A stretch of DNA of 64,000 bases from Halothece sp. PCC 7418. GTDB taxonomy: Bacteria; Cyanobacteriota; Cyanobacteriia; Cyanobacteriales; Rubidibacteraceae. Positions 1-64,000 of this stretch are shown here, in pieces. The position numbers and the translations under genes are program-made. The notes beneath the pieces are model-generated. The model was not told the DNA's origin and searched no databases. It saw nothing but the letters and a program-made list of their open reading frames with translations. Numbering within the stretch: the stretch's first letter is position 1; each line of letters begins with the position of its first letter. The stretch is from positions 1,426,001 to 1,490,000 of the forward strand of contig NC_019779.1 of the NCBI RefSeq assembly GCF_000317635.1, written 5' to 3'.

Positions 1-79
1 AGATCAGTGGTGTAATCCCATCCATGGGAATAACTAGGAAGCCCCCGCTATAACGAAGTTTAGCGGGGGAGGATGTCAC
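1..79 (+). mobile_element. Right end of an IS200/IS605-type element (tnpB 3' end / omegaRNA-like tail), body outside window
   Basis: A hairpin (CCCCCGCTA / TAGCGGGGG around positions 43-70) is followed by GAGGATGTCA, the usual look of a cyanobacterial IS200/IS605 right end. The preceding bases (AGTGGTGT ... GGAAT) resemble the relic at 11923-12224, which supports the reading. The transposase or TnpB gene would lie to the left, outside the window. The end abuts the 3' part of hicA on the other strand. A simple terminator hairpin is the alternative. Confidence 0.45.
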
Positions 80-289
80 TAATTCATCTACATTTAAATC
101 AGCATCCCTTAAAATTTTTCGTAATAGTCCTCTTCCAATATCTTGACCTTGATGTATTGGTATCGTGACAACTCTTCCATCAGGATGTTTTAATCGCAAA
201 TGACTTCCTCGCTGCCGAACTGCTTCAAAACCTGCTTTTTTGAGAGCTTTCACTAATTTTTCTGTTTTGATAATGGGAAGTTTTGACAT
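2..289 (-). CDS. hicA: HicA-type mRNA interferase toxin, 3' end disrupted or running off window
   Basis: HicA toxins are small double-stranded-RNA-binding-fold RNases that cut mRNA and are neutralised by HicB. The frame starts MSKLPIIKTEK and carries the family core GSHLRLKHPDGR, with the catalytic His at residue 30, then TIPIHQGQDIGRGLLRKIL. The start codon overlaps the hicB stop as TAATG, so the two are translationally coupled; hicB precedes hicA here. A normal HicA ends near residue 70-80. Here the frame stays open through the IS200/IS605-like hairpin to the window edge (96 residues with no stop), so the C-terminus was probably replaced by the element end. Confidence 0.7.
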   Translation of the reverse strand, partial: MSKLPIIKTEKLVKALKKAGFEAVRQRGSHLRLKHPDGRVVTIPIHQGQDIGRGLLRKILRDADLNVDELVTSSPAKLRYSGGFLVIPMDGITPLI

Positions 290-498
290 TAAACTTCTAT
301 CTTTTGAATCCCTACAAATTCATTTTTGTGCTGATGATCTTCATCTTCTAAACATAGGTGAATGACTTCTTTAATATTGGTCATTAACTCATCTAAAGTC
401 TGACCTTGGCTATAACATCCTTGTAACTGAGGAACTTCACCAACGAAGTAACCATCTTCATCCTTTTCAACCAGAACATAAAATTCTCGATTAGGCAT
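289..498 (-). CDS. hicB: HicB-family antitoxin
   Basis: This 69-residue protein has the HicB partial RNase H-like fold: YVLVEKDEDGYFVGEVPQLQGC, then a helix TLDELMTNIKEVIHLCLED. HicB binds HicA and, in longer forms, represses the operon. It has no obvious C-terminal DNA-binding domain, so it is the short UPF0150 type. It lies immediately 5' of hicA with a TAATG overlap. Confidence 0.85.
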   Translation of the reverse strand: MPNREFYVLVEKDEDGYFVGEVPQLQGCYSQGQTLDELMTNIKEVIHLCLEDEDHQHKNEFVGIQKIEV

Positions 499-819
499 TT
501 GCTCTCTCTTATTATTGATTGTTCTTTTGTTTAGTTTAACTTGATTTAACGAGTTTTTCTGCGAGAACTCAATTGAGACTTTGCATTACTAGCTATAACT
601 CATCAGGGTTTTGGAGGGAGTAGCGCAATTAACTGCGCTACTTGCTAAAGGCAATTGGGTGTTGAGGATAGCACACAAGAGTGCGATCACTGTTTTTGGT
701 GATTGGGGAGGCGCAATCGGGGTTTGGGGTGAGGGAAGGCGCGATCGGTGTTTTTGGGATGAGGGAGGGAGTAGCGCGATCGCTGTTTGGGGATGAGAGG
801 GAAGGCGCGATCGGATTGC
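499..819. repeat. Gene-free stretch with a cluster of HIP1-containing direct repeats
   Basis: No gene is seen. From about 655 to 815 the sequence is a string of diverged units of the form GGGATGAGAGGGAAGGCGCG followed by ATCG and a T/G-rich run. Each is 25-35 bp and holds GCGATCG. The same unit recurs at 1430-1515, 2463-2512, 3176-3215 and 3255-3295, always between small toxin-antitoxin genes. The frames that cross it encode only low-complexity repeats. Confidence 0.7.
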
Positions 820-1149
820 TCAATTTTTAACTCGCGCCACAGCTTTTTCATAGGCAGGATCATGTTCAGCAAAACTAATCACTAACACTCGTCGCGGAGA
901 AGGTTTTTCATAAACGCGATAAACTAGACGATAAGCAACGCCCTCCCAATCAATTTCTAACGCCCGATATCCTTTTAATTTCCCTTTTAGAGGATGATTG
1001 GGAAAGCCACCGCAACGATAGGGATCAGCCTTCAAAATTAACTGGTAAATTTCCCAGAAATCCCTTTCCAGTACATCTGGTAAACTCTTCAAGTCTTCAT
1101 TTTCAACTTTCGGATGAGTTTTGAAAAGATACTTGGATCGAATAGCCAC
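820..1149 (-). CDS. RelE/ParE-superfamily toxin
   Basis: A 109-residue basic protein with the RelE-fold layout: a helical N-terminal part (WEIYQLILKADPYRC), GKLKGYRALEIDWEGVAYRLVYRV in the middle, then VLVISFAEHDPAYEKAVARV at the end. RelE-type toxins cut mRNA on the ribosome, and the related ParE toxins poison gyrase; the sequence alone does not decide between them. It follows and overlaps the probable antitoxin gene by 47 bases, a long overlap that suggests strict coupling. Confidence 0.65.
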   Translation of the reverse strand: MAIRSKYLFKTHPKVENEDLKSLPDVLERDFWEIYQLILKADPYRCGGFPNHPLKGKLKGYRALEIDWEGVAYRLVYRVYEKPSPRRVLVISFAEHDPAYEKAVARVKN

Positions 1150-1342
1150 GTTCTCGTAATCGCTTATTTAATAAATCAACATCAATTTCTTCTTCAATTG
1201 TTCCATGAGTTGACCATAATTGTTCAGGAACTGCTTGTTCAATCCGTTGTAAGGCTTTTCCTTCGGCGGAGTCTGGATTGAGGTAAGTCATTTCTCCCTC
1301 AAATTCAAAAGGGATCAAGTTTTCTGTTTTGGGATTAGACAT
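1103..1342 (-). CDS. Probable antitoxin partner of the RelE-like toxin
   Basis: A small acidic protein of about 79 residues (MSNPKTENLIPFEFEGEM...), placed directly upstream of and overlapping the RelE-like gene. The internal Met is preferred as start; four extra residues are possible from position 1354. I see no clear DNA-binding motif. The role as antitoxin is inferred from size, charge and position only. Confidence 0.55.
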   Translation of the reverse strand: MSNPKTENLIPFEFEGEMTYLNPDSAEGKALQRIEQAVPEQLWSTHGTIEEEIDVDLLNKRLRERGYSIQVSFQNSSES

Positions 1343-1429
1343 AGAGATCATCACCGAATTATTTAAGACTTAATTGCTATTTTAGCTCGATGCTCGTAGA
1401 GCCGTGGCTTTGCTACATCGGGATTTAGT

Positions 1430-1515
1430 ATGAGAGAGGAAGCGCGATCGGGTTTTGGAATGAGAGGGAAGGCGCGATCGGGTTTTGGAATGAGAGGGAA
1501 GGCGCGATCGGGGTT
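1430..1515. repeat. Three tandem HIP1-containing repeat units
   Basis: Three near-identical units of about 33 bp (GAGAGGGAAGGCGCGATCGG followed by GTTTTGGAAT) stand in a row between the RelE-like antitoxin and the DUF2887 nuclease gene. They belong to the same family as the cluster at 655-815. Confidence 0.7.
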
Positions 1516-1541
1516 TCGGAAAGATTTTGTCCCATTTCAAG

Positions 1542-2378
1542 TTACTTTTGTTTTTGATTCGCCTGTTCTTTGACCACTTCTAGGGGTAAATCTAACCACT
1601 GCGCGATCGTACCTAACTCAACACCAGACTCTAGCATTCGAGACACAACTTCCAGTTTTCCTTCTTGTTTTCCTTCTTGTTTTCCTTCCAGTTTTCCTTC
1701 TTGTTTTCCTTCCAGTTTTCCTTCTGTAAACACTTCTTGATAAAAGCGTGTTTGTTTTAAATCATCGACTCCTAACATTGCTGCAATCTCCTTTCGAGTC
1801 TTCTGTGGAAACTTATAAACAATAATGCTTTCTATTAAATCTATAATATCGTTTCTGAGTTGCTTTTCTTCTACCCCCTCTGTAACGACTTGTAATAAAT
1901 CTTGCGCTTTTTGGGAAGTTTCTTTTTCTCTTGCTGTCACTAATTTGACTAAGCGCACTCCCAAAGGACAATTTTCTCCTTCCTCTAATTCATCGAGATA
2001 AATCCGAGTCACTTGTTCTAAGTTTAATAGAGGTTGGAAATGAGAATCACCACTCCTTTCTACTCTGCGAGTCGGATAAATTACCACCACCCGCCAGGGA
2101 TAAATCGGCTGATATTGTCTTAGGTAGAGAAAAAGCTCGGAAAAAAGGCGAGAGTAAAGATGCTCATCAGGTTGAAACTGCACTTCTACCACATACAGTG
2201 GGCTGTTGGGTTCTCCATTTTTCGGAAGAAATACCCCATCAATACGAAAGGCGAGTTGTTTGACTTCTACAGAAGTAAATTCATAATTAGTAACTGGTTC
2301 AGAGCTATTAGATAGCAGTTCAAATAAAATTTGGGGTCGGATTTGGAAGAGGCGGTAAAAAAGGCTGTCTGTCTTCAA
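1542..2378 (-). CDS. Rpn-family (DUF2887) PD-(D/E)XK nuclease / putative transposase-related protein
   Basis: A 278-residue protein of the type common in many copies in cyanobacteria. The N-terminus is SLFYRLFQIRPQILFELL. The nuclease core follows, with FRIDGVFLP supplying Asp and YVVEVQFQPDE supplying the E-x-Q pair of the PD-(D/E)XK site. The C-terminal third has a run of about six GKxEG-type repeats, then a helical end with a LGTIAQWLDLPLEVV motif. E. coli Rpn proteins are DNA endonucleases that promote RecA-independent recombination; some were named transposases. The repeat run is slippage-prone and variable between paralogues. It stands alone between toxin-antitoxin modules. Confidence 0.75.
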   Translation of the reverse strand: MKTDSLFYRLFQIRPQILFELLSNSSEPVTNYEFTSVEVKQLAFRIDGVFLPKNGEPNSPLYVVEVQFQPDEHLYSRLFSELFLYLRQYQPIYPWRVVVIYPTRRVERSGDSHFQPLLNLEQVTRIYLDELEEGENCPLGVRLVKLVTAREKETSQKAQDLLQVVTEGVEEKQLRNDIIDLIESIIVYKFPQKTRKEIAAMLGVDDLKQTRFYQEVFTEGKLEGKQEGKLEGKQEGKQEGKLEVVSRMLESGVELGTIAQWLDLPLEVVKEQANQKQK

Positions 2379-2462
2379 CTTCTTGGATTTAGTAGCAGTT
2401 AATGCTTGTTTCAGATTATTATATCTCTAGCCATAATGAAGTTAATTGTTGCTTGAGATGCG

Positions 2463-2512
2463 AAGGAAGCGCGATCGCTGTTTTGGGATGAGAGGGGAGG
2501 CGCGATCGCGAA
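2463..2512. repeat. HIP1-containing repeat pair
   Basis: Two units of the GATGAGAGGGGAGGCGCGAT family in the gap between the DUF2887 gene and the MazEF-like pair. Confidence 0.55.
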
Positions 2513-2586
2513 ACATAGGCGGAACCTAATCGCTCTTTTGTTAAAGTAGATAGCAAAGCACATCATCAAGTTGAAACGATTAAGCA

Positions 2587-2811
2587 ATGACAATGAACAC
2601 CCAACTTATTGAATCCCTTATTCAAGCTATTCGTTCACTGTCTCAAGAAGAACAAGCAATGCTAGAAGAAAAGCTTTTTTTTGAAAATACTTACCCTTCA
2701 ACCAATGATTTAATTGCATTAAGTCTTTATAGTAATAGTTTAGACTTTCTAGCGGAAGAACCCGACATATATACCTCTAAGGACGGAGAACCTATCAATG
2801 CAACTGAGTAA
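2587..2811 (+). CDS. Probable antitoxin of MazEF/PemIK-like module
   Basis: A 74-residue acidic protein (MTMNTQLIESLIQAIRSLSQEEQ...), with start either here or two codons on. It has a helical N-terminus seen in many cyanobacterial antitoxins and an acidic tail. It overlaps the toxin gene by 14 bases in another frame. The antitoxin role is inferred from this position; no SpoVT/AbrB or RHH fold is clear to me. Confidence 0.6.
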   Translation: MTMNTQLIESLIQAIRSLSQEEQAMLEEKLFFENTYPSTNDLIALSLYSNSLDFLAEEPDIYTSKDGEPINATE

Positions 2812-3145
2812 AGGTGATATTGTGCTTGTCCCTTTTCCTTTTTCTAACTTTACTCAAACTAAACTCCGACCTGCAGTAATTTTATGGGTTGATCTTAAAG
2901 GACAGGATGTAACGCTTTGCTTTATTTCCTCGCAATCACTTTCCGAAACCAGTGACGATGAATTTGTTATCAATTCAAACGATCCAGAATTTTCTCTAAC
3001 AGGACTCAAACTCACCTCAAAAGTTAAAGTTTCAAAAATTATAACCCTTGAACGGAAATTATTGAGGCGACGCTTAGGAAAATTAGGCGAACAACAACTC
3101 AATCTTCTTAACCAAACTTTGGTTAAAGTATTTGATTTAAAGTAG
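2798..3145 (+). CDS. MazF/PemK-family endoribonuclease toxin
   Basis: A 115-residue protein with the PemK/MazF signature at the start (GDIVLVPFPFSNFTQTKLRP, then AVIL) and the TGL-LTSKVKVSKIITL strand pair in the middle. MazF toxins cleave single-stranded RNA at short motifs. It overlaps its upstream partner gene. Length and motif order match the family. Confidence 0.8.
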   Translation: MQLSKGDIVLVPFPFSNFTQTKLRPAVILWVDLKGQDVTLCFISSQSLSETSDDEFVINSNDPEFSLTGLKLTSKVKVSKIITLERKLLRRRLGKLGEQQLNLLNQTLVKVFDLK

Positions 3146-3574
3146 GGTCTGCAAGAAGATGATCACTTCATAAGAATCGCTGTTTTGGGATGAGAGGGAA
3201 GGCGCGATGGGTGATATCCCCCCTAACCCCCCTTCAGTAAAGGGGGGAATAAGAATTGCTGTTTGGGATGAGATGGGGAGCGCGATCGGGTTATAGCTTT
3301 GAACTCTCCACGGATTAAAATCGCGTGGATTCCAATCGAAACCACTCAATGGATTAAAATCACAAATCGAGTGTTAGAAAGGAGTCTCGCGAAGCCGGAG
3401 CGAAGTGAGGATGACACGTTCAAAGATGTTATACAGACCTTGGCTCGCGCGAAAGTCTAGCTGTATCTCTACTTTTTTTTAATAAGCCTGACGGGTTTTT
3501 CACCATCTTTGAGGTTGTTCTATTCTAGCAGACACAGAGGACTAAAGTCCTCCCTTGGAAAAATCTTGTTACGT
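3146..3574. repeat. Gene-free stretch with HIP1-type and G-rich dispersed repeats and a hairpin
   Basis: There is no convincing gene. The stretch holds two HIP1-type units (3176-3215, 3255-3295) around a CCCCCCTAACCCCCCTTCAG-type G-rich palindrome at about 3217-3250. Next come twin GGATTAAAATC motifs near 3314 and 3351, a GCGAAGCCGGAGCGAAG repeat near 3390, and a perfect hairpin GAGGACTAAAGTCCTC at 3537-3552. That hairpin follows the vapC stop on the minus strand and could help end its transcript. Confidence 0.55.
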
Positions 3575-4054
3575 TCAGAAGATTTGAGGATCTACTGTCC
3601 AATCTTCTATCTTTAAATTAGGAATTTTATTAAAATCGGCAACATTTCGAGTTAATAAAATTAAGTTGCGAGACAGCGCGATCGAATCTTCGATTCGCTG
3701 AGCCTTTGGCTCAATCGCGCCAATTCTCAAATCCATCGTCGAACCGCGAACTTTGTTCTCTCTTAATTCATTAAAAATAGAAACGGCTACCATATCAAAC
3801 CGTAAAATAGAAAACGAGGTGAATCCTTGAAGAATTTCTTGCAATAAGGTGTAGCCACGAATAATATCCCTATTGGTTCGAGCGCGATTAATAAAATTGT
3901 GAGCGCCAAGAACTTGCTCATGGAAACTGATAATTGATACAGCAAATTCTGTCGAAGAATATTGATTCATGCGAGTCATTAATTGAGTAAACTCTTTCCC
4001 CGATCCGCGCTGTAAAAAACTGAAATGATCGGTATCGAGCAGATATTTCACCAC
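3575..4054 (-). CDS. vapC: VapC-type PIN-domain ribonuclease toxin with an in-frame repeat insertion
   Basis: PIN-domain toxins cleave tRNA or rRNA using a cluster of acidic residues. Visible here are LLDTD near residue 7, the Glu of SIISFHEQ near 44, the Asp of STMDLRIGAI near 108, and the late Asp of RNVADF. Residues about 112-127 (IEPKAQRIEDSI) are an insertion relative to the family's usual RIGAIALSRN-type run. It is encoded exactly by a palindromic DNA element at 3676-3720 that recurs at 50816-50856. The frame stays open across it. The gene begins two bases after its partner's stop. Confidence 0.8.
   Translation of the reverse strand: MVKYLLDTDHFSFLQRGSGKEFTQLMTRMNQYSSTEFAVSIISFHEQVLGAHNFINRARTNRDIIRGYTLLQEILQGFTSFSILRFDMVAVSIFNELRENKVRGSTMDLRIGAIEPKAQRIEDSIALSRNLILLTRNVADFNKIPNLKIEDWTVDPQIF
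3676..3720. repeat. Three-way-junction palindromic element inside vapC
   Basis: Arms GCGCGAT (3676-3682) and ATCGCGC (3714-3720) enclose two small hairpins, GAATC-TTC-GATTC and GAGCC-TTT-GGCTC. The two inner hairpins recur at 50824-50852 with only loop and arm changes. The element length of 45 bp is a multiple of three, which keeps vapC in frame. Confidence 0.75.
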
Positions 4055-4056
4055 TA

Positions 4057-4290
4057 TTAACTCTCTTCCTCTTTCGGCTGATCTTGCTGACGGAAAGAAC
4101 GCCCATACTCCAGAGCTTCCAAAAATGCTACTTCATCAGAAATTGAACCAATCAATTGTTGCAATCCCTCTTTAGAGGAGGGTTTGCTTTCTACCTTTTG
4201 CTGCAGATCGGAAACGGTTTGCTCAAGTTTTACTAAACGTTGTTCTAGGTTTTTCTGGTCTAACATAGCCTTGGGGTTAGAGGTGGACAT
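4057..4290 (-). CDS. Probable VapB-position antitoxin
   Basis: A 77-residue hydrophilic protein with a coiled-coil-like segment (LEQRLVKLEQTVSDLQQKVE) and an acidic end, followed after two bases by vapC. Small coiled-coil partners of PIN toxins of this kind are frequent in cyanobacteria. No DNA-binding fold is evident to me, so the name rests on position. Confidence 0.6.
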   Translation of the reverse strand: MSTSNPKAMLDQKNLEQRLVKLEQTVSDLQQKVESKPSSKEGLQQLIGSISDEVAFLEALEYGRSFRQQDQPKEEES

Positions 4291-4392
4291 AATTCAGCTT
4301 TTTTTCCTCAGTTAATTAGTTAAATTTTAGCAAATGAGAAAAGCGTGTTTACGAAGCATAGGTGAAGCCTAATCCCAATCATTTTTTTAAGA

Positions 4393-6900
4393 TCAAAGTT
4401 TGTCTAATAAAGACTCTCGTTGCGATGTTAACGCCTGATCTAATTCTGGAAAATAAGCCGAGGTGGGAAACACTGGCTTAAACCAGAGACTGATCGGTAA
4501 ATTCTCCACAACTCTAAAATAATCGCTGGGGACTGCTCCTCCCATCTGACGCATATTGACGTTAAATCCCAATCTTTTTCTGCGATATTGCCAAATCGGA
4601 GGATTCTGTTTTAACCATTCCTCAAATGTCTCAGCATTTTCCATCGTCGTTAAAACCTCTGCTAAGTATTGCTCTGGTAATCTTTCTTTTCTGGCTTTGA
4701 GTGCAGCTTGCTGTAATAATTGAGAGCGATTACTGGGATTTGACCATGCAGAAAACACCAGTTTGGCAGGTGAGGGAGAAAGTTGCTGTTCAACGGTTGC
4801 GACTTCTTCACCCAGACTAATCTTTAATAAGGCTTGGCTTAACCCGTCACCATACTGCTCTAAATCTTCACCAGCTGCGGTTAAATTACCTTGCCACCAG
4901 AGAAAAATACCACGCACACGATGAAAATAAGGAATTAAGTCTGGAGGTAAAGTGTCTTGGTTGAGGAAATTACTGCATTGCGCGATCGCGCTTTCTAAAA
5001 CTTGCGGATAAATCGGCTGTAAAATCCGCAACTGCCAAAGAGGAGTGGTAATAAAACTGGGATCTCTCAACACTTCCAAAGTTAACGCTTCAACCGCTAA
5101 TTCCCTTTGATTTTGAGCGAGGAGACTCAGACCTAATCCGTAGAAAATCCCCCGTTTGGCTGGAACCAGTTGTGCTGATTCGGCAAAAGCAGTTGTCGCT
5201 GCTGTTGGATTCCCAGCTTTGAGATGCAACCATCCTAAGTTAGTATAACCAAACTCGCGATCGCGCGATGCGTTTAATCCCGCTTCAAACCCCTTAATCG
5301 CTTGGGGTAATAAGGCTTGTTCTTGAGAGGGATTATTAGAAGTCAAAGCAATATCTCCTAAATTCCAGCCCAATTGATAAGGATAATAAGGTTCCCAAGG
5401 TACAAGTTCATGGGCTTGCGTTAACTTATCTATAAACAGATCAAGATTGACCTCTTCTTGGGCTAACCCACTAAAGCCTTGAGTTGAAGTTGCCCAAGCG
5501 CGATGAATGGGAATTAACCAGATAATAACCGCAACAAGGAATCCACATCCAGCCCAAGCCAACCGATATCCTGACTGTAGCGCAAGGAATTCCTGCTTTC
5601 GTAGTGTGGAGGCAATGACAGCTAAATAAATGACTAATGTTCCACTAATTGCAATGTTGTCTAACTGGTAATCTGTCAAACTGAGAGTAAAGTAACCAAT
5701 GAATGCACAGAAAAGACTTCCTGTGAGAATAAAGTCCGTTGTTTCTAGCTCACGAACCCACCACCGTCGCCCTAAATATAATAATAAAAAGATTGCCCCC
5801 AGTTGAAGCAGAACCGCCCAAAGTCCTAATTCAGCAAATAATTGAGCGGGTGTACTATGTAACTGATAAATCAACTGGGCTTCATATCCAGCCCAATGGG
5901 GAAAATACTCTTGATATAACCAAGGGACATTTCCTAAGCCGATTCCAGTCAGGAAATGACTGCTTCCCATGTCCCAGCCGACAGTCATTGTAATCAAGCG
6001 ATATGCAAATTGTCCGCCTCCTTCTCCTGATAAAACAGCAAACAACAAACTGCGGAGGCGATTATTTGCCAAAATAAAGAGGAGGACAAGTAAAATGCTT
6101 CCGAGCGCACTTAGAATTAACCATAATCGAGGGAGAGAACTCCGCACTAATAGAATAATTAATCCCGTCAATAAAACAACGAAAAAACCTAACCATCCTC
6201 CCCGAGAACTGGTGGTATATAAATCAAGTAACCCCACCGCTACACCTGCGATCCAAACCCATCGTCGCCAACCTGATTCCACAATTCCCAATGCAATCAG
6301 TAAAGGAAGGACTAACACCAAATAGCCAGCAACATAATTTTGATGTCCTAAAGGGGCCCAGTTTCGTAACTCCAAAACAGAGAAGTCAAATCTGACATTG
6401 ACACCCAACTCTCTCAAAGATTGTAAACGCTCTAATTCTGGTAAAAAGGTCTGAACCCCCCAGACAAGAAGACTGACAAGAATAAAAGCAATGGCAAGTC
6501 CACCCTGAAATTGTAATAACCGATATCGTTTTTGGGGAGAAACTAACCCATGATTGAGAGCATATAGTGCAAGAATTAAACAGAGAGTTGTCCAACTATA
6601 CCAGATCGCTTTCTGAGGAATTTCAGCATAAAGGGTGGTGATGATTAAGCTGATGATCACTAAGGCTATCCAAATATCAATTTTGTTACCCAGTTGGGGA
6701 AAGCAATTTTCCCGAAGAAGAATGCTGAGAAACCACAAGACAGGACAAATGATGCCCACTTGCCAAATCAATACCCAGGGCCAAGCAACCATTAAGCTAT
6801 GACTATCTGGGATCAGCGTCAATAAAATATAAAAGAAGCCAGTTAGTAGCGCAAACAATTGACCGCTACTGCGTTTGGATTGAGATTGAAGAGGATTCAT
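4393..6900 (-). CDS. O-antigen ligase / Wzy-type membrane protein with C-terminal TPR region
   Basis: About 835 residues from the internal Met (MNPLQSQSKRS); six more residues are possible from 6918. The first 450 residues hold ten or more membrane helices with the Wzy_C/WaaL-type loop (RLITMTVGWDMGSSHFLTGI, then GLGNVPWLY). The rest is soluble, with TPR-like helices (GYTNLGWLHLKAGNPTAATT, GLSLLAQNQRELAVEALTLE). Such proteins polymerise or ligate surface glycans in the inner membrane; the substrate cannot be told. It stands alone. Confidence 0.7.
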   Translation of the reverse strand: MNPLQSQSKRSSGQLFALLTGFFYILLTLIPDSHSLMVAWPWVLIWQVGIICPVLWFLSILLRENCFPQLGNKIDIWIALVIISLIITTLYAEIPQKAIWYSWTTLCLILALYALNHGLVSPQKRYRLLQFQGGLAIAFILVSLLVWGVQTFLPELERLQSLRELGVNVRFDFSVLELRNWAPLGHQNYVAGYLVLVLPLLIALGIVESGWRRWVWIAGVAVGLLDLYTTSSRGGWLGFFVVLLTGLIILLVRSSLPRLWLILSALGSILLVLLFILANNRLRSLLFAVLSGEGGGQFAYRLITMTVGWDMGSSHFLTGIGLGNVPWLYQEYFPHWAGYEAQLIYQLHSTPAQLFAELGLWAVLLQLGAIFLLLYLGRRWWVRELETTDFILTGSLFCAFIGYFTLSLTDYQLDNIAISGTLVIYLAVIASTLRKQEFLALQSGYRLAWAGCGFLVAVIIWLIPIHRAWATSTQGFSGLAQEEVNLDLFIDKLTQAHELVPWEPYYPYQLGWNLGDIALTSNNPSQEQALLPQAIKGFEAGLNASRDREFGYTNLGWLHLKAGNPTAATTAFAESAQLVPAKRGIFYGLGLSLLAQNQRELAVEALTLEVLRDPSFITTPLWQLRILQPIYPQVLESAIAQCSNFLNQDTLPPDLIPYFHRVRGIFLWWQGNLTAAGEDLEQYGDGLSQALLKISLGEEVATVEQQLSPSPAKLVFSAWSNPSNRSQLLQQAALKARKERLPEQYLAEVLTTMENAETFEEWLKQNPPIWQYRRKRLGFNVNMRQMGGAVPSDYFRVVENLPISLWFKPVFPTSAYFPELDQALTSQRESLLDKL

Positions 6901-7003
6901 GGAGTTTAATCTGCACAAGCGATAGTTATCTTTCTATACTTCTGTCCAAAATACTCTACCCAGCCTCGGAAAGACGACCAAGCAGCATATCTTTCTTGCC
7001 CGT

Positions 7004-7036
7004 GCTATTTCTCCCTACGGCGCTCGCGTAGGGACT
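7004..7036. repeat. Dispersed palindromic repeat
   Basis: CCCTACGGCGCTCGCGTAGG is nearly palindromic and of a type scattered through cyanobacterial genomes. It sits in the gap between the divergent Wzy-like and helicase genes and may influence either promoter. A related ACGGAAGCGAAGCC piece is at about 49217. Confidence 0.5.
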
Positions 7037-7089
7037 CCCGCACTCTCGTTGCATTAAGATAAAAATTGGTGATCTTGATGGTGATGGGC

Positions 7090-8562
7090 ATGAGCCAGAT
7101 TCAAACGACAATTCATTGGGAAATCCTTGCACAAAATTATGAACAGTCTCATCGCCGTCAGGGAAACCTTCGCGAGAAGCCAAGAGGGTATCATTTTCAG
7201 CGTCTGGGATCTCCTCGACTTCCTTCAGATTTGGTTTTAAGAGACTATCAAACCCAAGCCGTGGTCAGTTGGTTTCGTCAACGAGGGCGGGGAATGCTCA
7301 AAATGGCGACGGGAAGCGGTAAAACCATTACCGCCTTGGCAATTACTACGGAACTCCATGAGAAGATTGGTTTACAAGCGTTATTGGTGGTCTGTCCTTA
7401 TCGTCATCTGGTCACGCAATGGGCGCGAGAATGTGGAAAGTTTAATTTACAGCCCCTTTTAGCATTTGAAAGTGTCGAACAATGGCAACGAACTTTATCG
7501 AATCAGCTTTATCATCTCACCAAGGGCACGCAAGACTTTTTAACCATTATTACCACTAAGGCGACCCTGATCAAGGAAGGTTTTCAATCGCAACTGCCTT
7601 ATTTCCCAGAAAAAACGCTCATTGTTGGTGATGAAGCCCATCATTTGGGAACGCCACGCTTGCTTGCTAGTTTACCCTCTCAAATTGGCTTACGTCTTGG
7701 ATTATCGGCAACCCCAGAACGCTATTTTGATGAAACGGGAACCGATGGGGTCTTTCACTATTTTGGTGCGACCTTAAGTCCTCAGTTTACGCTTGCAGAC
7801 GCGATCGCGCAAGGAGCTCTCGTCCCTTATTTCTACTATCCCCTGTTTGTGGAGTTAACTGCTGCGGAAGCCTTGACTTATGCCAAATTCACCAAACGCA
7901 TTGGTTGGGCGTTAGCTGATAACCCCAATTGGAATACCAATGAGACCTTAACGTCTTTACTGATGCAGCGATCGCGCTTAGTCGGTACTGCGGAAAATAA
8001 ACTTCCTACCCTCGCTCGCTTAATGTCCACCCGCTTAGACACCAGTCATACTTTATTTTATTGTGGCGATGGCGCGATCGAAACGCGATCGGATGGCATT
8101 CATCGTCAAGTGGCTGCAGTGACTCGTCTACTCGGAAATGAACTGGGGTTTCGAGTCCATAGCTATACCGCCGAAACGCCAATGAAAGAAAGAGAACAAT
8201 TACGAATCCAGTTTGAACAGGGGGAACTGCAAGGGTTAGTCGCGATTCATTGTTTAGACGAAGGGGTCGATATTCCAGCAATTCGTCATGCGGTAATTTT
8301 AGCGAGTACAGGAAACCCCCGCCAATTTATCCAACGACGAGGGCGCGTCTTACGTCCTCATTCTGGTAAAACTGAGGCGACTATTTTTGATATGATTGCC
8401 ATTCCGCCACAGCTTGATCGGGAAACTTGGGAGGTGGAACGCAACTTATTACGGAAAGAATTAAAACGATTTCTGGAATTTGCCAAACTCGCTAAAAACG
8501 CAGCAGCAGCCAGTGAGAAATTACTCACCCTACAGGAACAATATAGACTCCCTCCAGACTAG
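7090..8562 (+). CDS. SF2 DEAH-type helicase / ATPase
   Basis: About 490 residues with both RecA-like lobes. Motif I is MATGSGKT, motif II DEAH (VGDEAHHLGTPR), motif III LSATPER, and motif VI FIQRRGRVLRPHSGKT, with HCLDEGVDIPAI before it. This is a UvrB/XPB-like superfamily 2 arrangement with no extra nuclease domain. Related stand-alone proteins are often annotated near DNA phosphorothioation or restriction systems, but no such genes are here. Start codons at 7066, 7075 and 7090 are all possible; no Shine-Dalgarno decides. Confidence 0.75.
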   Translation: MSQIQTTIHWEILAQNYEQSHRRQGNLREKPRGYHFQRLGSPRLPSDLVLRDYQTQAVVSWFRQRGRGMLKMATGSGKTITALAITTELHEKIGLQALLVVCPYRHLVTQWARECGKFNLQPLLAFESVEQWQRTLSNQLYHLTKGTQDFLTIITTKATLIKEGFQSQLPYFPEKTLIVGDEAHHLGTPRLLASLPSQIGLRLGLSATPERYFDETGTDGVFHYFGATLSPQFTLADAIAQGALVPYFYYPLFVELTAAEALTYAKFTKRIGWALADNPNWNTNETLTSLLMQRSRLVGTAENKLPTLARLMSTRLDTSHTLFYCGDGAIETRSDGIHRQVAAVTRLLGNELGFRVHSYTAETPMKEREQLRIQFEQGELQGLVAIHCLDEGVDIPAIRHAVILASTGNPRQFIQRRGRVLRPHSGKTEATIFDMIAIPPQLDRETWEVERNLLRKELKRFLEFAKLAKNAAAASEKLLTLQEQYRLPPD

Positions 8563-8724
8563 TGGTCTGTCAACTTTGAAATGATCGGTGGCAGTTGAGC
8601 GGGAGATAGGGGGAAAGGGAGATGGGGAGAAATAGTAATCCCTCAATTCAAACATAATTGAGGATGAACGCGCACTTGGCAGTGGTTAACATTGCTTTCT
8701 TCGGTTCACAAGGGAATCTAACAT

Positions 8725-8761
8725 TTGTCAACTTTATAGCTATTTAGTTATATTATAAAGT
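8725..8761 (+). promoter_or_regulatory. Promoter of the DUF2892-Rieske operon overlapped by an inverted-repeat operator
   Basis: TTGTCA (8725-8730) and TATATT (8749-8754) are spaced 18 bp apart. A perfect inverted repeat ACTTTATA (8731-8738) / TATAAAGT (8754-8761) covers the interval from the -35 edge through the -10 box. This is the classic place for a repressor. AT-rich 8-bp arms are typical of ArsR/SmtB-type operators, but the regulator is not in the window. Confidence 0.5.
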
Positions 8762-8798
8762 ATAAGGAACTTTGATTCACCCATGGAGGATAAGACCT

Positions 8799-9011
8799 AT
8801 GTTTACCAACGTCGGCACGACGGATCGCTTGTTGCGACTGCTAATCGCCAGTGTATTGTTCTACCTTGGACTCTTTTCCTATGCTGGGTCAGCCCTAGGC
8901 ATTGGTTTAGATGTGGCTGGGGCTGTTGCCCTGCTGACAGGGTTGTTCGGTTTTTGTGGTCTCTATCGACTGCTGGGTCTGAATACCCACCAGTCCAATC
9001 CAAACTCATAG
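8799..9011 (+). CDS. DUF2892 (YgaP-like transmembrane) protein
   Basis: A 70-residue protein with two membrane helices (LLIASVLFYLGLF; AGAVALLTGLFGFCGLYRLLG) and the DUF2892 pattern NVGTTDRLLRLL at the start. GGAGGA at 8785-8790 places the start at 8799. DUF2892 domains often accompany rhodanese and sulfur-handling genes. It is the first gene of a tight operon with the Rieske gene 33 bases on. Confidence 0.75.
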   Translation: MFTNVGTTDRLLRLLIASVLFYLGLFSYAGSALGIGLDVAGAVALLTGLFGFCGLYRLLGLNTHQSNPNS

Positions 9012-9044
9012 TCAACATTATTGTTAAATGGAAGTGAATGCACC

Positions 9045-9578
9045 ATGAATAATGCAATTCCCAATGAAAGTCCAGAACTCTCGCGACGGCAATTACTCAA
9101 CTTTTTGACTGGTGCGACTGTGGCAGCTACGGTTGGAGCAGCGTTGTATCCAGTGAGCCAATTTTTTGTCCCTCCTCGGGAAGTTAATGCAGGGGGTGGT
9201 ATTTTAGCTAAAGACAAGCTCGGTAACCCCATTCCAGCTAGCCAAATCTTGGCAAATCCTCCAGGAACCCGAGCCTTGATTGCTGGTCTGGCTGGTGAAC
9301 CCACCTATCTGATTGTTCAGGAGGATGGCACACTCGGCGATCGCGGTATTGTCAATAATTGTACCCACTTGGGCTGCACGTTCCCTTGGAATGAGAATGC
9401 TGAGCAGTTTCAATGTCCTTGTCATGGCTCGTTATATGATCCCGCAGGCAATGTTGTGCGGGGGCCTGCTCCACTGCCCCTTAAGCTGGTTCATGTAACA
9501 GTCAAGGATGATGCAATTTGGCTATATCCCTGGACAGAGACAGATCCGCGTACAGGTGAACAACCCTGGTGGGTCTAA
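9045..9578 (+). CDS. petC: Cytochrome b6f-type Rieske iron-sulfur protein
   Basis: The 177-residue protein has the PetC plan: an RRQLLNF twin-arginine-like N-terminus, one membrane helix (GATVAATVGAALYPVSQFF), a hinge (PPREVNAGGG), and the Rieske head. CTHLGC at residues 106-111 and CPCHGS at 124-129 supply ligands C106, H108, C124 and H127 and the C111-C126 disulfide. It passes electrons from plastoquinol to cytochrome f at the thylakoid lumen. It lies in an unusual operon rather than next to petA, so it is probably an accessory isoform used under special conditions. A start 24 bases earlier (TTG) is less likely. Confidence 0.9.
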   Translation: MNNAIPNESPELSRRQLLNFLTGATVAATVGAALYPVSQFFVPPREVNAGGGILAKDKLGNPIPASQILANPPGTRALIAGLAGEPTYLIVQEDGTLGDRGIVNNCTHLGCTFPWNENAEQFQCPCHGSLYDPAGNVVRGPAPLPLKLVHVTVKDDAIWLYPWTETDPRTGEQPWWV

Positions 9579-9596
9579 ATAGAGATGGAGAAAATC

Positions 9597-9986
9597 ATGA
9601 AAATTGCGATCGCGAGTCAGAATAAAACGAGTGTAACTGGGCATACAGGACGCTGCCAGAAGTTCTGGATTTATGAAATTAATGAGCAGGAAATTACTAA
9701 GAAATCCCTGCTGGAATTACCTAAGGAGCAATCCTTGCATAATAGCTCCCCTGATGAATCGCATCCTCTCAACGGGGTACAGGTGTTAATATCTGGCGGG
9801 ATGGGGCGTGGGCTTGTCCGACGGCTTGCCTCCTATGGCATTGAAGGTCTTATTACCCAAGAAACCGATCTGGAGAAAGCCTTGGCTGCTTATCTGGATG
9901 GAACACTGGTACGGGAAGAACCAGAAGCCCATGAGCATGGGCATGATGTAGATAGTGAGCATGATCATGAACACTGCCATCACTAA
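9597..9986 (+). CDS. NifX/NifB-type (dinitrogenase Fe-Mo cofactor domain) protein with His-rich tail
   Basis: A 129-residue protein with an RNase H-like Fe-Mo cofactor-binding fold: MKIAIASQNKTSVTGHTGRC at the N-terminus, then VQVLISGGMGRGLVRRLASYGIEG. The last 20-odd residues are HEHGHDVDSEHDHEHCHH, a metal-binding tail. No nif genes are near, so a nitrogenase role is not supported; stand-alone members may carry Fe-S or metal clusters. GGAG ten bases upstream favours the start at 9597 over 9585. It is 18 bases after petC. Confidence 0.75.
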   Translation: MKIAIASQNKTSVTGHTGRCQKFWIYEINEQEITKKSLLELPKEQSLHNSSPDESHPLNGVQVLISGGMGRGLVRRLASYGIEGLITQETDLEKALAAYLDGTLVREEPEAHEHGHDVDSEHDHEHCHH

Positions 9987-10012
9987 ATAAATTGAGCCAA
10001 TTCAAGTTAACA

Positions 10013-10681
10013 ATGAATTTTATCGCACTGACACAACTCCCGAAAAGGCTATTTGCTTGGGGATTAGCAAAGGCGAACACTGCCGACCAAACATCCATTA
10101 AGCTAAGTAACTGTCGAGAACATAGTAGCTTGGCTGACCTCAAACGATCGCTGCTCGGTCAGATTCAGGGAACGGTGTTAGAAATTGGTCCCGGTGCAGG
10201 GTCAAATTTTGCCTACTACCCCACCGATATACACTGGATTGGGGTAGAGCCGAACCCCTTTATGTCTTCCTATTTGCACCAAGAAGCCACGCAACGGGGA
10301 ATTCAGAGCATTGAGCTTTATGAAGGTGCTGCCGAAAACCTACCCGTTGAAGCTGACAGCGCGGATGTGGTCGTCAGTTCCCATGTCTTGTGTTCGGTGA
10401 GCAACTTGGATCAGGCTTTACAGGAAGTGCAGCGAGTGCTCAAACCAGGGGGTCAATTTATCTTCTTAGAGCACGTCGCTGCTGAGAGTTGCACTTGGAC
10501 TCGACGAATCCAAGAGGGAGTGGCCCCGCTTTGGAAAAGCCTCTTTGATAACTGCCATCTGAATCGGGAAACATGGCAAGCGCTAGAAGCAGCGGGTTTT
10601 GCAACGCTTGATTATCATCATTTCCAGATTCCTCTACCCCTGGTTAGTCCTCACATTGCTGGAATTGCCACGATGCCCTAG
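10013..10681 (+). CDS. Class I SAM-dependent methyltransferase
   Basis: A 222-residue protein with SAM motif I VLEIGPGAGSNF, the acidic end of strand 2 (GVEPNPFM), DVVVSSHVLCSV as motif II, and LKPGGQFIFLEHVA as motif III. This is the UbiE/Methyltransf_11 layout. The substrate is unknown. It sits between the NifX-like and metallo-beta-lactamase genes. A TTG start at 9992 would add seven residues; neither start has a strong ribosome site. Confidence 0.75.
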   Translation: MNFIALTQLPKRLFAWGLAKANTADQTSIKLSNCREHSSLADLKRSLLGQIQGTVLEIGPGAGSNFAYYPTDIHWIGVEPNPFMSSYLHQEATQRGIQSIELYEGAAENLPVEADSADVVVSSHVLCSVSNLDQALQEVQRVLKPGGQFIFLEHVAAESCTWTRRIQEGVAPLWKSLFDNCHLNRETWQALEAAGFATLDYHHFQIPLPLVSPHIAGIATMP

Positions 10682-10722
10682 TCAGCATAATTGACTCTTT
10701 AAGTACGAGAGGTTAACCCTTG

Positions 10723-11571
10723 ATGACATACGGCAACCCGACTCTTCAAATCACGGTATTGGTGGAAAATACAGCAGGCGGACGCGGTTTACTGGGGGAA
10801 CATGGCATCGCCTTTCTGCTGGAAACAGACCATCATCGCCTTCTTTTTGACACGGGACAAGGAATGGCGCTCCCCCACAATGCCCGACAATTGGGGATCT
10901 CCTTGCAGAATTTAGACGCGATCGTCCTCAGTCATGGTCACTATGACCACAGTGGCGGTTTACCTGCCCTGTTAGAGCACACTTCGCAGACTGATTTATT
11001 TTTGCATCCAGCAGCCATTGAGCCGAAGTACAGTGCTCGCGGTGACATTGGTTCTCCCTTGCAGGATGAAGACAGCTTAAAAAGCCTGGTTCGTCGTCTG
11101 GTCTGGACGGACAAAGTCACAGAAATTGTTGAGGGAATCTGGGTGACGGGACCCATCCCCCGTCAGCATCCCTTAGAAGATACAGGAGGTCAGTTTTGGC
11201 GCACCGAAAACCAAGCCACGCTCGATACCTTACCCGATGACCAAGCCCTCTTTGCTGCAACTCCCCAAGGCTGGGTTGTGATTTTAGGCTGTGCCCACGC
11301 TGGCGTGATCAATACTCTGAACTATATTGCCCGCCTCACCGGTACGGATCGCTTTGCTGCTGTCATTGGTGGTATGCACCTGTTAAAGGCTAGTGAACCC
11401 CGTATCCAGGCGACCCTAGAGTGCCTAAAATATTATGATGTGCAGGTGATTGGGGCTAACCATTGTACCAGTCTCAAGGCAATCACCACTTTTTTACATG
11501 AACTGCGCGATCGCTGCATCGATTGTCGGGTTGGGACACGACTTAATTTTAGTCAAGAGGGAGTTGATTAA
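10723..11571 (+). CDS. Metallo-beta-lactamase-fold hydrolase
   Basis: A 282-residue protein with SHGHYDHSGG as the HxHxDH zinc motif, later ligands in GCAHAGVINTL and GGMHLL, and a late GANHCTS. This is the subgroup annotated as 7,8-dihydropterin-6-methyl-4-aminobenzene-5'-phosphate synthase-like in anaerobes and methanogens. Its partner in such organisms is often a NifX-like protein, as here. Last gene of the five-gene operon; AGAGG precedes the ATG. Confidence 0.75.
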   Translation: MTYGNPTLQITVLVENTAGGRGLLGEHGIAFLLETDHHRLLFDTGQGMALPHNARQLGISLQNLDAIVLSHGHYDHSGGLPALLEHTSQTDLFLHPAAIEPKYSARGDIGSPLQDEDSLKSLVRRLVWTDKVTEIVEGIWVTGPIPRQHPLEDTGGQFWRTENQATLDTLPDDQALFAATPQGWVVILGCAHAGVINTLNYIARLTGTDRFAAVIGGMHLLKASEPRIQATLECLKYYDVQVIGANHCTSLKAITTFLHELRDRCIDCRVGTRLNFSQEGVD

Positions 11572-11922
11572 TTTTCTTGAATCCTCATCTTGCCTGCGAT
11601 AACAAACATCGCGCTATCTGAAATCAACTCGCCTGTTGGGAGATGGGGAGATTGGGGGATGGGGGGGGAGATTTCATGACTCTTTTTTCTGATTAATTCG
11701 TCAAAAAGTAAGAAAAAAGCATCGATTGTCCTCAAGACGCTTTCAGGACTTGTCCTGTCAATTTAAGGGGGAGAATAAAACAGCCCTGCGCTCAATAAGG
11801 GGAATCCCCCCTAACCTCCTCACGCTTGGCTCCGGCTTCGTAAGGGGGGAACGATGAATCAAGTTTTTACATAAGAATGAGAACTGCTATAGTTGAGTTG
11901 GTTTGATTTAATTGACATACTC
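11572..11922. repeat. Gene-free stretch with G-rich dispersed repeat
   Basis: No gene seen. A poly-G-rich tract runs at about 11636-11672. A dispersed element follows at about 11806-11872 (CCCCCCTAACCTCCTCACGC ... CTTCGTAAGGGGGGAAC ... TTTTTACATAAGA), which is a diverged copy of the elements at 13192-13400 and 13517-13605. It has the secondary insertion CACGCTTGGCTCCGG inside the palindrome loop. Confidence 0.55.
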
Positions 11923-12224
11923 ACCGCCCTAGAAGGACGGTGATTCTTCGGTCTTCACAGATTCCGAATTACTGGTTCAGCGACACCACTTACTGATTTA
12001 AGTTTCCCTGAATCAACAGAGGTGGGAGTCTCCCCAGTCGTTTCCTATGCACGAGGCAGTTCCCCAATGCCCTTGGGTACTTTTAGACAATCAAAACTTA
12101 TTGTTGATTGGTTTAATCTCGGCGAGAGATCAAGGTTTTTAGACTGGTTGAATACCTTTCCAGCGTTTTCCTATATTAACACAAGAACTCCCTAAAGGGA
12201 GGGGCTTTAAACCCGTGATTTAAT
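11923..12224 (-). mobile_element. Non-autonomous IS200/IS605 relic with omegaRNA-like 3' part
   Basis: Read on the minus strand, a left-end hairpin (CTCCCTTTAGGGAG near 12188-12201) starts the element. A right-end hairpin (CACCGTCCTTCTAGGGCGGTG) followed by AGTATGTCAA ends it at about 11923. The 3' part carries CTGTGAAGACCGAAG just before the end hairpin, similar to the relic near 54620-54680 (CTGTGAATATCGAAG). No tnpA or tnpB frame remains in the 300 bp. Confidence 0.55.
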
Positions 12225-12287
12225 GGTAAACAATTGATTAAAAGGGAATAAATGCTAGATATTCTTGGTCACAGCATCGCGCTGAAT

Positions 12288-12614
12288 TTATGATTCCTCA
12301 TCTGATGAATGATCAAATTTTTTCCGAGCGCGACTAATCGCAAGCCAATTATCGGTAATGGTAATTAATGAAGCCAAAGGAGCCCAATTTTGACCGCGCT
12401 TCCAAGATTCTTCCATGCTAGCTGACGGAGACACCGTTTCAATCAAGAAAAAAACACTAAATGTAGTTCCTCCTAACCAGAGAAGGGGTTTCCAGCGTTG
12501 GGTATATAAATAGGGCGTAATCGGAATTAAAAATCCTAAGATCGTCGAAATCCAAATCCGTTTTTGGCTGAGGCGTTGTTGTTTTTGTTGTTCTAATTCT
12601 GAAGGCTGGGTCAT
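12288..12614 (-). CDS. Small membrane protein of unknown function
   Basis: A 108-residue protein with two or three hydrophobic segments (ISTILGFLIPITPYLYT; PLLWLGGTTFSVFFLIETV) and charged ends. I do not recognise the family. It is divergent from csx18, and the inverted repeat at 12687-12732 lies between them, so it may be co-regulated with the CRISPR genes. Confidence 0.5.
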   Translation of the reverse strand: MTQPSELEQQKQQRLSQKRIWISTILGFLIPITPYLYTQRWKPLLWLGGTTFSVFFLIETVSPSASMEESWKRGQNWAPLASLITITDNWLAISRARKKFDHSSDEES

Positions 12615-12686
12615 TGTTTTTGATGAATTCTGAATAATCTAATTTGCATTATTACCTTCTTTTTCCAGACTGCATCTTTCTCCTGA

Positions 12687-12739
12687 GCGAATGACCAAAT
12701 AAATTTTCTCTTTGCCATTTTCGTGGTTCGCGTAGAAAG
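12687..12739. promoter_or_regulatory. Operator-like inverted repeat, shared CRISPR-island motif (site C)
   Basis: The left arm GCGAATGACCAA (12687-12698) is the exact reverse complement of the right arm of site B at 47012-47023. The right arm TTCGTGGTTCGCG (12720-12732) continues into TAGAAAG. The same TTCGCRTAGAAAG core is found before cas10 (33719-33739) and before the WYL gene (47012-47031). It lies about 60 bp before csx18 and 73 bp before the divergent gene. Confidence 0.5.
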
Positions 12740-12800
12740 ACTTCTCTGATTTAAAAAATCAGGATAGTTTGAACAGAGAAATGAGTTTTGAGAATTGCAA

Positions 12801-13070
12801 ATGTTTTTATCGCCTCGGGTTGCTTTGGTTCGGAATTTAGCGGTTGCTCTCTTTAATGGCGCGATCGCGCTGGTCATTTTGTTAATTGCTCCGATGGGGT
12901 TAGCAGGAGTGATCACCAATACCGTGATGATTGCTGTCGCCAGCTTTTTCAATGCGACCGCCTGTGATCGCATTGTGCTGTTTTTGCAAAGGGGTCAAGA
13001 TCCCCTAAAAACCAATCCTTTTTCTCCCTTAGAGCAGGATCAAAGTTCCTCTGATATCGAACAGGATTGA
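12801..13070 (+). CDS. csx18: Csx18-like small CRISPR-associated membrane protein
   Basis: An 89-residue protein with two membrane helices (LAVALFNGAIALVILLIA; LAGVITNTVMIAVASFFNA) and an acidic tail. The opening FLSPRVALVRNLAVALFNGA is what I recall for Csx18, a small family found beside cyanobacterial type III loci. Its function is not known. It is the gene just ahead of cas1. The upstream inverted repeat shared with cas10 and the WYL gene supports CRISPR association. A TTG start six bases earlier is possible. Confidence 0.6.
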   Translation: MFLSPRVALVRNLAVALFNGAIALVILLIAPMGLAGVITNTVMIAVASFFNATACDRIVLFLQRGQDPLKTNPFSPLEQDQSSSDIEQD

Positions 13071-13191
13071 AGGTGAAACCAGTCTCCTTTAATTTAGTGA
13101 TTCCATGGGTGATCAATTAGCACGACATCCGATCCCTCAACCCCCCGTTAAGGAGGATGAAGACAAAACAACTATAGCAATCCCATAGGAA

Positions 13192-13374
13192 TTGTAAATT
13201 AATCCCCCCTAGCCCCCCTTCGTAAGGTAGCTGAGTTTGGGGTAATTGAGCCGTCAATGAACGATTGTAAATTAATCCCCCCTAACCCCCCTTCGTAAGG
13301 TAGTTGAGTTTGGGGTAATTGAGCCGTCAATGAACGATTGTAAATTAATCCCCCCTAACCCCCCTTCGTAAGGG
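13192..13374. repeat. Three 36-37 bp repeats with two near-identical 36-37 bp intervening units, 73 bp period
   Basis: TTGTAAATTAATCCCCCCTA begins at 13192, 13265 and 13338. Each copy runs on to CTTCGTAAGG (36 bp), then an intervening TAGTTGAGTTTGGGGTAATT-type unit of 37 bp follows the first two. The third copy runs on into the normal continuation of the dispersed element (GGGGAACGG...). The two interveners differ by one base. The layout equals repeat-spacer-repeat-spacer-repeat, but a tandem duplication gives the same picture. Confidence 0.65.
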
Positions 13375-13664
13375 GGGAACGGTTAATCAACTTTTTACAT
13401 AAGATTTAGAACTGCTAGATCTCCTTTGAGGGTTGATCAATTAGCACGACATCCGATCCCGCCAACCCCCCGTTAAGGAGGATGAAGACAAAACAACTAT
13501 AGCAATCCCATAGGAATTGTAAATTAATCCCCCCTAACCTCCTCACGCTTGGCTCCGGCTTCGTAAGGGGGGAACGGTTAATCAACTTTTTACATAAGAT
13601 TTAGAACTGCTAGATCTCCTTTGAGGGTTGATCAATTAGCACGACATCCGATCCCGCCAACCCC

Positions 13665-13848
13665 CCTTTCAAAGGGGGGCGAAGGGGGGATTAGAGAAAC
13701 TTACGCTAATATTGATTCTATTTCTTCTTTTGCAGAATCCTTTCAAAGGGGGGGCGAAGGGGGGATTAGAGAAACGACAGAAGGTTAACTTCGGAAATCC
13801 TTCCTCATCGAACCTTTCAAAGGGGGGCGAAGGGGGGATTAGAGGAAC
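13665..13848 (+). CRISPR. CRISPR-like micro-array: three 36-37 bp repeats, two different 37-38 bp spacers
   Basis: Copies at 13665-13700, 13739-13775 and 13813-13848 start CCTTTCAAAGGGGGG and end GGATTAGAGAAAC (AGAGGAAC in the last). The interveners 13701-13738 and 13776-13812 are unrelated to each other. The period is 74 bp, equal to the mean of the main array. The 3' end GAAAC resembles the main repeat. The core is a dispersed cyanobacterial G-rich element (compare 38053-38090). The degenerate third copy would be the trailer end if read on the plus strand. It lies 31 bp before cas1. Confidence 0.4.
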
Positions 13849-13879
13849 ATCTAACTTTTTTAAGATAGTATTTAACATC

Positions 13880-14863
13880 ATGCACACGCTTTATGTTGCC
13901 CAGCAAGGGTGCCATGTTTGTCGAGACCAGCAAAAGCTACTGATTAAAAAAGGAGAGGACATCTTAGGGGAAGTGCAAATTCCACTCCTTGAACAAGTTT
14001 TAGTGTTTGGTCGCTCTCAAATTACCACCCAAGCCATTCAGGTTTGTTTGCAAGAAGATATTCCCATTGCCTTTTTATCGCGCATGGGCTATTGTTATGG
14101 GCGGATTATGCCCATTGAGCGGGGCTATCGTCAACTCTCCCGCTATCAACAGCAGTTAACGCCACAGGATCGACTGATTATCGCTCAACGAATTGTGGAA
14201 GCGAAGTTGAAAAATAGTCGAGTGTTCCTGATGCGCCAATATCGCACTCGTCAGAAAGACAGTATTGCACTAGCGATTAAATCTCTCAATTATTTTGCTC
14301 AGAAAACGTTAACCGTGAGTCAGCTTGACCAGTTGATGGGAATTGAAGGGTCGGGCGCAGTGCAATATTTTCAAGCGCTTGGGGAGTGTATCGCTTATGA
14401 TGAATTCAAATTACTAGCGCGATCGCGCCGTCCCCCCACCAACCCCACTAACGCCTTACTTAGTTTTGGTTATCAGATTTTGTGGAATCATCTGCTAACT
14501 TTAATTGAAATGCAAGGACTTGACCCCTATTATGCCTGTCTGCATCAAGGATCAGAACGTCATGCAGCTTTAGCCTCTGACCTCATTGAAGAGTTTCGGG
14601 TTCCTTTTGTGGATTCGCTGGTGTTGTGGTTAATTAATACTCGAACCATGAACCCAGAAGAAGATTTTCGCTATCAAGACGGCGGGTGTTTTCTCAATGC
14701 AGTCGGTCGCAAAAAGTTTCTCAGTGCTTGGTTAAAACGCATGGAACAACCCGTTGGAAGTGAAAAGCAACCGCGCTGGGATATCCTCACTCGCCAAATT
14801 CGGAAATATAAGCAGTTTGTTTATAATCCTATTGAGTTTTATACGCCCTACGAGATTCAGTAG
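13880..14863 (+). CDS. cas1: CRISPR-associated endonuclease Cas1
   Basis: Cas1 with Cas2 integrates new spacers. The 327-residue protein starts MHTLYVAQQGCHVC and has the beta-sheet N-domain. The helical catalytic domain shows E156 (MGIEGSGAVQYF), H222 (LHQGSERHAALASDL) and E237 (DLIEEFRVPFVDSL). No reverse transcriptase or Cas6 domain is fused. The open frame extends upstream through the G-rich repeats, but homologues begin at this ATG. cas2 follows after three bases. The long gap from the effector genes places adaptation and effector modules at opposite ends of the array. Confidence 0.93.
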   Translation: MHTLYVAQQGCHVCRDQQKLLIKKGEDILGEVQIPLLEQVLVFGRSQITTQAIQVCLQEDIPIAFLSRMGYCYGRIMPIERGYRQLSRYQQQLTPQDRLIIAQRIVEAKLKNSRVFLMRQYRTRQKDSIALAIKSLNYFAQKTLTVSQLDQLMGIEGSGAVQYFQALGECIAYDEFKLLARSRRPPTNPTNALLSFGYQILWNHLLTLIEMQGLDPYYACLHQGSERHAALASDLIEEFRVPFVDSLVLWLINTRTMNPEEDFRYQDGGCFLNAVGRKKFLSAWLKRMEQPVGSEKQPRWDILTRQIRKYKQFVYNPIEFYTPYEIQ

Positions 14864-14866
14864 TCC

Positions 14867-15145
14867 ATGCAATTGTATGTGGTGACTTATGATATTCCTT
14901 GCGATAAACGACGGAAGAAAATTTCGGATTTATTGGAGGGCTATGGTCAACGGGTGCAGTTATCTGTGTTTGAATGTTGTCTGGAAAAAAGACAGTATGA
15001 ACAACTGAAAAAAAGACTGCAAAAACTGGTGAAACTCGATGAAGATAGTGTCCGCTTTTACCCTTTATCCGGTCATACCTTATCCCAAGTGGAAATTTGG
15101 GGTGGCGTTCCCCTTTCTCAACCCCCTGGGTCAACTATCATTTGA
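14867..15145 (+). CDS. cas2: CRISPR-associated protein Cas2
   Basis: A 92-residue ferredoxin-like protein starting MQLYVVTYDIPCDKRRKK, with the conserved Asp in YDIP, VQLSVFECCLEKRQYEQLKK in the middle and VRFYPLSGHTL near the end. It forms the Cas1-Cas2 integrase with the gene three bases upstream. The length and motif order are normal. Confidence 0.92.
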   Translation: MQLYVVTYDIPCDKRRKKISDLLEGYGQRVQLSVFECCLEKRQYEQLKKRLQKLVKLDEDSVRFYPLSGHTLSQVEIWGGVPLSQPPGSTII

Positions 15146-15207
15146 TTATCATTCTCAGTTTGCGCGATCGCGCTCCAACAATCAGCAATAATTTTTTCCA
15201 TGCCGAT

Positions 15208-15630
15208 CTAAGGCAAATCAGCAATCCAACAGAGATGAACGGAAAGGGGATCGCGCTTGAGAGCATTATAAAATCTTTGATCTGCTGTCACCATTTGGCA
15301 GCTATGCTTAACGGCAAGTGATAAATAAACACAATCATAAACGGCTTGATCGACTCTAGTCGCAGTTTCCAAAGCATGAACCATCAAGGGAAACGATTGC
15401 TCAATTTTTAAAGGAATTCCCTGTATCGTGGTTAAATCTCTTATTGCTTCTTGAATCGTCATTTCTCGGCGTTTGACGCGCTTCCAGAAAATGTTACCAA
15501 TTTCAGGGAAGAAAAAGTCTGGAACTAAAAGTTGATAGTTGGGATTTCGTAAACGAAGGGCAGCCTGAGAATAAATTTCTGGTAAAATCCATTTAATTGC
15601 AACATTGGCATCCACGACATATTGAATCAA
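15208..15630 (-). CDS. vapC: VapC-type PIN-domain toxin
   Basis: A 140-residue PIN protein with acidic residues in MIQYVVDANVAIKW, LVPDFFFPEIGNIFW, AVYDCVYLSLA and MVTADQRFYNAL. The family cleaves structured RNA. Its start overlaps the stop of the antitoxin gene by four bases (ATGA). The pair points away from the CRISPR leader and sits between cas2 and the array. Confidence 0.85.
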   Translation of the reverse strand: MIQYVVDANVAIKWILPEIYSQAALRLRNPNYQLLVPDFFFPEIGNIFWKRVKRREMTIQEAIRDLTTIQGIPLKIEQSFPLMVHALETATRVDQAVYDCVYLSLAVKHSCQMVTADQRFYNALKRDPLSVHLCWIADLP

Positions 15631-15881
15631 CGTTGTCTATCCTCCCGCAATAGTTCAACGCTATCACTAAAACTCTGCTGTGAATGCTGTTGACGAGCTT
15701 GATCCACTTGTTCCCATGCGGTTTCAAAGTCTGATGGAGACAATATCATTTCAGTTTCTTGCAGTTGCTGTTCTAAGATACTTTCAATTTCCGCTTCAAG
15801 GGTGCGATTATGTTGTTTTGCTAAGGTTTCTAACTTTTCCAGCAAATCAGGATTAAGGTGAGATAACGTAATTTCACTCAT
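15627..15881 (-). CDS. vapB: VapB-type antitoxin (Arc/ribbon-helix-helix-like)
   Basis: An 84-residue protein from MSEITLSHLNPDLLEKLETL, a ribbon-helix-helix-type N-terminus (AKQHNRTLEAEIESILEQQL), with an acidic helical tail for toxin binding. An upstream start at 15923 is possible but would run towards the leader. It probably represses its own promoter, which faces the CRISPR leader. Confidence 0.75.
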   Translation of the reverse strand: MSEITLSHLNPDLLEKLETLAKQHNRTLEAEIESILEQQLQETEMILSPSDFETAWEQVDQARQQHSQQSFSDSVELLREDRQR

Positions 15882-16116
15882 GGTTAATCTCTGAGGGGTT
15901 ACAGTATCCTCTAATTGTTCCAATCTAGCAACTTTTTCATGATCGCCTCTGGGAATCGCTGTAACCTTGATTCTTCCGTTTACCCGCTCGGTTGCTTGCT
16001 ATCAGGGAATTTTAGCGATTTTACACATTATTATCTGATGGCAAATAAATTAACTCACAGACCCCCTCGGAAATGGCATTTGAAATCCAGTGACCATAAG
16101 GGTTAAAATTGGAAGG
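15882..16116 (+). promoter_or_regulatory. CRISPR leader with promoter
   Basis: An AT-rich gap between vapB and the first repeat. TTGAAA (16080-16085) and TAAAAT (16104-16109), 18 bp apart, form a good sigma-70-type promoter. It would start RNA near 16116, exactly at the first base of repeat 1. This fits transcription on the plus strand, in which each repeat ends ATGGAAAC, the usual crRNA 5' handle shape. Confidence 0.6.
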
Positions 16117-19100
16117 GTCTCTTTTCCTAAGAGAAACTAATTGAATGGAAACAAGTGTCTAACACCACTTATAACATTTCTGTTAATCATTAAGTCTCTT
16201 TTCCTAAGAGAAACTAATTGAATGGAAACAACAATCAAGAATACATCAAAGCTAATTCAATTGCTTCAGGTCTCTTTTCCTAAGAGAAACTAATTGAATG
16301 GAAACAAAATAGTTCAACATTTTTTCTAGATCATCATAAGGTCTCTTTTCCTAAGAGAAACTAATTGAATGGAAACCAAGTCTTTATCCCCTGTATGAGA
16401 GGCGACTTCCGCGAGTCTCTTTTCCTAAGAGAAACTAATTGAATGGAAACTTTGCATTTGGTGTTTATTACAGAGGTAAAATAGCTTGGTGTCTCTTTTC
16501 CTAAGAGAAACTAATTGAATGGAAACACTTTAGCCTAGAAGAAAACGAACCGATTGACGGCTATGCGCCGTCTCTTTTCCTAAGAGAAACTAATTGAATG
16601 GAAACTCATAATGCTTCCAGTCTGGAATGCTCAGGGCACCCGATGTCTCTTTTCCTAAGAGAAACTAATTGAATGGAAACATTCGGAAGATGTAGTGGGA
16701 GTAGGCTGGTTACTTAGTCTCTTTTCCTAAGAGAAACTAATTGAATGGAAACCTCTAACATAACCCGCCTCTATGAAGAGGACGAAGAAGTCTCTTTTCC
16801 TAAGAGAAACTAATTGAATGGAAACTTTAAGGAGGTGGACTGCTCCTTTAGCAGTCTTGTGAATGTCTCTTTTCCTAAGAGAAACTAATTGAATGGAAAC
16901 TTCGGGTTGTCTTGCCAGAGGGCATCCCCTGCGGGAAGTCTCTTTTCCTAAGAGAAACTAATTGAATGGAAACAACTCTGATAACCAGATTCTCGGGATG
17001 ATCGTCGATGCGGTCTCTTTTCCTAAGAGAAACTAATTGAATGGAAACCCCCACTGCTACCTCAAACGAGGTGACTGTAGGTGGTATTGGTCTCTTTTCC
17101 TAAGAGAAACTAATTGAATGGAAACTGTCCCTCCGAGGTGATTGAATACCCATCAAGAAATGTCTCTTTTCCTAAGAGAAACTAATTGAATGGAAACGTC
17201 CATCCTGAGAATAGAAATCATTAGAATCGGACAGGTCTCTTTTCCTAAGAGAAACTAATTGAATGGAAACGTTTTCACCTCCTCAGGCGTTATATATTCC
17301 CTCTCATAGTCTCTTTTCCTAAGAGAAACTAATTGAATGGAAACCTCCAAAGTAAATAGTGATAGGGCTGCCCGTTCCTTCTGGGGTCTCTTTTCCTAAG
17401 AGAAACTAATTGAATGGAAACCTCTAAGTCCGCCTTCATCAGCCAATTGGCTCAGGCGTGTCTCTTTTCCTAAGAGAAACTAATTGAATGGAAACATAAG
17501 GAATAAGATCCTTTGGCCATTGACAGTAGTGGCTAGTCTCTTTTCCTAAGAGAAACTAATTGAATGGAAACACTTCCGCTTGGAATAGAAGTTCGTCTTA
17601 TAGACGAGGTCTCTTTTCCTAAGAGAAACTAATTGAATGGAAACCGCGGCGAGATATTGGTCACGCTCCTCACGGGAGGAGAGTCTCTTTTCCTAAGAGA
17701 AACTAATTGAATGGAAACAATTCGTACCAGAAGAAGTCGAACGACTTTTCAACCTCTTGTCTCTTTTCCTAAGAGAAACTAATTGAATGGAAACCTCTGC
17801 TAACTCGATCGTTGACAACTGAGCTACCTTGTCTCTTTTCCTAAGAGAAACTAATTGAATGGAAACCTTTTTTCTTACCTCCTACAGGCTTATCTAAGCT
17901 TAGTTGTCTCTTTTCCTAAGAGAAACTAATTGAATGGAAACGTCTCTGAGAAGCATTCCCACACGAAGTACGGCGCGCGGTGTCTCTTTTCCTAAGAGAA
18001 ACTAATTGAATGGAAACAGGAATTTGTTGTCTTAAAGACTGATTTATTTCTTCTAGTCTCTTTTCCTAAGAGAAACTAATTGAATGGAAACTTCGTAAAT
18101 GAGGCGACCTTCGTTATCGAAAGAGTTGTCTCTTTTCCTAAGAGAAACTAATTGAATGGAAACTCCTTTCTCTGCCACGCAAATGGCAGAAGTCCGAAGT
18201 CTCTTTTCCTAAGAGAAACTAATTGAATGGAAACCTATTAAGCGTGTGCCTCCGCCGCGGTTTTCACCGCCTACGTCTCTTTTCCTAAGAGAAACTAATT
18301 GAATGGAAACTCCTACGGACTAAAGTTCGTTGCCTAAGCCTGTAGGAGGTAAGAAAGTCTCTTTTCCTAAGAGAAACTAATTGAATGGAAACGGTCTGCC
18401 AAGTCAACATGGAGCTTATGTGTTTCGTATGTCTCTTTTCCTAAGAGAAACTAATTGAATGGAAACATTTGTAGTGTCCACCCAGTTTTGTACAGCTTGG
18501 TGTCTCTTTTCCTAAGAGAAACTAATTGAATGGAAACCCTTAGGGCTGCTCCACCGAACGAAGTTGTCCCGTACAGTGTAGTCTCTTTTCCTAAGAGAAA
18601 CTAATTGAATGGAAACTCGCCCGTTTCCGTAAGAAACGAACTGTATCACCTGTCTCTTTTCCTAAGAGAAACTAATTGAATGGAAACAAGCGGACAAAGT
18701 GGCAAAGGCGAACGAAGAAGCCTTCGATGTCTCTTTTCCTAAGAGAAACTAATTGAATGGAAACTCTACTTTACTACCGTAGTGAGCAGCAATCTTTTCA
18801 AGGGGTCTCTTTTCCTAAGAGAAACTAATTGAATGGAAACATGCGTTGTATTGTTTATATAGAGACCGTTATTTAGAGGTGTCTCTTTTCCTAAGAGAAA
18901 CTAATTGAATGGAAACTTCTCAAGACGGAGAGTTTGACACTATTGATACAGGTCTCTTTTCCTAAGAGAAACTAATTGAATGGAAACTTCGTCCGAAACG
19001 GACTCTGTAAAGGATAACGTTCATAAGTGGTCTCTTTTCCTAAGAGAAACTAATTGAATGGAAACCGATAGCCCTGCCCCATATGGGCGACTCCTTTACA

Positions 19101-22100
19101 GGACTTCGTCTCTTTTCCTAAGAGAAACTAATTGAATGGAAACCTGTTCGTCCTCAGAGCGAGAGCAAGAGATAACGAAGTCTCTTTTCCTAAGAGAAAC
19201 TAATTGAATGGAAACACATTCGATTCGTCTTACTTTATCCCGACTGTCGAGATGTCTCTTTTCCTAAGAGAAACTAATTGAATGGAAACTAATCTTTTCC
19301 TTCAGATCGCCGATTGGCTTGCTGTATTTGTCTCTTTTCCTAAGAGAAACTAATTGAATGGAAACTGGGCGTGTCTTCTGGGAGCTCATACCCAATATGG
19401 GGAGCAGTCTCTTTTCCTAAGAGAAACTAATTGAATGGAAACTAGGAATTACTGCTGGAAAGGTTCCAGTTAATCCATGGAGTCTCTTTTCCTAAGAGAA
19501 ACTAATTGAATGGAAACCTGGATGAGATGAGCCTTAAAGGAAATTGCTTCCTGGTCTCTTTTCCTAAGAGAAACTAATTGAATGGAAACCTAGAAACTCA
19601 TCTCCCCAGAAAGCTTCTTGGGGTCTCTTTTCCTAAGAGAAACTAATTGAATGGAAACCGTGCAATCTCTTCTTCAGGGTCTTTTGTTGTCTTAGGCTGT
19701 CTCTTTTCCTAAGAGAAACTAATTGAATGGAAACTCTGGAATAAAAAGTCGATTTTGAACGCAATGTCCAAGAGTCTCTTTTCCTAAGAGAAACTAATTG
19801 AATGGAAACAGTTACTGCCACAGTAGTAGCAGTCGTGCCCCATGCGGTGTCTCTTTTCCTAAGAGAAACTAATTGAATGGAAACGTAGAAGGTTCTTCCT
19901 CTACTCCTTCATCTTCAGGAATGTCTCTTTTCCTAAGAGAAACTAATTGAATGGAAACGAGGTATTTCTTGAACTCTTTCAAAGCCCAATCATACAGTCT
20001 CTTTTCCTAAGAGAAACTAATTGAATGGAAACCTGAGACAACCCTCGGAGGGTCTTTGCTTTGCCTGATTCATTCATAACGTCTCTTTTCCTAAGAGAAA
20101 CTAATTGAATGGAAACCATTTGGTTGTTGGAGAAAGTTTGATTGGTCATGGTAAGTGTCTCTTTTCCTAAGAGAAACTAATTGAATGGAAACGTTCAGCC
20201 CCTCTCCTTAAGTGCATAGATATTTCAAGTCTCTTTTCCTAAGAGAAACTAATTGAATGGAAACTCGACTCCCTTGAGTCTCGGGGGTTAGACCCAAAAG
20301 GTGTCTCTTTTCCTAAGAGAAACTAATTGAATGGAAACAAGTCTAACAAGGATAACGGAGGGTCTGCCCACATTGGTTGTCTCTTTTCCTAAGAGAAACT
20401 AATTGAATGGAAACTCGGTCACTCGCTGACCTTTACCGTTAGTAGCGAAGAGAGTCTCTTTTCCTAAGAGAAACTAATTGAATGGAAACCATTATAACCC
20501 ACTTCTCGAATCAAAGAAGTGTCACTGTAGTCTCTTTTCCTAAGAGAAACTAATTGAATGGAAACAACGGGAGCTTTTAGACCTAGCTAATACCCTTCTC
20601 CTCTCTGTCTCTTTTCCTAAGAGAAACTAATTGAATGGAAACGGCATTTATATTGTTTCTGATCCAGGTAGCAATACAGGTCTCTTTTCCTAAGAGAAAC
20701 TAATTGAATGGAAACATGTAGAGAATAGTTTATACAAAGACTACGTAGACTATTACTGTCTCTTTTCCTAAGAGAAACTAATTGAATGGAAACAATACTT
20801 TCACCACATAGCTATAATGGGCTGAGGTCGATAGTCTCTTTTCCTAAGAGAAACTAATTGAATGGAAACTTCTCCCTCTTCGAGTGGTACGGCAGGCGTC
20901 CACTCAGTCTCTTTTCCTAAGAGAAACTAATTGAATGGAAACAACTCAAATGAGAGCTCAAGGTTTGGAATTGTCACCTCGTCTCTTTTCCTAAGAGAAA
21001 CTAATTGAATGGAAACTAACGATGTCCAAATCAGTAAACTCTACAAATTTAGACTCGTCTCTTTTCCTAAGAGAAACTAATTGAATGGAAACTCGCTGCC
21101 GCTATCCTCTCGTTCCTAGTGGGAAACCTAAGTCTCTTTTCCTAAGAGAAACTAATTGAATGGAAACTTAGTCAGGGATTTGAGTAGGGGTTTTCCGCTT
21201 TTTAGGGTCTCTTTTCCTAAGAGAAACTAATTGAATGGAAACCTAAACTTAAGAGTAAGACAAGACCATTAAATACAGGTCTCTTTTCCTAAGAGAAACT
21301 AATTGAATGGAAACGAGAAGAGTTAGGTCTTCTTCCTCTGTCTCTTCTTCGTCTCTTTTCCTAAGAGAAACTAATTGAATGGAAACACTACCACGAGGGG
21401 TAGTTTAGTTAAAATGTATATTCCCAGTCTCTTTTCCTAAGAGAAACTAATTGAATGGAAACCTCTACGAAATTGCCTTGAGGGATTACTGTGAACATTG
21501 TGTCTCTTTTCCTAAGAGAAACTAATTGAATGGAAACCTCCAAAGAACTCCTTCTCAATGCGAGTATTTACTCTAGTCTCTTTTCCTAAGAGAAACTAAT
21601 TGAATGGAAACAATTGAGCTTTAGCTTTGCCTTTGGCATTATGTTGGAGGTCTCTTTTCCTAAGAGAAACTAATTGAATGGAAACTTCATACACTGCAAG
21701 TTGGTAATCCGTAAGGATTTCGTCTCTTTTCCTAAGAGAAACTAATTGAATGGAAACAGCTAAGCCATCTCGTCCCTTCTTCTTTATACGAGCTAGTCTC
21801 TTTTCCTAAGAGAAACTAATTGAATGGAAACTTAATTTTGGGACGACTTTCTTTTTCCATACCTTTAGTCTCTTTTCCTAAGAGAAACTAATTGAATGGA
21901 AACTCGTTCATAGTGAGTGTCAGAATGTCTTGGATCATTTGTCTCTTTTCCTAAGAGAAACTAATTGAATGGAAACTCGTCATTTCTTCTTCATCCACTT
22001 CCCAGACGGTGGCTGACTTGGGTCTCTTTTCCTAAGAGAAACTAATTGAATGGAAACTTTGATTGCCCTCCTTGGGCTTAAATTTGTCACTTAAGTCTCT

Positions 22101-25100
22101 TTTCCTAAGAGAAACTAATTGAATGGAAACAACCCGTCACTTAAAAAAGCCAGCCCCCTCGAAAGGGGGGTCTCTTTTCCTAAGAGAAACTAATTGAATG
22201 GAAACTCCTGAGAATAAAAGTCGTCAGAATCGGACAGTAGCTCAAGTCTCTTTTCCTAAGAGAAACTAATTGAATGGAAACCCGAAGAGAACCATGGAAT
22301 CCAACCCATTCTTGCCGTCTCTTTTCCTAAGAGAAACTAATTGAATGGAAACGACAGCTCTACTCCTTGGAAGGATACTTGACTCTCCCCTAGTCTCTTT
22401 TCCTAAGAGAAACTAATTGAATGGAAACAAGACAGCTCGACGGGCTTTGAGCGTTAAAGCTACAGTCTCTTTTCCTAAGAGAAACTAATTGAATGGAAAC
22501 TTCTCAAGAACTCTAGGTAGAGATCCAAATGAAACTCGTAAGTCTCTTTTCCTAAGAGAAACTAATTGAATGGAAACAGTGTGAACCTGCTCGTTAGGTT
22601 GCTCTTCCACAAAAGTCTCTTTTCCTAAGAGAAACTAATTGAATGGAAACACCTTTATTAAGCTGTGGGAAAAGGTCTATAACCCAGATCGAGTCTCTTT
22701 TCCTAAGAGAAACTAATTGAATGGAAACAGCCTCTCCCAAGTCGTCGTAATGCTCCCCGACTTCTCTGTCTCTTTTCCTAAGAGAAACTAATTGAATGGA
22801 AACCTCTATAGCTCGTTCCCAAGCAGCGTATCCGAGGCGGTCTCTTTTCCTAAGAGAAACTAATTGAATGGAAACCAAAAGAGTCTAGTTGGGAAGCTAG
22901 GTAGGGAAGGAAGTCTCTTTTCCTAAGAGAAACTAATTGAATGGAAACTTCTTCCACCACTTGGTACAACAAGACACCCACACGTCTCTTTTCCTAAGAG
23001 AAACTAATTGAATGGAAACTATGTTCATCGGTAGACTTTCAGGATGGCAACACACTATGTCTCTTTTCCTAAGAGAAACTAATTGAATGGAAACTGGGAG
23101 GAAGACGAAACTATATATCGTCACCTAATATCGTCTCTTTTCCTAAGAGAAACTAATTGAATGGAAACTATTAATCATTTGAGCCTCGTTAGCGTTGTTG
23201 TTCATGTCTCTTTTCCTAAGAGAAACTAATTGAATGGAAACAACAATAAACAATAAGAGGTTCAACACTCAATTATGGGTAAGTCTCTTTTCCTAAGAGA
23301 AACTAATTGAATGGAAACCGCAGAGTATTGGTACTGATCTGGATCTTTGGGGTCTGTCTCTTTTCCTAAGAGAAACTAATTGAATGGAAACATTAGAAGA
23401 AGTATCGCCATCTTCTCTATGTTGAGGGCGTCTCTTTTCCTAAGAGAAACTAATTGAATGGAAACTTTCGTATCGAATATCATAACAAACCATCATCCCT
23501 GTCTCTTTTCCTAAGAGAAACTAATTGAATGGAAACATTTAACAGAAGCGTTAGAGGAGACTGAGTGGAAGCAGGTCTCTTTTCCTAAGAGAAACTAATT
23601 GAATGGAAACCGAAAAGCGGACGGGTAAAAAGGTTCAAGTTCTCTGGCCGTCTCTTTTCCTAAGAGAAACTAATTGAATGGAAACAAGGATATTCCAGTG
23701 TATGGGTTTGAGGTAGATTTAGGTCTCTTTTCCTAAGAGAAACTAATTGAATGGAAACTAGGGGATTGAGAGAGGTCAAAAAGATTGAAGTTAGGTCTCT
23801 TTTCCTAAGAGAAACTAATTGAATGGAAACTTCTTTAGGAAGCTTAGGAGCTTCAAGAGGTTGGGTATGTCTCTTTTCCTAAGAGAAACTAATTGAATGG
23901 AAACACCGTCTTTCACAATGAAAAGACTGGAAACTCCAGTCAACAGTCTCTTTTCCTAAGAGAAACTAATTGAATGGAAACAATACTTGATGGTCGTCGC
24001 TGTCTCGGTCGACGACGAGGTCTCTTTTCCTAAGAGAAACTAATTGAATGGAAACGAAGGTCTGCTGAGATATAAGACCCCGTTAGGTCTTGTCTCTTTT
24101 CCTAAGAGAAACTAATTGAATGGAAACTTCATTTCGCATCTGAAATCCTTCTTCCATCGGTCTTTTAGTCTCTTTTCCTAAGAGAAACTAATTGAATGGA
24201 AACTTGCCAAGCGCTATGCTCCTAATGAAGAGTTCATGTCTCTTTTCCTAAGAGAAACTAATTGAATGGAAACAGTTTGGATCGGTAAGAGTTTCACTCA
24301 AACCAAAGATAATAGATGTCTCTTTTCCTAAGAGAAACTAATTGAATGGAAACCAACGAGGTCAACTGCCTCTTGCTGCTTCTGGTTTAAGTCTCTTTTC
24401 CTAAGAGAAACTAATTGAATGGAAACATGAGACAGTAAGCTGCTCGACCCGCTTTGTCAGAATCATGTCTCTTTTCCTAAGAGAAACTAATTGAATGGAA
24501 ACCTCTATCACCTCCTCAAGGGAGAAGGGTTTTTTCTCGGGTCTCTTTTCCTAAGAGAAACTAATTGAATGGAAACATTTGTTCTTCGTTTCCGTTAGTG
24601 TTTACGTTGTTCAGTCTCTTTTCCTAAGAGAAACTAATTGAATGGAAACTTTTTGGAAATCTCCTTCAAACGGAGTTCCAAAGCTTTAGGTCTCTTTTCC
24701 TAAGAGAAACTAATTGAATGGAAACGTTAAACCTTCTTCTTGAAAGTAGCTGTAGATGGCGTGGTCTCTTTTCCTAAGAGAAACTAATTGAATGGAAACT
24801 TGATCCATTTTCTAGGACCAATCGCTGATAATTTACGTCTCTTTTCCTAAGAGAAACTAATTGAATGGAAACCATTAGTTACAACAACGGTGTCCTGTCC
24901 GTGTTTCGCTGTCTCTTTTCCTAAGAGAAACTAATTGAATGGAAACTAGAAGGATAAAAAAATGTATCGTTTAATCAACCGTGATGTCTCTTTTCCTAAG
25001 AGAAACTAATTGAATGGAAACACGGTCGAAGGCGATCGCGCTCCATCCTTTACAAGATAAATGTCTCTTTTCCTAAGAGAAACTAATTGAATGGAAACTC

Positions 25101-28100
25101 TGAAACTCCCTTAAGCTCCGGCACAGTACCGCGAACTTAAGTTGTCTCTTTTCCTAAGAGAAACTAATTGAATGGAAACAAAATTGTAAGGCACTGCTGG
25201 GAGAAAGAAGGGGTAACTGCTTTGTCTCTTTTCCTAAGAGAAACTAATTGAATGGAAACTTGAAACGGACCATTCTGTGATTGAGTGCGGGTGAGTCTCT
25301 TTTCCTAAGAGAAACTAATTGAATGGAAACGTATTACGTTCCTCTTTCGAGGAGAAGAGAAGTTTAAGTCTCTTTTCCTAAGAGAAACTAATTGAATGGA
25401 AACTTATTGGAAAATATCAGATGCAATAGAATATAGTTCTTGTCTCTTTTCCTAAGAGAAACTAATTGAATGGAAACTTGGGTACGTCTTATCGAACTTG
25501 CCAAAGAAGGATGTCTCTTTTCCTAAGAGAAACTAATTGAATGGAAACGCCAAGTGGTGGGTGTATGATGAAGAGAATCAGCGCCCGATGTCTCTTTTCC
25601 TAAGAGAAACTAATTGAATGGAAACCGATACGGACTTTATAGAGTAGAATTTTCATTTTTTTGTCTCTTTTCCTAAGAGAAACTAATTGAATGGAAACAA
25701 GGTTTCCATTATTTTCTCCTTTCTGAGGTAAAAAGTCTCTTTTCCTAAGAGAAACTAATTGAATGGAAACGATGAGAATACTCCTTAGTAGTTGTGTTGT
25801 AATGTAGTCTCTTTTCCTAAGAGAAACTAATTGAATGGAAACTTCTGTTACCGCCTTAGCGAAGTCCAGCAGCGATATTTGTCTCTTTTCCTAAGAGAAA
25901 CTAATTGAATGGAAACTTTCTAAAAAACGAATGATGTTGTTTAAATGTCCCTCCTTTGTCTCTTTTCCTAAGAGAAACTAATTGAATGGAAACCTGTGAT
26001 CTCTCTACGTCCGATACGTACTTTATAGAGTAAAATGTGTCTCTTTTCCTAAGAGAAACTAATTGAATGGAAACTGTTGAAGAGCTCGGTGACGCTCGTC
26101 CCGCTATCGAGTCTCTTTTCCTAAGAGAAACTAATTGAATGGAAACATTTTATAACTGGGAGGTCGAACACGTTGTTCTCCAAGTCTCTTTTCCTAAGAG
26201 AAACTAATTGAATGGAAACGGTCGCCAGCCAAGAAGAACTGAACGTTCTTATTCAGGTCTCTTTTCCTAAGAGAAACTAATTGAATGGAAACACGTGGAG
26301 TGAGAAATCTTCAAACCCCATGTCTGCTAAGTCTCTTTTCCTAAGAGAAACTAATTGAATGGAAACCCACCAAAATAAAAGCGGAGGAGGGCGTTCGTCG
26401 TCGTCTCTTTTCCTAAGAGAAACTAATTGAATGGAAACTTTACCTTTGATTGCGTTAAGGATAGGGGATTGAGAGAAGTTAAGTCTCTTTTCCTAAGAGA
26501 AACTAATTGAATGGAAACTCGACTGCTGTATATTGATACTGACCTGGATCTTCGGGGTCTCTTTTCCTAAGAGAAACTAATTGAATGGAAACAGAGTAGG
26601 TCGGCAGTTGTAGGGCGAGTTCCCATAACGTCTCTTTTCCTAAGAGAAACTAATTGAATGGAAACTGTCGATTGAGGGCGACAGACGCCTCCCTCTGCCT
26701 TGAGTCTCTTTTCCTAAGAGAAACTAATTGAATGGAAACCCTTGTAGAAAGTTTTCGACTCTCGCAGAGTCTGTGTCTCTTTTCCTAAGAGAAACTAATT
26801 GAATGGAAACTCTATCTCCTCTACTGCTTGATAAATTAGTTCTTTTAAGTCTCTTTTCCTAAGAGAAACTAATTGAATGGAAACGGGAGATTCGGGAAGG
26901 AGCTTTAGATTATATCAAGTCTCTTTTCCTAAGAGAAACTAATTGAATGGAAACATCGATGATATTCTTTTCAAATGCTCTTCTAGATACTAAATCGTCT
27001 CTTTTCCTAAGAGAAACTAATTGAATGGAAACTCATTTTCCCATTCATCTAAAGACTTCTGAGTTGGTGTCTCTTTTCCTAAGAGAAACTAATTGAATGG
27101 AAACATATTAAATGGGATAAATTATCTCAAGGGGCTTACACTGTCTCTTTTCCTAAGAGAAACTAATTGAATGGAAACTCTCAAGAAGAAGTAGCGAAAA
27201 AGTTTATAAATAGTTGTCTCTTTTCCTAAGAGAAACTAATTGAATGGAAACAAATTTTCATTGTTTTGTCCTCCTTGGACTTTTATTTCGAGTCTCTTTT
27301 CCTAAGAGAAACTAATTGAATGGAAACAGGAATTAACTCCGCAGCCCAGAACCCCAACTCAGGAGTCTCTTTTCCTAAGAGAAACTAATTGAATGGAAAC
27401 CAAGCAAATGGGTTAAGCTCTACTTTACCTATTCTGATGTCTCTTTTCCTAAGAGAAACTAATTGAATGGAAACATGAGCAGAACTAAACGCAATCTAAC
27501 ACCAGTGACCAAGTCTCTTTTCCTAAGAGAAACTAATTGAATGGAAACAGCTTTTATAGTTAGGGCTGTCATGGACAAAGAGAAGTCTCTTTTCCTAAGA
27601 GAAACTAATTGAATGGAAACCTCTCAAAGAGGTTATTTATAACCCCCAAAGTGGAGATTTAAGTCTCTTTTCCTAAGAGAAACTAATTGAATGGAAACTC
27701 TTATCTATGTAAATTTTCCAGTTTAGGTCTGGAATAACGTCTCTTTTCCTAAGAGAAACTAATTGAATGGAAACATTATTTCCATGTAGCTTAGCTCCAG
27801 CTAAGAGTGTTCTGGAGTCTCTTTTCCTAAGAGAAACTAATTGAATGGAAACAATAAAGCCCCGCCCCTCGGCGGGCTTTTTTCTTTCCTGTCTCTTTTC
27901 CTAAGAGAAACTAATTGAATGGAAACTTAAAGGATCCGCGCGGTCTCTAGCAGCTAAAATTAGTCTCTTTTCCTAAGAGAAACTAATTGAATGGAAACGT
28001 CATTAAACTCCGCTTTTAATTGTTCAATCTCTTTAAGTCTCTTTTCCTAAGAGAAACTAATTGAATGGAAACGCTTCTATATCCTCTTTTGACATGGAAG

Positions 28101-31100
28101 GGATGTTTGCTAGTCTCTTTTCCTAAGAGAAACTAATTGAATGGAAACGTTAAGTTTACGGATAGCCATGTTGATTCCTCACGTCTCTTTTCCTAAGAGA
28201 AACTAATTGAATGGAAACTTTTGTCGGCTGAGATTAGCATCTCAGCCTCTAACCCTACGTCTCTTTTCCTAAGAGAAACTAATTGAATGGAAACGCGGGG
28301 ACGGATGCTCCAAACCGAGGATAGAAAATTGGTCTCTTTTCCTAAGAGAAACTAATTGAATGGAAACTGCTTTTTCGCGTACTTCTTGAGAAAGTCAGAC
28401 TGTTGTCTCTTTTCCTAAGAGAAACTAATTGAATGGAAACTTAAACCATTTTTCCTTGGCTTCTAGCTTTTCTAACGCTTGGTCTCTTTTCCTAAGAGAA
28501 ACTAATTGAATGGAAACAGTGGAGACTTCTAAATAAACAAAGTCTACTAACTTAGCAGTGTCTCTTTTCCTAAGAGAAACTAATTGAATGGAAACACCTC
28601 TATGAGGTCGAAGAACTTTTTGTTTTCTCCGTCTCTTTTCCTAAGAGAAACTAATTGAATGGAAACTATTAATCAGAAGGTGTACTGCACTACCGAAGAA
28701 GGAGCTTTAGAGGTCTCTTTTCCTAAGAGAAACTAATTGAATGGAAACTTCCTCTGAAGCTGCTTGTATTTTCTGCCAACTCTTATGAGTCTCTTTTCCT
28801 AAGAGAAACTAATTGAATGGAAACGAAGTCAACAGTGAAATAACTTCCTCGGTCAATAACTTGTCTCTTTTCCTAAGAGAAACTAATTGAATGGAAACGC
28901 TTCTGACGGAGCAGCGTTCGCTGTTTTCTTCTTGCGATGTCTCTTTTCCTAAGAGAAACTAATTGAATGGAAACGTTCGAAGATTGCTTCTAAAGAAGCC
29001 AAATCTACCCGTCTCTTTTCCTAAGAGAAACTAATTGAATGGAAACCCACCGTATTCCAAAGCAAGCGTTCGAGTTCTTAGGTCTCTTTTCCTAAGAGAA
29101 ACTAATTGAATGGAAACTGGTTAGTAGTGTTTTTCTCCACTCTAAATGTTTCGAAGTCTCTTTTCCTAAGAGAAACTAATTGAATGGAAACAACGATTGA
29201 AACAGTTAAGACCTCTTTAGGCTTAATGCGAGTCTCTTTTCCTAAGAGAAACTAATTGAATGGAAACGCGGGACTTTATGTGAAAAGATTAATCTTCGTC
29301 TATGTCTCTTTTCCTAAGAGAAACTAATTGAATGGAAACTCTAAAACTTTCTTTGCTAAACTCTCTAACCTTTCTAAGTCTCTTTTCCTAAGAGAAACTA
29401 ATTGAATGGAAACTTGTTGTTCATGGTTTTACTCATCGTAGTTATAGAAGTCTCTTTTCCTAAGAGAAACTAATTGAATGGAAACGCTTCGATGTCCTCT
29501 TTGGACATCCCAGGGATACTCGCGAGGTCTCTTTTCCTAAGAGAAACTAATTGAATGGAAACTTGGAACAACAGGTCTAAGTGAATCATTGTTAGTTTGT
29601 CTCTTTTCCTAAGAGAAACTAATTGAATGGAAACTTAATGTTCTCACCGATTTGTTCAATTTGATTTTGCATTTGTCTCTTTTCCTAAGAGAAACTAATT
29701 GAATGGAAACTTTTGCTTAGTGTAGGTTAAAAGGCCGCTGTTAAAGGTCTCTTTTCCTAAGAGAAACTAATTGAATGGAAACAACTTTAGGGATAGAAAT
29801 ATAACCATCAGATAATAGGAGTCTCTTTTCCTAAGAGAAACTAATTGAATGGAAACTGCAAGGGGTGACCTTCCTTGCAAACAGCGAGGTAGTCTCTTTT
29901 CCTAAGAGAAACTAATTGAATGGAAACACCTTACTAAGTAGAAGTCAGCATTTAATCGTTCCTGGTCTCTTTTCCTAAGAGAAACTAATTGAATGGAAAC
30001 CAGTCTTTAGAAAAGCGTTCAGGGAAGATTTGTTCTAAGGTCTCTTTTCCTAAGAGAAACTAATTGAATGGAAACATAGAACGAGCCCGCCGGCTTCGAT
30101 TAAAACAAATTCGTCTCTTTTCCTAAGAGAAACTAATTGAATGGAAACAGCATAGCAGTCTAACCGATAATAAACTCCGTCACCAGGTCTCTTTTCCTAA
30201 GAGAAACTAATTGAATGGAAACTCTAAGTGCTCCCATTGTTACTCTCCCCCAAGCTCGAGTCTCTTTTCCTAAGAGAAACTAATTGAATGGAAACCATCT
30301 CGCCGCGCCCGCTCTTTATAGGCTGCTCTTGTCTCTTTTCCTAAGAGAAACTAATTGAATGGAAACATCGAGTCGTACAGCAGGATGCCACCCTGGAAGG
30401 AAGGTCTCTTTTCCTAAGAGAAACTAATTGAATGGAAACACGGGATAGGATACTGTGTATCCTGGGTCTATTTTAGTCTCTTTTCCTAAGAGAAACTAAT
30501 TGAATGGAAACTAGCCTCCAAAGAGGATTTTAGGCTTTCCAGTTCAGCAGGCGCGGTCTCTTTTCCTAAGAGAAACTAATTGAATGGAAACATAATCTAT
30601 ATCTTCTTATAAATTCTTATTACTATGTCTCTTTTCCTAAGAGAAACTAATTGAATGGAAACTTTTTCTTTTCTCCTACATACTTGTGCTTAGACAGTGA
30701 AGTCTCTTTTCCTAAGAGAAACTAATTGAATGGAAACTCCCCATTGTCCCCTAGACTCCTTCTCTTAGAGTCATTAGTCTCTTTTCCTAAGAGAAACTAA
30801 TTGAATGGAAACATAAGGAGTTTTGATGATTCTTCCATCGTTTAGGTACAAGTCTCTTTTCCTAAGAGAAACTAATTGAATGGAAACCTTTCATGAAATT
30901 AAAGAGACCTTCAAAGAGAACAATGTGTCTCTTTTCCTAAGAGAAACTAATTGAATGGAAACGGGACGCACAGCGCAAGGTGCTATCTCCCGTTCTTGTC
31001 TCTTTTCCTAAGAGAAACTAATTGAATGGAAACTCCATACACCCCGGCGCGGCGTAATTGATTAATTTCTTGTCTCTTTTCCTAAGAGAAACTAATTGAA

Positions 31101-33695
31101 TGGAAACACTATTAAAACTGCTCTAGAAGCAGAGAAGCCTTATTTAAGTCTCTTTTCCTAAGAGAAACTAATTGAATGGAAACTTCCAATCATCTAGGGA
31201 CTTTTTAGAAGGTTTAGCCCAATGTCTCTTTTCCTAAGAGAAACTAATTGAATGGAAACAGGTAATTCCTAGGTTGATAATAAAGTCTTTTACCTTGTCT
31301 CTTTTCCTAAGAGAAACTAATTGAATGGAAACTCCGTCAGGGTCTGTTCCTTTTAACAATACGGCAGGTCTCTTTTCCTAAGAGAAACTAATTGAATGGA
31401 AACAACTCTCTTATAGAGTTCTCAGTCACGTTAGGGAGATACCGTCTCTTTTCCTAAGAGAAACTAATTGAATGGAAACGTTTCTATTAATTTCTAACCA
31501 CTGTTTCATTTTTTCTGTCTCTTTTCCTAAGAGAAACTAATTGAATGGAAACATAACTATCAACCCAAGGTTGCATAGTGACTCCATTTAAGTCTCTTTT
31601 CCTAAGAGAAACTAATTGAATGGAAACTCGAAGACCATTACGTCTTCTTGGTCTCCCACTTCTAGTCTCTTTTCCTAAGAGAAACTAATTGAATGGAAAC
31701 CGATAACGTATATTTCACTGACTTCAATTTCTTAGAGCGTCTCTTTTCCTAAGAGAAACTAATTGAATGGAAACAGAAAAAAGCCCGCCAAGGGGCGGGC
31801 CTTTTTTAGTCTCTTTTCCTAAGAGAAACTAATTGAATGGAAACGGGAGACCGTTGAAATAGTTGTAGAGCGTAATGTGCAGGTCTCTTTTCCTAAGAGA
31901 AACTAATTGAATGGAAACTTCTCATAACTTCCTAGAGCCTTAGCTTTATTTTTATAGTAAAGTCTCTTTTCCTAAGAGAAACTAATTGAATGGAAACCCC
32001 TTCGCGAAACCGTAAAATATTACTACGTATCCCGTGTCTCTTTTCCTAAGAGAAACTAATTGAATGGAAACCATAATAAACTCCTTACTGTATTGTGTAT
32101 GTGTTGATGGTCTCTTTTCCTAAGAGAAACTAATTGAATGGAAACACCAGATGACTTTCTATAAAGGAGAGAAACTGGTCATCACTGGTCTCTTTTCCTA
32201 AGAGAAACTAATTGAATGGAAACAAAAAGTAGTCTTAGACTACGCTGCGAAAGTAGACGGTCTCTTTTCCTAAGAGAAACTAATTGAATGGAAACTAGCC
32301 TCCAAAGAGGATTTTAGTTCTTGTAGTTCTAGTCTCTTTTCCTAAGAGAAACTAATTGAATGGAAACTTACACTCCCGCTTCCACCTCCAAGGGAGGACA
32401 GCGGGGTCTCTTTTCCTAAGAGAAACTAATTGAATGGAAACGATGTTTCTTACCTCTCTTTCCCGTCCTCTGTAAAGTCTCTTTTCCTAAGAGAAACTAA
32501 TTGAATGGAAACTTCTATGAGCAGGAAGGAGAAGCAACTTCCACTGATGTCTCTTTTCCTAAGAGAAACTAATTGAATGGAAACGACCTGGATGAGGTCG
32601 AAGAAGTTTTTATTATCTTCTAGTCTCTTTTCCTAAGAGAAACTAATTGAATGGAAACTAGCTACGCTTACGCCGACGACGCTTCTTGCGGTCAGCTTTA
32701 CGTCTCTTTTCCTAAGAGAAACTAATTGAATGGAAACTCGACCGAGACAGCGACGATCACCAAGTCTTAGTCGAGTCTCTTTTCCTAAGAGAAACTAATT
32801 GAATGGAAACATTTGGATGGGACGGACGCCCGCCTTGCGGCGGACTCGTGTCTCTTTTCCTAAGAGAAACTAATTGAATGGAAACCCATTAGGACTTCGT
32901 AGCCAGAGAAGGACGTCATGATGTCTCTTTTCCTAAGAGAAACTAATTGAATGGAAACAGGACTCGGTCGCTCTGCTGAGGAGACATACCATCGAGTCTC
33001 TTTTCCTAAGAGAAACTAATTGAATGGAAACTTCTCTAAAGCAACCCAGTTCTCTGCATTCGTCCAGAGCTGTCTCTTTTCCTAAGAGAAACTAATTGAA
33101 TGGAAACAATAAAAAGAAACGGGGAACTCGTAAGACTCTAAACGAGTCTCTTTTCCTAAGAGAAACTAATTGAATGGAAACCTGACACTAGACATCTCCC
33201 TCCGTGCAGCGATGGAGTCTCTTTTCCTAAGAGAAACTAATTGAATGGAAACGAATATGCAGCTTCAGAGCATTCCGTTTATTGCGGAGGGTCTCTTTTC
33301 CTAAGAGAAACTAATTGAATGGAAACTTATTAATCTAGTCGAACTGTCCGACCAATCAGACCCAAGTCTCTTTTCCTAAGAGAAACTAATTGAATGGAAA
33401 CTGAAGAGGTAAAGCGATACTCCCGCTTGGAGCGTCAAGTCTCTTTTCCTAAGAGAAACTAATTGAATGGAAACTTCCAGTCTGGAATGCTCAGAGCACC
33501 AGAAATAAGAATGGTCTCTTTTCCTAAGAGAAACTAATTGAATGGAAACGACTTTTGACCATTTTGGCTATTGTAAATATAACCTACGTCTCTTTTCCTA
33601 AGAGAAACTAATTGAATGGAAACAAAAAATCATCAATCACATCTTTTTTAGTAAATTTAGTCTCTTTTCCTAAGAGAAACTAATTGAATGGAAAC
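16117..33695 (+). CRISPR. Very long type III CRISPR array, about 237 repeats of 36 bp and 236 spacers
   Basis: The repeat begins GTCTCTTTTCCTAAGAGAAA and ends CTAATTGAATGGAAAC. It contains a stem TCTCTT / AAGAGA with loop TTCCT, then a single-stranded 3' part. I counted 237 copies by eye (an error of a few is possible). The first starts at 16117 and the last at 33660, a mean period of 74.3 bp. All copies I read, including the last, look identical. Spacers are mostly 34-45 bp. The repeat resembles that of CRISPR3 of Synechocystis 6803 (III-Bv) as I recall it, so precursors are probably cut by RNase E. Frames that cross the array are artefacts. Confidence 0.98.
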
Positions 33696-33718
33696 TGGAA
33701 ACTCTCAAATTAAAAAAA

Positions 33719-33739
33719 TTCGCTGTTCGCATAGAAAGG
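33719..33739 (+). promoter_or_regulatory. Shared CRISPR-island motif before cas10 (site A)
   Basis: TTCGCTGTTCGCATAGAAAG matches sites B and C in the TTCGCRTAGAAAG core and in most of the preceding arm. A second AGAAAGGGATTG copy lies at 33774-33785, so the element may be paired. It is 24 bp after the last CRISPR repeat and 170 bp before the cas10 start. Confidence 0.4.
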
Positions 33740-33858
33740 GGTTGCAATTTCCGAAATTGGTTATAGGCTGAACAGAAAGGGATTGATAAGCAACTCGCCA
33801 AAATCATCTCTTGCTCAGTATTTTGGCGTTTGTTTAATCTTCCTTAAATCAACAGAAG

Positions 33859-33876
33859 CTCACAATTAATTGTGAG
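33859..33876. promoter_or_regulatory. Perfect 18-bp palindrome before cas10
   Basis: CTCACAATTAATTGTGAG is fully self-complementary and lies 33 bp before the cas10 start. It could be a dimeric repressor's operator or, if transcribed, a hairpin at the 5' end of the cmr mRNA. Confidence 0.45.
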
Positions 33877-33909
33877 AGAATAGCAAAATAGCCAATCAAA
33901 TTGGAACCT

Positions 33910-36909
33910 ATGACTGAAGTTTACTGGCAAGCCAAATTATGGGGATTGCTACATGACCCAGTGTTCAAACCCCTCCACAGCAACTCAGGACGGGGTGGAA
34001 ATAGTTTTTGGCGCGATCTACCGCCCTTACAAACCTGGCATGAAAACGGTTGGAATCCTGAAGACGCACAGAAAAAATTTTTTGAACATATTCGTTTAGC
34101 GGATTTTATCAGTTCCGCCAGCGATCGCGCAGCAATTGGTAGTTTAACTGCTGCTGTCAATTACAATCAAACGGGGTTAGAGATCAGTCATCTCCTCTCT
34201 GGGGCAAAATATCAATTTCAACTCAACACAGAACAACATCAGCAACTACTTAAAAATCGCAAAGAGGTTTTAGATCAAGCGGAAGCAAGGCTACAATCCC
34301 TCATTCCTGATTCCATTCTTGAAGCCTCAGCCCATGATTTAGCAGGAAGCAAACGCTTATTTTGGTGGTTATGGCGGTGTTTACCTGAAGCAGCCAGCAC
34401 GGTGTTAGGAGATCAACGGCTTGCCATTCTCCCTGCAGAAACACGCCTTCCTGATAGTTCCATTTGGAGTCATGCTAGCTTAACCTCTGCACTCGCGGGG
34501 GCATTAGCAGGCTTCGAGATCACCCCAGAACAACTAGAAAAAAATTGGTCTTCCAGTCAAACCCTATCCCATCCTTATCTTGCTGTCTTTAGCTTTTCAC
34601 CGATTCAAGAATTAATTAAGGCGAGTCGGAAAATGCGAGACTTTTGGGCAGGATCATGGTTACTGCATTATCTCTCAGCTACGGTGAGTTGGAAACTGGC
34701 GCAACAATATGGACCCGACTCTTTATTGTATCCCTCGCTCTATCAACAGCCCTTGATTGACCATTGGTTATTACAACAGTATCCAGAATTTGGGGATTGG
34801 GTAAAACAACCACGTGATAGGTCTCTTTTAACCGCAGGGTTTCCCAATGTCATTGTTGCTATCTTACCGAAAGATCGGGTTGCTCCTGCAATGCAAACGG
34901 CGAAAAGTGCGCTAATTGAAACTTGGCGTAATTTAGGGAAAGAAACCCTTGATTTCCTGCAAACCCAACGTCATTGGCAAAGAAATCTCTCGTTTAAGAG
35001 TTCTACTTGGCAAGGTTGGCTAGATGGACAATGGCAATTTTACTGGAGTGGCGTTCCCATTGGACGAGAAGATGAACCCCTGAAAAATGCAGCGATTCCA
35101 GAAGAAAAGGAAACAGAATTAAATCGCTGGTCAAATGCTGAAAATCAGGCTTATGGCTTAGAAAATAAGCAAGAGATTAACTTATTTCAACAAGCAGAAC
35201 TCAACTTTCTCCGTAAAGCATACGAATATCGCGAGGAAAAATGGGGACGCAAATTTAGCATTAATATCGGATCATGGTGGGCTTCCATTTTTGACCAAAC
35301 TCGCCTCTCCCTTGCGGTAACGAAAAACGCCCGCACTTGGGAAATTCCCACCGCTTTCGGTCCCCGTTCTACGATTTCTGGAGTGGGTCCCGTTGTTCAT
35401 TCTGGCGATGATTGGATCACGGAAGGGGAAACCCAACATTATTGGCAACGACAAGCGGGTTTATTTGATGGACGGGAAGAATTGAATGCTACAGAAACGG
35501 TCAAACGCACTTTAGAGAAAATCTTACCCAACCTGTTAGGAGGAGACGCTAATCCTGCTATTTCTTATCCTGACTTAACGTCGGGTGTTGCAGGGTATCT
35601 CAAAACCCATGACCAGCAACATCAAGCAAAATTCGATCGCGCTTGTGAAGATATTCTTAACCAGTTTCCTTGGGCGCAAAACGTCATTGATGACATGGCG
35701 AATAAGTGGGGCATTCCTTACATTGATGATGCTCCTAATGCCAATCAATATCATCCCCGTTTACTCAATGCAGGCTGGTTAGTGGAAGATGCGGAAACGC
35801 CAGAGTTAACCAAACTTGAACAAGATTACAACAAAGAATCTGATCCACAAATCGCCCAACAACTTGCAGAAGACATCACTCAACTGAAAACCCAATACCG
35901 TCAACAAGTAGAAACGGTCATTAGTAAACACTATCCCAATAATAATCCTGCTAGCTGGTATGTTTTAGCTGCGGGGGATGGCGATGGGATGAGTAAGTGG
36001 CTAACAGGTGAGAAACTGCAACCCTATCAAGACTATGTTTCCTCTGACTTAAATGTTTCCAAAGAGGTGAAACAAGAATATAATCAGTTTCTCCAGATGA
36101 AAAAGCGCATGGGACCCTCAACCCATAACGCCCTCAGTCGCGCCTTGTTAGACTTTTCTAATCAACTGGTTCCCTATCTTACCGAACAACGCTATGCGGG
36201 ACGGCTGATTTATAGTGGTGGGGATGATGTTCTCGCCTACAGCAACTTATGGGAATGGGATCAATGGTTGTGGGATGTTCGCCAATGTTTTCGCGGTGAT
36301 CAAGACCCACAAAACGAGTTTGATAATACAGGAGACTATTGGCAATGGAAAAAGACTCCAGAAAATTCTTTACTGCGCGATCGTCCGTTGTTTACAATGG
36401 GTCAACTGGCGACCCTTAGTTTTGGCATTACCCTTGCCCATCATTCTGTCCCCCTCGCGATTACTTTAGAAAATCTCTGGGAAGCTGAATCAGAAGCCAA
36501 AGCCCATGAGGATGCAAATGGGAAGACGAAAGATGCTGTGCAAGTGCGTGTGTTATACGGCAATGGCAATATTTTGAAGGCAACCGCAAAATTCCCTGTG
36601 TTTCACCAGTGGCAACAATTACTGCAACAGTATCCAGATTTAGAAAGCAGTCTCTATGAACAAGCTGCAACTTTGTGGAATCAACATCCCATTCCCACAC
36701 GGGAAGCCATTGATCCTTGGGTGAGTTTCTTTGTTTCCCGCCGTGAAAGTCTCAACACCCCTGAGGTACAAGCGAACTTTCAACAGTCTTTCTCTCAATT
36801 TCTAGATACTCTGTGGCAGCATCATCCGGAATCAAAACTGGAAGAAGCGGTCACCAACTGGTTAAAACTGGCTGCCTTTGTGCAGCGATCGCGCACGATT
36901 AAACTGTGA
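33910..36909 (+). CDS. cmr2: Type III-B Cas10 / Cmr2, large subunit
   Basis: Cas10 is the DNase and cyclic-oligoadenylate synthase of the Cmr complex. The 999-residue protein has HD at residues 15-16 (LLHDPVFKPL) and LADFISSASDRAAIG in the N-terminal HD-type domain. AAGDGDGMSKWL near 688-699 is in the first palm part and SGGDDVLAYSNL in the second, with GGDD at 770-773. The intact GGDD predicts cOA synthesis. The remaining HD-site residues are not clear, so DNase activity is uncertain. A TTG at 33901 would add three residues. cmr3 follows after 12 bases with a GAGGAGG ribosome site. Confidence 0.92.
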   Translation: MTEVYWQAKLWGLLHDPVFKPLHSNSGRGGNSFWRDLPPLQTWHENGWNPEDAQKKFFEHIRLADFISSASDRAAIGSLTAAVNYNQTGLEISHLLSGAKYQFQLNTEQHQQLLKNRKEVLDQAEARLQSLIPDSILEASAHDLAGSKRLFWWLWRCLPEAASTVLGDQRLAILPAETRLPDSSIWSHASLTSALAGALAGFEITPEQLEKNWSSSQTLSHPYLAVFSFSPIQELIKASRKMRDFWAGSWLLHYLSATVSWKLAQQYGPDSLLYPSLYQQPLIDHWLLQQYPEFGDWVKQPRDRSLLTAGFPNVIVAILPKDRVAPAMQTAKSALIETWRNLGKETLDFLQTQRHWQRNLSFKSSTWQGWLDGQWQFYWSGVPIGREDEPLKNAAIPEEKETELNRWSNAENQAYGLENKQEINLFQQAELNFLRKAYEYREEKWGRKFSINIGSWWASIFDQTRLSLAVTKNARTWEIPTAFGPRSTISGVGPVVHSGDDWITEGETQHYWQRQAGLFDGREELNATETVKRTLEKILPNLLGGDANPAISYPDLTSGVAGYLKTHDQQHQAKFDRACEDILNQFPWAQNVIDDMANKWGIPYIDDAPNANQYHPRLLNAGWLVEDAETPELTKLEQDYNKESDPQIAQQLAEDITQLKTQYRQQVETVISKHYPNNNPASWYVLAAGDGDGMSKWLTGEKLQPYQDYVSSDLNVSKEVKQEYNQFLQMKKRMGPSTHNALSRALLDFSNQLVPYLTEQRYAGRLIYSGGDDVLAYSNLWEWDQWLWDVRQCFRGDQDPQNEFDNTGDYWQWKKTPENSLLRDRPLFTMGQLATLSFGITLAHHSVPLAITLENLWEAESEAKAHEDANGKTKDAVQVRVLYGNGNILKATAKFPVFHQWQQLLQQYPDLESSLYEQAATLWNQHPIPTREAIDPWVSFFVSRRESLNTPEVQANFQQSFSQFLDTLWQHHPESKLEEAVTNWLKLAAFVQRSRTIKL

Positions 36910-38034
<1,125 letters not shown>

Positions 38035-38049
38035 GGGGCTAACTCATTC

Positions 38050-38092
38050 CAGTTCCCCCCTTTCAAAGGGGGGCTAGGGGGGATTCCCCTTT
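38050..38092. repeat. G-rich dispersed element inside the cmr operon
   Basis: The palindromic CCCCCCTTTCAAAGGGGGGC core followed by TAGGGGGGATTCCCC is the same core as the 13665-13848 repeats. It lacks their AGAGAAAC 3' end. It lies between cmr3 and cmr4 and may attenuate readthrough. Confidence 0.6.
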
Positions 38093-38118
38093 CTAAAAAT
38101 TAAAATCAAGGACAGATC

Positions 38119-38970
38119 ATGAACACAATCTATTTTTACCTCCTCTCTCCTCTCCATACTGGCGGAACCACCCAAGAAGGCAACCTCGTCGGTATCGCCA
38201 GAGAATCTCACACCAATCTCCCCTATATCCCTTCTAGCACCATTCGTGGTCGTTTGCGGGCAATGGCGAAGGCTGAAGATGCAAAACAGGAAGAACAAGA
38301 AAAAGCCCAAAATCAACAAAAAAAAGATGAAGGAAAGGAAAAGCCAAAAAGAAAATCTTTTCGTTTATTTGGCACAGAATTAGATAACGCCCAACAACTT
38401 GAACAAGGGGATATTTGGGTCGGGGATGGATCATTACTCTGGGTTCCCGTTCCCTCTCTCAGTCATGGTGTTGTGTGGATTAGTTCTCCCTTTTTATTAC
38501 GCCGTTGGCAAAGCCGTCAACCACAATCTGCACATCAAACCGCAATTCCTGACCCCTATAGCTGTAACTTTAATCAAAATAGCAAAGTTTATCTTAAAGA
38601 TGCGATTATCAAATCTGATGAACTGAAAGCGTTTGACAACTGGCAATCTTTTGTTCCCAAACAAGCCAGCAGTATCGACAAAGTTTTAGTGCTTCCCGAC
38701 CAACATTGTGCGACTCTCATTCAAATGAGTTTGTGGCGACAAGTCAAGATCAAACTGGATGAACATAAAGTGGTCGATGGCGGTTTCCGCTATGAAGAAG
38801 CCATTCCCCCTGATACTCTCATGTATTTTACTTGGGGACTCACCAACCAAGCTAACGGAACTGGACAACAATCACAAAACGACTTCCAAACTTTAATTCA
38901 AAGTCACGACATCATCCAAATCGGCGGACAAGAAAGCCTCGGTCGCGGTTTTGTTCAACAATCTCAGTAG
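38119..38970 (+). CDS. cmr4: Cmr4 (Cas7-group RAMP), backbone subunit, catalytic Asp apparently absent
   Basis: Cmr4 forms the helical backbone and normally cuts target RNA every six bases with an Asp in a VDLP-type loop before the RE motif. The 283-residue protein starts MNTIYFYLLSPLHTGG. In its loop the run GNLVGIARESHTNLPYIPSS has Leu where that Asp is expected. Then comes TIRGRLRAMAK. A Lys/Glu-rich insertion sits near residues 55-75. The late GQESLGRGFV is the RAMP Gly-loop. Loss of backbone slicing is inferred from motif alignment only. Confidence 0.85.
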   Translation: MNTIYFYLLSPLHTGGTTQEGNLVGIARESHTNLPYIPSSTIRGRLRAMAKAEDAKQEEQEKAQNQQKKDEGKEKPKRKSFRLFGTELDNAQQLEQGDIWVGDGSLLWVPVPSLSHGVVWISSPFLLRRWQSRQPQSAHQTAIPDPYSCNFNQNSKVYLKDAIIKSDELKAFDNWQSFVPKQASSIDKVLVLPDQHCATLIQMSLWRQVKIKLDEHKVVDGGFRYEEAIPPDTLMYFTWGLTNQANGTGQQSQNDFQTLIQSHDIIQIGGQESLGRGFVQQSQ

Positions 38971-39050
38971 GGTGGGCACTGCCCACCATTACCCACCATG
39001 ATTAATTAACGATTATGTTGGGTTTCACTTCATTCTACCCAACCTACTTT
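38966..39050. repeat. Two palindromic repeats between cmr4 and cmr5
   Basis: GTAGGGTGGGCACTGCCCAC at about 38967-38987 is a dispersed palindrome whose full form is at 41444-41468. TTGGGTTTCACTTCATTCTA with ACCCAACCTAC follows at about 39018-39048. Both types are common cyanobacterial repeats. They may reduce expression of the distal cmr genes. Confidence 0.6.
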
Positions 39051-39071
39051 TTGACTGAGAAAGGAGAAATT

Positions 39072-39464
39072 ATGACTTTTGACCCCAGAACCATTGCAAC
39101 ACCCGTTTACGAAGCCTTACAAGACTTACGGATTCAACATAACAAAAACGAGTCACGCTTAAAAGAACAAAAAAGCCAAGCGGTTGAACTTTACACTTAC
39201 CTCGCCACTTGGGGAATGATGCGCCTAAAAGCTGAAGAACAAGCCCTCTCTCAAGACGGGAAAAAAGATGTCGTTAAAAAGTATTTTCAATGTCTCAAAA
39301 GTCTGACAGGAATTGAAGAATTAACGACAGTCCAAGGTTTAGAAACGATCAAAAACCTATCCACTGATGACTATTTGGGTTTAACAGGCTTAGGACTCGA
39401 AATTGCCCAAGAATTTAGCTTTTGGGCAAATGCCATCTATCACGATATTACAGGAGAACAATAG
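39072..39464 (+). CDS. cmr5: Cmr5, small subunit
   Basis: A 130-residue all-helical protein, the length and layout of Cmr5, which lines the target channel of the Cmr complex. The segment AVELYTYLATWGMMRLKAEE and the LTGLGLEIAQEFSFWANAIY end fit. AAGGAG at 39061-39066 fixes the start at 39072. The next gene starts four bases after the stop. Confidence 0.82.
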   Translation: MTFDPRTIATPVYEALQDLRIQHNKNESRLKEQKSQAVELYTYLATWGMMRLKAEEQALSQDGKKDVVKKYFQCLKSLTGIEELTTVQGLETIKNLSTDDYLGLTGLGLEIAQEFSFWANAIYHDITGEQ

Positions 39465-39468
39465 AATC

Positions 39469-41403
39469 ATGACACACAGTAAAGCATTAGAAAAACCCAA
39501 TAAACCTGCTAACCCCCAAAAAAAGGTGATTGAGAAAAAGCCCAAGAAAGTAATTTCCAGTGGTGGAAATGGTGGTGGCGGAAACCGTAACCGAGGCGGT
39601 GGTGGGGGAAATCATCATGGAAACGGCGGGGGTAATAATAATCCTCAACCCTCTCCCTGGCTAGACCCTGATCACCAACCGCCAACGAGTCATAATGCCA
39701 GTTTTATCGAATACTTGCGCTGGATGCGTCCGCCTGAACATCCGCAAAAAGACGGGACAAAGGTTGAGATATTAAATAAAGCCCAAGATAACCCCGACTA
39801 TCGCCAGCGACTGCAACAACTTAACGATCGCGCTCGCGCTATTGCTCAAGAATATTTTACCGCCAAAACAACATGGCGCATCCGCGTGGGAGGACATCGC
39901 GGACCCGAAAGCATTCTTCTCCCTGCATTCGACCATTTAGGCGTTCCTTATCTCCCTTCTAGCACCTTACGAGGAGTCGCCCGAACCCAAGCCATCCGAG
40001 AAATCATGGCTAAAGAGAACATAAACTGGAAAAGTGCAGAAGAAAAGATTGCGCCCTATTTCGGTTCAATTAATACTAATAACAACCCAGATAAAGCAGG
40101 AAAAGTCGTCTTTCTCGATGCGTATCCTGTGGCTTGCAAAAATGCAGGAATCACAATGGATATGACGAATAATATCTGGAATTGGGATAATAATCAGTTA
40201 GCTTATAGTCCTAATCCCAATTCCTTTTTCTCCTTAAAAGATGTGGAATTTCTGGTTGGTTTACGCCTTGCGAGTAACTGTCAAGATCAACAAGTTCTCA
40301 AACAAGTCAAGCAATGGCTGATTGAAGGTTTAAATGCTGGTGTGGGTTCACAAATTAATTCGGGTTACGGTCAACTCACTACAGAGAAAAATAAGAAAAG
40401 TGCTAATGAGTTTTTAAGAGTGAGTTTTGGTTTAGAAGGACAACTCATTCACGGCTGTCAACATTTTACCCAGTGGAACTGGAATAACAATAGAAATGAA
40501 TGGCAAATGCGAGGAAATCCTCAAGCAGAGGTGCGTCCAGTTGCTTTTAAGTCCATGCTTCGTTATTGGTTTCGAGCGTTTGCTTTAGGGGTTTTATCTC
40601 CTCAACAAGTCCAAGACTGGGAAGCTGCTATTTTCGGTGGTATTAGTCCACAAAAACGAGGCTTTTTAGAGGTCAGAATTCATCAGGGTAAACTAGAACA
40701 AAGAGAACCTCGACCGAATCATAATGGAAAACAAGATAAATGTGGTGAACAATCAGGAGTGCTAATTCTGGGCTTATCTTCAGAAACTCAGGAATCCGAA
40801 CGTAAGACAGTTCAATCATTAGTTAAAAATCTAACTTGGATGATGTTTCAATTAGGTGGAATTGGTCAAGGGGCAAGACGACCTTGTTATTCACGTAAAA
40901 CTAGCGATCGCGCTCCTTGGTTTCGGGGGTCAACATTTCTCGCTGGAGACGAAGATTTTTGGGAGATTCCTGAAGATATTAAAGAATTTCATCGGTTGTT
41001 CTGTCAGAAATTAAAAGGCTTTTATTCTGCGTTATCTCAGTTAACTGGACAGTCAATTAACCCTAAAACTTTAAGAGAAGTTGGTCAAGTCAATCAACGA
41101 AATTGGCAAGAAGCAGTTGATGGAAATTGTCGCATTGTTGTTTGTTCTGGGAAGAGTAATTCTAATAAACCCTTTGCATTATCTGTCCTTCACGATCGCG
41201 CTTTTTATCATAATGGCGATTACGATGGGTTTCTCTGTGGAAAAGTTCGTGGTGGGGTAAAACCGTCTCCTGTTTGGATCGCTGATACAGGTGATTTCCA
41301 AGTAGTAACAGTATTTGGTGCAACGGCTGATCCGCGTGAAAAGTATTTAAAAGAATTGCATAATCAATCTGCTGAATACCTTCCCATATTCCCTCTAAAA
41401 TAG
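39469..41403 (+). CDS. Cmr6-Cmr1 fusion, two RAMP domains
   Basis: A 644-residue protein. After a basic, Gly/Asn/His-rich disordered start (residues 1-65), the first half is Cmr6-like: ILLPAFDHLGVPYLPSSTLR, then GVARTQAIREI, and WLIEGLNAGVGSQINSGYGQ. The second half from about residue 320 is Cmr1-like: VSFGLEGQLIHGCQHFTQW, VRPVAFKSMLRYWFRAFALG, FGGISPQKRGFLEVR, then IGQGARRPCYSRKT. Cmr1 caps the target 3' end and Cmr6 links it to the backbone, so a fusion fits neighbouring positions in the complex. No separate cmr1 or cmr6 is present. Confidence 0.85.
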   Translation: MTHSKALEKPNKPANPQKKVIEKKPKKVISSGGNGGGGNRNRGGGGGNHHGNGGGNNNPQPSPWLDPDHQPPTSHNASFIEYLRWMRPPEHPQKDGTKVEILNKAQDNPDYRQRLQQLNDRARAIAQEYFTAKTTWRIRVGGHRGPESILLPAFDHLGVPYLPSSTLRGVARTQAIREIMAKENINWKSAEEKIAPYFGSINTNNNPDKAGKVVFLDAYPVACKNAGITMDMTNNIWNWDNNQLAYSPNPNSFFSLKDVEFLVGLRLASNCQDQQVLKQVKQWLIEGLNAGVGSQINSGYGQLTTEKNKKSANEFLRVSFGLEGQLIHGCQHFTQWNWNNNRNEWQMRGNPQAEVRPVAFKSMLRYWFRAFALGVLSPQQVQDWEAAIFGGISPQKRGFLEVRIHQGKLEQREPRPNHNGKQDKCGEQSGVLILGLSSETQESERKTVQSLVKNLTWMMFQLGGIGQGARRPCYSRKTSDRAPWFRGSTFLAGDEDFWEIPEDIKEFHRLFCQKLKGFYSALSQLTGQSINPKTLREVGQVNQRNWQEAVDGNCRIVVCSGKSNSNKPFALSVLHDRAFYHNGDYDGFLCGKVRGGVKPSPVWIADTGDFQVVTVFGATADPREKYLKELHNQSAEYLPIFPLK

Positions 41404-41727
41404 TCCTCTAATCCCCCAATCTTTTTAGGGGGAGTTACACTTTGTAGGGTGGGCAATGCCCACCCTACCGTTAATTCAGAGTTTACTAATGTAATACCAT
41501 TTCGATCAACTTGGAAAAGGGGTGTAGCCTATTTTAAACTTCATGATCGATGCACCTCCAAGCATCCCCAAAATGGCTTGATTTTTCGTAAAGGTGCGTC
41601 TATTTCCGACCAAGTAAGGATTTCAGGCTTTTAATTAGCGATGTTTGCTCAGGTCTGCTATGGTTGATTTAGATGTACGTCGATTTGGCTTCTGAATCCC
41701 TTATGGGATAAGGCTTCTGAGACGAAC

Positions 41728-41764
41728 TCTCACTCTTAACGGGTGAACACACTTGAATGGAAAC
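41728..41764 (+). CRISPR. Solo degenerate CRISPR-like repeat
   Basis: It ends ACTTGAATGGAAAC, of which the last 12 bases (TTGAATGGAAAC) equal the end of the main repeat. It has a CACTC-TTAAC-GGGTG hairpin 5' of that, about where the main repeat has its stem. The total is near 36-37 bases. Only one copy exists. It is followed by a terminator after four bases. Confidence 0.35.
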
Positions 41765-41768
41765 GATG

Positions 41769-41800
41769 AATCGCCCCTATGATGAGGAGGCGATTTTTTT
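41769..41800 (+). terminator. Intrinsic terminator after the cmr operon
   Basis: Stem AATCGCC (41769-41775) / GGCGATT (41789-41795) with a 13-base loop runs into seven T. It would end transcripts from cmr or from the solo repeat before the CARF gene. Confidence 0.65.
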
Positions 41801-41862
41801 CGCATTTACCTGTAATCTAGAAAATAAGTTTTCTCAGCTTAAAAATCCATTCACACCAATCA

Positions 41863-42978
41863 ATGCGAAATACACTCATTTGTACTGTCGGAACCAGCTT
41901 ATTTAATAACCTCAAACGGGCTGAAGGAGAAATTCATCAAGCCTTTTCTCAGCAAAACTGGAAGCAAGTGGCGTTACTCCTCAATCAGTTAGAAAATACC
42001 GATCGCGCTTGTGGGGCTGAAATTAATTCTATTGCCCGAATTTGCCAAAAAAACTTACTCAGTCACTACTTAAAATTAGTTTTTCTAGTCTCTGATACAG
42101 AAGATGGAAAACACACCGGACAACTCCTAAAGCTGTACTATGGAAATCACAAAAATCCTATTCAATTTGAAACGGTTGAAGTTAACGTTTTAACGGGATT
42201 GAGAGATGATAACATTAAAGCCTTTCGCCAAGAGGGATTAAAAAACTTAGTCCGAGAAATTAGTACCCAAGTTCAACATTCTTCTCCAGAATATATTGCC
42301 ATTAACGCCACAGGAGGCTATAAAGCCCAAATTTCTTTTGCAGGAATGATTGGACAAGCATTAGGGATTCCTGTTTATTATTTATTTGAACGCTTCTCGG
42401 AAGTGATTGAACTTCCTCCGCAACCGATCGCGCTTGATTTAGGATTTTGGATTGATCATTATGTGGTATTTGAACAACTCGAAGCCGAAGAAACGCTGGT
42501 GAAATCGGATCTCGCCCATGATTTTAATGCTGCTTATTTCAATACCCTCATTGATGAGGAAATCATTGAACAAACTCCTGTAATTAGTCTCTCTGCAACA
42601 GGAATGTTATTCCATGCGCGATCGCGCTTACAATTTCGGAAAAAACAGACCGCTATTCTAGATTTAATCCCCGAAGATCAGACCTTACCAGAAAACAAAC
42701 AGATTAGCCTTAGAGAGGATCATGGTAAAGATAAACTCATCGCATTTAGCCAAAAATTAGTTCAATCTCCTTATATTACAAAAGTCATTAATTCTCTTCC
42801 CTTTAATCCTCATCAAAATAACCCCATCCGCCGAACTTATCCCGATGGGAAAGTTGAATTTGTTTTAACCTGGACAGATCGCGGACTGGGAATTTGCTTA
42901 CAAACCACAGGGCGTAACCTTGCTGAAACGAACACCATTGCGATTTATCTCGCTGAGAAATTTACCCAGTCCACTTAA
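41863..42978 (+). CDS. CARF-domain effector, probable C-terminal RelE-like domain
   Basis: A 371-residue protein of the APE2256 (TIGR02619) type. It starts MRNTLICTVGTSLFNNL; the CARF motifs CTVGTSL and NATGGYKAQISF (near residue 145) bind cyclic oligoadenylate. The last 90 residues (SPYITKVINSLPFNPHQ, PIRRTYPDGKVEFVLTWTDR, QTTGRNLAETNTIAIYL) look like the RelE-type interferase tail of CARF-RelE proteins such as Cami1. This assignment is from pattern memory. It should be switched on by cOA made by the Cas10 here. It is convergent with the next gene, seven bases apart. Confidence 0.7.
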   Translation: MRNTLICTVGTSLFNNLKRAEGEIHQAFSQQNWKQVALLLNQLENTDRACGAEINSIARICQKNLLSHYLKLVFLVSDTEDGKHTGQLLKLYYGNHKNPIQFETVEVNVLTGLRDDNIKAFRQEGLKNLVREISTQVQHSSPEYIAINATGGYKAQISFAGMIGQALGIPVYYLFERFSEVIELPPQPIALDLGFWIDHYVVFEQLEAEETLVKSDLAHDFNAAYFNTLIDEEIIEQTPVISLSATGMLFHARSRLQFRKKQTAILDLIPEDQTLPENKQISLREDHGKDKLIAFSQKLVQSPYITKVINSLPFNPHQNNPIRRTYPDGKVEFVLTWTDRGLGICLQTTGRNLAETNTIAIYLAEKFTQST

Positions 42979-42985
42979 TACTGGA

Positions 42986-44197
42986 TTAAATCACTAATTC
43001 TGGAAATAATTGACTCAAATCATCAAGGAGATTATTTTTAACATATCGACCTAAGTTATCTGCTGCAATTCCCGTTTCTCGCATTTGACAATGAGCGATA
43101 TCATTACGATATTCTGTTAACTTTGACCAAGTGCTACTTAAAACTTCTGCATCTTGAACGAATGTGATAATTGGTTGTTCAAAGTTTCTATTTAGACCGA
43201 TCATTTTTCCCAACTGCTGTTCTATTTTCCCTCTCTCATCACGGCTTAAATAATCAACTTTTTCCAGATAGCAAAAAGCAGAAACGATCCACTCTCTCGC
43301 TAATAAAATTGCTTGCGTCCCTAATTGCTTAGAAACATACCACCGTAAAAGTAAAAACTGTTTTTCTAGAACTAATTTTAGATCTGATTCACGACTATTA
43401 GCCACAGCAAACTGTCCATATTGTTCTTGAATGGGATTCAGTAAAAGCTCAAACGGTTTAGCAAAAACTCCAATTTCATCACTCAAGCGTTCCGTAGAGA
43501 ATTGTTGTATTTTCCCAGCATCGTCAAGGGTATCCATTGCCCGTGCATACTCCAAAGATTGAGAAAATTTAAGAATTTTATCCCCAAAGCCTTTTAATTG
43601 AGTTGGTCGCGCTTCTCCTTTTTGAGGTTGATTTTGTTTATAAAAATCTCCCTGAATCGTTGTTAACAAATTTCCTAATTCAACCGCTGATCCTGTTGTT
43701 AAAAATTTATCAGTTGCAGTCAACCAATCTAATAGCTTGATCGCCGAAGTAAGGTCAAAAATCGGGGGCTGATCGCGATTGACTTCAAATGCACCATAAT
43801 AGACTCCTTGAATGTTCACATTCTTAGCTTTTTGTAGAAAAGCACCTGCTAATAACACCAGCAAAGGGAGAGACCGAAAAGCATGAGTAATATCAAAACT
43901 AATTTCTGTATCAGAATTAACTGCATTAACAACAGCTTCAAAAATTTGCCAAATTTCAGTTTCTGATTGACCTGACGGAATATCTACAAAAGTACAATCA
44001 TAACTTGAGTCGATCCGCTTTAAAAATGCTTGACTATGCTTCTCCCTTGCTTCAGAAGTGACAAATATTTTAATCTTGTTCGGTTTCAAAAACTCAGCCA
44101 AGGCTTCTGCGACATAAGGAGTTTCTTTAGTCTGATCTTGCCAAGTGTAATTGGTCGTGTTGTAATTCCCCGTTCCTAAGAATGTTAAAAGTTCCAT
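42986..44197 (-). CDS. Csx1/Csm6-type CARF-HEPN ribonuclease
   Basis: A 403-residue protein. The N-terminal CARF domain opens MELLTFLGTGNYNTTNY and has FDITHAFRSLPLLVLL, the DxTHG-type segment of the TIGR02221/Csx2 group. The C-terminal helical HEPN domain carries RNDIAH (R364-x4-H369), the RNase active site. cOA binding in CARF activates RNA cleavage and can cause dormancy. It is convergent with the other CARF gene, so the cell has two different effectors on one signal. Confidence 0.85.
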   Translation of the reverse strand: MELLTFLGTGNYNTTNYTWQDQTKETPYVAEALAEFLKPNKIKIFVTSEAREKHSQAFLKRIDSSYDCTFVDIPSGQSETEIWQIFEAVVNAVNSDTEISFDITHAFRSLPLLVLLAGAFLQKAKNVNIQGVYYGAFEVNRDQPPIFDLTSAIKLLDWLTATDKFLTTGSAVELGNLLTTIQGDFYKQNQPQKGEARPTQLKGFGDKILKFSQSLEYARAMDTLDDAGKIQQFSTERLSDEIGVFAKPFELLLNPIQEQYGQFAVANSRESDLKLVLEKQFLLLRWYVSKQLGTQAILLAREWIVSAFCYLEKVDYLSRDERGKIEQQLGKMIGLNRNFEQPIITFVQDAEVLSSTWSKLTEYRNDIAHCQMRETGIAADNLGRYVKNNLLDDLSQLFPELVI

Positions 44198-44279
44198 AGA
44201 AGTCTCAATTTAATTCTAGTGAAATTTGTTCTCATAACCTATTCACCAGTTTCTCATATTTTTATGGAATTTGATCTCT

Positions 44280-44963
44280 TTAAAAGGCTTGGACTTGATT
44301 CTTCAGCATACGAAGTCCAGACCAATAAGTTGAATTATCTCCCAGTCCCATACTGTCGAAAAGAGTGGTAAATGCAGAGTCGAGGAAATTTAAGTCATCC
44401 TCTGCATCTGGTAATTCTTCAACAATGGCTCTCTCTTTTTCAGCAAAAGCATTTCGTCCTAAAGGATGATCAGCTTCGTTATGAAACGTTGTCCCAAAAT
44501 CAATAATATAGGGTTGCCAACCTTGTTTATTTTTGTCAATGTCAATGACAATATTCTTAGCATGAAGGTCGCCATGAATCCATCCCGCTTCCCAAAATTG
44601 ATTTAACATCTGACCAACAGCTTGACATAACTCTAAATAAAAATTGTCTGGATAACTCCCTAGGATAAACTCTTCTAGATATTCTTCTAAAGTGGTTCCT
44701 TCATCAATTTTTTCCATTTGAAAAGCATTCGGATGCCCAAAAACTCCTTCTTCTAAATTCGGTTGAGGAGTAATCTTTAAATCCTCTAATTCTACTAATA
44801 CTTGAAATTCCCAATGAGTGCTGTCTTCACCCACTTTATCGGCTTTTATAATTTGGTTATTCTCCACTTCAATTAAATCTCCTCGATTTCCTAAGCGCGA
44901 TCGCGCCGAAAAAGTTTGAAGATTAGATATCCGTTGCGCGATCGTTAAAATATTAGATTGCAT
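44280..44963 (-). CDS. Protein-kinase-fold (phosphotransferase-like) protein
   Basis: A 227-residue protein with the catalytic loop WIHGDLHAKNIVID and metal loop IIDFGTTFHNE of the kinase/APH fold. The N-lobe is short (FQMEKIDEGTTLEEYLEEF) and no clear glycine loop is seen. It could phosphorylate a protein or small molecule; the target is unknown. It is the last gene of a minus-strand run behind the membrane protein and the duplicated-motif protein, inside the CRISPR island. Confidence 0.65.
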   Translation of the reverse strand: MQSNILTIAQRISNLQTFSARSRLGNRGDLIEVENNQIIKADKVGEDSTHWEFQVLVELEDLKITPQPNLEEGVFGHPNAFQMEKIDEGTTLEEYLEEFILGSYPDNFYLELCQAVGQMLNQFWEAGWIHGDLHAKNIVIDIDKNKQGWQPYIIDFGTTFHNEADHPLGRNAFAEKERAIVEELPDAEDDLNFLDSAFTTLFDSMGLGDNSTYWSGLRMLKNQVQAF

Positions 44964-45092
44964 TCGTTCCTCTCCGTATCAATTAAAATTCAAGTAATAC
45001 CATTTGCAAGAAATAACGTAGAGGTAAACGGCAGTTCGCCCTTATTAGATGTAGCATGAGTAATCACAGTTGGTATAACCTCAGTATCAGTT

Positions 45093-45677
45093 TTAAAGTT
45101 CATTCTTTCTCTGATGCTGTTCAAAACAACGACGCAAATATCGCTCTAATTCAGGATACCTACATTCTCCTGTTGTTCTCACTTCGTCAATAAATAATTG
45201 TAGAAGTCGCATTTGACGAGGATAAGGTTTAACCTCTTCTGGCTGCTCAACAACAGGAGTTTCCTCAGTGACACTCACTTCACTGGAACTGCTCTCAACA
45301 GCAGGCGTTTCCGCAGACTCTGGCTTAGAAGCTAAAGGACAGAAAAATGGCTGAGTCACTTCCGTAGCAGAGATTGTGTCTCTTTCCTCTACAGGAGATG
45401 CACTAGAATCAGTCTCTTCAATCTCAGATTGATCGACTAATGAAGGATCTTCTGTCTCTTCAGGTGATGCAATGTCATCTGTGGATAAAGAATCTTCTAT
45501 TTCTTCCGCCGATTCAGGTTCACCAGCAGGGGAATTAATGCTTCGACTAGGCTTCCCATAATAATGAGTTTGTTCTGCTAAATCAACTAATTCTGGATAG
45601 TCATAAACTCCCGTCCGTTTCACCTCTTGAGCAAATAATTGAAGTAAGTGTAGTTCTCGCTGTGCGTTATTGATCAT
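45093..45677 (-). CDS. Unknown protein with duplicated terminal helical motif and acidic linker
   Basis: About 194 residues. A 30-residue unit appears twice: QRELHLLQLFAQEVKRTGVY followed by DYPELVDL near the N-terminus, and PRQMRLLQLFIDEVRTTGEC followed by RYPELERY near the C-terminus. Between them lie about 110 acidic Ser/Glu/Pro-rich residues likely to be disordered. I do not recognise the family. The start at 45677 overlaps the upstream gene's stop by 11 bases, so the two are coupled. A longer frame from 45710 is possible. Confidence 0.6.
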   Translation of the reverse strand: MINNAQRELHLLQLFAQEVKRTGVYDYPELVDLAEQTHYYGKPSRSINSPAGEPESAEEIEDSLSTDDIASPEETEDPSLVDQSEIEETDSSASPVEERDTISATEVTQPFFCPLASKPESAETPAVESSSSEVSVTEETPVVEQPEEVKPYPRQMRLLQLFIDEVRTTGECRYPELERYLRRCFEQHQRKNEL

Positions 45678-46920
45678 TGTTATGTTGTTGATTATAATAG
45701 CGTCGAGCATAAGCGCGGAATTGTTCTTCTAACCAACGATCGCGCTCGGTCCGAATTTCATCATTCCAGGACATTTGAACATCACTACGGCGAGAATAAA
45801 GCATTAATTTCCCACAAGAAACCAAACTGGTAATCACCGATAATAAGAAGAAAAATAACGATAAGCCCATACTAGAAATATCTAAGCGCAATAATTTCCC
45901 TACAAAGTTTTCAAGGGCGAGTTGACTTAGCACTAAACTAGAACGAATTTCTCCTGATTCTGTAAATGCTTGCTCATAGGTTTGAGGATAGGCTCGTTGT
46001 AAAAAGATTAGATCATTACTGATTTCAGTTTTTAATAACTGCTTGGCTTCAAAGCGATTTTTTGCCTGTTCATAATTCATAAAAGCCTGTTCTTCTAAAC
46101 GGGATACTTGACGACAAACTGGTAATTTTTCTAACGCCAATTGTTGCCAATTTTGAGCGCGATCCGCCCAAGAGCCATATAAAGAAACATAGAGAGAATC
46201 CCAACGGGGATTAGTTCGCTCCAGCCGATTTAATACGGCTTCTCCTTTCTCACAACGCTCTTTCACGGCTTGATAACGAGGATGTTCTACACTTTTTAAG
46301 TTCTCTAAATTTTCTGTCTCTTCCGCCACTTGTTCTGCAATTAAAGTTTGAGCATGAATTTGATTGAGTTGACTCCGATTATTTAACAGTTCAACTCCCG
46401 CCCCTGTGGCAAAAGATTGTAAAATATTGAGAGGAATTAACCCCATAATCGCTGCCCAAGTTGACCATTGATAAGCATTTTGGCTTCCCCGCACTACACT
46501 ACTAGCAATGAGATTTCCAAACTTCAAAATTGCTAAATTAATGGCAAAGCTGAGAAATAATGCTGGGAAATTCCCTAGATTTTGACAAGCAAAAAAGAAC
46601 AGAGGGGCATTCCCTAAAAAATCAAAGTTATTACTAGCAGTAACAGTTAACGCCGTCACTTTGGCATCCCCTTTTACTTTAGGCGTGACATAAGCAGTTC
46701 CGTAATACTCTTTAGAATCGGCAATAAATAAGTCTTTAATTCCAGACAGAATTGGTTGCAATTTATTTTTCTCCTGAGTCTCTTCAACCGCAATGCCATC
46801 AACTTCTTTCACTAAATCAGCATAGTCAGGATTGGTTTCAATCCATTGAATCAAAGCTAAATCATTATAAAACTCTGGGGGGAATGCTTCACTTTGGTTT
46901 GAGAAATTGCTATCGTTCAT
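45667..46920 (-). CDS. Unknown coiled-coil membrane protein, CRISPR-island associated
   Basis: A 417-residue protein with membrane segments near residues 105-135 (PALFLSFAINLAILKF), 150-170 (WAAIMGLIPLNILQSF) and 350-370 (MGLSLFFFLLSVITSLVS). Between them is a long charged helical stretch (about 180-330) of coiled-coil type. I do not recognise it. It is divergent from the WYL regulator and shares its operator-like inverted repeat, which suggests joint control. A membrane-effector or anchoring role in the type III response is possible but unproven. Confidence 0.65.
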   Translation of the reverse strand: MNDSNFSNQSEAFPPEFYNDLALIQWIETNPDYADLVKEVDGIAVEETQEKNKLQPILSGIKDLFIADSKEYYGTAYVTPKVKGDAKVTALTVTASNNFDFLGNAPLFFFACQNLGNFPALFLSFAINLAILKFGNLIASSVVRGSQNAYQWSTWAAIMGLIPLNILQSFATGAGVELLNNRSQLNQIHAQTLIAEQVAEETENLENLKSVEHPRYQAVKERCEKGEAVLNRLERTNPRWDSLYVSLYGSWADRAQNWQQLALEKLPVCRQVSRLEEQAFMNYEQAKNRFEAKQLLKTEISNDLIFLQRAYPQTYEQAFTESGEIRSSLVLSQLALENFVGKLLRLDISSMGLSLFFFLLSVITSLVSCGKLMLYSRRSDVQMSWNDEIRTERDRWLEEQFRAYARRYYNQQHNNDQ

Positions 46921-46986
46921 GTGCGTTTATTTTTAACGGCATAACTGTATTATTCCCCCTTTCTTTGGTTTTGTTTGATCGTCCCA

Positions 46987-47031
46987 CGCGAACAACCAAG
47001 ACACAAAAAAGTTGGTCATTCGCGTAGAAAG
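46987..47031. promoter_or_regulatory. Operator-like inverted repeat between WYL gene and membrane-protein operon (site B)
   Basis: CGCGAACAACCAA (46987-46999) and TTGGTCATTCGCG (47012-47024) are inverted copies with 11 of 13 matches, 12 bp apart. The right arm runs into TAGAAAGG. Site C contains the same right-arm sequence on the opposite strand, and site A the same core. It lies in the 179-bp divergent gap, so it could control both directions. Confidence 0.55.
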
Positions 47032-47099
47032 GATAGGCAGGACGAAAAACTCCTCTTACAGTAGAATTAAGATTTAATTCAGTGATATTCAGCCAAAAA

Positions 47100-49169
47100 A
47101 TGAGTTTGTTGTGTCATATTTTGATTGGTTGCCCTAGTAGTGGCAAATCGACCCTTGCTCGTCAGATTCAGCAAGAAAACCCCCAATATCAGATCATTTC
47201 TACAGATCAGATTCGCGCCAAACTATTTGGCGATGAAACCATTCAGGGAAACTGGTCACAGGTAGAAGCTCAAGTCTATGCAGCCATTGATCAAGCACTG
47301 CAAGCAGGGATTCCGATTATTTATGATGCAACGAACGCCAAGCGGGTGTGGCGCATGGGATTACTGCAAAAACTTCGTCAATATGCTGATGTGGATTGGA
47401 TGGGTTGGTATTTGAAAACGCCCTTGGAAACTTGCTTGCAGTGGAACCAACAGCGCGATCGTCAGGTTCCCGAATCTGTCATTGAGCAAATGAGCCACGG
47501 GTTAAAGCAGTTTCCTCCTGATGATGGGGAAGGATTTACGGCGCTGCATACTCTCAAGCCAGACACTCCCGATTCTTGGTTACAACAAGTCAATGAAAGA
47601 ATTAGCCAACTCCCGAAAACCAAGATTAATCGTAATAACCGCAATCGTCCTTTAACCTTTCATTCCTATTCTCGCTTACTCGATTTCGAGCGTTTAATGT
47701 ATTTAATCCGCTTATTGATTCAGTATCCTGGTTTAGGGAACTTACAGACAACCGCCCCTGAAGTCATTCAAGAAGTCTTTGGTCAGCAGCAAGAGTTTCC
47801 AGATGAAATTGAAGAAATTTGTGCCTTTTTAGCCAAAATTGCCGATCCTCTCTATGCGAATCCACAAGCTGTTGCTCAAGATTTACAATGGTTAGAACAA
47901 AATGGTTTATTGGGCGGAAAAGACATTAAGCAGCCGTTGGCTCTCTCTGTTTATCAAGATCAAAATGATCCCACTCATCAGTATTCTGATATCGAACCTT
48001 TTTCTCGCTTAATCAATACCATTCGTTTAATTCTTCATGACCCCTTCATTCGTGAATCGGGTTCAACGACATTAAAAAGTTTTGTGGCTCGTCTCCACAC
48101 AGAAGGATTAATCAAACATCAAGCTGAAGACAAACAAATTTCCAATCTCCGCAAAGATATTGAAAAAGTGCTGAAACCCTACGAAATTTTGCCTCATTTT
48201 TCCATGAGACGGGGCTATTTCACGGGGACTGCAATTTTATCATTTCCCGATTTAGTGAAAGTATTTCGGTTATTAGAAAGCCAAGCCAAAAGTCTTGAAG
48301 ATCCTGAATCATTAGAGGTTTATGAATTATTTCAAGAACGAATGCAATGGTCGCAATTAGCAGATACTCAATCTTATCCTGTGCGGGCGATTCATAATCG
48401 CAATATTGTTAATTTAGAAAAATTGTCTCCTTCCGCCTTAGCTCGAAATATGAAGAAACTGGAAGCAGCAATTGCACAGGGACAGTTATTAGAATTAGGA
48501 CGTATTGCGGGGAGTGTTCGCTATCAGTCTGGAAAAGATAATTATTTTTTCGCTTATCCTTTGCAATTGGTTTTTCATAATATTGGTTGGTATTTAGGTT
48601 TAGAACGGTATGACGGAGAGAATCAAGGATTACTTCAATTTGAGCGCGTAGATCGGTTATTTCTAGGACACACCCCCTATCAAAAGCGTCCTCTTGCTGA
48701 ACAATGGTCGGCTCTCAAACGACTCCGCAAACTCTATGAATGCAGTGGCGGAATTTATTTAGGGAAAGATGTTAAGCAACAACAATGCTATCTCAGCCGT
48801 GACACTTCCCAGCGAAAATTGGCTGAGGTGAGGGTTGAATTATGGTTTAATGATGCCATGTTTCGCTTTATTAGTGAGGGAACGAAACGATTTCCCCTCA
48901 AACAAATGAAAATGTCAAAATCGTTCAATGCTGACTTAAACCGAAGCAATAAAACATTATTTATTTTGAAGAAAAGCAATGATCCCCATTTCCCTCATCG
49001 TTATCAAGTGAAATTGCCTTGCTGGTGTGTTGATGATTATGATTTTCATCGCTGGATTTTAGGCTTTGGGGGACAAGTTAAGGTCATCACGCCAGACTCT
49101 CTGAAAACAATTATTCAACAAAAAGGAACAGCGATTGCCCAACTTTATAACCAAGAGTCAAATCACTAA
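47100..49169 (+). CDS. P-loop kinase (PNK/zeta-like) fused to WYL-domain regulator
   Basis: A 689-residue protein. Residues 1-150 are a P-loop kinase: GCPSSGKSTLARQI (Walker A at 10-18), STDQIRAKLFGD, IIYDATNAKRVWRM and RDRQVPESVIEQM. The middle (about 200-440) is helical with winged-helix-like parts. The C-terminal third holds a WYL domain (YFFAYPLQLVFHNIGWYLGL followed by ERYDGENQ) and a WCX-like end. WYL proteins bind nucleic-acid ligands and often regulate CRISPR and defence genes; Sll7009 of Synechocystis 6803 is one. The start at 47100 is chosen at the Met just before the P-loop; a GTG at 47082 is possible. Confidence 0.75.
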   Translation: MSLLCHILIGCPSSGKSTLARQIQQENPQYQIISTDQIRAKLFGDETIQGNWSQVEAQVYAAIDQALQAGIPIIYDATNAKRVWRMGLLQKLRQYADVDWMGWYLKTPLETCLQWNQQRDRQVPESVIEQMSHGLKQFPPDDGEGFTALHTLKPDTPDSWLQQVNERISQLPKTKINRNNRNRPLTFHSYSRLLDFERLMYLIRLLIQYPGLGNLQTTAPEVIQEVFGQQQEFPDEIEEICAFLAKIADPLYANPQAVAQDLQWLEQNGLLGGKDIKQPLALSVYQDQNDPTHQYSDIEPFSRLINTIRLILHDPFIRESGSTTLKSFVARLHTEGLIKHQAEDKQISNLRKDIEKVLKPYEILPHFSMRRGYFTGTAILSFPDLVKVFRLLESQAKSLEDPESLEVYELFQERMQWSQLADTQSYPVRAIHNRNIVNLEKLSPSALARNMKKLEAAIAQGQLLELGRIAGSVRYQSGKDNYFFAYPLQLVFHNIGWYLGLERYDGENQGLLQFERVDRLFLGHTPYQKRPLAEQWSALKRLRKLYECSGGIYLGKDVKQQQCYLSRDTSQRKLAEVRVELWFNDAMFRFISEGTKRFPLKQMKMSKSFNADLNRSNKTLFILKKSNDPHFPHRYQVKLPCWCVDDYDFHRWILGFGGQVKVITPDSLKTIIQQKGTAIAQLYNQESNH

Positions 49170-49273
49170 ATCCAAATCAACTTGTTTCGATACGCAAAAA
49201 GATACGCGATGTCCCCTACGGAAGCGAAGCCATCGCGCCACGTAAGATAGAAAGAGAAGGCAAAGTTCTCAGG

Positions 49274-49459
49274 TTACTGACCTTGGATCATTCTGGCGTT
49301 GAGTGATACGAGCTTTTTAATCTCATGGGTAATGTCCTCTCCATGCTCATTCAGAACGGTGTACTCTGTGGAATCACTCTGAATGAGAGACATCACCAAA
49401 TCTTGTACCGCCTGCTGATCAGTCGAATCAAGAAGGATCGGTTCTATGGAGTTGTTCAT
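49274..49459 (-). CDS. Small protein of unknown function
   Basis: A 61-residue acidic protein (MNNSIEPILLDSTDQQAVQD...). It has an upstream AGGA at a suitable distance, which favours this Met over the TTG three codons earlier. I do not recognise it; no motif is visible. It stands alone after the CRISPR island. Confidence 0.45.
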   Translation of the reverse strand: MNNSIEPILLDSTDQQAVQDLVMSLIQSDSTEYTVLNEHGEDITHEIKKLVSLNARMIQGQ

Positions 49460-49698
49460 CACGTCCAAGTTCCTAGGTAAGACATCGCTTTTGATTGTAG
49501 CTAAGAAGTTTTGTTCATAACACTACGCGCGAGAGCAAGGTCAAAGGTTAAAGGGACAAGGTTAATTCTCTATTTTTCTTGATCTCTAAAACGCTAATCA
49601 ATCACTCGCCATCGGACTACACTGATTTAAAGTAGTAGGACTCTTAAAATTAGAAAGTATTGTAACCAATTCGGGATCAATCATTCAAGAAAAAAATA

Positions 49699-50649
49699 AT
49701 GAATACACCTTCCACTGTATCTCTAGGAAAAAATGGTCCGCAAGTGACTGCTCTGGGAGTGGGAACTTGGTCTTGGGGAGATCGCTTGTTTTGGGATTAC
49801 GGCAAAGAATACGACCAGACTCAAGTGCGAGATGCGTTTCAAGCCTCGATTGATGCAGGGGTGACTCTGTTTGATACGGCGGAAGTCTATGGCTTAGGAG
49901 AATCGGAACGTTTATTAGGGACATTTGCTCAAGAGAAGACAACGCCTTGCGCGATCGCCACCAAATATTTTCCTTTACCTTGGCGAATTTTTCCGCAAGC
50001 GGTAGAAGATGCTCTCAGTGAAAGCCTTCAACGCCTGCAAGTTGACAGTATCCCTCTCTATCAAGTGCATACTCCCTTTACCTTCTTCATGAGTCAAGAA
50101 ACTCTGATGGACACTCTCGCCCAAGAAGTTCAACGAGGACGGATCCAAGCTGTTGGAGTCAGTAATTATTCCGCCAACCAAATGCGCGAAGCACAGGAAC
50201 AACTCGCTAAACATGGTGTGACTCTCGCCAGTAATCAAGTGCCGTATTCTCTGCTGAATCGTAAAATTGAGAGGAATGGGGTTTGGCAAACGGCTCAAGA
50301 CTTAGGGGTGACGATTATTGCTTACAGTCCCCTTGCTCAAGGGTTGCTCACTGGAAAATATACGGGTCAAGAACAACCCAGTGGTGCACGTCGCTTAGAT
50401 CCTAAGTTTAAATCCTCTGGGATCAATGAAGTCTCTCCCGTGATTAACAGTTTGCGACAATTAGCGGAAAAATACCAAAAAACGCCCGCTCAGATTGCCT
50501 TAAACTGGCTCATCACCCAAGGGACAATTCCCATCCCAGGGGCGAAAAATGCGGATCAGGCGCGACAAAATGCAGGGGCTTTGGGTTGGCAACTCAATGC
50601 TGAAGATGCTCAGGCGTTAGACCGTGTAAGCCAACCTTGGCAACGGTAA
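49699..50649 (+). CDS. Aldo/keto reductase
   Basis: A 316-residue TIM-barrel oxidoreductase using NADPH. The catalytic tetrad residues are visible: Asp and Tyr in FDTAEVYGLGESE, Lys in IATKYFPL, and His in YQVHTPF. The cofactor-binding end is GTIPIPGAKNADQARQN. The substrate is unknown; the family is common and monocistronic in cyanobacteria. It precedes a gap with several palindromes. Confidence 0.88.
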   Translation: MNTPSTVSLGKNGPQVTALGVGTWSWGDRLFWDYGKEYDQTQVRDAFQASIDAGVTLFDTAEVYGLGESERLLGTFAQEKTTPCAIATKYFPLPWRIFPQAVEDALSESLQRLQVDSIPLYQVHTPFTFFMSQETLMDTLAQEVQRGRIQAVGVSNYSANQMREAQEQLAKHGVTLASNQVPYSLLNRKIERNGVWQTAQDLGVTIIAYSPLAQGLLTGKYTGQEQPSGARRLDPKFKSSGINEVSPVINSLRQLAEKYQKTPAQIALNWLITQGTIPIPGAKNADQARQNAGALGWQLNAEDAQALDRVSQPWQR

Positions 50650-50815
50650 AATCAAAATTGTCTCATTTTTCCTCAAACTGTCCCCAATTGGGGACAAAAC
50701 CAATCTTGTGACTGAAACAATTTGAGATCGATTCAAGTCAGTGAAGGGGCTTGGACCTTATACTCAATGACCATCATGGATTAAGCTGATTTCAGTAGCT
50801 GAGGCTATTGTCGCA

Positions 50816-50856
50816 AATTGATTGAATCTTCGATTCAGTGAGCCGAAGGCTCAATT
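50816..50856. repeat. Second copy of the twin-hairpin palindromic element
   Basis: GAATC-TTC-GATTC (50824-50836) and GAGCC-GAA-GGCTC (50840-50852) repeat the vapC element with three-base spacing. The outer arms changed from GCGCGAT/ATCGCGC to AATT/AATT. Confidence 0.7.
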
Positions 50857-50917
50857 GAGTTTGTCAAGCTCAACTGGACCAAAGCGTGAGGATATCGAAC
50901 CATTCGCTTGACCAACG

Positions 50918-50960
50918 GTCGCAGCAGGTGCCTTCTGTTTAAGAAGGCGTAATCTGCGAC
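50918..50960. ncRNA. Candidate structured RNA hairpin
   Basis: GTCGCAG (50918-50924) pairs with CTGCGAC (50954-50960). After a symmetric five-base internal loop, GCCTTC (50930-50935) pairs with GAAGGC (50943-50948) around a seven-base loop. No poly-T follows. It may be part of an sRNA or mRNA end; promoter and extent are not seen. Confidence 0.3.
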
Positions 50961-51155
50961 TCGCCTTATATGCAAGGGCTAAAGCGGATTGGTTTGACGG
51001 CGACTCCTATAACTGGTTTGACTGTTCTCAGTCGAATAACATATTCTTTTTGACCTCATTGTGATCCAAAATTCATTATTGCGGATCAGATCTTTGCTTC
51101 ACTTAGGGAAACAAAAGTTGCCCTTGCTGAGTTAATGACGCTTGATCCTCTCAGA

Positions 51156-52319
51156 TCAAAGTAGTCCAACAAAGTGCAATGGACCAGCCCCACTAATTAA
51201 TTCAATCATTAGCGCAAGAAATCCTAACATCGCTAAACGACCATTCCAAACTTCTGCAGTGGTTGTCATTCCCCACTCCCAGCGTTCTTGAGGATACATT
51301 TTGAGGTCTTCCTTTAAAGGCGTGACTTCGGCAAATCCTCGATTCGGTGAGTTCAAGGCCTGATCGACACAGTTGGTCAGGGCTTGGATAAAGGTAGCAT
51401 CAGTATTTAAAGCGGGAACCCGTTGGAAGTTTTCTACCCCTGCTTCTTCGGCGAGTTCGCGGTACTCAATATCAATTTCTTGCAAGGTTTCAATGTGTTC
51501 AGACACGAAACTAATGGGAACGACCAACAAGTCTTTCACCCCTTTTTCGCCCAGTTCCACAATCGCTTCTTCTGTATAAGGTTTCAACCATTCCACTGGT
51601 CCAACTCGACTCTGATAGGCAAGAGTATGCTCATTGGGACGGTTTAAAGTTTTCATGATTAAGCGGGTGCATTCTTCAATCTCGTATTGATAGGGATCTC
51701 CTGCTTCTTCCACATAACTGAGGGGAACCCCATGAGCACTGAAGAAAATATGCACTTGGTCTGGGTTAGAAAATTTATCGAGTTCTTGGGCAATCAAGTT
51801 TGCCATTGCCTGTAAATAGGCGGGTTCGTCGTACCAAGACGGAATCACGGTATAGGGAAGTTTTTGCAGTGCAGGGTCTTCTTGCCAGATTCGTTCTAAA
51901 ATCCGAAAGCTGGAACCACTGGTACTGATGGAAAATTGCGGATAGAGGGGCAAAATGACCAGTTTATCCAGTCGATCGCGCTTGATCCGAACAACTGCTT
52001 CTTCGGTGAAGGGATGCCAGTAACGCATTCCTACATACACCTTCGCCTCTTTCCCTTCTGCTTTTAATTGTGCTTGTAGGGCATCTGCTTGTTCTTCTGT
52101 AATCCGACGCAGTGGCGATCCGCCCCCGATTTCTTTATAGTTTTCTTGGGATTTGCGCGATCGCGCTGTGGAAATGAACCAAGCCAATGGTTTCTGCAAC
52201 CAAGACACGGGTAAACGGATAATTTCTGGGTCAGAAAATAGATTGTATAAAAAGGGACGAACATCCTCTAGTTCGTCCGGTCCACCTAAGTTTAGAAGTA
52301 AAACCCCGACTCGACCCAT
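51156..52319 (-). CDS. hemH: Ferrochelatase with C-terminal CAB-like helix
   Basis: Inserts Fe2+ into protoporphyrin IX to make haem. The 387-residue protein starts [20 protein letters not shown] and has [20 protein letters not shown] with the catalytic His. The last 45 residues ([20 protein letters not shown]) form the chlorophyll a/b-binding-like membrane helix typical of cyanobacterial and plastid type II ferrochelatase, linking it to the thylakoid. Confidence 0.95.
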
Positions 52320-52482
52320 AATAAGTATTGTTTATTAAATTTAAGTTTTCAGTTTCTTTATTAAGTTTAACAATTTCTTTCTAATTGAGTTAACCTCGCA
52401 AGAATTCTTAGAAATTCCCTGAACTGCCTTGGTAGGATGGAATCGTACTAGAGGTCAACTGAAAGACAAGAGGTTTTAACTA

Positions 52483-52674
52483 ATGATCCAGCTTAATGTT
52501 CCCAGCATCAAATGTGACGGCTGCGCTGAAGCCATTACCAATGAAATTAAAAGCCATGACCCCAATGCCAAGATTGATGTCGATGTCGAAAATAAAATTG
52601 TTAAGGTAGAAACCACCGTTCAAGAAACTGCAGTCAGAGAGATGATTAACTCCGCGGGACATACCGTCAGTTAG
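52483..52674 (+). CDS. Heavy-metal-associated (Atx1/CopZ-like) metallochaperone
   Basis: A 63-residue HMA-fold protein, MIQLNVPSIKCDGCAEAITN, with the CxxC metal site at residues 11-14. Copper is the usual cargo. The usual MxC Met position is different (SIKC), so the metal and its affinity are uncertain. It is monocistronic between hemH and the next gene. Confidence 0.8.
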   Translation: MIQLNVPSIKCDGCAEAITNEIKSHDPNAKIDVDVENKIVKVETTVQETAVREMINSAGHTVS

Positions 52675-52725
52675 AGTTAAGAAATATTAAATTAATTTGA
52701 CAAAATTCAAGTGGAGTCTCGAATT

Positions 52726-53247
52726 ATGGAGCAGTCGCCCTCTCAGCCCGAATCCTTCTACTATTTTGCCTATGGCTCTTGTATGTGTCCCGTTGATCTC
52801 AAGCGGACTTTACAGGAAAAGGCTTATCCTTACGTTGTTGGTCCGGCTACTCTCCCTCATTATCGTCTGGGGTTCTATCATCGCTCTCCCCGTCGCCAAT
52901 GTGGGGTTTTAGATGTTGTTCCCGACCCCAGTGCATCCGTCATGGGAGTCCTTTACCACCTCCCGTGGCGGTTTAGCGAAGCCCTTGATCTTCGCGAAGA
53001 AGTCCCCACTCAAGGTTATCGGCGCGAAGAAGTGAGTGTTCAAGTGCAGGGGAAATGGTATCACGGGGTTCGGACTTATACAGTTGTCAATAAATTACCC
53101 CGAGAAATTCCGCCTAATGAATGGTATTTCCATGTTGTCCTTCGTGGGGCGACCACTTGCGGGCTTCCCGAAGACTATCGTTGGCAACTCTTTCACCAGA
53201 TGCACAATCTTCAGCAAGCTGATCAATCCTGCGATAAAATCAGCTAG
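52726..53247 (+). CDS. Gamma-glutamylcyclotransferase-like (AIG2/GGCT fold) protein
   Basis: A 173-residue protein with the GGCT opening YYFAYGSCMCPVDLKRTL (a normal Y-G-S nucleotide loop, with Cys in place of Asn). GVLYHLPWRFSEALDLREE follows, holding the acidic residue region of the active site. The family makes 5-oxoproline from gamma-glutamyl compounds, but many bacterial members are unassigned. A GTG start at 52711 is possible. The next gene begins 27 bases on. Confidence 0.7.
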   Translation: MEQSPSQPESFYYFAYGSCMCPVDLKRTLQEKAYPYVVGPATLPHYRLGFYHRSPRRQCGVLDVVPDPSASVMGVLYHLPWRFSEALDLREEVPTQGYRREEVSVQVQGKWYHGVRTYTVVNKLPREIPPNEWYFHVVLRGATTCGLPEDYRWQLFHQMHNLQQADQSCDKIS

Positions 53248-53274
53248 CAGCAATTGCCGATTAGGAGCATCGTC

Positions 53275-53766
53275 GTGTCAGCAACAAATAATCCTTCTCA
53301 AATTCCACCATCACAAGCAATTGAAAAAGATAAATCCCTCCATGCCACATCTGAAAATTGGTTTGAGTATCCGATCCGAGTTTATCCGCATCACACGGAT
53401 TGTGCGGGAATTGTGTGGCATGGAACTTATCTACAATGGCTAGAAGAAGCCAGAATTGAATATTTGCGATCGCTGGGCTTGGATTATAGTGAATTAATGG
53501 CTCTGGGTTGCGAGTTACCAGTCGTTGACTTGTCGATCCGCTATCATTATCCCCTCCGTCTTGGGGATCAAGCAGTGCTCCGCAATCGCATGAATCAAAT
53601 GTCGGGGGTACGCATCCATTGGACTTATCAACTACAATCGCTCGATCGCGAAACCAAGTATCTCACCGCAGAAGTGACACTGGTTGCTGTTGATCGAGAA
53701 AAAGGAAAAATCATGCGTAGTTTACCGCCAACGATGAAAGATATCTTAGTCAAACTACAAACTTAG
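53275..53766 (+). CDS. Hotdog-fold acyl-CoA thioesterase, 1,4-dihydroxy-2-naphthoyl-CoA hydrolase-like
   Basis: A 163-residue 4HBT-type thioesterase with the catalytic Asp in YPHHTDCAGIVWHGTYLQWL and EEARIEYLRSLGLDYSELMA after it. In cyanobacteria the Slr0204-type enzyme of this shape acts in phylloquinone synthesis. The GTG start with AGGAG upstream at 53263 is preferred. It may be co-transcribed with the GGCT-like gene. Confidence 0.75.
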   Translation: MSATNNPSQIPPSQAIEKDKSLHATSENWFEYPIRVYPHHTDCAGIVWHGTYLQWLEEARIEYLRSLGLDYSELMALGCELPVVDLSIRYHYPLRLGDQAVLRNRMNQMSGVRIHWTYQLQSLDRETKYLTAEVTLVAVDREKGKIMRSLPPTMKDILVKLQT

Positions 53767-53852
53767 GTCGGAGAAACTGCACTGAGGATAGACTAATCTC
53801 TGCTCAAGATTTGATAAGATTCTGCCTATAGAATTTGGAGATAATTAAAGTT

Positions 53853-54071
53853 ATGACTATTTTAATGCAAGCCGAGGCAGCAGCAGAAGCAAGTAATGGT
53901 CTTCCCATTTCTTTCACCGCTGTTTATATTATTGGGTTTATTGCTGCGGTGACCATTGGTTCTATTGCTTGGTATAACTCGAAACGCCCCGCAGGTTGGG
54001 AAGGACAAGAGCGTCCAGACTGGGTGCCAGAAGTCGATACCAAACAAGAAGAAGAATCGGAGAATAAGTAA
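53853..54071 (+). CDS. Small single-helix membrane protein, possibly Psb35-like
   Basis: A 72-residue protein, MTILMQAEAAAEASNGLPIS, one membrane helix (FTAVYIIGFIAAVTIGSIAW), then a conserved-looking YNSKRPAGWEGQERPDWVPE tail. Such proteins are conserved in cyanobacteria. The resemblance to the photosystem II assembly protein Psb35 is from memory and not certain. The start is placed at the Met after TTGGAGATAATTAAAGTT. Confidence 0.55.
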   Translation: MTILMQAEAAAEASNGLPISFTAVYIIGFIAAVTIGSIAWYNSKRPAGWEGQERPDWVPEVDTKQEEESENK

Positions 54072-54197
54072 GAAACAGTGCCAAGTCTAACTGAAGTCGG
54101 GACTGATAACTGGGCTCGATATTGACCGTTTTAGCGAAGGGGCTGAGCATCCTGCGACCCCATTGTGCGTTGCAATTAGTCATCAAATGGGCTCTTA

Positions 54198-54222
54198 AAG
54201 GGGTGAACTAAGTTCGCCCCTT
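54198..54222. terminator. Hairpin, possible terminator
   Basis: AAGGGGTGAAC pairs with GTTCGCCCCTT around a TAA loop. A pyrimidine run (CTTCCCCCC) rather than poly-T follows, so it is a weak candidate end for the upstream small-protein transcript. Confidence 0.4.
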
Positions 54223-54324
54223 CTTCCCCCCGATCGGGCAGGGCTGTTTCATTCTTGGGGTTCAAATTGGCAGGGTAAGCCGTGAAAGCCTTTTGTCATC
54301 CTTCTAGGCGGGAATTTAAATGTT

Positions 54325-54582
54325 ATGTCAACGCAAATTACAATTACTGTCAAACTTTTTGCTGCCTATCAAGAGGCTTATGGAGTCGAAGAAATTGAGC
54401 AACAATTTCCCTCAGCAACTCCAGTTTACGCTGTGTTAGATCGCATTTTAGAGGAACAACCGCAACTCGAACAATGGCGAGAGGTAACTCGTTTTGGAGT
54501 GAATCTTAATTTTGTTCCCCCAGAAACCCCTTTAAATGATGGCGATGAAGTGGTTTTAATTCCTCCAGTGAGTGGCGGTTGA
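54325..54582 (+). CDS. moaD: Molybdopterin synthase small subunit (MoaD/ThiS family)
   Basis: An 85-residue ubiquitin-like sulfur carrier, ITVKLFAAYQEAYGVEEIEQ, ending VVLIPPVSGG. The C-terminal GG becomes the thiocarboxylate that donates sulfur to molybdopterin. No MoaE gene is adjacent. Confidence 0.85.
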   Translation: MSTQITITVKLFAAYQEAYGVEEIEQQFPSATPVYAVLDRILEEQPQLEQWREVTRFGVNLNFVPPETPLNDGDEVVLIPPVSGG

Positions 54583-54966
54583 GTTAAAGATTACGCCTTC
54601 GGAAAATGGAAGGGGCCTGCGCGTGACCGTTGGTGAGCTACCCCGTCCTACTTCGTTGAGGGCGAGGCTTCGATATTCACAGGGGCACGAATGCCCAAAT
54701 TTGACCTGACGACCAAGTTGCAGACTTTCCCTGAACTTAACTTCCTCACGAATGCGGTGAGCAATCCAAAGTGAGGAAGTGAGGAGAGTGAGGATTTGTT
54801 TATACGCCCCGTCTCCCATTAACAAGAGCGGTCTCATGGGAGTCTTCTCCCCGCATTTAGATAAAAATTTTAATAATTTAAAGACAATTGATGAAACATC
54901 TCAACAAAAATTAAGAATTCATCTTGCGAGAATGATGATTGCGATATCGGAATTCCCTTCAGGGAA
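54583..54966 (-). mobile_element. Gene-free stretch with IS200/IS605-type end relic
   Basis: On the minus strand a CTGTGAATATCGAAGCCTCG sequence leads into a hairpin-like CCCTCAACG...AGGACGGGG and GTAGCTCACC near 54625-54680. This resembles a tnpB right end and the relic at 11923-12224 (CTGTGAAGACCGAAG). Further along, TTCCTCAC... and CTCCCAT / ATGGGAG inverted pieces are seen. No transposase frame is left and no gene is supported in this gap. Confidence 0.35.
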
Positions 54967-55206
54967 TTACAAATAATAGTATGACTCCAAATCTGCCCAA
55001 GAAAAATCACCTTTATGGTCATGTTGCTTACCTGATCGGATTGCATTCACGATTCGCTTCCCACTGAGTTTCGATGACAATAAATGATCGACTTCCTTCA
55101 GGTCATCAATGGTAATTTCTATTTCTTGCTCTCCATATTTTGCTTTTAAGGCTGCAAGCAAATTCTCATCAAGTTCACTAACTTTGAGGCGATAAGTAAC
55201 TGACAT
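54967..55206 (-). CDS. Small antitoxin-like protein, no toxin partner seen
   Basis: A 79-residue acidic protein, MSVTYRLKVSELDENLLAAL followed by KAKYGEQEIEITIDDL. The AGTGAGGACAAAATT leader gives a good ribosome site. Its size and composition suit an antitoxin. The position where a toxin gene would follow holds only the relic region, so the module may be broken. I do not recognise a specific family. Confidence 0.5.
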   Translation of the reverse strand: MSVTYRLKVSELDENLLAALKAKYGEQEIEITIDDLKEVDHLLSSKLSGKRIVNAIRSGKQHDHKGDFSWADLESYYYL

Positions 55207-55471
55207 AATTTTGTCCTCACTTTTGTTGATGCTTTTAGCATAGCAAGCAATTCTTTCTGTTTTTCAGAGTTACTGTCTGAATTTAACGATTATTTACTAA
55301 TCTAGATGAAATATCTTAAGAATCTTAAGAAATAGATAAGGTCTTTCCCCCGTCCGAAAATTGGGATCTAAAAATCATTTGAGATCTCAGCAACATGAAA
55401 ACCGCAAGACTGGAAAAAATCGATTAGAATTGAGTTGCACTGAGGTTGCTTGGTCGCGGAGGGTTATAGCA

Positions 55472-56320
55472 TTGGATGAATTGAGAACTGCTTTGGAACT
55501 AACCACAGAAGAGGAACTACAGCAGATTGTTGAAATTTTATTTTGTCGCCGATTTAATCCCCTTGATTATTTGGGCACGCCTGAACCCGCAGAAATTCTG
55601 AGTAAGGAACATTCCGCTTGCTTAGACGCGATCGAGCATCGCTTTCGGTTTCTGGCTGCAGATGGCTTTACGGTATTACGTCAACGTAGCCAAGACTTAA
55701 GCTATCGGCAAATTTTAATTCGGGTTTGCAGCTACTTAAAATTGTCTTTTTCCCGTGAACTTTCAACCACCGATCTCGAAGCAGAAATTTTCCTCAACTT
55801 AATGAGTCGGGCTTGGAAAGAACTTCCCGACTCAGAAAAAGCCTCAATCACGGCAAAAGTGCAAAATTCTCTCGCTGAAGCAAAATCCCCTGCACCGCTT
55901 CCCCCCCAGATTCAAAATAATCCGATGAGTTTTCTTCTCAAAGGAGGAAGTGTGGTCGCCGTCAGTTCGGTGTTGCGCCCGTGGTTACTGCAACAAATCG
56001 CCCGTCAGTTTGCTTTCCATTTTGCTCAGTATCAAGTGGCAAAAAGTGCGGTGATTCGTGGGGGAACTGCTGCTGCTGCACAACTGCAAGGTCAAATTGC
56101 CCTCAAAAGTGCTCAACAGGGTATGGCGTTGAGTGCAGCCCGTTATGGCGCAGTGCGAACTGTCTTTTCTTTTCTGGGGCCGATTTTATGGGGCTGTTTA
56201 GCGGCGGATCTGGGGTGGAAAACGATCGCGACTAATTATGGACGGATTATTCCCACGGTGTTTGCTTTAGCCCAAATTCGACTCCTCCGTGAAGATGACG
56301 CAGACTGGCAATTAGCATAA
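55472..56320 (+). CDS. YaaW-family (UPF0174) protein
   Basis: About 282 residues from a TTG start with GGAGGG at 55458-55463. The opening LDELRTALELTTEEELQQIV followed by FNPLDYLGTPEP is the YaaW/UPF0174 pattern. The second half has hydrophobic helices (VVAVSSVLRPWLLQQIA; VFSFLGPILWGCLAADLGW) that suggest membrane contact. Function unknown. The frame is open further upstream to 55361, but homology-like sequence starts here. The next gene begins at the very next base. Confidence 0.65.
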   Translation: MDELRTALELTTEEELQQIVEILFCRRFNPLDYLGTPEPAEILSKEHSACLDAIEHRFRFLAADGFTVLRQRSQDLSYRQILIRVCSYLKLSFSRELSTTDLEAEIFLNLMSRAWKELPDSEKASITAKVQNSLAEAKSPAPLPPQIQNNPMSFLLKGGSVVAVSSVLRPWLLQQIARQFAFHFAQYQVAKSAVIRGGTAAAAQLQGQIALKSAQQGMALSAARYGAVRTVFSFLGPILWGCLAADLGWKTIATNYGRIIPTVFALAQIRLLREDDADWQLA

Positions 56321-57625
56321 ATGCTCTTTTCGCAACAGTATCCCCGCTTGTGGTTGTGGGGACAGAGATTCTTTTTTATTTTGCCTCTCCAGCCCACGAT
56401 CGGCTCTTTAGGGCTTCTCGCGATCGCGCTGCTTGCGATTCAAACCGCCCCCAGAGAACTCCTCAAACGTCCTTTTAATTGGGGGTTATTTGCCCTCACC
56501 GCTTGGCTTTTACTCACCGCAACAACCGCAGAATATCAAACCGAAGCCTGGTTAGGACTCGCGAATTTTATCCCTTTTTTTCTGATCTTTGTCGGATTCA
56601 ATCTCCTAATCGAAACCCCCCGTCAGTTGCGACGATTAGCAGAATTAGGGGTGATCAGTGCTGTCATGGTCGCGGTCATCGGAATTGGACAAATTGCCTT
56701 GAGTTGGCAAACGCCAGAAGCCTTACAACCCCTTTTGGGCTGGGTTTTAGACCCGAGGGGAAATCCTTCAGGGCGGTTAGCATCGGTGTTTATGTATGCC
56801 AATATTGCGGGGGCTTACTTATTAATCATGTTTACGCTTGCTTTGGGATTGTGGGTGGAGTGCTATCGTTTCCATCGTCAACAGGTCTGGCGTTGGCTAG
56901 GATTAACTGTCAGTCTCATTTTAATCGCGATCGCGCTGTTTCTCACCAGTTCTCGCAATGCTTGGGCGGTTGGCTTTTTAGTCACCGTCGTTTATGTCAT
57001 TTATCTCTGCTGGTACTGGTTATTAGCCGTAGCTGCTGTGATCTTAACTGCGATTCTTGGTGCTGCTTTTGCCCCGCCTCCTCTCAATCAAGGGTTGCGT
57101 GTGATGATTCCGCGTTCGATTTGGGCGCGTCTCAATGATCAAATGTACCGCGATCGCGCAACAGAAACGCTTCGCACCACCCAATGGCAATTTACATGGG
57201 ATTTAATGCAAGATCGTCCTTTTCTCGGCTGGGGCTTACGGAACTTTACTCCGCTTTATCAAGACCAAATGGGCATTTGGCTGGGACATCCCCATAACTT
57301 CCCCCTGATGTTGAGTGCAGAAATTGGCATTCCTGGGCTGTTGTTGTTGTTGGGATTAATCGGCAGCGCGATCGTTCGAGGGAGTATTTTAGTCAGCATT
57401 TGGTCACATCTGATGCCAACTCCAAACTCTCAAGAATGGAAACAAAATCAACTTATTTTCTTGAGCTTTATCATTGCCTTTTGCGCCCTCAGCCTGTTTA
57501 ATCTCCTTGATATCACCCTTTTTGACCTCCGTCTTAACCTTCTTGCTTGGCTATTGCTAGCTGGAATCAATGGCGTGAGTCATCATTACCGTCACTTACA
57601 ATTAGGCTTCAAACTAATGCGCTAG
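56321..57625 (+). CDS. O-antigen ligase-like polytopic membrane protein
   Basis: A 434-residue protein with about ten membrane helices and the Wzy_C loop (RTTQWQFTWDLMQDRPFLGW followed by GLRNF, then WLGHPHNFPLMLSAEIGIPG). It acts in the cytoplasmic membrane on glycans; related cyanobacterial proteins include IctB, but identity is not implied. It directly follows the YaaW-type gene with no gap. Its 3' end overlaps the convergent response-regulator gene by 12 bases. Confidence 0.75.
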   Translation: MLFSQQYPRLWLWGQRFFFILPLQPTIGSLGLLAIALLAIQTAPRELLKRPFNWGLFALTAWLLLTATTAEYQTEAWLGLANFIPFFLIFVGFNLLIETPRQLRRLAELGVISAVMVAVIGIGQIALSWQTPEALQPLLGWVLDPRGNPSGRLASVFMYANIAGAYLLIMFTLALGLWVECYRFHRQQVWRWLGLTVSLILIAIALFLTSSRNAWAVGFLVTVVYVIYLCWYWLLAVAAVILTAILGAAFAPPPLNQGLRVMIPRSIWARLNDQMYRDRATETLRTTQWQFTWDLMQDRPFLGWGLRNFTPLYQDQMGIWLGHPHNFPLMLSAEIGIPGLLLLLGLIGSAIVRGSILVSIWSHLMPTPNSQEWKQNQLIFLSFIIAFCALSLFNLLDITLFDLRLNLLAWLLLAGINGVSHHYRHLQLGFKLMR

Positions 57626-58276
57626 ACGGTTTTGAATCGCCCAACGAGCTAATTCTGTCCGATTATGAAGACGAGTTTTATTCAACATATTGGAAACATG
57701 AGACTCAACCGTGCGCTGACTAACATTGAGTTTTTCCGCAATCTCGCGATTGGCTAATCCTTGAGCAACAAACTGGACAACTTTTGTTTCCGTCCGAGTC
57801 AGCGTCACATCCGCAGGGACATGGATTTTTTCACCTTGTTGCGCCCCATCAACACTACCCCCACTTTTATCGATCAACCGTTGGGCTTGCTTGAGGGAAG
57901 ATTCCACCTGAGCGACTAACTCTTCTGGTTCAAAAGGTTTCACCAAATAAACATCAGCCCCAGTATTTAAGCCTTTGACGCGATCCGTCGTTTGTCCTTT
58001 AGCAGATAAAAACAGAACGGGAATCCAACTAATTCGGCTATCTTGGCGAACCTGCTTCACCAATTCATAGCCATCCATTTCTGGCATCATAATATCGCAA
58101 ATAATGAGATCTGGAACTTCATGTTCTAAGATTTCCAGTGCATCTCGTCCGTTATCAGCAGTTGTGACTTGATACCCTTGAAATTCCAAATAGTCTTGTA
58201 CTAATAGGATCAAATTGGGATCATCATCAACGAGAAGTAATTTTTTGGTTTCGTTATCGACTGGGTTATCTTTCAT
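57614..58276 (-). CDS. NarL/LuxR-type response regulator
   Basis: A 220-residue two-domain regulator. The receiver domain has KLLLVDDDPNLI, the phospho-Asp in LIICDIMMPEMDGYEL, and YLVKPFEPEEL with the Lys. After a linker, the LuxR HTH reads LTRTETKVVQFVAQGLANRE followed by IAEKLNVSQRTVESHVSNML. No sensor kinase is adjacent. Start at the internal Met (MKDNPVDNETKK); a longer frame to 58363 would overlap the next gene. Confidence 0.88.
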   Translation of the reverse strand: MKDNPVDNETKKLLLVDDDPNLILLVQDYLEFQGYQVTTADNGRDALEILEHEVPDLIICDIMMPEMDGYELVKQVRQDSRISWIPVLFLSAKGQTTDRVKGLNTGADVYLVKPFEPEELVAQVESSLKQAQRLIDKSGGSVDGAQQGEKIHVPADVTLTRTETKVVQFVAQGLANREIAEKLNVSQRTVESHVSNMLNKTRLHNRTELARWAIQNRLAH

Positions 58277-58359
58277 CTGTAGGTATTCAATAAGTGAGAG
58301 AAAGTCTTTTCGTGCAAAATTAAAAGGGTTGGCAACGCACTTAAGTATTTTACCGCAAA

Positions 58360-58806
58360 TCACCTATCATTACTATCTTGTGATTCACTATTTTCTGTTA
58401 TTCCTACCAAAGGATGAGTTACTAACAAATAATCTGTAACCACTTGATTGTTGAGTAAATGTTCTTGAATAATCCGCTCGATCGCGCTGGGAGTCACCTG
58501 ATGATACCAAACCCCGTCAGGATACACCAACAAGATAGGACCCGAGCAACACACCCGTAAACAATTGGCTTTCGTCCGAAACACCAAACAAGAGGGATCA
58601 TTGCTTGGGTCATCCAGTCCCAATTCTTGCAGTCGTCGCTTCAAATAGTTCCAAGATTCTAACCCCGCCTCATGAGAACAGCACTTTGGCTTCGTTTGAT
58701 CCGCACATAAAAAAAGATGTCGTTGAATTTTCTGTAATCCTAAACGCTCCACTGTTGCTTGTAGCGTTTCTGGACATGGTTCATTCACTGCGGTTGTTTC
58801 TTCCAT
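58360..58806 (-). CDS. Thioredoxin-like [2Fe-2S] ferredoxin-domain protein
   Basis: A 148-residue protein with the cluster cysteines in [14 protein letters not shown] and [20 protein letters not shown], the pattern of stand-alone thioredoxin-fold [2Fe-2S] ferredoxins related to the HoxE/NuoE C-terminus. It is soluble and probably an electron carrier of unknown partner. Divergent from groES. Confidence 0.8.
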
Positions 58807-58863
58807 TCTGACCCCACCTCAAGACTCGAAAAACAGGTACGGAAACCCACACTTATCCGTCAG

Positions 58864-58918
58864 TTGCCAAGCCGTTGTTAATTCGGCTAAATTAGCACTC
58901 AGAACAAGAGAGTGCTAA
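58864..58918 (+). promoter_or_regulatory. groESL promoter with CIRCE operator
   Basis: TTGCCA (58864-58869) and TAAATT (58888-58893) lie 18 bp apart. The CIRCE element TTAGCACTC (58892-58900), nine-base spacer, GAGTGCTAA (58910-58918) is perfect and starts at the -10 box. HrcA represses groESL through this site until heat shock. Confidence 0.9.
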
Positions 58919-58937
58919 AAAAAGAGGAACTTAACTT

Positions 58938-59249
58938 ATGGCAACTGTATCCCTTAGTGTATCCACTGTCAAACCCCTTGCAGACCGCGTTTTTGTCAAG
59001 ATTAGTCCCCAGGAAGAAAAAACCGCAGGCGGAATCCTTCTCCCTGATACGGCAAAAGAAAAACCCCAGGTGGGAGAAGTCGTTCAAGTCGGTCCTGGCA
59101 AACGCAATGATGACGGAAGCCGTACTGAACCAGAAGTGAAAGTTGGCGATCAAGTTCTCTACTCCAAATACGCGGGAACTGATATCAAACTTGGTCAAGA
59201 TGACTATGTTCTTCTTTCTGAAAAAGACATTCTTGCCATTGTTAACTAA
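58938..59249 (+). CDS. groS: Co-chaperonin GroES
   Basis: A 103-residue protein with [20 protein letters not shown] and [19 protein letters not shown], the mobile loop included. It caps the GroEL ring in the cytosol. CIRCE lies 20 bp upstream and groEL 36 bp downstream. Confidence 0.96.
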
Positions 59250-59270
59250 GTCAACCATATAAAGGATTAA

Positions 59271-60911
<1,641 letters not shown>

Positions 60912-60975
60912 ACACTAACGCCGAAGAAAATTAGAAGTAGGGTTGGCTTTGTCCGCCCTACTGTTTCGGTTTTGT

Positions 60976-61003
60976 ACCCTGCTTGTTCAAGGCAGGGTTT
61001 TTG
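60976..61003 (+). terminator. Intrinsic terminator after groEL
   Basis: ACCCTGC (60976-60982) pairs with GCAGGGT (60992-60998) and runs into five T. A second inverted repeat AGTAGGG / CCCTACT lies just before it at 60936-60962. Confidence 0.75.
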
Positions 61004-61023
61004 GGTTGATAACTGGCAATCAA

Positions 61024-61254
61024 ATGACAAAAAAACAGAAATTTCCTCATCTTGTTGGCTCAAAATGGACAGCGCAGAAAAAAACCTGGGGCTGGCGACA
61101 TTTTGAAGTCGTTAATCGTAAAAATCAAGGAAAGTGGGTTTTTGCAGAAATGGTCGCCTCTTGTGATGCCAATGTGCGTTTTTGGATTAATGCTCAGCAA
61201 CTCAAAGATCGAGATTTGTGGAAACCGGGTTGGACTCCCCTGCAAGACTTATGA
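61024..61254 (+). CDS. TIGR02450-type tryptophan-rich small protein
   Basis: A 76-residue basic protein, FPHLVGSKWTAQKKTWGWRH followed by FEVVNRK, with seven Trp, the pattern of the TIGR02450 family. Function unknown. Its stop overlaps the scpB start (ATGA). Confidence 0.75.
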   Translation: MTKKQKFPHLVGSKWTAQKKTWGWRHFEVVNRKNQGKWVFAEMVASCDANVRFWINAQQLKDRDLWKPGWTPLQDL

Positions 61255-61733
61255 ATGAGCCTCGTTTAGCTACTCAGATCGAAGCAATTTTATACTTAAA
61301 AGCACAACCCCTTTCTCTTAAAGAAATTAGCGAATATGCTCAGCGCGATCGCGCTGATGTTGAAGATGCTATCCTCGAATTAATGTCTGATTATGCCCAT
61401 CGTGATAGTGCGTTAGAGGTGGTAGAAACGCCTAATGGGTATAGTTTGCAACTGCGATCTACTTATCAGAAACTCCTCCATCATTTAGTCCCAGCCGAAT
61501 TAGGTGTTGGGGCGTTAAGAACCCTCGCCGCGATCGCGCTGAAAAATCCCATTTTACAAACAGAATTAATTGATTTACGAGGCAGCAGTGCCTATCAACA
61601 AGTGCAAGAATTAGTCGAATTAGGGTTAATTCAAAAACGCAGAGAAGGACGATCCTATTGGTTAGAGGTGACCAATACGTTTTATCAATATTTTGAAATT
61701 GATGATCTAGCGCTACTTGAAAAGGAAAGGTAA
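61251..61733 (+). CDS. scpB: Segregation and condensation protein ScpB
   Basis: A 160-residue tandem winged-helix protein, LATQIEAILYLKAQPLSLKE and LRTLAAIALKNPILQTELID with LRGSSAYQQVQELVELGLIQ, matching ScpB, the kleisin-binding subunit of the Smc-ScpAB condensin. scpA is not adjacent. The start ATG overlaps the preceding stop by four bases. Confidence 0.88.
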   Translation: MNEPRLATQIEAILYLKAQPLSLKEISEYAQRDRADVEDAILELMSDYAHRDSALEVVETPNGYSLQLRSTYQKLLHHLVPAELGVGALRTLAAIALKNPILQTELIDLRGSSAYQQVQELVELGLIQKRREGRSYWLEVTNTFYQYFEIDDLALLEKER

Positions 61734-62073
61734 GTTTGATGATCAGTCATTTGCTAGTGGGTAGTTTTTTCTTTTTCACTATTAAGCCTCTACTGGTCAC
61801 TTATCACTAGTGACTAATAAAACGCGCTGTATAGAATTGACTTCAATCACAAAAAGGAACGAAAAGGAAAGCCTTGAAGGGCTGAGTTGATACTGCTTAT
61901 GATTACTATATGTATTTTTCGATACAGAAAAGATGACGCAAAAAATACAAAATTTGACCGATTCCGATGATTAAATTGAATAATTACAGTTACGTGCCAA
62001 CTTGGGTTCATTTTTCAAACCTTGGTTGCATAAGTTTAGATTCGCCAATCGTTAAAGCAGGAAAATTTGACTG
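61734..62073. other. Upstream region of amt
   Basis: A gene-free gap of 340 bp. It contains an inverted repeat GTGACTA...(TAGTCAC-like) near 61790-61815 (CTGGTCACTTATCACTAGTG) and the NtcA-type box at 61912-61925, listed separately. Nothing else is supported. Confidence 0.5.
61912..61925 (+). promoter_or_regulatory. NtcA-type binding site
   Basis: GTATTTTTCGATAC fits GTA-N8-TAC exactly. A TACAAAAT box starts 20 bases later, a usable -10 region. NtcA with 2-oxoglutarate would activate amt under nitrogen limitation. It lies 149 bp before the amt start. Confidence 0.7.
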
Positions 62074-63588
62074 ATGATGTCTCACGCTAAACAAAAAAAG
62101 AAGGAAACTGTTTCTGGGCAGTATTCCCTTTGGAACTCACCTTTATTACAACCCTTACGCATAATTGCTCGTTCTTTCTCTCCCTATTGGTTCGCTTGCA
62201 TTCCTCTCGTTGCGCTAATTTTGATTGTTACCCAAAGTGCAGCACAAGCCCAACACGCCTTTGATCTCGAAACGGTCGATATGAGTGACCCCGCAGTGAT
62301 CAAAGGAATCCTCGATACCGTCTTTGTCTTCGTTTGTGCGGTGCTTGTCATTTTCATGAATGCGGGCTTTGGAATGCTCGAAACAGGCTTCTGTCGCCAG
62401 AAAAACGCCGTTAATATTCTCTCCAAAAACTTAATTGTCTTTGGGATTGCGGTGATTGGATACTGGGCATTGGGTTTTGCGTTTATGTATGGCTCTGGTA
62501 GTGCGTTTATGGGCTTTGCGGGCTTTTTCCTCTCCAGTAGTGACCCCGCAACCTATGGCTTAGATCCATTCCCTGCTGGCTTACCGATTTCTGTGTCTTT
62601 CTTGTTCCAAGTTGCTTTTGCTGCGACTGCAGCCACCATTGTTTCTGGGGCGGTTGCAGAACGGATTAAGTTTGTGGATTTCTTAATCTTCTCTTTCTTA
62701 TTAACTGCCATTTCCTACCCCATTAGCGGACACTGGGTTTGGGGGGGTGGTTTACTCTCTTCCATTCCTTTCTTAGGCGGGGCTGGTTTCCATGACTTCG
62801 CTGGTTCTACTGTGGTTCACTCTGTTGGCGGTTGGGCTGCGTTGATGGGGGCTGCTTTTGTCGGTCCGCGCACAGGTAAATATCGCGAAGACGGTAGCAG
62901 TAGCGCGATTCCAGGTCATAATATGAGTCTTGCCACTCTCGGCTGCTTAATTCTCTGGATTGGCTGGTATGGCTTTAACCCTGGGTCAGAATTAGCAGCA
63001 ACCCCCAATATCACTTATATTGCCATGACGACCACTCTCGCAGCAGCAGCAGGGGGCATTGCTTCGACCTTTACCTCTTGGTTTAAGGATGGTTATCCCG
63101 ATTTATCCATGATTGTTAATGGCATTCTTGCTGGTTTAGTCGGGATTACAGCAGGCTGTGATGCGATTCCTTATCCGTTTGCTGTTCTCACTGGCGCGAT
63201 CGCGGGAATTATTGTTGTTTTCGCTGTGTCTTTCTTTGATAGCATCAAAATTGATGACCCTGTTGGTGCAATCTCTGTTCACCTTGTCTGTGGTGTTTGG
63301 GGAACAATCGCCGTTGCTCTATTCGGAGGAGCAAACTTTGTCGCTCAAATCCTGGGTATTCTCACCATTGGTGGCTTTACAGTTCTCTCTAGTAGTATTG
63401 TTTGGGGAATTTTAAAAGCAACCCTTGGCGTTCGGGTTTCCATGGAAGAAGAAGTGCAAGGTCTCGATATTGGCGAACACGCGATGGAAGCCTACAGTGG
63501 CTTTGTCAAAGAAGCTGATGTTTTAAGTGGTGGTCGCAGTATGTCCATGAGTCAAGGCGGAGAAGTGCCTCGCAGTTCTGAATCGTAA
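62074..63588 (+). CDS. amt: Ammonium transporter, Amt family
   Basis: A 504-residue protein with an N-terminal hydrophobic, signal-like segment ending near [10 protein letters not shown] and then eleven membrane helices. Conserved parts include [40 protein letters not shown] and [13 protein letters not shown]. The cytoplasmic tail is about 50 residues. It takes up ammonium across the cytoplasmic membrane; the NtcA-type box upstream fits amt1-like regulation. Confidence 0.95.
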
Positions 63589-63625
63589 ACTAACTGAAAA
63601 TCTTTCTTGGGGGATTTCCCCTCAG

Positions 63626-63650
63626 TCCCCCCAAACTGGGGGATTTTTTT
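63626..63650 (+). terminator. Intrinsic terminator after amt
   Basis: TCCCCC (63626-63631) pairs with GGGGGA (63638-63643), followed by seven T. Confidence 0.75.
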
Positions 63651-63682
63651 GGGTCGTTTTGAAATCACCACAAATAACTAAT

Positions 63683-63832
63683 AATACCATCTCGATCAAT
63701 TAGTGCTACACAACGTAGGCTGAAACCCCCCTTAGTAAGGGGAATCCCCCCTAACCCCCCTTCAATAAGGGGGGAACCCTTGGGGGGATCGTTATGTAGT
63801 GCTAGTTGATCGAAACGCTATAACTATTTGCT
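63683..63832. repeat. MITE-like element with imperfect terminal inverted repeats and nested G-rich repeat
   Basis: TCGATCAATTAGTGCTACAC near 63692 and its partner TGTAGTGCTAGTTGATCGA near 63796 are inverted copies with a few mismatches. Between them sits a CCCCCCTAACCCCCCTTCAA-type dispersed palindrome. The start AATACCATCTCGATCAA is also found near 41492 (AATACCATTTCGATCAA). No gene lies inside. Confidence 0.45.
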
Positions 63833-63919
63833 GCGGAGAATTTTCATCTGCGCTAATATACGATATGCAGATCATGTTCTGCTCTTTTTGTTGTGTTTTC
63901 ACCCCCTCTGCTTTCAATT

Positions 63920-64000
63920 ATGACTTCAATTACTTCTCGTCGTTATCACATTACTACCTTTGGCTGTCAGATGAATAAAGCTGACTCGGAACGGATGGCG
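63920..64000 (+). CDS. miaB: tRNA-2-methylthio-N6-dimethylallyladenosine synthase MiaB, 5' end only
   Basis: The last 27 codons of the window read [20 protein letters not shown] followed by [18 protein letters not shown] with A-D-S-E is the start of the UPF0004 domain of radical-SAM methylthiotransferases, with the first cluster Cys. The rest is outside the window. Confidence 0.8.

Follow-up and report, generated by a model that had tools for sequence, protein, structure and literature searches.

PafBC is a mycobacterial WYL activator with an HTH-WYL-WCX architecture that is triggered by ssDNA and acts with RNA polymerase at RecA-NDp promoters, and CapW is a WYL repressor that is released by a ligand. 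To our knowledge, the way in which type III CRISPR systems are turned on is largely open. PafBC activates promoters with a poor -35, in line with the excerpts of PMC11804915, and these describe several immune-linked WYL regulators as repressors. Sll7009, a protein with wHTH and WYL domains, is presented as a negative regulator of the type I-D system in the available excerpts of PMC10212523 and PMC4012209, and RtcR, the activator of an RNA repair operon, as controlled by damaged RNA in that of PMC7790460. Among the matches listed in a literature search, the coverage of which mostly leaves out subscription papers, neither the element described here nor a kinase-WYL regulon was reported.

A CRISPR island with a kinase-WYL gene

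The window, a stretch of 64,000 nucleotides from Halothece sp. PCC 7418, holds a CRISPR island with the following features.

12288..12614, minus strand: gene for a 108-aa protein that matches no Pfam or NCBIfam family; inspection by eye shows hydrophobic stretches
12795..13070, plus strand: csx18 (NCBIfam NF040558, 94 bits, cut-off 50)
13712..14863, plus strand: cas1 (Pfam Cas_Cas1)
14867..15145, plus strand: cas2 (Pfam CRISPR_Cas2)
16117..33695, plus strand: CRISPR array, 237 identical 36-nt repeats
33901..41403, plus strand: type III-B genes (cas10, cmr3, cmr4, a small ORF and a RAMP protein gene)
41863..42978, plus strand: CARF protein gene (CARF7, DUF2103/RelE-like)
42986..46920, minus strand: predicted operon (PADLOC, NCBIfam) with the four genes below
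42986-44197, minus strand: csx1
44280-44963, minus strand: small kinase-like protein gene
45093-45710, minus strand: C3a123
45667-46920, minus strand: C3a124
47100..49169, plus strand: kinase-WYL regulator (WYLK), with polynucleotide-kinase-like, two HTH-like, WYL-like and WCX units

Since the Cas1 match does not start before residue 60, translation of cas1 probably begins later, near 13868. The presence of cas10 (cmr2), cmr3, cmr4 and RAMP proteins marks the system as type III-B; the small ORF in the cmr5 position has no family match and the RAMP protein matches Cmr6 weakly. The type III-B genes probably form one operon, and C3a124-C3a123-kinase-csx1 presumably another.

The fold of WYLK resembles the polynucleotide kinase of Clostridium thermocellum (4gp6, Foldseek E 1.3e-9). 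K16, D36, R39 and R119 are invariant in 27 homologues and align with that enzyme; we take these to be the P-loop lysine, the acceptor-site DxxR and the lid arginine of a putative polynucleotide 5'-kinase domain. The two HTH-like units, residues 184-285 and 290-400, are repeats of each other (hhalign 92%, E 5.6e-7, 38 columns); Pfam HTH models gave no match in five WYLK C-terminal parts, and one stand-alone relative has a sub-threshold DeoR-type HTH. The PADLOC WYL model matches residues 440-680 (E 5.4e-15), the Pfam WCX model scores 24.7 bits (cut-off 23.9) and a PafC match covers residues 645-679, whereas the Pfam WYL model does not match the protein of the window and reaches 15.9 bits, below its cut-off of 21.8, in the homologue L058. 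A structure model from two sequences was discarded (pLDDT 37); in the model that was used, residues 371-440 have low confidence. The latter model was related to 9fnd_Y, the PafBC chain on RNA polymerase (Foldseek probability 1.00, E 2.4e-8), with an rmsd of 13 over 415 columns and a TM score of 0.38 by target. As modelled, WYLK and PafBC have similar parts in an unlike arrangement. Viral contigs provided at least 12 loci with relatives, all with the kinase part only. A tie to the CRISPR-associated protein TIGR03985 of pSYSA was dropped, as no similarity was found.

Half-sites, predicted promoters and the sign of control

The original prediction held that three places in the island, sites A, B and C, share an operator-like motif, and all three sequences read as described. 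TTCGCGTAGAAAG is present without mismatch at 12727-12739 and 47019-47031, and TTGGTCATTCGC at 12687-12698 (minus strand) and 47012-47023 (plus strand) with no third place in the window; site A carries the variant TTCGCATAGAAAG at 33726-33738. A window scan of the TTCGCGTAGAAAG type with 3 mismatches allowed gave 18 matches versus about 20 expected, so only near-exact matches are informative. In the complete genome of 4.18 Mb, TTCGCRTAGAAAG has three exact matches, all inside the island, where by our estimate about 0.25 would be expected by chance on both strands, and five further matches with one mismatch.

The description of site B as an inverted repeat needs one correction. Sites B and C each consist of two outward-facing half-sites, whose TTCGC cores are 31 and 40 nt apart, respectively, and this unequal spacing does not constitute a single palindrome. 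Only one half-site is present at A. The core distances vary from 28 to 147 nt in 12 listed pairs, and we therefore rejected a fixed-spacing palindrome bound by a dimer and prefer independent half-sites. A structured RNA was likewise rejected, since Rfam models gave no match at the gathering threshold anywhere in the window.

An unseeded motif search upstream of 41 WYLK relatives, with the window and pEu1 loci excluded, returned TTCGTCATTCGCAT, and the element was found again unseeded in small sets of csx18/cas1 upstream and, as a close variant, cas10 upstream regions. The matrix built from 23 such sites ranked the five half-sites of the window 1, 2, 3, 4 and 6 among all window positions.

12685..12698, minus strand: half-site C-left TTGGTCATTCGCTC, rank 3; predicted -10 AATAAT at 12648-12653 (offset 31), predicted start ~12641, 27 nt ahead of the gene starting at 12614
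12720..12733, plus strand: half-site C-right TTCGTGGTTCGCGT, rank 2; predicted -10 TAGTTT at 12765-12770, predicted start ~12777
33719..33732, plus strand: half-site A TTCGCTGTTCGCAT, rank 6, 13.2 bits, 23 nt past the final repeat of the array; predicted -10 TAGGCT at 33764-33769 (offset 31), 125-nt leader to cas10
46986..46999, minus strand: half-site B-left TTGGTTGTTCGCGT, rank 4, 14.3 bits; predicted -10 AATAAT at 46949-46954, 22-nt leader to the gene starting at 46920
47012..47025, plus strand: half-site B-right TTGGTCATTCGCGT, rank 1; predicted -10 TACAGT at 47057-47062, 31-nt leader to the kinase-WYL gene

The consensus variant TTSGTSRTTCGCGTAGAAAG occurs in B-right and C-right; A and B-left score below the threshold of 16 bits applied to other loci. 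A TAnnnT hexamer lies at offset 31 in all three plus-strand half-sites and AATAAT follows both minus-strand ones. Given this placement at outward-facing half-sites, the inverted repeats B and C are predicted to be back-to-back promoters, and these would drive csx18-cas1-cas2, cas10-cmr, csx1 with accessory genes, the small protein gene and the regulator gene.

The geometry recurs at other loci. The -10 hexamer TAnnnT begins 31 nt past the motif in 24 of 50 sites and 30 nt past it in 9 of 50, against about 1 in 50 at any other offset, and its frequency at 30/31 is higher with higher matrix score (from the highest scores down 9/14, 9/15, 13/23, 7/26, 13/105, 13/330 and 178/4813). It is missing at 30/31 for some WYLK-side sites in Nostoc-like loci (L056, L057, L061). 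Given a -10 that begins 31 nt downstream, the half-site would span about -57 to -44. The -35 next to the motif matches poorly, and the element lies upstream of it with orientation and phase to the -10 fixed. This arrangement, together with the PafBC-like structure, favours activation, and the promoter geometry suggests that the genes are activated jointly by a regulator that is encoded in the island itself. The same regulon could have the opposite sign, with WYLK as a repressor that a ligand removes from the promoters, as is reported for BrxR and Sll7009. There are descriptions of immune-linked WYL repressors (excerpts of PMC11804915 and PMC9122601), deletion of Sll7009 raised mature type I-D crRNA according to the available part of PMC10212523, and the site ahead of the WYLK gene would equally fit autorepression. 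Yet the element does not overlap the poorly matching -35 or the -10 but lies upstream in fixed orientation and phase, and in structure the modelled part behind the kinase comes closest to PafBC, an activator, so that we consider repression unlikely.

Association of the element with kinase-WYL genes

The surroundings of 43 kinase-WYL genes, 877 kb in total, contain 52 sites of at least 16 bits, compared to none in 417 kb of control DNA, with the proviso that some of the 43 loci had trained the matrix and that kinship of the loci inflates the counts. The great majority (47/52) fall outside open frames of at least 110 aa, and 43 of these 47 face an ORF start at most 450 nt away. Six loci were fetched after the matrix had been frozen: one has three sites, one of these with TAnnnT at 31, another has a borderline site of 16.0 bits without a -10, and four have no site. 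The exact 14-mer occurs at 23 places in 376 genomes; at 8 of these the ~2-3 kb that were read contain neither a cas nor a WYLK match, and at 4 the matches are all weaker. In the Halothece genome the pattern TTSGTSRTTCGC has 12 places (its reversed control 6), of which three are window half-sites and one precedes a WYLK paralogue. The other eight were rejected as regulon members, seven being inside open frames and the eighth intergenic in a repeat-like stretch. The array leader was rejected too, with no operator match in 15143-16120 (best 6.3 bits).

L053/L161, where WYLK adjoins cas10, has no site. Might the element instead belong to the conserved promoters of type III loci in cyanobacteria, be bound by some other factor, such as a host regulator or a sigma factor, and only be co-inherited with WYLK? 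The absence of an intergenic site of at least 16 bits in 17 of the 43 WYLK loci, pEu1 with its variant sites among them, would fit. However, cas10 loci without WYLK within 1.5 kb contain no site of at least 16 bits (27 loci, 151 kb; of the 30 cas10 stretches, L156 and L166 are partial cas10 matches and not true upstream regions), whereas the element does occur at WYLK loci that adjoin a reverse transcriptase and show no cas genes in the DNA read. Moreover, pEu1 of Euhalothece has variant sites, a regulator with 85% identity and a cas1 with 93%, although its Cas10 is only 31% identical. Binding by another factor is therefore quite improbable. The pattern TTCGCRTRGAAAV, which was widened after inspection of pEu1, has three exact copies in Euhalothece Z-M001, all on pEu1. 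The 108-aa protein has homologues with an upstream site in pEu1 (72%) and L061 (40%), and one in L063 (31%) without a site close by. Copying of a small mobile element or dispersed repeat within the island could explain why 34 kb hold three copies and inverted repeats, but is hardly credible for a shared stretch of merely ~14-20 bp with unlike flanks, a constant -10 phase and recurrence ahead of corresponding genes elsewhere.

A proposed regulon and its relation to known systems

The analysis shows that the sites exist, that they keep a fixed phase and orientation, and that they are associated with WYLK. We consider it probable that the sites are upstream elements of activator-type promoters and make up a kinase-WYL regulon that includes the WYLK gene itself; the unseeded motif, the 52 versus 0 sites and the conservation in pEu1 all speak for the CRISPR regulon that was originally predicted. 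Against it stand the 17 WYLK loci and four of the six later loci that lack a strong site, L053/L161, the exact 14-mer places with no or weaker cas or WYLK matches, the low scores of A and B-left, the Nostoc-like sites lacking the -10 phase, and the repressor role of several immune-linked WYL regulators. Each asymmetric half-site (consensus TTCGTCATTCGCAT), just upstream of a weak -35, would be bound by WYLK through its two HTH-like units, and WYLK would contact RNA polymerase as its structural relative PafBC does. It would raise transcription when a nucleotide or nucleic acid sits as ligand in its WYL part; more speculatively, the kinase domain would act on that ligand. The five half-sites would jointly switch csx18-cas1-cas2, cas10-cmr-CARF, C3a124-C3a123-kinase-csx1, the small protein gene and WYLK; the array has no site of its own.

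A broader reading, which we put forward tentatively and regard as doubtful, is that a kinase-fused single-chain relative of PafBC serves as a general cyanobacterial defence activator. It would sense nucleic-acid fragments made during infection, such as products of Csx1/Cas10 or DNA made by a neighbouring retron-type reverse transcriptase, its kinase would read or reset the 5' end of the signal, and it would switch on adaptation, interference, effector and accessory genes as well as itself via one element with the -10 at 31 nt. A retron-type reverse transcriptase is encoded beside WYLK in Geminocystis and Picosynechococcus; in Picosynechococcus PCC 7002, two plasmids carry WYLK genes.

Because the element is short and its promoter geometry strict, members of the regulon can be predicted from sequence, and one regulator would link spacer acquisition, interference, signalling effectors and accessory genes (C3a123, C3a124, the small protein). 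If WYLK activates, it would differ from the immune-linked WYL repressors in the excerpts of PMC11804915. BrxR-family proteins are also WYL regulators encoded in defence islands, but they are repressors for which the accessible text of PMC9122601 mentions no kinase; at the several promoters described here, the geometry points to activation. Sll7009 of Synechocystis shares the tie of a WYL protein to a cyanobacterial CRISPR locus; it is, however, a negative regulator linked to type I-D in the excerpts cited above, whereas WYLK is linked to type III and suggested to activate. The stretch 58000-103307 of pSYSA, which encodes a kinase-only relative and does not extend to the Sll7009 locus, contains no site (best 12.3 bits). 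RtcR offers, with its damaged-RNA signal, an idea for what WYLK may sense, although it is a CARF, AAA+ and HTH protein according to the excerpt of PMC4012209. As for PafBC, the part of WYLK behind the kinase matches a PafBC chain in structure, the WCX match is shared and activation at a poor -35 is suggested here as well. WYLK nevertheless differs from it in the fused polynucleotide-kinase-like domain, in having two HTH-like units in one chain, in motif and spacing, and in its link to CRISPR and retron-type genes where PafBC is linked to DNA repair.

Layout of the island and of its relative on pEu1

The CRISPR island comprises csx18-cas1-cas2, a CRISPR array, a type III-B cas10-cmr set with a CARF gene, and WYLK (the gene of the kinase-WYL regulator), together with an accessory group on the opposite strand (C3a124, C3a123, a small kinase-like protein and csx1). 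Re-reading of the sequence bore out the original description of three operator-like sites, which contain five half-sites:

Site C: between the gene for a 108-aa protein and csx18
16117-33695: CRISPR array, 237 identical repeats
Site A: between the CRISPR array and cas10
Site B: between C3a124 and WYLK

No further copies had been noticed earlier in the window; in the 4,179,170-base genome, TTCGCRTAGAAAG has 3 exact matches, all within the CRISPR island, and another 5 places match with one mismatch. The region between csx18 and cas1 (window 13107-13850) also carries direct repeats, 36-111 nt long, that fall into several families, and the gap between cas2 and the array (window 15208-15923) holds two short minus-strand ORFs that by eye resemble a toxin-antitoxin pair with a PIN-type toxin.

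A second layout is found in Euhalothece natronophila Z-M001, where the WYLK orthologue (85%) lies on plasmid pEu1, divergent from cas10. The pattern, widened to TTCGCRTRGAAAV only after pEu1 had been inspected, occurs at exactly 3 places in this genome, all on pEu1: one before csx18/cas1, and a back-to-back pair separating cas10 from WYLK. Between the window and pEu1, identity is 93% for Cas1 and 91% for Cas2, but only 31% for Cas10; judged from these sequences, the effector module is different while operator and regulator are retained. The search also covered two other relatives, G327 and G372, and G327 contains at least one exact match to TTCGCRTRGAAAV. The G327 chromosome also has TTCGCGTRGAGAC, which differs from the widened motif by one mismatch, in dozens of copies among the matches listed, like a dispersed repeat.

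Association of the motif with WYLK genes

Relatives of WYLK occur widely among cyanobacteria: at E 0.001, 268 of 388 genomes have a match, although many of those listed span only the kinase domain. About 40 WYLK neighbourhoods were fetched, nearly all with full-length WYLK. Motif discovery in the upstream regions (350 nt each) of 41 WYLK genes, with the window and pEu1 loci left out and the paralogue loci of both genomes retained, yielded TTCGTCATTCGCAT (log-likelihood 132 versus 44-50 in three shuffles). The same motif emerged from 7 csx18/cas1 upstream regions (56 versus 33-40) and a close variant from 8 cas10 upstream regions (59 versus 34-37), both being small sets that include the window and pEu1, with several cas10 regions overlapping WYLK regions. 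All these likelihoods are descriptive only, because related genomes are not independent. Scored with a matrix built from 23 sites of the WYLK set, the five half-sites rank 1, 2, 3, 4 and 6 among all window positions, both strands counted; the fifth-ranked position, a 13.9-bit match at 51514, lies within another gene.

Around 43 WYLK genes, 52 sites of at least 16 bits were found in 877 kb, a count that is not independent because some of these loci supplied training sites for the matrix. In the independent controls no such site was found: these were 151 kb from 27 cas10 loci having no WYLK within 1.5 kb, 45 kb of Synechocystis pSYSA and 221 kb of viral contigs. WYLK, whole or partial, is present somewhere in 15 of 29 of the cas10 genomes, and a distant WYL relative (26-33%) lies near four of the cas10 loci. 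Among 30 cas10 loci, the window has site A and genome G372 a 17.0-bit site pointing away; in the other 28 the best score in the stretch read does not exceed 9.4 bits, and for L156 and L166 this stretch is not the true upstream region. A scan of 376 genomes placed the exact 14-mer at 23 positions; for the reversed pattern there were at least 3. Within roughly 2-3 kb around each of the 23, a WYLK or cas1/cas2/csx18 match was found at 11, a weaker cas-type match at 4 and no cas or WYLK match at 8.

The association is not absolute. An intergenic site of at least 16 bits is absent from 17 of the 43 WYLK loci (pEu1 is counted here, its sites being variants), and in one locus (L053/L161) WYLK adjoins cas10, yet there is no site. 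Six loci were fetched after the matrix had been fixed: one has three sites, of which a single one shows TAnnnT at offset 31 (counted from the 14-mer to the start of the -10-like hexamer), one has a borderline 16.0-bit site, and four have none. More distant WYLK relatives may use diverged sites: in L076 and L078, sites of 12-16 bits carry A and T where a -10 at offset 30 or 31 would have them. WYLK control of a regulon of island genes is a sharp prediction from sequence.

Promoter geometry

The position of the -10 element provides a test independent of the motif's own letters. Of 50 sites, 24 have a TAnnnT beginning at offset 31 and 9 have one at offset 30; the other 41 offsets share 43 occurrences, about one each. 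The 50 include five Halothece-clade sites added by coordinate; with these and B-right excluded, 18 of 44 have TAnnnT at 31. Sites with high matrix scores have TAnnnT at 30/31 more often than low-scoring ones.

TAnnnT by matrix score class, from highest to lowest (last class, scores 0-4)
Offsets 30/31: 9/14, 9/15, 13/23, 7/26, 13/105, 13/330, 178/4813
Control offsets 24/25, same classes: 0, 1, 3, 1, 7, 9, 184

Each of the five window half-sites is followed at offset 31 by a -10-like hexamer: TAGTTT, TAGGCT and TACAGT for the three plus-strand half-sites, AATAAT for both minus-strand ones. The predicted leaders measure 22-31 nt, and 125 nt for cas10. The left half-site before csx18 on pEu1, which likewise has AATAAT at offset 31, is directed towards a homologue of the 108-aa gene (72% identical). 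In L056, L057 and L061, some WYLK-side sites lack a -10-like hexamer at 30/31. Upstream of the -10, likeness to TTGACA peaks at offset 8 (mean 2.32 of 6), giving a 17-nt spacer; this -35 signal is weak, since two offsets downstream equal or exceed it (35, 2.54; 36, 2.36).

The spacing of paired half-sites varies from 28 to 147 nt (12 pairs listed), which suggests one promoter per half-site, the inverted repeats seemingly being divergent promoters placed back to back. An activator in contact with RNA polymerase would need an asymmetric element that keeps its direction and phase and sits immediately upstream of a weak -35, and from this geometry we infer an activator role.

Other defence genes and the WYLK protein

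In plasmids of Geminocystis NIES-3709 (L045) and Picosynechococcus PCC 7002 (L046), WYLK lies two genes after a reverse transcriptase (RT) gene, which in Geminocystis scores best against retron-type models (PADLOC/NCBIfam):

L045:7500-11540: RT, hypothetical gene and WYLK as consecutive genes, the operator lying upstream of RT
L046:17993-22067: the same order, operator upstream of the RT gene

As both loci carry upstream operator sites (16.7 and 19.4 bits), WYLK may serve more than one defence system. L046 has a second, exact site after WYLK, ahead of methyltransferase and AlkB genes. This order on pAQ5 of PCC 7002 is echoed on pSYSA, where a kinase-only relative lies two genes ahead of an AlkB gene (L181:35674-37345; pSYSA 93673-95344). 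A WYLK paralogue (58%) amid housekeeping-type genes (L049; G000:C1:2862233-2864251) has its own site about 236 nt upstream, and relatives at 57% occur in genomes G150 and G327.

WYLK matches AAA_33 and WCX (Pfam) and a WYL model (PADLOC), and none of its kinase motif residues varies among 27 homologues. The protein has an internal repeat (residues 184-285 versus 290-400, a 38-column match); two HTH-like units within one chain would suit an asymmetric site. In a structure model from 27 sequences (mean pLDDT 82.8, pTM 0.59), Foldseek matched one domain to the C. thermocellum polynucleotide kinase (E 1.3e-9). It also matched WYLK to a chain of PafBC in complex with RNA polymerase (9fnd_Y, E 2.4e-8), although with TM 0.38 and rmsd 13. 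Single-stranded DNA at the WYL domains of PafBC is reported to activate it (PMC11804915), which by analogy suggests a possible nucleic-acid signal for WYLK.
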